Assembly: GCA_026415155.1 (NCBI GenBank)
Contig: JAOAHQ010000050.1
Coordinates: 1 to 32,963 of the forward strand
Direction of reading: 5' to 3'
Source: Rhodocyclaceae bacterium
Lineage (GTDB): Bacteria; Pseudomonadota; Gammaproteobacteria; Burkholderiales; Rhodocyclaceae
DNA: 32,963 nt
Below the pieces are notes generated by a model, which saw nothing but the letters and a program-made list of their open reading frames with translations, was not told where the DNA came from and ran no database searches. A program made the translations under genes and the position numbers. Shown piece by piece: positions 1 through 32,963 of the stretch; the stretch's first letter is position 1; each line of letters opens with the position of its first letter.

Positions 1-475
1 AAGGGTATGGCTGTTCGCCATTTAAAGAGGTACGTGAGCTGGGTTCAAAACGTCGTGAGACAGTTTGGTCCCTATCTGCCGTGGGCGCTGGAAGTTTGCG
101 GGGGCCTGCTCCTAGTACGAGAGGACCGGAGTGGACGCACCTCTGGTGGACCGGTTGTGACGCCAGTCGCATCGCCGGGTAGCTAAGTGCGGAAGAGATA
201 AACGCTGAAAGCATCTAAGCGTGAAACTCGCCCCAAGATGAGATCTCCCCGGGGGCCGGCTTTATGCCTCTTGCAACAGGGTTGAGATGCCTCGCTTCGC
301 CGCGCGTGCGTCAGCACGCAACGCAAAGCATCCCAACCACCGCTACAAGAGACAGGGGGCATAAAGCCGGACCCCCCTGAAGGGTCGTCCAAGACCAGGA
401 CGTTGATAGGCTGGGTGTGGAAGCGCAGCAATGCGTTGAGCTAACCAGTACTAATTGCCCGTGAGGCTTGACTCT
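1..475 (+). rRNA. rrl: 23S ribosomal RNA, 3' part (5' end outside window)
   Basis: This is the 3' end of the large-subunit rRNA (domains V-VI). The sarcin-ricin loop AGTACGAGAGGACC lies at about 113-126, where elongation factors act. The closing segment GATAGGCTGGGTGTGGAAGC and the GCGTTGAGCTAACCAGTACT region match the conserved 23S end. The 3' end is placed at about 475 by comparison with the E. coli terminus. The gene begins before the window. The odd part is a long hairpin at 251-377, listed separately, at the position where E. coli helix 98 is only a short stem-loop. A 107-base spacer (476-582) with no recognisable gene separates it from 5S. Confidence 0.97.
251..377 (+). other. Expanded helix 98 hairpin inside 23S rRNA
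   Basis: Bases 251-268 (GGGGGCCGGCTTTATGCC) pair with 358-376, with one bulged A at 371. CTCTTG (268-273) can pair with CAAGAG (346-351), GGTTG (280-284) with CAACC (334-338), GATGC (286-290) with GCATC (328-332), and GCGTGC (304-309) with GCACGC (314-319) around a GTCA loop. The flanks TCTCCC and CTGAAGG correspond to both sides of E. coli helix 98, whose hairpin is about 20 nt. So roughly 100 extra bases sit at this site. Helix 98 is the site of expansion segment ES39 in eukaryotes. Whether the hairpin is kept or cut out, as intervening sequences in other 23S helices are, cannot be seen from sequence. Confidence 0.85.
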
Positions 476-582
476 ATCACCTTGAACTTAACCTCAAAGC
501 GCAGCTCGCGCCATCAATCACTCCCCACTTCACTCCTTCCGCTCCCCCATCCCTGACTCACCCTCAGGACAACTCAAGTTTC

Positions 583-701
583 AGTCTGGTGTCCATAGCG
601 AGGCGGAACCACCCCTTCCCATCCCGAACAGGACCGTGAAACACCTCCGCGCCAATGATAGTGGGCTCCCTCGCCCGCGAAAGTAGGTCAACACCAGACT
701 A
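583..701 (+). rRNA. rrf: 5S ribosomal RNA
   Basis: The gene follows the 23S gene after a 107-base spacer. The terminal helix forms between AGTCTGGTG (583-591) and CACCAGACT (692-700). The internal CCATCCCGAACAGGACCGTG and CGCCAATGATAGTG segments are the conserved loop B/C and helix IV regions. Length is about 118 nt, normal for 5S. It is the last gene of the rRNA operon; a terminator follows at 721. Confidence 0.95.
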
Positions 702-720
702 CCCCCTCACACACATACAA

Positions 721-751
721 ACGCCCCAGATCAAATGTCTGGGGCGTTTTT
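721..751 (+). terminator. Rho-independent terminator of the rRNA operon
   Basis: A perfect 10-bp inverted repeat ACGCCCCAGA / TCTGGGGCGT with a 7-nt loop is followed by a run of five T. It lies 20 bases after the 5S end and 32 bases before accA, so it separates the rRNA operon from accA. Confidence 0.93.
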
Positions 752-782
752 GCTTCGAATGGCAGAGTAGAATGCGCGCGCT

Positions 783-1751
783 ATGAAAATGACTTTTCTG
801 GATTTCGAGCAGCCGATCGCCGAGCTCGAATCGAAAATCGAGGAATTACGCTTCGTCCAGGACGATTCGGCCGTCGATATCTCCGACGAGATCGGCCGGC
901 TCGAAGCGAAGAGCGCAGCACTCCTTAAGGATATTTACGCCAAGCTGACTCCCTGGCAAATCGCGCAGGTCGCTCGCCATCCGCAACGGCCCTACACTCT
1001 CGATTACATCGGGCACATCTTTACCGACTTCGTTGAGCTGCATGGCGACCGCGCGTTTGCCGACGATGCGGCAATCGTCGGTGGGCTAGCGCGCTTCAAC
1101 GGTCAGTCGTGCGTCGTGATCGGCCATCAGAAAGGCCGTGACACGAAGGAGAAGATTCAGCGCAATTTCGGCATGCCGCGCCCCGAGGGTTATCGCAAGG
1201 CGTTACGGCTGATGCGGCTAGCCGAGAAGTTCGGCATGCCGGTCTTTACCTTCATCGATACCCCGGGCGCTTATCCCGGCATCGGGGCCGAGGAGCGTGG
1301 GCAGTCGGAGGCGATCGGCCGGAATCTCTACGAGATGGCAGAACTCAAGGTGCCCTTGATCTGCACCGTGATTGGCGAGGGCGGCTCAGGCGGCGCACTC
1401 GCGATCGCGGCTGGTGATGTCGTCTTGATGCTGCAGTATGCGACCTATTCGGTGATCTCACCCGAAGGCTGTGCTTCGATTCTCTGGAAGAGCGCCGAGC
1501 GGGCGCCAGAGGCGGCCGAGACGCTCGGCATCACCGCTTCGCGCCTGAAGACCTTGGGGCTCGTCGATCGCGTCGTCAATGAACCCGTCGGCGGAGCGCA
1601 TCGCGACCCACGCGCTGCAGCGCAATCGCTCAAGAAGGCTTTGCAGGATGCCTTGCGGCAGTTGCAGGGCTTGTCGGCCGATGAGCTCGTCGAGCGCCGT
1701 TACGGGCGCTTGATGAGTTATGGCAAATTCAAGGAAGTCGCTCGTCACTGA
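783..1751 (+). CDS. accA: Acetyl-CoA carboxylase carboxyltransferase subunit alpha
   Basis: AccA (322 aa; E. coli 319) works with AccD to move the carboxyl group from carboxybiotin to acetyl-CoA, giving malonyl-CoA for fatty acid synthesis in the cytoplasm. The N-terminus [13 protein letters not shown] (residues 4-16) is the family hallmark. The crotonase-fold core includes [18 protein letters not shown] (about 157-174) and [15 protein letters not shown] (about 198-212), the oxyanion/CoA region. The start at 783 keeps M-K-M; a second in-frame ATG at 789 is equally possible, and neither has a clear Shine-Dalgarno. A TAGAAT hexamer at 768-773 could be a -10 box, which would make the mRNA nearly leaderless. 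tilS overlaps its last 32 bases, suggesting translational coupling. Confidence 0.96.
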
Positions 1752-2700
1752 AACATCGGCAGCACGGCTTGCCGACAGGGTGGCCGACTGTCTCGATCGC
1801 CATGTGCGGCCTCAAGAGCGCCTCGTCTTGGGCTTATCCGGCGGTGTCGATTCCGTTTGCTTGCTGCATGCGCTCAGCCAATGCCGAGCCGGGCGGGACT
1901 TTCATCTCACCGCTGTGCATGTCCATCATGGGCTGAGCCCCAATGCCGACCGTTGGGCGGCCTTTTGCGAGGCGCTCTGCCTTCGCTACGACGTTCCTTT
2001 CAATTGCGTGCGTGTCGAGGTTGAGCGCGGCACGGGTGAGGGTCTCGAGGCCGCGGCGCGCCGGGCGCGTCATGCGGCGCTGGCGAGGAGCGGAGCCGAT
2101 TGGATCTTGCTCGCGCACCATCGCGATGATCAGGCCGAGACGCTGCTCTTCAATCTGCTGCGCGGTGCGGGGCTGGCGGGCGCCGCGGCGATGCGGATGC
2201 ATCGCGGCCGGCTGCTGCGGCCTTGGCTTGCCGTGGGACGCAGCGAAATCCTCGAGTATGCCCAGGAGCATGGGCTTGAGTGGATCGAGGACGAGAGCAA
2301 TGCGGACGTGCGCCATACGCGCAATTTCCTGCGTCATGAGGTGATTCCCCGCCTCGCGCGGCGCTTTCCCGCCGCCGTTAAGAATCTCGCTGCTGCGGCG
2401 GGACGTTTTGCCGAAGCCCAAGAGCTGCTCGATGAGCTGGCGCGGCTCGATCTCGGCCAGCACTGCGATTTCCCGGTCAGTGTCGCTCGGCTCGCGGCGT
2501 TGAGCGAAGCGCGCGCGCGCAATGCCTTGCGCTTTTTGCTTGCCCGTCAGGCGGTGATGGTGCCGAGCGATGCGAGGCTGCACGAGGCCGTGCGGCAATT
2601 GCTGACGGCAGCGCCCGACCGTCATCCCTCGATCCCATTGGGCCGTCATCGCCTCATCCGGCGGCGCGGCATGATCTATCTCGAATCCCTCGAACCGTAG
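1720..2700 (+). CDS. tilS: tRNA(Ile)-lysidine synthase, short form
   Basis: TilS uses ATP and lysine to convert C34 of the CAU-anticodon tRNA-Ile to lysidine, so that it reads AUA. The PP-loop SGGVDS is at residues 40-45, and [23 protein letters not shown] (about 132-154) and a [13 protein letters not shown] segment (about 200-212) follow, all typical. At 326 aa it is about 100 residues shorter than E. coli TilS (432). It ends just after the substrate-binding domain ([20 protein letters not shown]), so the usual C-terminal domain is missing; Aquifex TilS is also short. The start overlaps accA by 32 bases. Its 3' end overlaps the convergent response regulator by 25 bases, so the shortening may come from rearrangement or may be lineage-typical. 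Confidence 0.93.
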
Positions 2701-3293
2701 GCAGCGAGCCGCTGGGCGAGCTCGACGGCGGAGCGCACGCCCATCTTCTCGAAGATGCGCGCACGGTGGGCTTCGACGGTGCGCATGGCGATCGAGAGTT
2801 CGTCGGCGATCACCTTGTTGAGCTTGCCGGCGAGGATTGCGGCCATCACTTCGCGCTCGCGTTCGGTCAGGGTGGCTAAACGTTCCTCGATCTCGGCCCG
2901 CAGGCCGTCCCGCCAGCGCCGACTTTCGTCGAGTTTGAGCGCCTCGATGACGCGGTCGGCGAGCTCGTTGTCGTTGAAGGGCTTTTCGATGAAGTCGAAG
3001 GCGCCTTGCTTCAAGGCCTTGACCGCCTGCGGCACGTCGCCGTGACCAGTCAGGAAGATCACCGGCAGCGCACAGCCGCGCGCGCGCAACACATCGAAGA
3101 GCTCGAGCCCGGTCATGCCGCTCATGCGGATGTCGAGAATCAGACAGCCGCTCATCTCGGGCCGATAGTCGGCAAGAAAGGCCTCGGCCGAAGGCCAGGC
3201 GGCCGCGGCGATGCCACGGGTGCGCAAGAGCCACAACAGGGCGTCGCGGATCGCCGCATCGTCATCGACGAGATGGGCTTGTCCCGTGCTCAT
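2676..3293 (-). CDS. FixJ/TtrR-family response regulator (receiver + LuxR HTH)
   Basis: This 205-aa transcription regulator is the probable partner of the kinase encoded just upstream. The receiver has paired acids DDD at 10-12, phosphoacceptor D54 (LILDIRM), T82 and K104 (FIEKPF). The LuxR/FixJ-type helix-turn-helix spans about 139-187 (LTEREREVMAAILAG...NKVIADELSIAMRTVEAHRARIFEKM). Its ATG overlaps the kinase TGA (ATGA), and it is the last gene of the liv operon. A likely target is the liv promoter or genes for breakdown of the transported compound; this is inference. The linker codons for RRWRDGL carry a copy of the dispersed repeat (2902-2926). Confidence 0.92.
   Translation of the reverse strand: MSTGQAHLVDDDAAIRDALLWLLRTRGIAAAAWPSAEAFLADYRPEMSGCLILDIRMSGMTGLELFDVLRARGCALPVIFLTGHGDVPQAVKALKQGAFDFIEKPFNDNELADRVIEALKLDESRRWRDGLRAEIEERLATLTEREREVMAAILAGKLNKVIADELSIAMRTVEAHRARIFEKMGVRSAVELAQRLAAYGSRDSR
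2902..2926 (+). repeat. Dispersed coding repeat, copy A
   Basis: This 25-bp copy has on the minus strand the core GGCGCTGGCGGGACGGC, preceded by AAAGTC and followed by CT. It is identical over 23 bp to copies B (13802-13824) and C (25554-25576), and 24/25 to copy E (21711-21735). It lies in the interdomain linker of the FixJ-type regulator and is read there as SRRWRDGL. Confidence 0.8.
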
Positions 3294-5287
3294 GCGGCTG
3301 TGATGGGCAGACTGATGTGAAAGATGCTGCCCCCTAGCGGGTTGGCTTCGAACCAGAGGCGGCCGCGGTGCGCTTCGACGACCGAGCGGCAGATGTTGAG
3401 GCCGACGCCTAGCCCTTCAGGCTTGGTCGTGTAGAAGGGTTCGAACAGCAAGGCGGCATCCTCTTTGGAAATGCCACAGCCGCGATCGGCCACCCAAAGG
3501 TGCATCTGTTCGCCTTCGCGCCGCGCACCGATGAGGAGCACGCGCTCGGCAGGCGGGGTCTGCCGCATTGCCTCGAGGCCATTTTTCATCAGATTGAAGA
3601 GCGCTTGGCCGAGCAGGACGCGGTCGGCTGCCAAGGTCGGCAAATCGCTCGCGATCTCGGTGACGATGCCGATCTTGTGGCGACGCGCTTCGGCTTCGAT
3701 GAGGACGACGAGATCGGTGATCAATGCCGAAAGATCGCAAGGCTCCGATTTCGGCTCGTGGCGGCGGGCGAATTCGTAGATGCGGCGGATGATGCGGCCG
3801 GCCCGCTGCGCCTGCTCCAAGCATTTCGCGAGCGCCGCGTCGATGGCGGCGACATCGAGGTGGCCGGCGGCGAGCAGATTGCGGCAGCCGGTCGCGTAAC
3901 CAGCAATGGCGGAGAGCGGCTGGTTGAGTTCGTGGGCGAGACTGGAGGCCATCTCGCCCATCGTAATGAGACGGGCGCTCGCCTGCAAGCGTTCTTCCTG
4001 CTGACGGGCAAGTTCCGCGCTGCGCTTTCTTTCTGTGATGTCGACCACCGAGCCCATCCAGCCGGTATGTCTGCCCTCGCCGTCGATCAGGGGGGCTTCG
4101 TGGATCAGCGCATCGAAGATCTCGCCATTGCGGCGCTTTAATTTGATCTCGAAACCTTCGAGCGGTGCTTCGCCGGCGAGCACCTTGGCGTGCATGGCGC
4201 GCGTCTCGTCCAGGTATTCGTCGGCCCAATAAGGCATGGGTGGACGCCGGCCGATGAGTTCCTCGGCCGGCCAGCCGACCATGCGGCAAAAGGCGGGATT
4301 GACATAGGTAATCATGCCATCGAGGGTGCGGGCGCGTAAGCCTGTTTGCACCGAATCTTCCATCGCCTTGCGGAAGGCGACCTCGCTTTGCAGGGCCGCT
4401 TCGGCGGCAAGGCGCCGCTGCATGTCGCGGCGCAACACCCAGAGGCTGACTAGCACCAGCGCGGCAAGCAGCACGAGGGCGGCGGCGATCAGCCGCCCCG
4501 CAAGCGGCTGGGGCGCTTTGTAGGGGATCGCCTCGAGGATCAGGCCCTGGCCGGGCGGGTCGAGGGGAATCTGGTAGGCGTTTTCGACGACGACGTCGCC
4601 AAACTTCGTGCGCGTGGCGAGCACCCGGCCAGCCGCATCGAGAAGGGCAATACGGTAACGCTCAGCAAGCCACCAGGGCGTGGCGGCCTCGATGAGGCGC
4701 GGCAGCGAATAGATGCCGACGGCCGTGGCGGCGTGCCGGCCTTCGCGAAAGAGTGGTACATGGACTTCGAGCTGCCAGCGCCCTCCCTCGGCGAGGGTAG
4801 GGGGCGCATAGACGGGAGCCTTCAGCGAACGGGCGAGGGCCTGGGTTTCGGCTGAAAACCCGGCCGATCCCCCGGCGCCGAGCGGAGGGTGGGCATGGCG
4901 CGCGCGTCCGTCGGCATCGAGCCAGACGATCTGCACGAGGCCGGTGTCATCGTTGATCAGCGTGCGGGCATGGGCTTCGAAGAAATCCGCGGCGTCGCCG
5001 CGTGATGCATCGAGCCGGCCGAGCAGCTCAGCATTGTGCTCGAGGGTGAAACGCAGGTTCTGCTCAAGCCACAGCATGTCGCTGATGAGGCTTGCGCGCT
5101 GCGCCTCGCGGTCGCTCCTTTCGAGATAGACGAGGAGGAGGATCACGGCCGCGACGAAGAGTAGGAAAGCGAGGCGCGGCAGCCACCACAGGCCGCGTCC
5201 CAGCCTCGTCGCGGGATAGTGCGTTGGCGTCCCGCCTGGGAAGGAATGACCCGTAAAAGTCTGTGCTGGCGGGACGGCCTTTTTCAT
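3290..5287 (-). CDS. Membrane PAS sensor histidine kinase (DctB/FixL-like)
   Basis: The 665-aa kinase has TM1 at about 37-55, a periplasmic region of about 200 residues (Cache-like by size and placement), and TM2 at about 264-286. A PAS domain follows at about 300-420 (GMITYVNPAFCRMVGWPAEE; PAC end GSVVDITERKR). The H-box is SSLAHELNQPLSAI with H452, the N-box NLMKNGLEA is near 565-573, and the ATP lid includes DRGCGI (601-606) and TTKPEGLGVGL. The HELNQPL form is typical of FixL/DctB-type kinases. The ATG lies directly after the livF stop and its TGA overlaps the regulator start, so it is transcribed with the transporter and probably senses its substrate outside the membrane. Residues 3-21 before TM1 are encoded by a palindromic repeat element. 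Confidence 0.92.
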   Translation of the reverse strand: MKKAVPPAQTFTGHSFPGGTPTHYPATRLGRGLWWLPRLAFLLFVAAVILLLVYLERSDREAQRASLISDMLWLEQNLRFTLEHNAELLGRLDASRGDAADFFEAHARTLINDDTGLVQIVWLDADGRARHAHPPLGAGGSAGFSAETQALARSLKAPVYAPPTLAEGGRWQLEVHVPLFREGRHAATAVGIYSLPRLIEAATPWWLAERYRIALLDAAGRVLATRTKFGDVVVENAYQIPLDPPGQGLILEAIPYKAPQPLAGRLIAAALVLLAALVLVSLWVLRRDMQRRLAAEAALQSEVAFRKAMEDSVQTGLRARTLDGMITYVNPAFCRMVGWPAEELIGRRPPMPYWADEYLDETRAMHAKVLAGEAPLEGFEIKLKRRNGEIFDALIHEAPLIDGEGRHTGWMGSVVDITERKRSAELARQQEERLQASARLITMGEMASSLAHELNQPLSAIAGYATGCRNLLAAGHLDVAAIDAALAKCLEQAQRAGRIIRRIYEFARRHEPKSEPCDLSALITDLVVLIEAEARRHKIGIVTEIASDLPTLAADRVLLGQALFNLMKNGLEAMRQTPPAERVLLIGARREGEQMHLWVADRGCGISKEDAALLFEPFYTTKPEGLGVGLNICRSVVEAHRGRLWFEANPLGGSIFHISLPITAA
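5226..5280 (-). repeat. Palindromic repeat element in kinase N-terminus (copy D)
   Basis: On the plus strand 5256-5280 matches copy A in 23 of 25 bases (core GTGCTGGCGGGACGGC). An inverted arm GGCGTCCCGCC (5226-5236) pairs with GGCGGGACGGC (5268-5278) with one mismatch, giving a palindromic element of about 53 bp. It encodes residues 3-21 of the histidine kinase (AVPPAQTFTG...), upstream of the first membrane segment, as an in-frame N-terminal addition. Only this copy shows both arms clearly. Confidence 0.75.
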
Positions 5288-5998
5288 CTAAAGCCCCAAA
5301 TAGCGATGCCAGAGGCCGTGATCTGCCGCCAGCGCCGCTGAATCGCCTTGCCAGACGACGCGGCCCTTTTCGATGATCGTGTGATGGTCGGCAAGCTCAA
5401 TGAGCCGCTCGACATACTTGTCGATGATGAGGATGGTTTGCCCCACCTCGCGCAAGGCGGCAAGACACCGCCAGATCTCCTCGCGCACGAGGGGGGCGAG
5501 GCCCTCGGTCGCCTCGTCGAGGATCAATAGGCGCGGATTCGTCGAAAGCGCCCGGCCGATCGCGAGCATCTGCTGCTCGCCGCCGGAGAGCTCGCTGCCG
5601 AGATGGTGCTGCCGTTCGGCAAGCTGCGGGAAGAAGGCAAACACCTTGGCGGGCGTCCAGGGGTTCTTGGCGCCGCAGCGATTGTCGGCAAAGGCGACGA
5701 GGTGCTCTTTGACGGTCAGGTTTGGAAAGACTTGGCGGCCTTCGGGGACGAGGCCGATCCCAAGCCGAGCGATCTGATGGGGCGGCATGCCGGCGATCGC
5801 CATGCCTGAAAAGCGAAGCTGCCCGCCACGCGGGGGCAAGAGGCCGCAGATCGCCCGCACTGTCGTTGTCTTGCCCATGCCGTTTCTGCCCAAGAGGGTG
5901 GCGACCTCGCCGGGGCGGATCGCAAGCGTGATGTTGAAAAGCACCTGGCTTTCGCCATAGGCGGCGGCAAGGGCCTCGATTTCGAGCAAGGGGGTCAT
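5288..5998 (-). CDS. livF: Branched-chain amino acid-type ABC transporter ATP-binding protein LivF
   Basis: This 236-aa cytoplasmic ATPase (E. coli LivF 237) belongs to the HAAT family importer. Walker A is GRNGMGKTT (about 37-45), the signature is LSGGEQQM, Walker B is LLILDEATEGLAP, and the PEGRQVFPNLTVKEH segment is typical of LivF. The frame is open upstream, but the conserved start MTPLLEIEALAAAYG and the ATGA overlap with livG fix the ATG at 5998. The kinase start codon follows its stop without a gap. The substrate could be a branched-chain amino acid, amide, urea-like or aromatic compound; the ATPase does not decide this. Confidence 0.94.
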   Translation of the reverse strand: MTPLLEIEALAAAYGESQVLFNITLAIRPGEVATLLGRNGMGKTTTVRAICGLLPPRGGQLRFSGMAIAGMPPHQIARLGIGLVPEGRQVFPNLTVKEHLVAFADNRCGAKNPWTPAKVFAFFPQLAERQHHLGSELSGGEQQMLAIGRALSTNPRLLILDEATEGLAPLVREEIWRCLAALREVGQTILIIDKYVERLIELADHHTIIEKGRVVWQGDSAALAADHGLWHRYLGL

Positions 5999-6753
5999 GC
6001 GCGCTCCTCCCCGAGATAGGCGCGCCGCACAGCGGGATCGGCGCGTACCGTTTCTGGCGTGCCCGTCGTGAGGATACGGCCCTCGACGAGCACCGAGAGG
6101 CGGTCGGCGAGCTTGAAGACGACCTCCATGTCGTGCTCGATGAGCAGCATGGTGAGTTTCCCTTTCAATGCGGCGAGCAGATGCGTCATGCGCTCGGCTT
6201 CCTCGGGCCCCAGGCCTGCCATCGGCTCGTCGAGCAAAAGGATGCGCGGCCGCGTGGCGAGCGCCATCGCGAGCTCCAGCGCGCGCCGCTCGCCATAGGC
6301 GAGTTCGCGCGCCAAGCAGCCGGCCTGCTCGGCGAGGCCCACCTGGCCCAGCCATTCCTCGGCTTCCTCGATCATCCAGACCTCGGCGCTCGCGGGCCGC
6401 CAGAAGCGGAAACTGCTGCCGGCATCGCTGCGCCTTCCTTGCACCGCGAGGCGCACGTTCTCGAGCGCGGTGAGCTCGCTGAACACCTGGCTGATCTGGA
6501 AAGAGCGCGTGATGCCCATAGCGACGCGTTCGTGCATTGATCGCGCCGTGATGTCACGGCCAGCGAGCCGCAGGCGCCCCGCGTCGGGCCGCAGGCTGCC
6601 GGAGACGAGGTGGATCAGCGTCGTCTTGCCGGCGCCATTGGGGCCGATCAGCGCATGCAATTCGTGCTCGGCGAGCGCGAGATCGACGCCATTCGTTGCC
6701 CAAACGCCGCCGAAATGTTTCTTGAGGCCGATGGCTTCGAGCAGCGCCGTCAT
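5995..6753 (-). CDS. livG: Branched-chain amino acid-type ABC transporter ATP-binding protein LivG
   Basis: This second ATPase of the importer is 252 aa (E. coli LivG 255). Walker A GPNGAGKTT is at about 37-45. RSFQISQVFSELTALENVRLA is the LivG-type Q-loop region, the signature is LAYGERRALELAMAL, and Walker B is ILLLDEPMAGL. LLIEHDMEVVFKLADRLSVL carries the switch histidine. The Q-loop and ERR-type signature distinguish LivG from LivF. It has ATGA overlaps with livM upstream and livF downstream. Confidence 0.94.
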   Translation of the reverse strand: MTALLEAIGLKKHFGGVWATNGVDLALAEHELHALIGPNGAGKTTLIHLVSGSLRPDAGRLRLAGRDITARSMHERVAMGITRSFQISQVFSELTALENVRLAVQGRRSDAGSSFRFWRPASAEVWMIEEAEEWLGQVGLAEQAGCLARELAYGERRALELAMALATRPRILLLDEPMAGLGPEEAERMTHLLAALKGKLTMLLIEHDMEVVFKLADRLSVLVEGRILTTGTPETVRADPAVRRAYLGEERA

Positions 6754-7682
6754 CCGCGCCTCCTTTTGCCCGCGAGCCCCGCGAGCCCCGCGGGGGCGAA
6801 CGAGATCACGGCCAGCAGCGCGAGGCCGACATAAAGATGGCTATGCTCGGTGAAAAGCGCGAGCGCCTCTTCGAGCCCCAACAGCGCCGCGGCGCCGAAC
6901 AGGCCGCCATAGCGATGGCCGACGCCGCCGAGAATCACCATCACGAGCAGCAGGCCCGATTGCGTCCAATAAAGCATCGCGGGACTTGCCATGCCGTTTT
7001 GGTTGGCGAGCAGCGCCCCCGCGAGCCCCGCGACGGCCGCGCCGATGACGAAGCAGGCGAGCTGGAGTGCCCGCACCGGATAACCGAGCGCCTCCATGCG
7101 CAACGGGTTTTGCCGTACGCCGGCGAGCGCGTGGCCAAAGCGCGAGGCGGCCAAGCGCTTCAACCCGTAGAGGCTCGCGGCGAGCAGGCCGAGGGCGACC
7201 CAGTAGAGCGTGGCATCCTCGGCCAGATCGAAGGGGGCGAGCGTCGAGCGCTGCGCGAGCGGCAGGCCATCTTCCCCGCCGGCGAGCTTGAACGAGACGA
7301 CCGTGTAATAGATCATCTGGGCGAAGGCGAGCGTGATCATGATGAAATAGACGCCGCGCGTGCGCAGCGAGACGAGGCCGATCGCAAAGGCGGTGAGCGC
7401 CGCCAAGGCCATCGCCAGCGGCCAGGCGAGCCAGGCCGAGGAGAGGCCGGCTTGCATGGCGAGCGCGACGACATAGGCACCGAGGCCGAAGAAGGCGGCG
7501 TGGCCGAAGGCGACCAGGCCGCCGTAACCCACGACGAAATTGAGGCTCGTCGCGGCGAGCGCAAAGATCAGGACGCGCGTCGCGAAGCCGATGTAGTAGG
7601 CCTCGCCGAGGCTATCGAGCAGCCAAGGCATGGCCAGCGCTGCGCCCCAGAGCAGCGGTTCGAAGGGAATCTTCCGGCTCAT
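6750..7682 (-). CDS. livM: Branched-chain amino acid-type ABC transporter permease LivM
   Basis: This 310-aa inner-membrane permease has the conserved family segment LNFVVGYGGLVAFGHAAFFGLGAY at about 47-70 and many hydrophobic helices. The coupling region toward the C-terminus includes GHALAGVRQNPLRMEALGYPVRALQLACFVIGAAVAGLAGAL. The start MSRKIPFEP at 7682 was chosen because it makes an ATGA overlap with livH; the frame stays open further upstream but that part is out of family. The C-terminus (SFAPAGLAGLAGKRRRG) is normal for LivM. Confidence 0.93.
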   Translation of the reverse strand: MSRKIPFEPLLWGAALAMPWLLDSLGEAYYIGFATRVLIFALAATSLNFVVGYGGLVAFGHAAFFGLGAYVVALAMQAGLSSAWLAWPLAMALAALTAFAIGLVSLRTRGVYFIMITLAFAQMIYYTVVSFKLAGGEDGLPLAQRSTLAPFDLAEDATLYWVALGLLAASLYGLKRLAASRFGHALAGVRQNPLRMEALGYPVRALQLACFVIGAAVAGLAGALLANQNGMASPAMLYWTQSGLLLVMVILGGVGHRYGGLFGAAALLGLEEALALFTEHSHLYVGLALLAVISFAPAGLAGLAGKRRRG

Positions 7683-8593
7683 GCGCGCGCCGGAAAGAGG
7701 CCCGCGGGGCGCCAGAAGAGCACGCCGGCCATCAAGAGGTAGATCGCGATCGAGGCAAGCGCCGGGCCGAGCTGGGAGGCGACGTCGGCCGGCGCCACGG
7801 CGCGCAGCAGCGTCGGCAGCAGCGCGCGGCCCAGCGTGTCGACGATGCCGACCAAGAGGCTGCCGACGAGCGCGCCGCGGATCGAACCGATGCCGCCGAT
7901 GACGATGACGACGAAGGCGAGGATGAGGATGTTCTCGCCCATGCCGACTTGCACCGCAAGCAGCGGGCCGAGCAAGACGCCGGCGAGAGCGGCGAGCGCC
8001 GCGCCGAGCGCGAAAAGGCCCGTGAAGAGACGCCGCACATCGACGCCGAGCGCTTCGGCCATCGCACGGTTGGCGGCGCCTGCGCGCACCCACATGCCGG
8101 CGCGCGTGTGGCCGATGAGCCAGTAGAGAGCGAGCGCGATGCCTAGGCCCACCGCGATGATCAAGAGGCGGTAGGCGGGGTAGCTGAAACCGAAGAGCTC
8201 GATCGGGCCGGCGAGCGCCTCGGGCGGATTGAGGAGCAAGGGTTGCGGGCCCCAGATCATGCGGACCAGGTCATTGCTGATCAGGATCAGCGCGAAGGTC
8301 GCGAGCACCTGGGCGAGGTGGTCGCGCCGATAGAAGTGACGCAGCACGGCGGTTTCGAGAAGCACACCGATGACGGCCATGCCGAGCACTGCGGCAGAGA
8401 GTCCGACGAGGAAAGAGCCCGAGGCCTGGGCGGCGGCGGCGCCGAGATAGGCTCCGCCCATGTAGAGCGAGCCATGGGAGAGATGGATCATGTCCATGAT
8501 GCCGAAGACGAGCGTCAGGCCCGCGGCGATCAGAAACAGCATGAGCCCGAACTGCAAGCCGTTCAATGCCTGTTCGAGGATCAGCTGGGTCAT
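7679..8593 (-). CDS. livH: Branched-chain amino acid-type ABC transporter permease LivH
   Basis: This 304-aa permease partners LivM. The N-terminal signature is NGLQFGLMLFLIAAGLTLVFG followed by MDMIHLSHGSLYMGGAYLGA (about 11-52). The coupling helix region is RAGMWVRAGAANRAMAEALGVDVRRLF, and VVIGGIGSIRGALVGSLLVG precedes the C-terminal helices. It is the first gene of the liv-kinase-regulator operon. No LivK-type periplasmic binding protein lies upstream or within the cluster, which is unusual for this family. Only a weak purine-rich stretch precedes the ATG. Confidence 0.93.
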   Translation of the reverse strand: MTQLILEQALNGLQFGLMLFLIAAGLTLVFGIMDMIHLSHGSLYMGGAYLGAAAAQASGSFLVGLSAAVLGMAVIGVLLETAVLRHFYRRDHLAQVLATFALILISNDLVRMIWGPQPLLLNPPEALAGPIELFGFSYPAYRLLIIAVGLGIALALYWLIGHTRAGMWVRAGAANRAMAEALGVDVRRLFTGLFALGAALAALAGVLLGPLLAVQVGMGENILILAFVVIVIGGIGSIRGALVGSLLVGIVDTLGRALLPTLLRAVAPADVASQLGPALASIAIYLLMAGVLFWRPAGLFPARA

Positions 8594-8656
8594 CGGCTCT
8601 CTGCCCGCGGGTTCTTCGCTTCGCCGGTGTGGCCCCAGCAGTGGAGCCGAGCAGCT

Positions 8657-8992
8657 CTAGGCAGGACGCGGCTTGTGGTTGGCCTTGGCCTGCGCCCCGC
8701 GCGCGCCTTTGCGTTGCTTCTTGAAACGGTTCTTGCTGCCCGGCGCAGGCTTGCCTCCGCCGCCATAGTTCGCGAAGGGCTGGCCGCTGATGCGATTGCC
8801 CGGCGCAGTCTGGATTTCGAGCTCGTTGAGCTCGTCCCATTCGGCATCGGTGCGGTCGCGCTCCGGGATGGCCAAGAGCTCGCGGATACGCCGCCGCGGA
8901 TCGAATGGCGGCTGAGGTGCGGGGGCCGGCTGGGAAACGACTTCGTTCTCCAGCGGCGCGACTGGTTGAACGCTTTCTTGAGACAAGGGCAA
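8657..8992 (-). CDS. Hypothetical small protein with basic C-terminus
   Basis: I do not recognise this 111-aa protein as a named family. Residues 1-30 are Pro/Ala-rich and disordered-looking, residues 31-65 form a likely helical, acidic core (RRRIRELLAIPERDRTDAEWDELNELE), and the tail from about 75 is Gly/Lys/Arg-rich (SKNRFKKQRKGARGAQ). Such a tail would suit RNA or ribosome contact, which is inference only. It sits between tRNA-fMet and livH on the same strand, 63 bases before livH, so read-through into the transporter operon is possible. Composition fits a real gene, but confidence rests on the open frame and lack of a better competitor. Confidence 0.6.
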   Translation of the reverse strand: MPLSQESVQPVAPLENEVVSQPAPAPQPPFDPRRRIRELLAIPERDRTDAEWDELNELEIQTAPGNRISGQPFANYGGGGKPAPGSKNRFKKQRKGARGAQAKANHKPRPA

Positions 8993-9018
8993 TTCTCTTG
9001 GCGACTGGGTATCGCGTT

Positions 9019-9052
9019 GCGCCGGCCTAGTGTCTCGTTATCGGGCCGGCGC
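9019..9052 (-). other. Inverted repeat downstream of tRNA-fMet
   Basis: GCGCCGGCC (9019-9027) and GGCCGGCGC (9044-9052) form a 9-bp stem with a 16-base loop. It starts 13 bases past the tRNA 3' end on the minus strand. There is no T-run after it, so it may be a weak terminator or 3'-processing hairpin rather than a standard intrinsic terminator. It also lies just upstream of the 8657-8992 gene. Confidence 0.4.
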
Positions 9053-9064
9053 GAGGAATTCGGT

Positions 9065-9141
9065 TGGTTGCGGGGGCAAGATTTGAACTTGCGACCTTCG
9101 GGTTATGAGCCCGACGAGCTGCCAGACTGCTCCACCCCGCG
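9065..9141 (-). tRNA. tRNA-fMet (CAT), initiator
   Basis: This 77-nt tRNA has an encoded CCA end. The acceptor arms CGCGGGG and CCCCGCA leave C1 unpaired opposite A72, the hallmark of bacterial initiator tRNA. The anticodon stem has the three consecutive G-C pairs (GGGCTCATAACCC) required for P-site binding. The anticodon CAT is at 9105-9107 (complement). The T-loop GTTCAAATC is normal. A good promoter lies just upstream. Confidence 0.97.
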
Positions 9142-9153
9142 TCAAGGCTGCGC

Positions 9154-9183
9154 ATTATGCCTGAAATTTCGCCCGCGCGTCAA
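9154..9183 (-). promoter_or_regulatory. Sigma-70 promoter of tRNA-fMet
   Basis: On the minus strand TTGACG (9183-9178) and CATAAT (9159-9154) are separated by 18 bases. Transcription would start about 6 bases upstream of the mature tRNA 5' end at 9141. It lies between the end of rmlD and the tRNA. Confidence 0.7.
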
Positions 9184-9202
9184 GCCAGGCAAGCGTATTT
9201 TT

Positions 9203-10063
9203 TCACATGGCGAGGCAAAGCTCGAGCTGAGTCTCCCACGGTACGGGCACCAGGCCGAAATCCTCGCGCAGGCGGGTGCAGTCGAGACGCGAATTGGCCG
9301 GCCGGCGCGCGGCGGTCGGATAGTCGGCGCTCGCCAGACGGCGCACCGGCGGGCATTTCCCGATCAGGCCGCGCGCGTAAGCCAGCGAAAGGATGCGCTC
9401 GGCAAAGCCATGCCAGCTCGTTTCCCCCGCAGCCGTCAGGTGATACAGCCCTTGCTGGCCCCGATAACGCGCCAAGGCGAGCGCCGTCGTCTCGGCGATC
9501 ATGCGGCTCCAGGTCGGCGCGCCGATCTGGTCCGCGACGACGGCGAGCTCGTCGCGTTCTTGCGCAAGCCGCAGCATCGTGAGCAGGAAATTCTTGCCGC
9601 GCCGGCCATAGAGCCAGCTGACGCGGAAGATTAGATGACGGCAGCCGCTCGCCATGATCGCCTGCTCGCCGGCGTGCTTGCTCGCGCCATAGACATTGAG
9701 CGGGCAAGTGGCATCGGTTTCGACATAGGCGCCTGCTTTCGTCCCGTCGAAGACATAGTCGGTCGAGTAGTGGATGAGCAGGGCGCCGAGCCGACGCGCT
9801 TCCTCGGCCAGCAGGGCGGGCGCCGTCGCGTTGATGGCCATCGCACGTTCCGGCTCGCGCTCGGCTTGATCGACGGCCGTGTAGGCGGCCGGATTGACGA
9901 TGATGTCCGGCCGATGGGTCTCCAACGCCGCGCGGAGGCTCTCGGGCCGCGCGAGATCGAGCGCTTGCCGGTCACAGCCGATCACCTCTCCGAGCGGCGG
10001 CAGGGTGCGCATGAGTTCCCAGCCGAGCTGGCCGTGAATGCCGGTGAGGAGGATGCGCGTCAC
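9203..10063 (-). CDS. rfbD: dTDP-4-dehydrorhamnose reductase
   Basis: RmlD (286 aa) performs the last step, NAD(P)H reduction of dTDP-4-keto-L-rhamnose to dTDP-L-rhamnose. The N-terminal Rossmann motif is TGIHGQLGWEL (7-17). The SDR catalytic set is T101 in STDYVFDG and Y125-x3-K129 in YGASK. The C-terminal LASADYPTAARRPANSRLD is a family signature for substrate binding. The start is GTG at 10063, which makes a GTGA overlap with rfbC. It is the last gene of the seven-gene sensor-cyclase-rhamnose unit. Confidence 0.95.
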   Translation of the reverse strand: MTRILLTGIHGQLGWELMRTLPPLGEVIGCDRQALDLARPESLRAALETHRPDIIVNPAAYTAVDQAEREPERAMAINATAPALLAEEARRLGALLIHYSTDYVFDGTKAGAYVETDATCPLNVYGASKHAGEQAIMASGCRHLIFRVSWLYGRRGKNFLLTMLRLAQERDELAVVADQIGAPTWSRMIAETTALALARYRGQQGLYHLTAAGETSWHGFAERILSLAYARGLIGKCPPVRRLASADYPTAARRPANSRLDCTRLREDFGLVPVPWETQLELCLAM

Positions 10064-10602
10064 GGATAGACCTCGGCGGCGCGAAAGGCGAGGCCCGCCG
10101 CGTCCTTGGCGGCGAGGATCGGTTCGCCTTCGAGCGGCCAGTCGATGGCAAGCTCCGGATCATCCCAGCGGATCGTGCGTTCATGTTCCGGCGCGTAATA
10201 ATCGGTGGCCTTGTAGAGGAAGTCGGCGGAGTCCGACAAGACGAGAAAGCCATGCGCGAAACCGGGCGGCACCCAGAACATGCGCTGGTTTTCCTCGGAC
10301 AGAATGAGGCCTTCCCACTTACCGAAGGTGGGGGAGGAGCGCCGCAGATCGACGGCGACGTCGAAGACGGCCCCTTTGACGACGCGCACGAGCTTGCCTT
10401 GCGGCTGCTGGATCTGGTAATGCAGGCCGCGCAAAACGCCGCGCCGCGAGCGCGAATGGTTGTCCTGCACGAAATCGACATCGAGGCCGAGCGCGGCGAA
10501 GGCGCGGCGGTTCCAGCTTTCGAGAAAGAAACCGCGCGCATCGCCGAACACCTTGGGCTCGATGATCAGCGCATCTTTGAGCGTCGTCGGGATGGCCTGC
10601 AT
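10060..10602 (-). CDS. rfbC: dTDP-4-dehydrorhamnose 3,5-epimerase
   Basis: RmlC (180 aa) epimerises dTDP-4-keto-6-deoxyglucose at C3 and C5. The cupin core shows RGVLRGLHYQ with catalytic H61, GKLVRVVKGAVFDVAVDLR (about 69-87), and FAHGFLVLSDSADFLYKATDYY with Y130. These are the expected active-site residues. Its ATG shares one base with the rfbA stop (TGATG), and its TGA overlaps the rfbD GTG start. Confidence 0.96.
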   Translation of the reverse strand: MQAIPTTLKDALIIEPKVFGDARGFFLESWNRRAFAALGLDVDFVQDNHSRSRRGVLRGLHYQIQQPQGKLVRVVKGAVFDVAVDLRRSSPTFGKWEGLILSEENQRMFWVPPGFAHGFLVLSDSADFLYKATDYYAPEHERTIRWDDPELAIDWPLEGEPILAAKDAAGLAFRAAEVYP

Positions 10603-11483
10603 CAGAACATCCGCTCGCGCAAGAGGCCGAGGAGATAGGCGCCATAGCCGCTCTTGGCAAGCGGCGCGGCGAGCCGGGCGAGCGCCTCGTCGTCGATCCA
10701 GCCTTGCCGCCAGGCGATCTCCTCGGGGCAGGCGACCTTGAGGCCCTGGCGTTTTTCCAGCGTGGCGATGAACTGGCTCGCATCGAGCAGGGAATCGTGC
10801 GTGCCGGTATCGAGCCAGGCCATGCCGCGCCCCATGATCTCCACTTCGAGCTGGTTCATTTCGAGGTAGCGGCGATTGACGTCGGTGATCTCGAGCTCGC
10901 CGCGCGGCGAGGGCTTGAGGCTCGCCGCGATGTCGCAGACCTGGGCGTCGTAGAAATAAAGGCCGGTCACCGCATAGCGCGACTTGGGCCGGGCGGGTTT
11001 TTCCTCGATGCTGACGGCGCGGCGCTGCTCGTCGAACTCGACGACGCCATAGCGTTCTGGATCGTTGACGGCGTAGGCAAACACCGTTGCTCCTGCGGTC
11101 TGTGCGGCGGCGCGCTGCAGCTGTTGCGCGAGTTCATGGCCATAGAAGACGTTGTCGCCGAGCACGAGCGTCGAGGGCGCGCCAGCGATGAATTCGCGGC
11201 CGATCAGGAAGGCTTGCGCCAGCCCATCGGGCGAGGGCTGCACGGCATAGGAGAGATTGAGCCCCCAGGCCGCGCCGTCGCCCAACAGCTGGGCAAAGCG
11301 CGGCGTATCCTGGGGCGTCGAGATCAGCAGGATGTCGCGGATGCCCGCCAGCATCAGGGTGGCGAGCGGGTAATAGATCATCGGCTTGTCGTAGATCGGC
11401 AAGAGCTGCTTCGAGACCGAGAGGGTCGCGGGATGCAGCCGCGTGCCGGCGCCGCCGGCGAGGATCAGGCCTTTGCGGGTCAT
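10602..11483 (-). CDS. rfbA: Glucose-1-phosphate thymidylyltransferase
   Basis: RmlA (293 aa) makes dTDP-glucose from dTTP and glucose-1-phosphate, the first committed step. The nucleotide-binding motif GGAGTRLHP is at 10-18, and [25 protein letters not shown] follows. [19 protein letters not shown] and [16 protein letters not shown] are typical of the family. The frame is open upstream, but [11 protein letters not shown] at 11483 is the family start. It makes an ATGA overlap with rfbB, and a GGAGGG Shine-Dalgarno is embedded in the end of rfbB. Confidence 0.96.
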
Positions 11484-12547
11484 GCGCGCCCTCCGTAGTG
11501 CTGCTCGAGCCATTGACGATAGGCGCCGCTTTGCACATGGGCGACCCAGTCGGGATGATCGAGATACCAGCGCACGGTCTTCTCGAGGCCGCTCTCGAAA
11601 CTCTCGAGGGGGCGCCAGCCGAGCTCGCGGCCGATCTTCGTGGCGTCGATCGCATAGCGCTGGTCATGACCGGGCCGGTCGGCGACGAAGGTCTTTTGTT
11701 CGAGATAGGAGCGGCCATCCGGACGCGGTTTCAAGCGGTCGAGCAGACGGCAGAGGCTGTCGACGACTTCGAGATTGGTCTTTTCGTTGTGGCCGCCGAT
11801 GCAATAGGTCGCGCCCGGCTCGCCGCGCTCGAAGACGAGCTTCAAGGCCCGCGCATGGTCGTCGACATAGAGCCAGTCGCGCACGTTGTCGCCCCGGCCA
11901 TAGATCGGCAAGGGCTTGCCGGCGAGCGCATTGAGGATCATGAGCGGGATGAGCTTCTCGGGAAACTGGCAGGGGCCGTAGTTGTTCGAGCAGTTCGTGA
12001 CGAGGGTCGGCAGGCCGTAGGTATGCCGCCAGGCGCGCACGAGGTGGTCGGAAGCGGCCTTCGAGGCCGAGTAGGGCGAGCGCGGATCGTAGGCCGTGGT
12101 CTCGGAAAAAAAACCGGTTGGCCCGAGGCTGCCGAAGACTTCGTCGGTCGAGACGTGATGGAAGCGAAAGGCGCGCTGTCCGGCCTCGTCGAGACTTGAC
12201 CAGTAGCCGCGCGCGGCTTCGAGCAGCGTGTAGGTGCCCGTGATGTTGGTGGCGATGAAATCCCCGGGGCCGTGGATCGAGCGGTCGACGTGGGATTCGG
12301 CGGCGAGATGGATCACGCCGGCCGGCCGATATTGGGCGAACAGGGCATCGAGCGCGGCGCGGTCGCAAATATCCGTGCGGGAAAAGACATGGCGTGGATT
12401 GCGGCCGGCCTCGAAGAGCGATTCGAGATTGCCGGCATAGGTGAGCTTGTCGATATTGACGATGCGCCAGTCGGTTTCGGCGATCAAGAGGCGGACGAGG
12501 GCCGAGCCGATGAAGCCGGCGCCGCCGGTGACGAAGACGGTTTGCAA
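11480..12547 (-). CDS. rfbB: dTDP-glucose 4,6-dehydratase
   Basis: RmlB (355 aa) converts dTDP-glucose to dTDP-4-keto-6-deoxyglucose with bound NAD+. The Rossmann motif TGGAGFIGS is at 7-15. [12 protein letters not shown] carries the catalytic Thr-Asp-Glu, and [14 protein letters not shown] has Tyr-x3-Lys. [17 protein letters not shown] is also typical. The start is TTG at 12547, supported by the family N-terminus and by a GGAGGAA Shine-Dalgarno that overlaps the stop of the GGDEF gene; spacing is short (about 4 bases). The gap to the GGDEF gene is 9 bases, so the genes are co-transcribed. Confidence 0.95.
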
Positions 12548-12556
12548 GATTCCTCC

Positions 12557-14341
12557 CTAGGCCGCCATGACGCGGTTCTTGCCGGCGCGCTTGGCGAGAT
12601 ACATTGCGGCATCGGCGCGCTGCAAGGCCTCATGCGCAGATTCCGCTTCGCCGAGCAGCGCGACGCCGCAGCTGAAGGTGATCAAAAGCTTTTCGTTGTT
12701 GTGCAGGAAGAAACGCTTGGTGAGCTCGCGCTGCACGCGTACCATCGCATTGACGGCATCGTCGAGCGCCGTGTTGGGCAGGATGACGACGAATTCCTCG
12801 CCGCCGTAGCGCGCCAGCGTGTCTTCCGGGCGGATCGTTTCGCGCACGACCTTGGCGAGATGTTGCAGTGCCGCATCGCCCGCCGCGTGCCCCAGGCTGT
12901 CGTTGAGCTTCTTGAAGTTGTCGATGTCGAGCAGCGCCAGGCAGAGCGTGCCGCCGTGGCGCTTCATGCGGGCGATTTCGGTTTCGAAGGCCTCGTCGAG
13001 GCCCTTGCGGTTCAAGGCACCGGTCAAGGGGTCGGTGCGCACGAGATCGCTCGCGTTGGCGAGTTCTTGCTGCAGGCGCTCGACCTCGCGCTCGGCTTCG
13101 GCGACGCGGGCGCGCATCTCGTTGAGCTCGTCGCGCGAGCGTTGCGCATTGAGCTGGATGACGCGCGTCTCGCGCATCACCTCTTCGATGACCTCCGTGA
13201 GTTCCGCAATGTCGTTGGCGCGGCTGATCTTCTCGGCGCAACGCTCGAGCTTGTCGTGGTAATCGCTCGTCGATTCGGCAAAGCCGGCGAGCCGGTCGAC
13301 GAAGCTGGCCAGCATCGCCTTGATGCGGTCTCTTGCTTCGAGGAGGCTCTTCTTGAGCGCGCCTTGCTTGAAGATGACGTCCTTCAAGCGGCGCTCGACG
13401 TCGTCGAGGCGACGCAGGTTGAGCGGCTCTCTGACCAATTCGAGCACGACGGCGATCTGGCCTTGCAGATATCGATCGTCGAGCACGAGCTCGTTGATGT
13501 TGTCGATCACGAGGTGCAAAAGGTGCACGAGGCCCGCCTTGAGCTCGACCTGGTCTTCGGCCACGAAATTGAGCCGGTAGCCAAAGCGCTTCATCTGGGT
13601 GACGAAAACGGCCACCTCTTCAGTGCTGCGGACGGCGCGCGCGGTCTTGGCCAGCCGCGCCGCCTCTTCGGCCAGCTCGCGCTCGTCGGCCAGCAGCACG
13701 CTGATCGAGGTTTCGAGCAGTTGGGCGAGCAGGTCGAGGAGGTCGCTCGTGACTCCCTTAAGCGGGCTGCCTGCAGCCGCCGCAGGCGAGGATGCGCTGG
13801 CAGTCGGCGCTGGCGGGACGGCCTCTTGAGCGGCCTCATCGCCTGAAGCCGCGGCGATTTCTGGTGTCGCGGCCTCGAGCAGGGCGGCTTGCGACCAGCT
13901 CTTGAGCAGGCCTTGCAGGCGGCCATAGAGCAGCTCGGGGCTCGTCGAGGCGGTGAGCACGTGATCGAGCGCCTCGCGTTTTCGCGCCGGCGTGAGTTCG
14001 GCCTGGCGCGCCTCGAGCCGCGTGAGGAGTTCCCGGATCAAGGCGGCCCAATTGGGCGGCTCGGCGCCGAATTTATTGAAGAGCTCGGCGAGTGCAATCT
14101 TCAATCCTTCCCAGCTCTTGTCATTGATGGCAGCCTCGAGCTGGCGAGCCAGGCGCGCCTGCTCTGGCGAGCTCTTTGGCAGCGCCGCGGCAATACTCTT
14201 GAGCGTTTTTTCCGGGAATGCCTCGGTCGCCGTGGTGCCGGCGATCTCGTGATAGAGGGTGCGGTAGTTGTCGGGCGTGGGCGGAATGCGCTGCTGGGCA
14301 AGCCGCTTTAAGGTTTCGCGCGCGATTTCGGAGGGGTTCAT
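12557..14341 (-). CDS. Diguanylate cyclase (GGDEF) with long helical N-terminus
   Basis: This 594-aa soluble protein probably makes c-di-GMP from two GTP. The C-terminal GGDEF domain spans about 430-594, with DPLTGALNRKGLDEAF, LLDIDNFKKLNDSLGH and active site GGEEF at 513-517. An inhibitory I-site RPED (504-507) lies five residues before it, so product inhibition is expected. The N-terminal 430 residues have no named domain that I recognise. The start SEIARETLKRLAQQRIPPTPDNYRTLYHEIAG recurs in betaproteobacterial GGDEF proteins, and much of 200-430 looks coiled-coil. Residues about 165-192 form an Ala/Pro linker holding repeat copy B. No membrane segment. It lies 6 bases after the NarL-type regulator and 9 before rfbB. 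Confidence 0.9.
   Translation of the reverse strand: MNPSEIARETLKRLAQQRIPPTPDNYRTLYHEIAGTTATEAFPEKTLKSIAAALPKSSPEQARLARQLEAAINDKSWEGLKIALAELFNKFGAEPPNWAALIRELLTRLEARQAELTPARKREALDHVLTASTSPELLYGRLQGLLKSWSQAALLEAATPEIAAASGDEAAQEAVPPAPTASASSPAAAAGSPLKGVTSDLLDLLAQLLETSISVLLADERELAEEAARLAKTARAVRSTEEVAVFVTQMKRFGYRLNFVAEDQVELKAGLVHLLHLVIDNINELVLDDRYLQGQIAVVLELVREPLNLRRLDDVERRLKDVIFKQGALKKSLLEARDRIKAMLASFVDRLAGFAESTSDYHDKLERCAEKISRANDIAELTEVIEEVMRETRVIQLNAQRSRDELNEMRARVAEAEREVERLQQELANASDLVRTDPLTGALNRKGLDEAFETEIARMKRHGGTLCLALLDIDNFKKLNDSLGHAAGDAALQHLAKVVRETIRPEDTLARYGGEEFVVILPNTALDDAVNAMVRVQRELTKRFFLHNNEKLLITFSCGVALLGEAESAHEALQRADAAMYLAKRAGKNRVMAA
13802..13824 (-). repeat. Dispersed coding repeat, copy B
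   Basis: This 23-bp copy is identical to copy A over its full length (plus-strand core GGCGCTGGCGGGACGGC followed by CT). It lies in the Ala/Pro-rich linker of the GGDEF protein and is read as EAVPPAPT (residues 173-180), the same frame as the kinase copy (KAVPPAQT) and the TonB copy (QAVPLAPT). Confidence 0.8.
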
Positions 14342-14347
14342 GGCGAC

Positions 14348-14989
14348 TTACTCGACAAGGCCATGTTCGAGGCCGTAGCGAATGATCTCGGCATTGCTCT
14401 TTAAGCCCGTCTTTTCGATGATGCGGGTGCGGAAGGTGCTGATCGTCGCCACGGCCAGATTGAGCTCTTCGGCGATCTGGGTGAGCGGTTTGCCGGCGGC
14501 GATCAGCTTGAAGACCTGGAATTCGCGATCGGTCAGGAGTTCGTGCAAAGGCTTTTCGCTGTCGTTGGAAATCGCGTTGGCCAATTGTTCGGCGACGGCG
14601 GGGCTGACGTATTTCTTGCCGCGCGCTACCTGGCGGATGGCCGTGACGAGCTGCTCGGGCGCGCTTTGCTTGGTGAGGTAGCCCGAGGCGCCTGCCTTGA
14701 TCGCGCGCACCGCATACTGCTCCTCGGGATGCATCGAGAGGATCAGCACTGGCTGGCGTGGAAATTCTTTCTTGAGCTGCTTCAGGGTATCGATGCCGTT
14801 GCGGTTGGGCATCGTCACATCGAGCAAGAAAACGTCCCACTCCTTTTGGCGCGCGAGCTGCAAGGCTTCCACACCATCGTCGGCCTCGCCGGCGACCTCG
14901 AGATCATCGGTTTCCGAAAAGATCTGCTTGAACCCCTGCCGGACGATGGCATGGTCATCGGCGATCAACACGCGAATTTTCTCGGGCAT
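14348..14989 (-). CDS. NarL/UvrY-family response regulator
   Basis: The 213-aa regulator has a receiver with D11/D12, phosphoacceptor D57 (VFLLDVTMPNRNGID), S85 and K107 (GYLTKQSAPEQL), and a LuxR-type HTH at about 150-200 (LTDREFQVFKLIAAGKPLTQIAEELNLAVATISTFRTRIIEKTGLKS). The start MPEKIRVLIADDHAIVR at 14989 is the family start and lies 7 bases after the kinase stop; the frame is open upstream but runs into the kinase gene. It is the expected phosphorylation partner of the HisKA_3 kinase upstream, and would control transcription, possibly of this operon. Confidence 0.93.
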   Translation of the reverse strand: MPEKIRVLIADDHAIVRQGFKQIFSETDDLEVAGEADDGVEALQLARQKEWDVFLLDVTMPNRNGIDTLKQLKKEFPRQPVLILSMHPEEQYAVRAIKAGASGYLTKQSAPEQLVTAIRQVARGKKYVSPAVAEQLANAISNDSEKPLHELLTDREFQVFKLIAAGKPLTQIAEELNLAVATISTFRTRIIEKTGLKSNAEIIRYGLEHGLVE

Positions 14990-14996
14990 GGCGAAT

Positions 14997-16514
14997 TCAG
15001 AACAGGTTCTGCTGGATGGCCTCTTCGGGTTCGCGCGACGCGTCATTTTGATCCTGCCGCAGCGGCACCTTCAACGCAAGCAGCGTGCCGCCTTGCTCGG
15101 CGGTGGTGATCTGAAACGCGCCGTTGAGACTCTGCACGCGTTCGCGGATGCCGCGCAAGCCAAAGGATTTCGGTTTGTCCAGGTCGTGCTCGGCGATGCC
15201 GCGGCCATTGTCGCGAATCTCGAGCGCGATGTTACCGTTTTCGCGTTTGAGACGCACGACCACCAGCGAGGCATGGGCATGTTTGGCGACATTGGTGAGC
15301 GCTTCTTGAACGATGCGGAACAAGGCAAGCGCCATGTCGGGGTCGAGCTCGATCCCTTCGTCGCATTGTGCGCGGCAGGTGATGCCGGTGCTGTGGGCGA
15401 AGTCCTCGGCTTGGCATTCGATCGCCGCCGCGAGGCCGAACTCCTTGAGGATGCCCGGGCGCAGCTGGCGCGCCACACGGCTGGCCGTGCTCATCGCCTG
15501 ATCGAGCAGCTTCTCTATCGAGTGCGCCTTCGAGACGAGTTCTGCCGGCAGCTTGCTCGCCAAGAGCGCCGCCTCGATCTTCAAGCGCACGAGGATGCTG
15601 CCCAGTTCGTCGTGGATGTCGCGCGCGATGCGCTCGCGCTCGTCCTCGCGCACCGCCTCGAGGTGGGAGGATAGCGCCGCAAGCTGGGCGCGCGATTCGC
15701 GCAATGCCGCCTCGGTCTCCTTGGCCTGCGAGATGTCCGTCGCGATGCCCGTCCAGTGCACCGTGCCCTCGTCGTTGCGGTGGGGCTGGGAGCGCAGGTC
15801 GATCCAGCGCGCGCCTTGTTTGAGTCGCCCTTCCCAGGAGAGCGCCGTGCCGGTGGCGGCCGACGCTTCGAGCGCGGCGAGGAGGCGCTCACCATCCTCG
15901 GCATCGAGGGCGTCGAAAAAGCGCTGCGCCGAGCCGCGCAGTTCGTGCTGCTTGAGGCCCAAGAGACGCTGGCAGCCTTCGCTGACATAGAGAAAGCGGT
16001 AGTGGCCGGCGGTGTCGCGTTGTAAGTGGAACACCAGCCCGGGCAGATTCGAAGCGAGGGCGCGAAAGCGCGCTTCGCTGTCGTGGAGCATCACGAGCGC
16101 GGCGCGGTGGTCGGCACGATGGCCGGCCTCGCGGATCTCGCGTTCGACGGCGGGAACGAGCCGGCTCAAACGATCGAGGAAGACAACATCTTGTGCGCCG
16201 GCGTGCAAGGCCTTGATGGCGCTCTTTTGATCCTCGGGATCGGCGATGATGATGAGCGGCGTATCGAGCGCGCGATCGCGCAGCGTCTTGATCGTCGTGG
16301 CAGGGGTGCAAGCGGCGTGATTGAGGCAATGCAGCACGGCATCCCAGCGCGCTTCGCGCAGCAAGGCGCGCAGCTGCGCCGCACCGGCCGCGGCCGTCAG
16401 GCGCGGCGCGGCGCGTTCTCCCTGCCAGGCTTCGCTCAAACGTTCGGCGAGCGCGGCATCGTTGCAGACGAGCAAGAGGCGTAACGGAGAATCAGACGGC
16501 GTTGTGGGCGGCAT
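14997..16514 (-). CDS. NarX/DegS-type histidine kinase with pseudo-receiver and PAS
   Basis: This 505-aa soluble sensor kinase has, in order, an N-terminal receiver-like domain (about 11-130), a PAS domain (about 145-265, ending WTGIATDISQAKE), a HisKA_3 dimerisation region with H301 (ERIARDIHDELGSIL), and an HATPase_c domain (about 395-486: QEALTNVAKHAHA, RDNGRGI, GLRGIRERVQSLNG). In the receiver the phosphoacceptor position in DAVLHCLN is Cys63, and the usual C-terminal Lys is absent, so this domain likely cannot be phosphorylated. The start MPPTTPSDSPLRLLLV at 16514 was chosen because the longer frame would enter the tRNA-Thr gene region. No membrane helix, so the signal is cytoplasmic. 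Confidence 0.9.
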   Translation of the reverse strand: MPPTTPSDSPLRLLLVCNDAALAERLSEAWQGERAAPRLTAAAGAAQLRALLREARWDAVLHCLNHAACTPATTIKTLRDRALDTPLIIIADPEDQKSAIKALHAGAQDVVFLDRLSRLVPAVEREIREAGHRADHRAALVMLHDSEARFRALASNLPGLVFHLQRDTAGHYRFLYVSEGCQRLLGLKQHELRGSAQRFFDALDAEDGERLLAALEASAATGTALSWEGRLKQGARWIDLRSQPHRNDEGTVHWTGIATDISQAKETEAALRESRAQLAALSSHLEAVREDERERIARDIHDELGSILVRLKIEAALLASKLPAELVSKAHSIEKLLDQAMSTASRVARQLRPGILKEFGLAAAIECQAEDFAHSTGITCRAQCDEGIELDPDMALALFRIVQEALTNVAKHAHASLVVVRLKRENGNIALEIRDNGRGIAEHDLDKPKSFGLRGIRERVQSLNGAFQITTAEQGGTLLALKVPLRQDQNDASREPEEAIQQNLF

Positions 16515-16573
16515 CGCAAATGCGACCGAGTGATGCGGATAATTGTAAGAGGATCGCGCCCAGTGTGCTCGGC

Positions 16574-16579
16574 TATAAT
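16574..16579 (+). promoter_or_regulatory. -10 box of tRNA-Thr
   Basis: A perfect TATAAT ends 11 bases before the mature tRNA 5' end, which fits a transcript start about 5 bases upstream. No good -35 hexamer is visible at 16-19 bases upstream. Confidence 0.55.
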
Positions 16580-16590
16580 CGATTCGCCAA

Positions 16591-16666
16591 GCCGGCATAG
16601 CTCAGCTGGTAGAGCAACCGCCTTGTAAGCGGTAGGTCGTCTGTTCGAGTCAGACTGTCGGCACCA
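16591..16666 (+). tRNA. tRNA-Thr (TGT)
   Basis: A 76-nt tRNA with encoded CCA. The acceptor GCCGGCA pairs with TGTCGGC (one G-T pair). The D-arm is AGCTCAGCTGGTAGAGC, the anticodon stem ACCGC/GCGGT encloses loop CTTGTAA with anticodon TGT, and the T-arm is GTCTG-TTCGAGT-CAGAC. It is followed 95 bases later by the exonuclease fusion gene. Confidence 0.97.
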
Positions 16667-16761
16667 GGATAATAACGAAGTCATCCCAGCCCTGGCGGGT
16701 GAAGGATGCGGGGAGTCGGAGATAAACGAAGGCAGCCCGCAGGGGGAGGTGCGGACGATCC

Positions 16762-18921
16762 ATGAATGCGAAGGTGCGCTTCGCCTTGGCCGTGGCGGTG
16801 CTGTTCCTGCTCGTCTCAGGCCCCTTTCTCGCCACCGCGCTTGTCATCTACGGCGATCTCAAAGAGGAAGAGCGGGCGCTATTTGCCGCTGTGCTCGATC
16901 GCTGGCTGCCGGTGGGCGGCATGATGACGCTCCTCTCGCTCTTTCTCGGCGTGGCCCTGTTGCGCGGCCTCTTCAAGCAGTACGTGCGCGGGCTGATGGC
17001 GATGGCCGAGCAGCTGCGCTTGATGAAGCAGGCCAATCGCGATTTCCGCGTCGCATTGGCCGGGCCGCCGGAGGTGCAGGAGCTCGCGCGCGCCGCGAAC
17101 GAACTGGCCCAGGAACGCAATTCGCTGCTTGCCGATGTCGAGTCGCGCATCGAGGCGGCAAAGGCCGCCATCGAAGAGGAGAAAAATCGCCTCGCGGCGC
17201 TCGTCGCCGAGCTGCCCATGCCGGTCATCGTCTGCAATCTCGATGGCCGCATCCTGCTTTACAACCAGCGCGCTCGCCTGCAGGCTCGCGCGCTCTTGCC
17301 CGATGCGCACAGCGCGGCGGCGATCGGCCTCGGGCGCTCGATCTACGGCGTCTTCGACCGCTCCTTGATCATTCATGCGTTGGAATCGCTGCAGCACCGG
17401 CTCGAGCGCGAGGGCAGCCAGCCCTTGGCGCATTTCATCACGACGACGCGCGCCGGCCAGTTGATCCGGGTGCAGATGGCGCCGGTGATCGCAGCGGGGG
17501 CGAGCGAGGAGGACAAGGCGCGCAGCATCGGCGGCTATGTGCTGGTGCTCGAGAACATTACCAAGACGTTCGAAAGCGGCGCGCAGTGCGACCGCACGGT
17601 GCAGCTGCTCGCCGACGACATGCGCACGGCGCTCTCCGCCATCCGCGCCAGCCTGCCGGCGCTGCGGGATGCGCCAGCATCGAGCGCGGCTAGCCGGGCA
17701 GCCGACGCGATCCAGGCCGAGGTGGCGAAGCTCACCGAACGCTTGGCGCGCGCCACGGCGGAATACGCCCGCACGCTGGTGAGCCGCTGGCCCCTTGAGG
17801 AGATGCATGGCGCCGATCTCGTCACGGCAGTGAGCCGCCGCATCGAAAGCCGCCTGGGGCTTGCGGCCAAGATCGATACGGTGGCGGAGGCGCTGTGGGT
17901 CAGGGTGGATAGCTACTCGGTCACGCAGGCCGCCTGCTTTTTGGCGGCCAAGCTCGAGGAGAGTTTTGGCATCCGGCTGGTGCGCATAAGCCTCCTGCGC
18001 GGTGAGTCCGCCGCGATCCTCGAGCTGCGCTGGGCGGGCACGGCGGTCTCGACCGAGACGCTCTTGGGTTGGCAGCTCGAACCGATGACGGTGGCGGGCG
18101 AGACGACGCCGCTGACCTTGCGCGATGTGACCGACCGGCACGGCGGCAACCTCACCTGCGGGCGCGAATCGGCCATGCAGCAGTCCTTCTTCCGCCTCGA
18201 GCTGCCGCTCGCGTCGGCTCGAGAAGAGGGCGAGGCGATGAGCCTCGTGCAGGTCGAAAGCCGCCCTGAGTTCTATGACTTCGATCTTTTCAAACGTGCC
18301 GGGGAAGACCGCGCCCTCGACGACATGCCGCTTACCGACCTCGCATACACGGTATTCGATACCGAGACGACGGGGCTTGAGCCCACCGCCGGCGATGAGA
18401 TCATCCAGATCGGCGCGGTGCGTATCGTCAATGGCCGTCTGCTCAGACACGAGAACTTCGATCAGCTCGTCGATCCGCGCCGCCCCTTGCGTCCCGAGAG
18501 CATCCCGATCCACGGCATCACCGAGGAAATGCTGCGCGGCCAGCCGACGATCGCCGAGGTGCTGCCGCGTTTTTACGCTTTCTGCGAGGGCACGGTGCTG
18601 GTGGCGCACAATGCTGCCTTCGACATGCGCTTTTTCGAGCTCAAGGAAGCCGCGCTCGGCCTGCGTTTCACGCAGCCGCTGCTCGATACCTTGCTGCTGT
18701 CGGCGGTGATCCATCCGCACCAGGAATCGCACAAGCTCGAAGCGATCGCCGAGCGCCTCGGCATCACGATCCTCGGCCGCCATACCGCGCTTGGCGATGC
18801 GATCGTCACCGCCGAGGGGTTCTTGCGCATGCTGCCGCTCTTGGCCGACTTGGGCATCCGCACGCTTGGTGAAGCGCGCGCCGCCGCCGAAAAAACCTAT
18901 TATGCCCGCCTCCAATATTGA
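16762..18921 (+). CDS. Membrane pseudo-histidine kinase fused to DnaQ-type 3'-5' exonuclease
   Basis: This 719-aa protein has two N-terminal membrane helices (about 7-29 and 48-68), a HAMP-like/coiled segment (70-145), a PAS domain (about 148-268: LPMPVIVCNLDGRILLYNQRA), a kinase-like region (about 275-485), and a DEDDh exonuclease domain (about 525-700). In the kinase region the H-box equivalent reads LLADDMRTALSAI, so the phosphorylated His is missing, and no N-box Asn is evident, although the end (TDRHGGNLT...FFRLELPL) resembles HATPase. The exonuclease keeps D533/E535 (FDTETTGL), D621 (AHNAAFD), H674 and D679 (HTALGD). The nuclease looks active and tethered to the membrane under sensory control. 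GGGGGAGG lies 12 bases before the ATG. The next gene overlaps or lies within 11 bases. Confidence 0.88.
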   Translation: MNAKVRFALAVAVLFLLVSGPFLATALVIYGDLKEEERALFAAVLDRWLPVGGMMTLLSLFLGVALLRGLFKQYVRGLMAMAEQLRLMKQANRDFRVALAGPPEVQELARAANELAQERNSLLADVESRIEAAKAAIEEEKNRLAALVAELPMPVIVCNLDGRILLYNQRARLQARALLPDAHSAAAIGLGRSIYGVFDRSLIIHALESLQHRLEREGSQPLAHFITTTRAGQLIRVQMAPVIAAGASEEDKARSIGGYVLVLENITKTFESGAQCDRTVQLLADDMRTALSAIRASLPALRDAPASSAASRAADAIQAEVAKLTERLARATAEYARTLVSRWPLEEMHGADLVTAVSRRIESRLGLAAKIDTVAEALWVRVDSYSVTQAACFLAAKLEESFGIRLVRISLLRGESAAILELRWAGTAVSTETLLGWQLEPMTVAGETTPLTLRDVTDRHGGNLTCGRESAMQQSFFRLELPLASAREEGEAMSLVQVESRPEFYDFDLFKRAGEDRALDDMPLTDLAYTVFDTETTGLEPTAGDEIIQIGAVRIVNGRLLRHENFDQLVDPRRPLRPESIPIHGITEEMLRGQPTIAEVLPRFYAFCEGTVLVAHNAAFDMRFFELKEAALGLRFTQPLLDTLLLSAVIHPHQESHKLEAIAERLGITILGRHTALGDAIVTAEGFLRMLPLLADLGIRTLGEARAAAEKTYYARLQY

Positions 18922-18932
18922 GCCTTTTGACG

Positions 18933-20369
18933 ATGAACCAGACCGCCCGTCCTACCCTGCACAGCCAGCTCGCCGCATTAATCCGCCGCCAGCCGGTCAC
19001 TGCCACGCCCGACACTTCGCTGCGCGAGGCGGTGCTCGCCATGTCCGAGCAGCGCGTCGGCTCGATCATCGTCGTCGAGCCCGAAAGCGGTAAGCCGCTC
19101 GGCATCTTCACGCTGCGCGATCTGTTGCACAAGGTCGCCGCGAAGTCTTGCGACCTCGACCAGATGGTGATGTCGGTGATGAGCGGCTCGAACCTCTTGA
19201 TGCTCAACTGGCGCGCCACCGTCTATCAGGCCGCGCTCGTCATGGCGCGTCACGGCGTGCATCACGTCATCGTCGTCGATGCCGCCGGCAAGCTCGTCGG
19301 CGTCGTCTCGCAGGAAGACATCTATGAATTGCAAAGCGGTGGCGGCAAGGCGATCTCCGGCGCGATCCGCAGCGCGCGCGATCTGGAGGGGCTCATCGCC
19401 GCGGCTCAGGACATCCGCCGCTTGGCAAGCCGCATGCTCGCCGAGGGTACGCGCGCCGAGGCGCTCACCGAGCTCATTTCCTCGCTCAACGATCATCTGA
19501 CCGTGCGCCTCATCGAGCTTGCCGCAGCCGAATTCGACCTGCCCCAAGTGCCCTGGGCCTGGCTTGCCTTCGGCTCCGAGGGGCGTTTCGAGCAGACGCT
19601 TTCGACCGACCAGGACAATGGCCTCGTCTTCGCGGCGCAGGCCGAGGCGGCCGAGGCCACCCGGCAGGCCTTTCTGCCCTTTGCCGCGGAGGTGAATCGG
19701 CGGCTCGATGCCTGCGGCTTTCCGCTCTGCAAGGGCAAGGTCATGGCGAGCAACCCCGAGCTTTGCCTGTCCCTCGATGAGTGGAAGGGGCGCTTTGGCG
19801 CCTGGCTGCGTTCCAATTCACCGCAGGCGCTCCTCAATGCGACGATCTATTTCGATTTCCGGCCGCTGTATGGCGAGGAGTCGCTCGCCGAGGAGTTGCG
19901 CGCCTGGCTGAAAGTGCATGTGCCGGCGGCGAGCCTCTTTTTGCGCTTCATGGCCGAAAACGCCCTCGCCGTGAAGCCGCCCTTGGGCCTCATCCGTGAT
20001 TTCACGTTCGACGATCACGCCGAATTTCCGCATACGATCGACCTGAAGGCGATGGGGACGCGGCTCTTCGTCGATGCGGCACGTATCCTTGCGCTCGCCA
20101 ATGGCATCGACGAGACGGGTACGCCGGCGCGCCTGCGCCGGGCGGCGGAACTTGGCAAGCTCGGCCGCGACGACGTCGGCGCGATCATCGATGGCTTTCA
20201 CTTCCTCCAGCAGCTGCGCCTGCGCGTGCAGCAGGAAGGCACGCCGCGGGGACTGGCGAACCGCGTCGATCCCGACGAGCTCAACGAGTTGGATCGCTTC
20301 GTGCTCAAGGAGGCGTTGAAACAGGCGAAGAAGCTGCAAGGGCGCATCCAGATGGATTACCGCCTGTGA
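18933..20369 (+). CDS. CBS-domain DUF294 putative nucleotidyltransferase
   Basis: This 478-aa protein has tandem CBS domains (about 14-72 and 78-135), then a DUF294-type nucleotidyltransferase domain with the GlnD-like motif LAFGSEGRFEQTLSTDQDNGL (G214-S215, D226, D228), and a C-terminal helical DUF294 domain (about 330-478). The catalytic GS-x10-DxD residues are intact. CBS pairs commonly bind adenine nucleotides. The substrate of this family's transferase is not known to me. The ATG at 18933 gives MNQTARPTL; a TTG at 18918 overlapping the exonuclease stop would add five residues, and neither has a Shine-Dalgarno. A DnaQ-type exonuclease beside CBS-DUF294 is a pairing I also recall from gammaproteobacteria, so the two proteins likely act together. 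Confidence 0.9.
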   Translation: MNQTARPTLHSQLAALIRRQPVTATPDTSLREAVLAMSEQRVGSIIVVEPESGKPLGIFTLRDLLHKVAAKSCDLDQMVMSVMSGSNLLMLNWRATVYQAALVMARHGVHHVIVVDAAGKLVGVVSQEDIYELQSGGGKAISGAIRSARDLEGLIAAAQDIRRLASRMLAEGTRAEALTELISSLNDHLTVRLIELAAAEFDLPQVPWAWLAFGSEGRFEQTLSTDQDNGLVFAAQAEAAEATRQAFLPFAAEVNRRLDACGFPLCKGKVMASNPELCLSLDEWKGRFGAWLRSNSPQALLNATIYFDFRPLYGEESLAEELRAWLKVHVPAASLFLRFMAENALAVKPPLGLIRDFTFDDHAEFPHTIDLKAMGTRLFVDAARILALANGIDETGTPARLRRAAELGKLGRDDVGAIIDGFHFLQQLRLRVQQEGTPRGLANRVDPDELNELDRFVLKEALKQAKKLQGRIQMDYRL

Positions 20370-20373
20370 GCCT

Positions 20374-21426
20374 TCATTGCTCTGCCTTGATGCGGGCGGC
20401 GGCGGCGCGAAAGAGCCGGAGCGCCTCGCTGCGGCGGCCAGCGGCCTCGGCGGCGTGGGCGGCGGCGAGGAGCTCGTCGATGCTCGCCTCGTCATTGCCG
20501 GCGTAGGCAAAGCGCACGATCTGTTCGCCCGGCCGGTCGCGCCGCGCACGGATGACGAGCGCCTTGGGCGCGCCTTCCGCCGTCTGGCCGGCGCCGACTT
20601 TCGTTGGCCTTTGCTGCGCCTTGAGTTCGGCGAGCGCCTTGCGGTAGCTCGCGAGCGCCTCGTCGCGGCGGCCTTGGGATTCGGCCAGCCGCGCCATGCG
20701 CAGGTATTCCTCGACGACGTCTGGCGCTGGTTGTGAGCGCAGCGGCGGGGGCGGCGGATTCGTGCTTGCCTCACGCGCCAGCGAAGCGAAGCGCTCGACG
20801 CTCGCCAAGGACTTGGCGATGGCGTAGTTCCGCTGGCGCATCGCCCAGGTGATGGCATCGTCGCCATAGTCGTTTTTGAGCCGCGGGTCGGCACCCGCTG
20901 CGACGAGCCGCTCGGCGATCGCGGCATGCCCTTCGCGCGCGGCCATCATGAGCACCGTCGAGCCATTCGTCGAACGGGCGTTGACCTCTGCGCCGCGCGT
21001 GAGCAGCGTCTCGACGATGGCGGTGTGTCCAGCGAAGGCGGCATAGTGCAGCGCCGTCCATTGACGCTCGGGCCGGTTGGGCCGGGCGCCGCGCGCTAAG
21101 AGCCAGTCGAGCGCCTCGCGCTGGTTTTTCCAGGCGGCGAGCATCAGCGCCGTCTCGCCGAAGCGGTTGGTGCGCTCGAGATCGGCGCCGCGCGAGTAGA
21201 AGAGCTCCATGAGCGCGATGTTGCCGCTCCAGGCGCCGATCATGAGGCCGGTGCCGATGAGTGCGCCTTCGAAGTCCGGATCGAGGCCAGCATCGAGCCA
21301 AGTGCGGGCCTGGGCCACGTCGCCGAGCTCGAGGCGCACCGAAAAGCGCACCGGATCGGGCAGTTCCGTGGCGGCGACGGCGAATGGGAAGAGGACGACG
21401 AGCAGCAGAGCGATCCAGCGTTTCAT
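20374..21426 (-). CDS. Exported ankyrin-repeat protein with TPR-like helices
   Basis: This 350-aa protein has a signal peptide (KRWIALLLVVLFPFAVAATE, cleavage near residue 18-20). Four to five ankyrin repeats span about 55-210 (e.g. GETALMLAAWKNQREALDWLLARGA, TALHYAAFAGHTAIVETLLTRGAEVN). A PPPPP linker follows near 224, then two separate short helical TPR-like units (about 236-272 and 313-350). It should act in the periplasm by protein binding; partners are unknown. The start MKRW at 21426 follows the signal peptide; the longer frame adds an implausible N-terminus. KVGAGQTAEG (276-285) is encoded by a degenerate repeat copy. Convergent with the CBS gene (4-base gap), divergent from the TonB-like gene (about 40 bases). 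Confidence 0.85.
   Translation of the reverse strand: MKRWIALLLVVLFPFAVAATELPDPVRFSVRLELGDVAQARTWLDAGLDPDFEGALIGTGLMIGAWSGNIALMELFYSRGADLERTNRFGETALMLAAWKNQREALDWLLARGARPNRPERQWTALHYAAFAGHTAIVETLLTRGAEVNARSTNGSTVLMMAAREGHAAIAERLVAAGADPRLKNDYGDDAITWAMRQRNYAIAKSLASVERFASLAREASTNPPPPPLRSQPAPDVVEEYLRMARLAESQGRRDEALASYRKALAELKAQQRPTKVGAGQTAEGAPKALVIRARRDRPGEQIVRFAYAGNDEASIDELLAAAHAAEAAGRRSEALRLFRAAAARIKAEQ
20577..20601 (+). repeat. Dispersed coding repeat, degenerate copy F
   Basis: This site matches copy A at 20 of 25 bases and ends in the same GCGCCGACTTT. It lies in the linker of the ankyrin protein and is read as KVGAGQTAEG, close to the KVGAGGTAQSG read from copy C in the ABC ATPase. The shared peptide frame supports common origin more than the DNA match alone. 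Confidence 0.5.
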
Positions 21427-21466
21427 CGAGGAGAGTCTACCCTGCTGCGGTAGCATGCGCGGCATC

Positions 21467-22024
21467 ATGGCGACGATGATTGGGCATCATTACTCGGCGG
21501 GCGACCGGCTGCTACCGGCGCTCGTGCTGAGCCTAGTGCTGCATGCGCTGCTCTTCTTCCCTTGGCGCTGGCCTACTGCTGCGCGGCCGCCAGCGCCACT
21601 CGAAGTGAGCCTGCCGCCGCTGTCAGCCGCGCCGGCGCTCGCTACCCTGCCCAGGCCAGAGCCTTTGCCCACCGAGGCTGAAGGGGGCGGAGCGCCTACC
21701 ATACCCCAGCAGGCCGTCCCGCTAGCGCCGACTTTGCGCACCCCGAAGCCGCGGCCGCTCACCGGGCAAGCACTCTCGGCCGCGCTCGCTGCGCTTACCC
21801 AAGAGGAGTTCTATCCGCGCGCCGCGATCGAGCAGGGGCTCGAAGGCCGCGTCGTGCTGCTGCTTTCCCTCGATGCCGCTGGCCGCGTGAGGGGCGTGAC
21901 GGTGGCGGCGAGTTCCGGCCATCTTTTGCTCGACGATGCGGCCGTGCGCGCGGCCTCCCGCATCGGCGCCTTGCCACTCTCTGCCGGCGAGGCGCTTCTA
22001 CCCGTGGAGTTTCGCCTCGAATGA
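21467..22024 (+). CDS. TonB-like energy transducer protein
   Basis: This 185-aa inner-membrane protein has one N-terminal helix (about 14-32, LLPALVLSLVLHALLFF), a Pro-rich periplasmic spacer (40-100), and a TonB C-terminal domain (about 115-185: YPRAAIEQGLEGRVVLLLSLDAAGRVRGVTVAASSGHLLLDDAAVRAA). It would pass ExbB/ExbD energy to an outer-membrane receptor; neither ExbBD nor a receptor is in the window. In-frame ATGs at 21455, 21467 and 21476 are all possible. The stop overlaps the next ATG (ATGA), so it heads an operon with the Cys-cluster protein and the peptide-type ABC importer. Repeat copy E encodes AVPLAPT in the Pro-rich spacer. Confidence 0.82.
   Translation: MATMIGHHYSAGDRLLPALVLSLVLHALLFFPWRWPTAARPPAPLEVSLPPLSAAPALATLPRPEPLPTEAEGGGAPTIPQQAVPLAPTLRTPKPRPLTGQALSAALAALTQEEFYPRAAIEQGLEGRVVLLLSLDAAGRVRGVTVAASSGHLLLDDAAVRAASRIGALPLSAGEALLPVEFRLE
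21711..21735 (+). repeat. Dispersed coding repeat, copy E
   Basis: This 25-bp copy matches copy A with one difference (T at 21723 where A has C). It is read as QAVPLAPTL in the Pro-rich spacer of the TonB-like protein, the same frame as copies B and D. Confidence 0.8.
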
Positions 22025-22302
22025 AGGAGATTCGCCTAAACGCCGCCGCGCCAGAAAAGCCCGCGCCCGGGGCGCCTTGCAATGGCTGCGGTGTTTGCTG
22101 CGCGCTTTCGCCCTGTCCGCTCTCGCGTTTCTTGCTCGGTCACCGGCAGGGCGTCTGTCCGGCGCTTTCCTGGCAAGGCGCGCGCTACTGGTGCGGGCTC
22201 ATCGAGGCGCCGCGGGGTGGCGCGCGCTTCTTGCCGCGCGCCTTACGGCTGCGCTGGATTGGCGCAGGCCTCGGCTGCGATTGCGACGCCGAATTGCTAT
22301 AG
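22021..22302 (+). CDS. Small CxxCxxCC cysteine-cluster protein (YkgJ-like)
   Basis: This 93-aa protein has CNGCGVCC at about 20-27, followed by further cysteines (CPLSRF, GVCPALSW, YWCGL, GCDCDAE). The CxxCxxCC pattern is that of the YkgJ-type zinc/iron-binding protein group, usually longer. It may bind a metal or Fe-S cluster; its role is unknown. Its ATG overlaps the TonB-like stop and it ends 10 bases before the peptide-type permease, so it belongs to that operon. Confidence 0.78.
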   Translation: MKEIRLNAAAPEKPAPGAPCNGCGVCCALSPCPLSRFLLGHRQGVCPALSWQGARYWCGLIEAPRGGARFLPRALRLRWIGAGLGCDCDAELL

Positions 22303-22312
22303 TCGTAAGCCG

Positions 22313-23290
22313 ATGCTTGCCTATCTGATCCGCCGCCTCCTCTATGCCGTGCCGATCCTGATCGGCGTCAACGTCATCACCTTCGCGCTCTTCTTCGTCG
22401 TCAACACGCCCGATGACATGGCGCGCATGCAGCTTGGCGTCAAGCATGTGACGCCCGAGGCGATCGAGAAGTGGAAGGCCGAACGCGGCTATGACAAGCC
22501 GCTCTTTTGGAACGCCGCGGCGAGCGGCGCGGGCAAGCTCACCGAGACGATCTTCTTCGAAAAATCGCTGAAGATGTTCGCGCTCGACTTCGGCCGCGCC
22601 GACGACGGCCGCGACATCGCGCGCGAGATTCGCCAGCGCATGGGGCCATCGCTTGCCGTCGCTGTGCCAGTGTTCGTGCTGGGACTCTTTGCGGCGATTT
22701 CGTTTGCCTTGCTGCTCGTCTATTTCCGCGCCACCTATCTCGATTTTGCCGGCGTCGTGCTCTGTGTGGCGATGATGTCGGTCTCGAGCCTCTTTTACAT
22801 CATCGGCGGCCAGTGGCTCGTCGCCAAGGTTTGGCATCTGGTGCCGATCTCGGGGTATGGCGAGGGGCTTTCCGCGGCCAAATTCATCGTCTTGCCGGTC
22901 GTCATCAGCGTGCTCGCCGGCCTGGGCGCCTCGGCGCGCTGGTATCGCACGATCTTCCTCGAGGAAATCACGCGCGACTATGTGCGCACGGCGCGCGCCA
23001 AGGGCTTGTCGGAGCGCCTCGTGCTGTTCCGCCACGTGCTCAGGAATGCCCTGATTCCGATCCTCACCGGCGCGGTGGTGCTGATTCCTTCGCTCTTCAT
23101 GGGCAGCCTCTTGATCGAGGCTTTCTTCGGCATTCCGGGTCTGGGCAGCTACACGATCGAGGCGATCAACGCGCAGGACTTTGCCGTGGTGCGTGCGATG
23201 GTCTTCATCGGCTCGGCGCTCTACATCCTTGGCCTTTTGCTCACCGACATCTCCTATACGATTGCCGACCCGAGGATCCGGCTGCAATGA
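22313..23290 (+). CDS. Peptide-type ABC transporter permease (OppB/DppB/YejB family)
   Basis: This 325-aa inner-membrane permease starts MLAYLIRRLLYAVPILIGVNVITFALFF, the classic OppB/DppB N-terminus. It carries the EAA coupling loop YVRTARAKGLSERLVLFRHVLRNALIPILT (about 223-252) and ends NAQDFAVVRAMVFIGSALYILGLLLTDISYTIADPRIRL. The frame is open upstream, but MLAYLIRR at 22313 is the family start. No Shine-Dalgarno is visible, and translation may be coupled to the gene 10 bases upstream. It has an ATGA overlap with the next permease. The likely substrate is a peptide or muropeptide. Confidence 0.92.
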   Translation: MLAYLIRRLLYAVPILIGVNVITFALFFVVNTPDDMARMQLGVKHVTPEAIEKWKAERGYDKPLFWNAAASGAGKLTETIFFEKSLKMFALDFGRADDGRDIAREIRQRMGPSLAVAVPVFVLGLFAAISFALLLVYFRATYLDFAGVVLCVAMMSVSSLFYIIGGQWLVAKVWHLVPISGYGEGLSAAKFIVLPVVISVLAGLGASARWYRTIFLEEITRDYVRTARAKGLSERLVLFRHVLRNALIPILTGAVVLIPSLFMGSLLIEAFFGIPGLGSYTIEAINAQDFAVVRAMVFIGSALYILGLLLTDISYTIADPRIRLQ

Positions 23291-24618
23291 AGTTCGTCTT
23301 GCTTTGGTCGGATTTCCTTTTCTTCCTGCTCGTCGCGGGCGGTGTGATTTTCGGCCTGTGGGCTCGCCGCGTCGAACACCAGCGCGCCGCCTGGCGCAAG
23401 GTGGGCCAAAGCCGCGTCGGCATGGCGGCGGCGACGGTGCTGGTGCTTTTTCTCGCCGTGGCACTCCTCGATTCCGTGCATTACCGCGAGCGGCTGCCGG
23501 GCGAAGGCGAGCACTATGCCGTCGAGGTGCGTTCGGTCTTGGACGCCTTACTGACACCTTTGCGCACGCGGCCGGAGAAAACCTATTCGGCGCCCTTGGC
23601 CACGCATTCCTTTGCCAAGGAAAACATCGCTGGCGAGGGGCGCGACTTTCCGCGCCTCAAATTCGGCGGCGCTCACCTAGGCGAGGCGCTTTCCCGCCAC
23701 GGCGCGGATATCGCGCTGCGCTGCGCGCAGGGGCTCGGACTCGGGGCGGTTGCCGGCTTGGCGCTGTGGCTCGCCGGCCTGCCTTTGCGCCGGCGGGCGC
23801 CCCATTTGGCCTGGGATGCGGTCTTCGTCACGCTTGGCGTGTTTTGTCTCATCGCCGGCCCCCTCGCCATGCTCGCCCAGGGCTACCATGTGCTCGGCAC
23901 CGACAAGGTGGGGCAGGACGTGCTCTATTTGACCTTGAAGAGCATCCGCACGGGCCTGTTGATCGGTACGCTCACGACGCTCATCATGCTGCCGGCGGCG
24001 ATCTTCCTCGGCATCCTGGCCGGCTATGCGGGCGGCTGGATCGACGACGTGATCCAGTATCTCTATACGACGCTCAACTCGATTCCGGGCGTGCTCCTGA
24101 TCGCCGCAGCGGTGCTCATGATGCAGGTGATGATCGACACCCATCCGCAGTGGTTTTCGACGAGCGCCGAGCGGGCCGATGCGCGGCTCCTCGCCCTGTG
24201 CGCGATTCTCGGGCTCACGAGCTGGACGGGCTTGTGCCGGCTCTTGCGCGGCGAGACGCTCAAGCTGCGCGAGCTCGAATACGTGCAAGCGGCGCGCGCG
24301 CTGGGGGTCTCGAGCGGGCGCATCCTCACGCGCCACATCCTGCCCAATGTGATGCACCTCGTCATCATCGCCATCGTGATGGATTTTTCCGGGCTGGTGC
24401 TCGCCGAGGCAGTGCTCTCCTACGTCGGCATCGGTGTCGATCCGAACACGATCAGCTTCGGCACGATGATCAACACCGCGCGCATGGAGCTCGCGCGCGA
24501 GCCGATGGTCTGGTGGTCTTTGACGGCCGCTTTCGTCTTCATGTTCGTGCTCGTGCTGGCGGCGAATCTGTTCGCCGACGTCGTGCGCGACGCCTTCGAT
24601 CCCCGGCTGGCGCGATGA
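23287..24618 (+). CDS. Peptide-type ABC transporter permease (OppC/DppC/YejE family), enlarged
   Basis: This permease partners the preceding one. It is 443 aa, versus about 300-340 for the family. An extra N-terminal helix (about 4-24) precedes the usual first one (43-61), and an inserted region at about 62-195 includes two further hydrophobic segments (about 147-164 and 176-197). The core then resumes at GTDKVGQDVLYLTLKSIRTGLLIG, with five helices and an EAA loop YVQAARALGVSSGRILTRHILPNVMH (332-357). The C-terminus LFADVVRDAFDPRL is standard. The insert is continuous in frame, so this is a real enlargement and not a frameshift artefact. It has ATGA overlaps on both sides. Confidence 0.9.
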   Translation: MKFVLLWSDFLFFLLVAGGVIFGLWARRVEHQRAAWRKVGQSRVGMAAATVLVLFLAVALLDSVHYRERLPGEGEHYAVEVRSVLDALLTPLRTRPEKTYSAPLATHSFAKENIAGEGRDFPRLKFGGAHLGEALSRHGADIALRCAQGLGLGAVAGLALWLAGLPLRRRAPHLAWDAVFVTLGVFCLIAGPLAMLAQGYHVLGTDKVGQDVLYLTLKSIRTGLLIGTLTTLIMLPAAIFLGILAGYAGGWIDDVIQYLYTTLNSIPGVLLIAAAVLMMQVMIDTHPQWFSTSAERADARLLALCAILGLTSWTGLCRLLRGETLKLRELEYVQAARALGVSSGRILTRHILPNVMHLVIIAIVMDFSGLVLAEAVLSYVGIGVDPNTISFGTMINTARMELAREPMVWWSLTAAFVFMFVLVLAANLFADVVRDAFDPRLAR

Positions 24619-26531
24619 CGCTGCTTACGGTGCGCGATCTAACGGTCGAAATCGGCGCGGCGCGGCCGGTCGAGGGCGTCTCGTTCGAGATTGCCGCGGG
24701 CGAGACCTTCGCGCTCGTCGGCGAATCGGGCTGCGGCAAGACGCTCACGGCGCTCGCCCTCCTGCGCCTGCTTCCCGAGGCGGCGCGCATCGAGTCTGGA
24801 AGCATTCGGTTCGCCGGCGAAGAATTGCTTGCGCTCTCCGAGGCCGAGATGCGCAAGAGGCGCGGCGGCCAGCTTGGCATGATCTTTCAGGAGCCGGCGA
24901 CGAGCCTCAATCCCGTCATGACCATCGGCGCGCAGATCGCCGAGGCGCTCGCCCTGCATGGCGGTGGAGCGAGCGAGGCAAAAGCCGTCGACTTGCTCTC
25001 GGCCGTCGGCATTCCCGATCCGGCGCGCCGTGCGAGGGAATATCCGTTTCAGCTCTCCGGCGGCATGAAGCAGCGCGCAATGATCGCGATGGCCTTGGCC
25101 GGTGCGCCGCAGCTCTTGATCGCCGATGAGCCGACTACGGCGCTCGATGTCACGATCCAGGCCCAGGTGCTCGAGCTGCTTGCCCGACTGCAAGAAGCGC
25201 GCGGCATGGCGATGCTGCTCATCACTCATGATCTAGGCATCGTCGCCCAACAGGCGCAGCGCGTCGGGGTCATGTATGCCGGCCAGCTCGTCGAGCTTGC
25301 GCCGCGCACCGCTTTTTTCAGCGCGCCGAGTCACCCTTACGCGCGGCGGCTCTTTGCCGCCTTGCCGGCGGCTGGCCGGCGCGGCCGGCTGCAGACCTTG
25401 CCCGGCAGCGTGCCGTCGCCGGCGCAGCGGCCGGATGGCTGCCGCTTCGCGAGCCGCTGCGATGTCGCGCTGCCGGTCTGCGCCCATGAGCCGCCGCCCT
25501 GGCGGGAAATCGCGCCGGGCCAGCAGGTGCGTTGCCATCTCGAAGAACCCCGGAAAGTCGGCGCTGGCGGGACGGCACAATCTGGCGCGGCAGTGCCGGA
25601 ACCGCCGCCTGCCACGGCGCTCCTCGCGGTGCGCGATCTCGCCGTGCACTTTCCGATCCGGCGCGGCCTCTTGCAGCGTCCGGTTGGCTGGGTGCGCGCC
25701 GTGGATGGCATCGATCTCGAGCTGCCGGCCGGGCGCACGCTCGCCTTGGTCGGCGAATCCGGCTGCGGCAAGACGACCGCCGGACGGGCGATCCTGGGCC
25801 TGCAAGCCGCGACGCGCGGCGAGCGGCTCTGGCAGGGCGAAGCGCTCAAAGGGCTCGCCCCGCAGCGCATGCAGATGGTGTTCCAGGACCCGTTTGGCTC
25901 GCTCAATCCTCGCCTGCGTGTCGGTGCGATCGTCAAAGAAGGCAACCCAACGGCCGATGTCGGCGCGCTGCTGGCCGCCGTGGGGCTCGAACCCGAGATG
26001 GCGAAGCGTTATCCGCATGAGTTTTCAGGGGGGCAGCGTCAGCGCATCGCCATTGCGCGCGCGCTCGCGGTGGATCCGCAGCTCTTGATTTGCGATGAGC
26101 CGACCTCGGCGCTCGATGTCTCGGTGCAGGCGCAAATTCTCAATCTCCTCGTCGAGTTGCAGGAGGAGCGGGGGCTCGCCTATCTCTTCATCACCCACAA
26201 TCTCGCCGTCGTCGAACATCTCGCTCACCAGGTGGCGGTCATGTATCTCGGCCGTATCGTCGAGCAAGGCAGCGTCGATGAAGTCATGAGGACGCCGCAG
26301 CACCCCTACACCCAAGCGCTGCTTGCTGCCGTGCCGCGCATCGATACCTCAGGCAAGGCCGACCGCGAGCGCCTGCTTGTGCCTGGCGACCCGCCCTCAC
26401 CGGCCCAGCCGCCGCCGGGCTGTCATTTCCACCCGCGCTGCCCACGCGCGGCGGCACGCTGCCGCGCGGCCTACCCTGAGGCCGTCCAGCTGTCGGCGAC
26501 TCACGGCGTGCGCTGTTTCTTCCCGGGCTAG
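24615..26531 (+). CDS. Peptide-type ABC transporter, fused dual ATPase (OppD-OppF/YejF type)
   Basis: This 638-aa protein holds two complete ABC domains. Domain 1 (about 3-310) has Walker A GESGCGKT (36-43), signature LSGGMKQR (147-154), Walker B LLIADEPTTALD, and the Opp-type Cys-rich tail CRFASRCDVALPVC. Domain 2 (about 335-638) has GESGCGKTT (380-388), FSGGQRQR (470-477), LLICDEPTSALD, and tail CHFHPRCPRAAARC. The linker at 311-334 includes KVGAGGTA, encoded by repeat copy C. YejF in E. coli has the same fused plan. The ATG at 24615 overlaps the permease TGA; a longer upstream frame is spurious. The stop overlaps the convergent mltD stop (CTAG). No substrate-binding protein is encoded nearby. 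Confidence 0.93.
   Translation: MTLLTVRDLTVEIGAARPVEGVSFEIAAGETFALVGESGCGKTLTALALLRLLPEAARIESGSIRFAGEELLALSEAEMRKRRGGQLGMIFQEPATSLNPVMTIGAQIAEALALHGGGASEAKAVDLLSAVGIPDPARRAREYPFQLSGGMKQRAMIAMALAGAPQLLIADEPTTALDVTIQAQVLELLARLQEARGMAMLLITHDLGIVAQQAQRVGVMYAGQLVELAPRTAFFSAPSHPYARRLFAALPAAGRRGRLQTLPGSVPSPAQRPDGCRFASRCDVALPVCAHEPPPWREIAPGQQVRCHLEEPRKVGAGGTAQSGAAVPEPPPATALLAVRDLAVHFPIRRGLLQRPVGWVRAVDGIDLELPAGRTLALVGESGCGKTTAGRAILGLQAATRGERLWQGEALKGLAPQRMQMVFQDPFGSLNPRLRVGAIVKEGNPTADVGALLAAVGLEPEMAKRYPHEFSGGQRQRIAIARALAVDPQLLICDEPTSALDVSVQAQILNLLVELQEERGLAYLFITHNLAVVEHLAHQVAVMYLGRIVEQGSVDEVMRTPQHPYTQALLAAVPRIDTSGKADRERLLVPGDPPSPAQPPPGCHFHPRCPRAAARCRAAYPEAVQLSATHGVRCFFPG
25554..25576 (-). repeat. Dispersed coding repeat, copy C
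   Basis: Its 23 bases are identical to copy A (AAAGTC then core GGCGCTGGCGGGACGGC on the plus strand). It sits exactly in the linker joining the two ATPase domains and is read as KVGAGGTA, in antisense orientation relative to copies B, D and E. Confidence 0.8.
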
Positions 26532-27964
26532 CGTTTTTTCTTCGCCGCTGGCTTCGCCGGCGGGCGGAGGGCGGCCTTGTTCGGCTTGGCCGGCGCCTTG
26601 AGCTTGGCCTTGGGCGGCGCCTTCACGGCGGGCTTGACGGCGCGCTTCGAGGGGGTGGCGCTGGGCTTTTCCGGCGCCGGCGGAGGCAGGGCGCGGGCGA
26701 TGAGCTCGGCGCTCGCTTGACTGCCTGGCCGCGGCACGAGGAGAGTGAAGCCGGGGCCGACCTTGACGCGCGGCGTGATGCCGTTGATCTGCCTCAAAGT
26801 CGCCTCGCTGATCGCAAAGCGCTTGGCGACGCGGGCGAGCGTATCGCCCTTTTTCATCGCATAGGTGAGCCAGTTCGAGAGCGGCCGCTCCTCGGCCTCC
26901 CAGCGGGCGAGGTTGGCGAGGAAGGTGCCGACCTTGGACACCGGCAGCAAGAGTTCCTCTCCTCCCTTGTTGCCGTCGATGACAGGCCGGTGATAGGCCG
27001 GGTTCAAGGCGAGGAATTCCTCGACCGAGATGCCAGCGAGCCGTGCGGCGATCGCAACATCGACCCGTTCTGGCTTCATGACGGTTTCGAAATAGGGCTG
27101 GTTGGGGATCGGCGGCAGATGGATGCCAAACAGTTCCGGCTGGGCGATGATGTTCTTGAGCGCCTGCAGCTTCGGCACGTAATAGCGCGTCTCGGCCGGC
27201 ATGGTGAGGCTCGCGTAGTCGGTCGGCAGCCCTTTGGCCTGGTTCTTCGCGATCGCGCGCGCGACGGCGCCTTCGCCCCAGTTGTAGGAGGCGAGCGCCA
27301 GATGCCAATCGCCATGCATCTCATAGACCGCCTGCAGGTAGTTGAGCGCTGCCTCGGTCGAAGCGATGATATCGCGCCGCTCATCAACCCACCAGTTCTG
27401 ATCGAGCGCGTAGTTCTTGCCGGTCGACGGAATGAATTGCCAGATGCCCATCGCGCGTGCGCGAGAGACGGCCTGCGGATTGAAGGCGCTCTCGACCATC
27501 GGCAAGAGCGCGAGCTCGGTCGGCATGCCGCGTTTTTCGAGCTCGCCGACGATGTGATAGAGATAGCGCCGGCCACGCTCGAAGATGCGGCGCAACATCT
27601 CGGGGCGGTTCAGATACCAGGACTGACGGTCGGCCACCAGCGGGTCATGCAGATCGGGCATCGCAAAGCCATTGCGGATGCGCTGCCAGAGATCTTCGGG
27701 AGGCACAGTAAGATCGATCGGCACCGGCGCGGGCGGCGCGGCGATGGCGGCACGCGGCAATGTTTCCAAACGAGGCGGGCTTGGCTCGCTGGGAGGATTG
27801 GAGACGAGAGACGATGGCGTGACGGAAGCTGCCTGCTCAGCCATCGGCGCGACCGTGTCGGAAGCGCGCGGGGCATTGGCGCAGCCGCCCAGGCCAAGCG
27901 CGGTAGAGAGGAGGAGCAGGCCGAGGCGCCGCCAGGGCGCGAGCTGGAAAGAGAGGACGGGCAT
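26528..27964 (-). CDS. mltD: MltD-like membrane-bound lytic murein transglycosylase
   Basis: This 478-aa lipoprotein has a signal peptide with lipobox LGGC (C28). A Pro-rich stretch follows to about 90, then an SLT domain (about 135-265) with catalytic E158 in LLPMVESAFNPQAVSRARAMGIWQF. It cleaves peptidoglycan glycan strands to 1,6-anhydromuropeptides at the outer-membrane inner face. One clear LysM (about 366-410, MKKGDTLARVAKRFAIS...INGI) binds glycan, and a second, degenerate one lies at about 312-342. The last about 45 residues are Lys/Pro/Ala-rich. The start at 27964 places the lipobox at a normal distance; ATG 28005 is an alternative. It converges on the ABC ATPase with overlapping stops. 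Confidence 0.92.
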   Translation of the reverse strand: MPVLSFQLAPWRRLGLLLLSTALGLGGCANAPRASDTVAPMAEQAASVTPSSLVSNPPSEPSPPRLETLPRAAIAAPPAPVPIDLTVPPEDLWQRIRNGFAMPDLHDPLVADRQSWYLNRPEMLRRIFERGRRYLYHIVGELEKRGMPTELALLPMVESAFNPQAVSRARAMGIWQFIPSTGKNYALDQNWWVDERRDIIASTEAALNYLQAVYEMHGDWHLALASYNWGEGAVARAIAKNQAKGLPTDYASLTMPAETRYYVPKLQALKNIIAQPELFGIHLPPIPNQPYFETVMKPERVDVAIAARLAGISVEEFLALNPAYHRPVIDGNKGGEELLLPVSKVGTFLANLARWEAEERPLSNWLTYAMKKGDTLARVAKRFAISEATLRQINGITPRVKVGPGFTLLVPRPGSQASAELIARALPPPAPEKPSATPSKRAVKPAVKAPPKAKLKAPAKPNKAALRPPAKPAAKKKR

Positions 27965-28113
27965 CTGGAAAGTGTGCCGTGGCACTCCAAGCGAAAGAGG
28001 ACGCATTCTAGCGGCAAGCCTGGCTGCGGAAATCCACAATGGTGCTTCCGGGGCTCCTGTCCATAATGCAGGCTTTTCGAAGCGACCGACCCATCACGAT
28101 ACAGGAGGATGCC

Positions 28114-29118
28114 ATGAGAATGCGCGCATTGCTGATTGGCCTGACGGCGGCCACTTTCTCGCTGCTTGCCTTCGCCCAGCAGCCGATCGTCATCAAGTTC
28201 AGCCATGTCGTTGCCAGCGATACGCCCAAGGGCAAAGCGGCCGACTTCTTCAAACAGAAGGCCGAGGAACTCACCAAGGGGCGCGTCAAGGTCGAGGTCT
28301 ATCCGAACAGCACGCTCTACAAGGACAAGGAGGAGATGGAGGCGCTGCAGCTCGGTGCCGTGCAGATGCTCGCGCCCTCGCTGGCCAAGTTCGGGCCTTT
28401 GGGCGTCAAGGAATTCGAACTCTTCGATCTGCCGTTCATCTTCGACAACTATGAAGAGCTGCATCGCGTCACCACCGGGCCGGTCGGCAAGGCGCTGTTG
28501 AAGAAGCTCGAGTCGAAGGGCATTTTGGGGCTTGCCTATTGGGACAACGGCTTCAAGGTGATGAGCGCGAACAAGCCGCTCAGGACCCCTGAGGACATGA
28601 AAGGCCTCAAGATGCGCATCCAGTCCTCCAATGTACTCGATGCGCAGATGCGCGCGGTGGGCGCCTTGCCGCAGAAGATGGCCTTCTCCGAGGTCTATCA
28701 GGCGTTGCAGACGGGCGTCGTCGATGGTACCGAGAACCCGCCTTCGAACCTTTATACGCAGAAGATGCACGAGGTGCAGAAATACGTGACGCTCTCCGAT
28801 CATGGCTATCTCGGCTATGCGGTGATCGTGAACAAGAAGTTCTGGGAAGGATTGCCCGCCGACATCCGCCAGCAGCTCGAGACGGCGATGGAGCAGGCCA
28901 CGCGCTATGCCAACCAGATCGCCAAGGTCGAGAACGACCAGGCGCTCGAAGCCGTGAAGAAGTCGGGCAAGAGCGAGATCATCACGCTTACCCCCGAGCA
29001 GAAGCGGGCCTGGAAGAAGGCGATGGTCAAGGTGCATGAGCAGATGGCCGACCGCATCGGCAAGGAGCTCATCGAGGCCGTCTATAAGGAAACTGGCTTC
29101 GATCCGAAGTCGCTGTAA
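28114..29118 (+). CDS. dctP: TRAP transporter substrate-binding protein DctP
   Basis: This 334-aa periplasmic receptor belongs to a tripartite ATP-independent transporter. The signal peptide RMRALLIGLTAATFSLLAFA is cleaved after A21. VIKFSHVVASDTPKGKAADFFKQ is the DctP N-terminus. MKGLKMRIQSSNVLDAQM has the conserved carboxylate-binding Arg, and ALQTGVVDGTENPPSNLY is typical of C4-dicarboxylate-type binders. AGGAGG (28103-28108) precedes the ATG at good spacing and fixes the start. Likely ligands are succinate, fumarate or malate, by family. A CATAAT at 28062-28067 may be its -10 box. A hairpin follows the gene, which would favour higher receptor than permease expression. Confidence 0.95.
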   Translation: MRMRALLIGLTAATFSLLAFAQQPIVIKFSHVVASDTPKGKAADFFKQKAEELTKGRVKVEVYPNSTLYKDKEEMEALQLGAVQMLAPSLAKFGPLGVKEFELFDLPFIFDNYEELHRVTTGPVGKALLKKLESKGILGLAYWDNGFKVMSANKPLRTPEDMKGLKMRIQSSNVLDAQMRAVGALPQKMAFSEVYQALQTGVVDGTENPPSNLYTQKMHEVQKYVTLSDHGYLGYAVIVNKKFWEGLPADIRQQLETAMEQATRYANQIAKVENDQALEAVKKSGKSEIITLTPEQKRAWKKAMVKVHEQMADRIGKELIEAVYKETGFDPKSL

Positions 29119-29153
29119 CTTTTACCTTTTTTACCTTAACTGCATCAGCAGCC

Positions 29154-29176
29154 ACGGGGAGCGGCCTGCTCCCCGT
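29154..29176 (+). promoter_or_regulatory. Intercistronic hairpin between dctP and dctQ
   Basis: ACGGGGAGC and GCTCCCCGT form a perfect 9-bp stem around a 5-base loop (GGCCT). It lies 36 bases after dctP and ends 20 bases before dctQ. No T-run follows, so a role in mRNA stabilisation or partial attenuation is more likely than full termination. This is inference; such hairpins commonly keep binding-protein mRNA in excess. Confidence 0.6.
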
Positions 29177-29195
29177 GTCGTTTGCCGGAAAACGC

Positions 29196-29930
29196 ATGAA
29201 GATTCTCGACCACCTCGAAGAGTGGCTGATCACCTTTCTGATGGGCGCGGCGACCTCGATCATCTTCGTTGCCGTCGTGCATCGCTACGCCTCGGGCCTC
29301 GCTATTCCCGGGCTGCAAGACTGGTTGATTTCACTCAATTTTTCCTGGGCGCAGGAGCTTTGCATCATCATGTTCGTCTGGATGGCGAAGTTCGGCGCCG
29401 CCTATGGCGTGAGGACCGGCATCCACGTCGGCGTCGATGTGCTGATCAACCGCCTCTCCGTCCGCACGCGCGGCAAGTTCATCATCTTCGGCCTCTTGGC
29501 CGGTGCGATCTTCACGGGCATCATCGGCGTGCTCGGGGCGCATTTCGTCTGGGAGAACGGCGCCCACTACAGCCTCTACAAGTTCCTCGGCCTGGAACTG
29601 GGCGATCTCTACGAGGGACCGACCACGCCGGACCTCGAATGGCCGACCTGGATCGTCTATTCGGCGATTCCGCTCGGCTCTTTGTTGATGTGCTTCCGTT
29701 TCCTGCAAGTGATGGTGGCGTTCGTGCGCAGTGGCGAGCTGCCTCACCACGAGCACGCTCACGTCGAAGGCATCGACGAGACCCATCCGTTACCCGTCGA
29801 TGCCAATCCCTATGCGATGGATGACGAGCTCCATCCGCATGATCTGCACTACGAGCGGCGGCATCGCGACGAGGGGCCGCCCAATGGGGTGGAGCGGCGC
29901 CACACGGGCGGACAGGGAGGGGCGCGATGA
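29196..29930 (+). CDS. dctQ: TRAP transporter small permease DctQ with His-rich tail
   Basis: The 244-aa protein has four membrane helices (about 10-29, 45-65, 92-118, 150-174) with the typical WAQELCIIMFVWMAKFGAAYGVRTGIHVGVDV core (51-82). It forms the membrane complex with DctM. Residues 181-244 are an unusual hydrophilic tail with ten histidines (HHEHAH, HPHDLH) plus many acids. Longer DctQ proteins exist, but the tail could bind metal or be regulatory; unproven. The ATG at 29196 is preferred over GTG 29175, which lies inside the hairpin. It has an ATGA overlap with dctM. Confidence 0.92.
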   Translation: MKILDHLEEWLITFLMGAATSIIFVAVVHRYASGLAIPGLQDWLISLNFSWAQELCIIMFVWMAKFGAAYGVRTGIHVGVDVLINRLSVRTRGKFIIFGLLAGAIFTGIIGVLGAHFVWENGAHYSLYKFLGLELGDLYEGPTTPDLEWPTWIVYSAIPLGSLLMCFRFLQVMVAFVRSGELPHHEHAHVEGIDETHPLPVDANPYAMDDELHPHDLHYERRHRDEGPPNGVERRHTGGQGGAR

Positions 29931-31210
29931 CCGCGGCGATCATCTTCGGCCTTTTGGCCGCGCTGATGCTCACTGGCATGCCGGTGTCGATCGCGCTCGG
30001 CCTCACGGTGCTGATCTTCCTCTTTGGCTTCACCCAGGTGCCGCTCGAATCGGTGGCCTTAAAGCTCTTCACCGGCATCGAGAAGTTCGAGATCATGGCG
30101 ATCCCGTTCTTTATCCTCGCCGGCAATTTCCTGACCCACGGCGGGGTGGCGCGGCGCATGATCGCCTTCGCCACCGCGATGGTGGGGCATTTCCGCGGCG
30201 GGCTCGGCATGAGCTCGGTGTTCGCCTGTGCGCTGTTTGCCGCCGTGTCGGGCTCGAGCCCGGCCACCGTCGTCGCGATCGGCTCGATCATGCTGCCGGC
30301 GATGGTGAAGGCCGGTTACCCCAAGCCCTTCGGCATCGGCGTGGTGGCCTCGGCCGGCGCCTTGGGCATCCTGATCCCGCCTTCGATCGTCATGGTCATG
30401 TATGCGGTGACCACCAACAGCTCGATCGGGGCACTCTTCATGGCCGGCGTGATTCCCGGCCTGCTGCTGGCGCTCATGCTTGGCTTCACGACTTGGTGGC
30501 GGGCGCGGCAGGGTGATTATCCGCGTGAGCGGCGCCATGCCTGGCGCGAGCGCTTCGCCGCCTTGCGCGAGTCGATCTGGGGGCTGCTGTTGATCGTCGT
30601 CGTCATCGGCGGCATCTACAGCGGCCTCTTTACGCCCACCGAGGCGGCGGCGATGAGCGCCGTCTATGCCTTCATCATCGCGGTGTTCGTCTATAAGGAC
30701 TTGCGCCTGCGCGACGTGCCGAAGGTGCTGCTCAACTCGGCCAACATGAGTGCGATGCTGCTCTACATCATCACCAACGCCGTGCTGTTCTCCTTCATCC
30801 TCACCAGCGAGCAGATCCCTCAGGCGATCGCCAACTGGCTGATCGAATCGGGCATCGGCACGATCGGCTTTTTGCTCGCGGTGAATGTGCTGCTCCTCGT
30901 CATGGGCAGCTTCATGGAGCCCTCGTCGATCATCCTGATCACCGCGCCGATTTTGTTTCCAATTGCGATGAAGCTCGGCATCGACCCGATCCATTTCGGC
31001 GTGATGATCACCGTGAACATGGAGATCGGCATGATCACGCCGCCGGTGGGCTTGAATCTCTATGTGGCGAGCGGCATCGGCAAGATGGGGCTCACCGAGT
31101 GCAACAAGGCGGTCTGGCCTTGGCTCTTTACGATGCTCGTCTTCCTCGTCCTGATCACCTACGTGCCGGCGATTTCTACTTGGCTGCCGCGTACGCTCGG
31201 CATGATGTAG
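29927..31210 (+). CDS. dctM: TRAP transporter large permease DctM
   Basis: This 427-aa transport subunit couples substrate uptake to sodium or proton flow. Family segments are LTGMPVSIALG, FEIMAIPFFILAGNFLTHGGVARRMI, AAVSGSSPATVVAIGSIMLPAMVKAGYPK, ASAGALGILIPPSIVMVMYAV, and near the end NMEIGMITPPVGLNLYVASGIG. Hydrophobic throughout, 11-12 helices expected. The start ATGA-overlaps dctQ. It is the last gene of the operon, and I see no clear terminator after it. Confidence 0.95.
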   Translation: MTAAIIFGLLAALMLTGMPVSIALGLTVLIFLFGFTQVPLESVALKLFTGIEKFEIMAIPFFILAGNFLTHGGVARRMIAFATAMVGHFRGGLGMSSVFACALFAAVSGSSPATVVAIGSIMLPAMVKAGYPKPFGIGVVASAGALGILIPPSIVMVMYAVTTNSSIGALFMAGVIPGLLLALMLGFTTWWRARQGDYPRERRHAWRERFAALRESIWGLLLIVVVIGGIYSGLFTPTEAAAMSAVYAFIIAVFVYKDLRLRDVPKVLLNSANMSAMLLYIITNAVLFSFILTSEQIPQAIANWLIESGIGTIGFLLAVNVLLLVMGSFMEPSSIILITAPILFPIAMKLGIDPIHFGVMITVNMEIGMITPPVGLNLYVASGIGKMGLTECNKAVWPWLFTMLVFLVLITYVPAISTWLPRTLGMM

Positions 31211-31503
31211 GCGGTAATTTGCCTACCAGTTTAATGGCAAAAGAGGTTGAGGTAGAAAGGGTGCGCAAGCAGGAGTGCCTAGCACGACGGCGGGCGCGCT
31301 CTTGCGCGGTTGCACATGCCGGCGTTCCCCGGCGCTCGCTCACTTGCTTATCTAGATGATGAAGAATCTTAAGTTGCTGCGCTCCGCGTGCCTTGCGCTT
31401 CACCCGCTCGCGACGATTTCTTCAGCATTTCCTTAAAGCATGAGCGCCGGGCGGTGCGGGGTGCCTCGACCGCCCCACTCCAGATTCATGGCGTGACAGC
31501 GCG
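31211..31503. other. Intergenic region without a recognisable gene
   Basis: About 290 bases lie between dctM and rpmG. Short open frames here lack family features and Shine-Dalgarno sites. A 7-bp inverted repeat GGGCGGT / ACCGCCC lies near 31450-31475 without a T-run and could be a weak terminator for the convergent units. Nothing else is supported. Confidence 0.5.
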
Positions 31504-31674
31504 TTATTTGAGCTTCACTTCCTTGTAAAGCACATGCTTTCTCGCCTTCGGGTCATATTTCATGAACTCGAGCTTTTCCGGCGTGGTGCGCTTGTTCTTG
31601 GTCGTCGTGTAGAAGTGCCCGGTACCCGCCGTGGATTCGAGCTTGATTTTTTCGCGACCGCCCTTGGCTGCCAT
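31504..31674 (-). CDS. rpmG: 50S ribosomal protein L33
   Basis: The 56-aa L33 ([20 protein letters not shown]...[34 protein letters not shown]) lacks the CxxC zinc pairs, so it is the zinc-independent form. A GGAG Shine-Dalgarno lies 8 bases before the ATG. It follows rpmB with a 12-base gap, the common bacterial rpmBG pair. Confidence 0.97.
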
Positions 31675-31686
31675 GATCTACTCCTT

Positions 31687-31923
31687 TCAAACGGCCTCGC
31701 CGCGTGCGCGCAGTTCGGCGAGCACGGCGTCGATGCCTTTCTTGTCGATGGTGCGCAGACCGGCGTTCGAGACGCGTAGGCGCACCCAGCGGTTTTCAGA
31801 TTCGACCCAGAAGCGGCGCGTGTGCAGGTTCGGCAGATAACGGCGCTTGGTCTTGTTGTTGGCGTGAGAAACGTGGTTTCCCACCATCGGGGCCTTGCCC
31901 GTCACTTGACAGACGCGGGACAT
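31687..31923 (-). CDS. rpmB: 50S ribosomal protein L28
   Basis: The 78-aa L28 has the same length as in E. coli. [33 protein letters not shown] and [19 protein letters not shown] are family signatures. The ATG at 31923 is preferred over an in-frame one 12 bases upstream because the family starts [14 protein letters not shown] precedes it. Confidence 0.97.
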
Positions 31924-31959
31924 AGCGGACTCCAAAAGTCTATAAGCGGAAAGCCGCGC

Positions 31960-31989
31960 ATTCTACCCAAGTCGGGCGCTTGGGGGCAA
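31960..31989 (-). promoter_or_regulatory. Candidate promoter of rpmB-rpmG
   Basis: On the minus strand TTGCCC (31989-31984) and TAGAAT (31965-31960) are spaced by 18 bases, 37 bases before the rpmB ATG. The position between radC and rpmB suits a ribosomal protein operon promoter. Confidence 0.5.
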
Positions 31990-32005
31990 GATTCTTCCAG
32001 AATTT

Positions 32006-32686
32006 TCAGAGCAATCCGTGCTCGGCGAATGAGAGGGGCGGCGTGAGGCCCGCGACGACGAAATGGTCGGCAAGCCGCACATCGACGAGGGCAAGCGCCT
32101 CTTTGAGCGTTTTCGTCAGCAGCCGGTCGGCCAAAGAGGGCTCGGCCACACCCGAAGGATGGTTGTGGGCGAAGATCACGGCGGCGGCATTGACGGCTAG
32201 GGCCCGTTTGACGACCTCGCGCGGATAGACGGACGAGCGCGTCAGGGTGCCGCGAAAGAGCTCTTCCTCCGCAATGAGGCGGTTTTGGGCATCGAGCCAG
32301 AGCGCGATGAAACTTTCATATGGCAGCGCGCCGAGCTTCAGGCGCAGAAAGTCGCGCACCGCTGCCGGGCTTTCGAAGCAGGGGCGCTCGCGAAGCTCCT
32401 CGGCCAGTCCCCGGCGCGCCAGCTCGAAGCTCGCGATGAGCTGCGCGGCCTTGGCTTCCCCCATGCCTTTCAGACGCACCAGTTCTTGCGGCGTGGCGGC
32501 CATGAGGCGCGCGAGACTGTGATCGAACTCGCTGAGCAGCGCGCGGGCGAGCTCAACGGCGCTCATGCCGGCCACGCCCACGCGCAGGAAGATTGCCAAG
32601 AGTTCGGCGTCGGAAAGCGCGGCAGGACCTACGGCGAGGAGCCGCTCGCGCGGCCGCTCGGCATCGGGCCAGTCGGTGATTGCCAT
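32006..32686 (-). CDS. radC: RadC-family JAB-domain protein
   Basis: The 226-aa protein has an N-terminal UPF0758/RadC helical region ([24 protein letters not shown]), a helix-hairpin-helix (about 67-85, [18 protein letters not shown]), and a JAMM metal site (HNHPSG with H174/H176, then D187; upstream Glu near 140). Despite its name, a role in DNA repair is not established; a metal-dependent hydrolase activity is presumed. The start [17 protein letters not shown] at 32686 is the family start; the longer frame runs into divergent coaBC. Confidence 0.94.
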
Positions 32687-32687
32687 G

Positions 32688-32718
32688 TAGAATCGTTGCT
32701 CCCCTCGATCCGATTCTA
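32688..32718. promoter_or_regulatory. Divergent radC/coaBC promoter region with mirrored -10 boxes
   Basis: The 37-base spacer between the divergent genes holds an 8-bp inverted repeat TAGAATCG (32688-32695) / CGATTCTA (32711-32718). Each arm contains TAGAAT reading outward toward one gene (plus: coaBC; minus: radC), at suitable distance from each start. For radC a TTGCCG lies 19 bases upstream; no clear -35 is seen for coaBC. It may equally be an operator. Confidence 0.4.
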
Positions 32719-32723
32719 AAGCC

Positions 32724-32963
32724 ATGAGCGAACTTTCCGGCAAGCGCATCGTGCTCGGCGTGACGGGCGGCGTCGCGGCCTACAAGGCCTGCGAACTGGC
32801 GCGCCTGTTGGTCAAGGCCGGCGCACTCGTCGATGTCGTGATGACGCAAGCCGCGACGCGCTTTGTCGGCCCGGCGACTTTTCAGGCGCTCACCGGCCGT
32901 CCCGTGAGCGCCGACCTGTGGGAAGAACCAGTCGCAGGTGGCATGGCGCACATCGATCTGACG
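32724..32963 (+). CDS. coaBC: CoaBC (phosphopantothenoylcysteine decarboxylase/synthetase), N-terminal part
   Basis: The 5' 80 codons of the bifunctional coenzyme A biosynthesis flavoprotein are present, truncated by the window end. [25 protein letters not shown] has the FMN-binding GGVAAYK segment of the CoaC decarboxylase domain, followed by [26 protein letters not shown] and MAHIDL (with the conserved active-site His), all typical. It is divergent from radC, a common neighbour in proteobacteria. Confidence 0.95.

Follow-up and report, generated by a model that had tools for sequence, protein, structure and literature searches.

The window, the whole 32,963-nt stretch of Rhodocyclaceae DNA analysed here, contains eight copies of the 23-mer AAAgTCGGCGCtGGCggGACGGC with up to four mismatches: two are exact, and one, two, one and two copies carry one, two, three and four mismatches, respectively. 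An exact copy at 2904–2926 (minus strand) lies inside a gene call at 2676–3293 (−), where it is read SRRWRDG; it is kept with zero to three changes or a 1-nt gap in seven of nine aligned relatives and is absent from G006 and G016. The copy at 5256–5278 (+, two mismatches) lies in a gap between gene calls or else where a gene starts. An inverted arm upstream of it gives a weak hairpin, with a fold z-score of only −0.77, and no terminator was called at this copy. The copy at 13800–13822 (+, two mismatches, the first two A residues being changed) is read AVPPAPT inside a gene call at 12557–14341 (−), and that at 20579–20601 (−, three mismatches) is in the KVGAGxT frame inside a gene call at 20374–21426 (−). 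The copy at 21713–21735 (−, one mismatch) overlaps the edge of the 21734–22024 (+) gene call, and the second exact copy, at 25554–25576 (+), is read KVGAGGT inside a gene call at 24615–26531 (+).

All six of these sites had been named in a first-pass annotation of the window, and each is present where it was placed. Two further copies that it missed, both degenerate with four mismatches, are found at 9320–9342 (+), inside a gene call at 9203–10063 (−), and at 32896–32918 (−), inside a gene call at 32724–32963 (+). Its judgment that the repeats are beyond chance is borne out: 1000 letter shuffles of the motif averaged 0.001 window matches at up to three mismatches, and no shuffle had more than one. 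Its further statement that all the sites are within coding sequence is not confirmed; by our simple gene calls, six of the eight window copies are inside genes, the 5256 copy falls between genes or where one starts, and the 21713 copy overlaps a gene edge.

The repeat unit and its abundance

Alignment of 104 copies from the genome to which the window belongs (G000, the own genome) defines the repeat unit as a non-palindromic 23-mer with sharp bounds, in which an A-rich end adjoins a GC-rich core. The copies were chosen by a 20-mer with up to three mismatches, so that the conservation of at least 0.94 at 15 of the 20 positions after the AAA is due in part to selection; it is lower at positions 0, 8, 9, 12 and 13, counted along the 20-mer. 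The AAA, which lies outside the selecting 20-mer, is conserved at 0.79–0.88, and conservation is at background level outside the unit.

Within 418,057 bases of the own genome (the window plus 20 stretches), the 23-mer occurs 108 times, with 16, 26, 27, 19 and 20 copies at zero, one, two, three and four mismatches. The reversed motif and the complemented motif gave no copies at zero to four mismatches in the same sample, and 200 letter shuffles of the 23-mer gave a mean of 0.03 in total. A search of the entire genome had been proposed in the first-pass annotation; across the 2.38 Mb, the 17-mer core with up to one mismatch occurs 149 times on the forward and 155 times on the reverse strand, the reversed control giving 0 and 1, respectively. 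The same annotation had considered that counts might be no higher than expected from codon usage, but one motif 12-mer is present 39 times against 0.1 expected under a fourth-order Markov model. Motif 12-mers were the top over-represented words found de novo in G000, G017, G016 and G026, four of the five genomes first tested, and within 80 kb sampled from the own genome CRISPR-like words rank above the motif. The motif density is about 1 per 3.8 kb. The repeat is thus a single word that is both spread genome-wide and over-represented, as is required of a DNA uptake sequence.

Placement in genes, frames, strands and hairpins

Genes were called by our own simple codon-model caller, which gave 410 genes with 90.7% coding and 9.3% noncoding DNA. 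Most of the 108 copies (84) are inside genes, 39 on the same and 45 on the opposite strand, with 20 being intergenic and four partial. The 84 coding copies use five of the six reading frames, being read AVPPAPT (33), KVGAGGT (31), RPASADF (12), KSALAGR (7) and SRRWRDG (1); none is read PSRQRRL. That 64 of them are in two frames would be expected if the repeat were a conserved peptide or a codon-usage artefact, for example of KVGAGGT or AVPPAPT linkers. A peptide motif is refuted by the use of five frames on both strands, by the intergenic location of 20 of the 108 copies and by the Markov excess of the 12-mer, and we regard an origin of this kind as next to impossible.

The motif is bipartite, its conserved AAAGTC and ACGGC ends flanking a looser centre, a layout that a family of restriction-modification or epigenetic recognition sites, or a transcription factor regulon, could share. 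Known bipartite restriction-modification sites are, however, shorter and are not known to be amplified above chance, and the location of 84 of the 108 copies inside genes on either strand is unlike a regulon, making an explanation from this group very improbable.

The copies in the stretches of the own genome are balanced between the strands (57 versus 47), which answers the question of orientation bias that had been raised in the first-pass annotation. In the single-contig genome G017, the leading strand carries 48–52 of the 85 exact copies across nine origin/terminus choices made by GC skew (p = 0.13 for 50), and the spacing of exact copies is random, with a CV of 1.04. These distributions bear on the possibility that the repeat is an intracellular signal for chromosome organisation or recombination, such as Chi, KOPS, a Ter-binding or SMC-loading site or a nucleoid protein site. 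The Chi and KOPS octamers resemble the repeat in having hundreds of short oriented copies per genome, and a signal of this type would agree with the genome-wide spread, the conservation at the DNA level and the many coding copies. Oriented signals of the Chi and KOPS type are short and strongly skewed to the leading strand, whereas the motif is 23 bp long and about strand-balanced; the lack of significant strand bias led us to reject Chi and KOPS as candidates, and the random spacing also counts against a chromosomal signal.

Intergenic copies are in excess, with 20 of 108 copies in the 9.3% of the DNA that is noncoding (p = 0.0025), and they are associated with hairpins. Of the 20 copies between genes, six have an inverted arm within 60 nt, compared with 100 of 1260 random 23-mers (p = 0.004); the coding copies had inverted arms at 8 of 84, no different from random 23-mers. 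Strong hairpin folds were obtained at three loci, L010, L024 and L025 (z-scores of −3.5 to −5.5). At L112, in a relative, a perfect inverted motif pair immediately follows a TGA triplet, a possible gene end, and ends in six T residues, a run that includes the motif's own TTT (z = −10.5); T-tails were examined at this locus and around window position 5256. Full inverted motif pairs are rare, with one among 417 sites in 1.64 Mb, half of which was fetched because it bears the motif. At one gene end, the motif orientations are opposite in G000 (L022:15411) and G017 (L259:4444).

Orthologous sites and species dialects

The first-pass annotation described the repeat as inserted in genes and proposed a mobile short element of the Rickettsia palindromic element type as one explanation, together with a comparison of orthologues for presence or absence of the segment. 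We compared 61 sites of G000, G017 and G016 with orthologous stretches from the genus, giving 122 site-by-orthologue pairs in which 83 orthologues keep the motif, nine have a degenerate form and 30 are without it. Over a 103-nt window, 11 of the 30 motif-less pairs have zero length difference, two orthologues are shorter by 20–26 nt, one is shorter by 27 nt and 16 show other differences. Among the 83 motif-keeping pairs, 29 have zero length difference and one orthologue is shorter by 20–26 nt, and the corresponding numbers for 832 control windows are 677 and two. The surroundings of the motif are therefore rich in indels with or without the motif, and length changes are seldom motif-sized, although a few such cases exist. 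The three of 30 motif-less pairs that are shorter by 20–27 nt exceed the controls, and in a few cases the motif may thus have been deleted or inserted.

Across the 122 pairs, identity is 0.80–0.92 at 14 of the 23 motif columns versus about 0.65 in the flanks, values that are possibly inflated by BLAST anchoring on the motif. The AAA end (0.66–0.76) and columns 3, 11 and 15–18 (0.56–0.67) are no better kept between species than the flanks. At the orthologues of the window 13800 copy, G016 carries a form with C4 and G19 and G005 a form with T23 at the aligned place, so that three species have three dialects at a single site. From the orthologue lengths and these in-situ dialects, we conclude that the copies arise by point substitution, not insertion.

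A mobile element, whether Rickettsia palindromic element-like or a small transposase-mobilised repeat, tolerated in genes, would account for the numerous near-identical copies, including those in genes and linker-like stretches, and for the three shortened motif-less orthologues. Rickettsia palindromic elements and REP-like repeats are likewise short repeats, some of them within genes. Rickettsia palindromic elements are longer palindromic inserts, however, whereas the motif is not palindromic and leaves no general insertion signature, and an insert of 23 nt, which is not a multiple of three, would shift the reading frame. Eleven of the 30 motif-less pairs show no length difference at all, and in G005 and G016 the copies of one genome have a species-specific base in common by which the orthologous site differs. 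Mobility is largely refuted by the orthologue lengths, and we consider it highly unlikely. The interpretation given in the first-pass annotation is thus supported in part, its second suggestion, a recurring signal of the uptake-motif kind, being well supported by the abundance, strand balance, five frames, sharp bounds, substitution origin and intergenic hairpin association of the copies and above all by their dialects.

The copies change in concert between species while retaining the frame AAAGTC-N12-ACGGC or nearly so. The G016 dialect is GAAACTCGGCGCTGGCGgGGCGGCG (C4, G19; 49 sites in 185.5 kb) and that of G026 is AAAAGTCGGTGCTGGCGGgACGGCG (GGTG; 24 sites in 100 kb), and G017 has 85 sites in 400 kb. 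G028, which belongs to another genus, has AAAGTCAGTCCC... with the end CACGGCG (12 sites in 80 kb). Among the matches listed, G480 also has AAAGTCAGTCCC... with the centre AGTCCC, like G028, and G455 has AAAGTCGACGCTGG... with the end ACGGC (GACGC). G282 is weak, with nine sites in 80 kb and motif words not on top, and de novo word counts gave no such word in G023, G036 and G033 (80 kb each) or in G006 (165.5 kb). The copies of G005 end in ACGGT (T23), which explains why this genome has only 39 matches to the tolerant pattern AAASTC-N12-RCGGC. Twelve of 17 G005 sites (20-mer, up to four mismatches, 60 kb) combine an AAASTC or GAAGTC head with the ACGGT end; of the other five, one lacks the head but has ACGGT, one ends in ACGCC and three are chance-like. 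Species dialects are genome-wide.

The tolerant pattern was counted in 150 genomes of the family, the own genome included; a genome was scored as enriched if it had 40 or more matches and its count was no less than threefold that of the reversed control. The pattern is enriched in 21 of the 150 genomes and 10 of 68 genera, with counts against the control ranging from 74 versus 16 to 715 versus 33. G519 (49 versus 19) and G464 (41 versus 24) are borderline, and the remaining genomes are near or below the control. Within the genus, 17 of 19 members have at least 270 matches, and G006 has 24 against 4 in the control, a weak excess without a consensus. The 20-mer with up to one mismatch is present in 28 to 473 copies in 18 of the 19 genus members and in none in G006; elsewhere in the family, G019 has 208 and G026 has 325 copies and 16 other genomes have 0–4. 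Among 399 genomes of the order, only G000, G002, G017 and G282, all of family f1, are rich in the 20-mer, the rest having 0–5 copies, and no other family stands out for AAASTC-N12-ACGGC in these 399 genomes, the nearest being G118 with 21 versus 7.

In public genomes, the exact 23-mer was found in at least 114 stretches; among the matches listed, most are titled Rhodocyclaceae, Sulfuritalea, Sulfurisoma or Propionivibrio, some have no title narrower than Betaproteobacteria, Gammaproteobacteria or Proteobacteria, and Thiobacillus, Casimicrobiaceae and Azonexus each appear as the title of a single stretch. The exact 20-mer is also present in 54 viral-contig stretches.

The dialects bear further on a chromosome-organising or recombination signal. 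Such sites can evolve by substitution too, but a 23-bp site that hardly varies at about 15 of its positions and has hundreds of copies and species dialects would be unusual for this class, and G006, which is sister to other genus members in a ComEC tree, manages without the motif. Together with the strand and spacing data, these features make a signal of this type unlikely.

Competence genes and comparison with known uptake sequences

ComEC is encoded in 34 of 37 genomes, including the own genome, and the motif-less G006 has it as well; its presence in both motif-bearing and motif-less genomes means that it does not discriminate between them. G006 sits on a long branch of the ComEC tree, as the sister lineage of the 17 motif-bearing members of the genus that the tree includes. 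The own genome has 13 N-methyl pilin matches, and its sole match to PF16732 (ComP_DUS) is a PilE-like protein (G000:C25, E = 9e-12) encoded in a pilE-fimT-pilV-pilW operon. This PilE was considered and rejected as a diagnostic receptor: the operon is common to motif-less genera, PF16732 is found in 53 of 61 genomes, motif-less ones among them, and the type of PilE found varies within the genus, whereas the motif does not. PF16732 thus does not identify the receptor. A FimT-family minor pilin is predicted to be the receptor for the Pasteurellaceae uptake signal sequence (USS) in the relevant part of PMC12616744, making FimT a candidate receptor here.

We conclude that the repeat is very probably a DNA uptake sequence, maintained through biased uptake together with recombination, and we infer its role in uptake from the properties described above. 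A surface receptor of the type IV pilus, probably a minor pilin, would bind double-stranded DNA with AAAgTCGGCGCtGGCggGACGGC and favour its uptake. Homologous DNA taken up in this way would recombine with the chromosome, such that better-matching alleles keep entering the population (molecular drive). Copies would arise by point substitution in tolerant places, namely protein linkers, termini, gene ends and hairpins, without restriction to one strand and in any reading frame that accommodates them, and as the preference of the receptor drifts the copies would follow, producing species dialects on AAAGTC-N12-ACGGC. Points against an uptake sequence are the non-diagnostic machinery, the low density, the rarity of inverted pairs, the three of 30 shortened orthologues and the poorly kept columns.

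A more specific proposal, which we think likely, is that the Rhodocyclaceae are a third family to have evolved self-specific uptake, with a 23-bp bipartite signal whose AAAGTC and ACGGC anchors are 12 bp apart, centre and anchor dialects in at least 10 genera, a minor pilin receptor that is not a ComP orthologue (FimT being the candidate), and copy sets rewritten in concert upon receptor change. Strong uptake preferences for short motifs are attributed to species of two families, Pasteurellaceae and Neisseriaceae, in the section of PMC7811141 (2020) on this subject, and the portion of a 2026 survey of terminator motifs (PMC13020248) that treats uptake sequences places them in the same two families. 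In the open-licence PMC literature, we found no description of the motif letters or of a Rhodocyclaceae or Rhodocyclales uptake sequence, which may be described elsewhere; the motif letters appear in open-licence PMC papers as chance 10-mers only, among the matches listed. If the proposal is true, a third family would stand beside Pasteurellaceae and Neisseriaceae, and a case in bacteria known largely from environmental metagenomes would put to the test the notion that mucosal habitats, with their competing host DNA, are where uptake sequences evolve. The many dialects in one family would provide a natural experiment on co-evolution of receptor and genome and on dialect isolation of species, and the motif would supply a rule for transforming these bacteria.

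The repeat has much in common with the Neisseriaceae DNA uptake sequence (DUS), GCCGTCTGAA and its dialects, whose receptor is ComP. As the DUS is portrayed in passages of PMC3630211, both are genome-wide non-palindromic words in permissive places with species dialects, and the terminator-like inverted pairs of the DUS may have a counterpart in the intergenic inverted arms and the rare full pairs seen here. The reverse complement of the main Rhodocyclaceae dialect also starts with GCCGTC, and the own genome encodes a PF16732 (ComP_DUS) pilin. Unlike the 10–12-bp DUS, the Rhodocyclaceae motif is 23 bp long and bipartite, and it belongs to a different family. A CTG core is conserved across all DUS dialects according to the dialect description in PMC3630211, but the dialect of G028 and G480 (AAAGTCAGTCCC..., centre AGTCCC) is without the conserved CTG. 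PF16732 proteins are also present in motif-less relatives, so that a ComP orthologue is not specific to motif-bearing genomes. Judged by its letters, with no invariant CTG, and by the lack of a diagnostic ComP, the motif is not a member of the DUS.

The Pasteurellaceae USS (AAGTGCGGT) is similar in being abundant and, in the account in PMC7811141 of its origin, in arising by point mutation rather than insertion. It differs in sequence, architecture and lineage, and the same account puts the Haemophilus USS at one copy per roughly 1,000 bp on average, versus about 1 per 3.8 kb here. As a sequence, the consensus contains no AAGTGCGGT core and so is not a USS member either. Taken together, the abundance of the motif, its occurrence on either strand, its origin by substitution, its placement in permissive sites, its hairpins and its dialects fit the published picture of the DUS and USS better than any other class considered, and because the motif fits their description while being a member of neither, it probably represents a separate uptake-sequence system.

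FimT C-terminus and ComEC in genomes with and without the motif

The C-termini of the candidate minor-pilin receptor FimT were compared between genomes with and without the motif. Among FimT proteins of the CDP/CNP type, Arg lies two residues ahead of the Cys in nine of the 10 from motif-bearing genomes (L299:2247-2768, L301, L302, L303, L304, L307, L308, L310, L317 and L318) and Lys in the remaining one, whereas the four from motif-less genomes (L300, L311, L312 and L316) have Val (genomes G006 and G022) or Lys (G020 and G030) at this position, a post hoc contrast that covers few independent lineages. FimT is of a different type in L305, L306, L309 and L314, and the comparison was made without L313 and L315. 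G006, the one member of the genus that lacks the motif, encodes the DNA-uptake channel protein ComEC (L379); the branch of this protein is long, at 1.14 changes per column, possibly a sign of faster evolution.

A further dialect candidate and other repeated words

The word AAAGTCAGTC is over-represented in L405-L408 of genome G552 (genus g217), with four copies versus 0.04 expected, and is perhaps one further dialect with a different tail. Other repeats were also noticed. In the own genome (L009-L012; contigs C4 and C10), a repeat that includes CAAAGGGATTGAGAC, longer and richer in AT, occurs about 12 times and is possibly a CRISPR array. GTAACCCGTAACCC words, over-represented in L256-L275 of G017, are probably a tandem repeat. 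The exact 23-mer AAACTCGACGTAGCTCATGCGGC occurs about 10 times on contigs C1 and C3 of G506, which lacks the uptake-like motif, and is probably a repeated element unrelated to it.

Paired copies of the motif

Five direct pairs of motif copies were found, at L011:2813 and 2867, L271:19258 and 19312, L025:10850 and 10909, L066:6208 and 6291, and L125:2987 and 3029; their separation ranges from 42 to 83 nt and is 54 nt in two of the five. At L112:5032-5107 (JACDZI010000028.1), two copies of the 23-mer form a perfect inverted pair that directly follows a TGA triplet and has six T residues at its end, an arrangement that is terminator-like.
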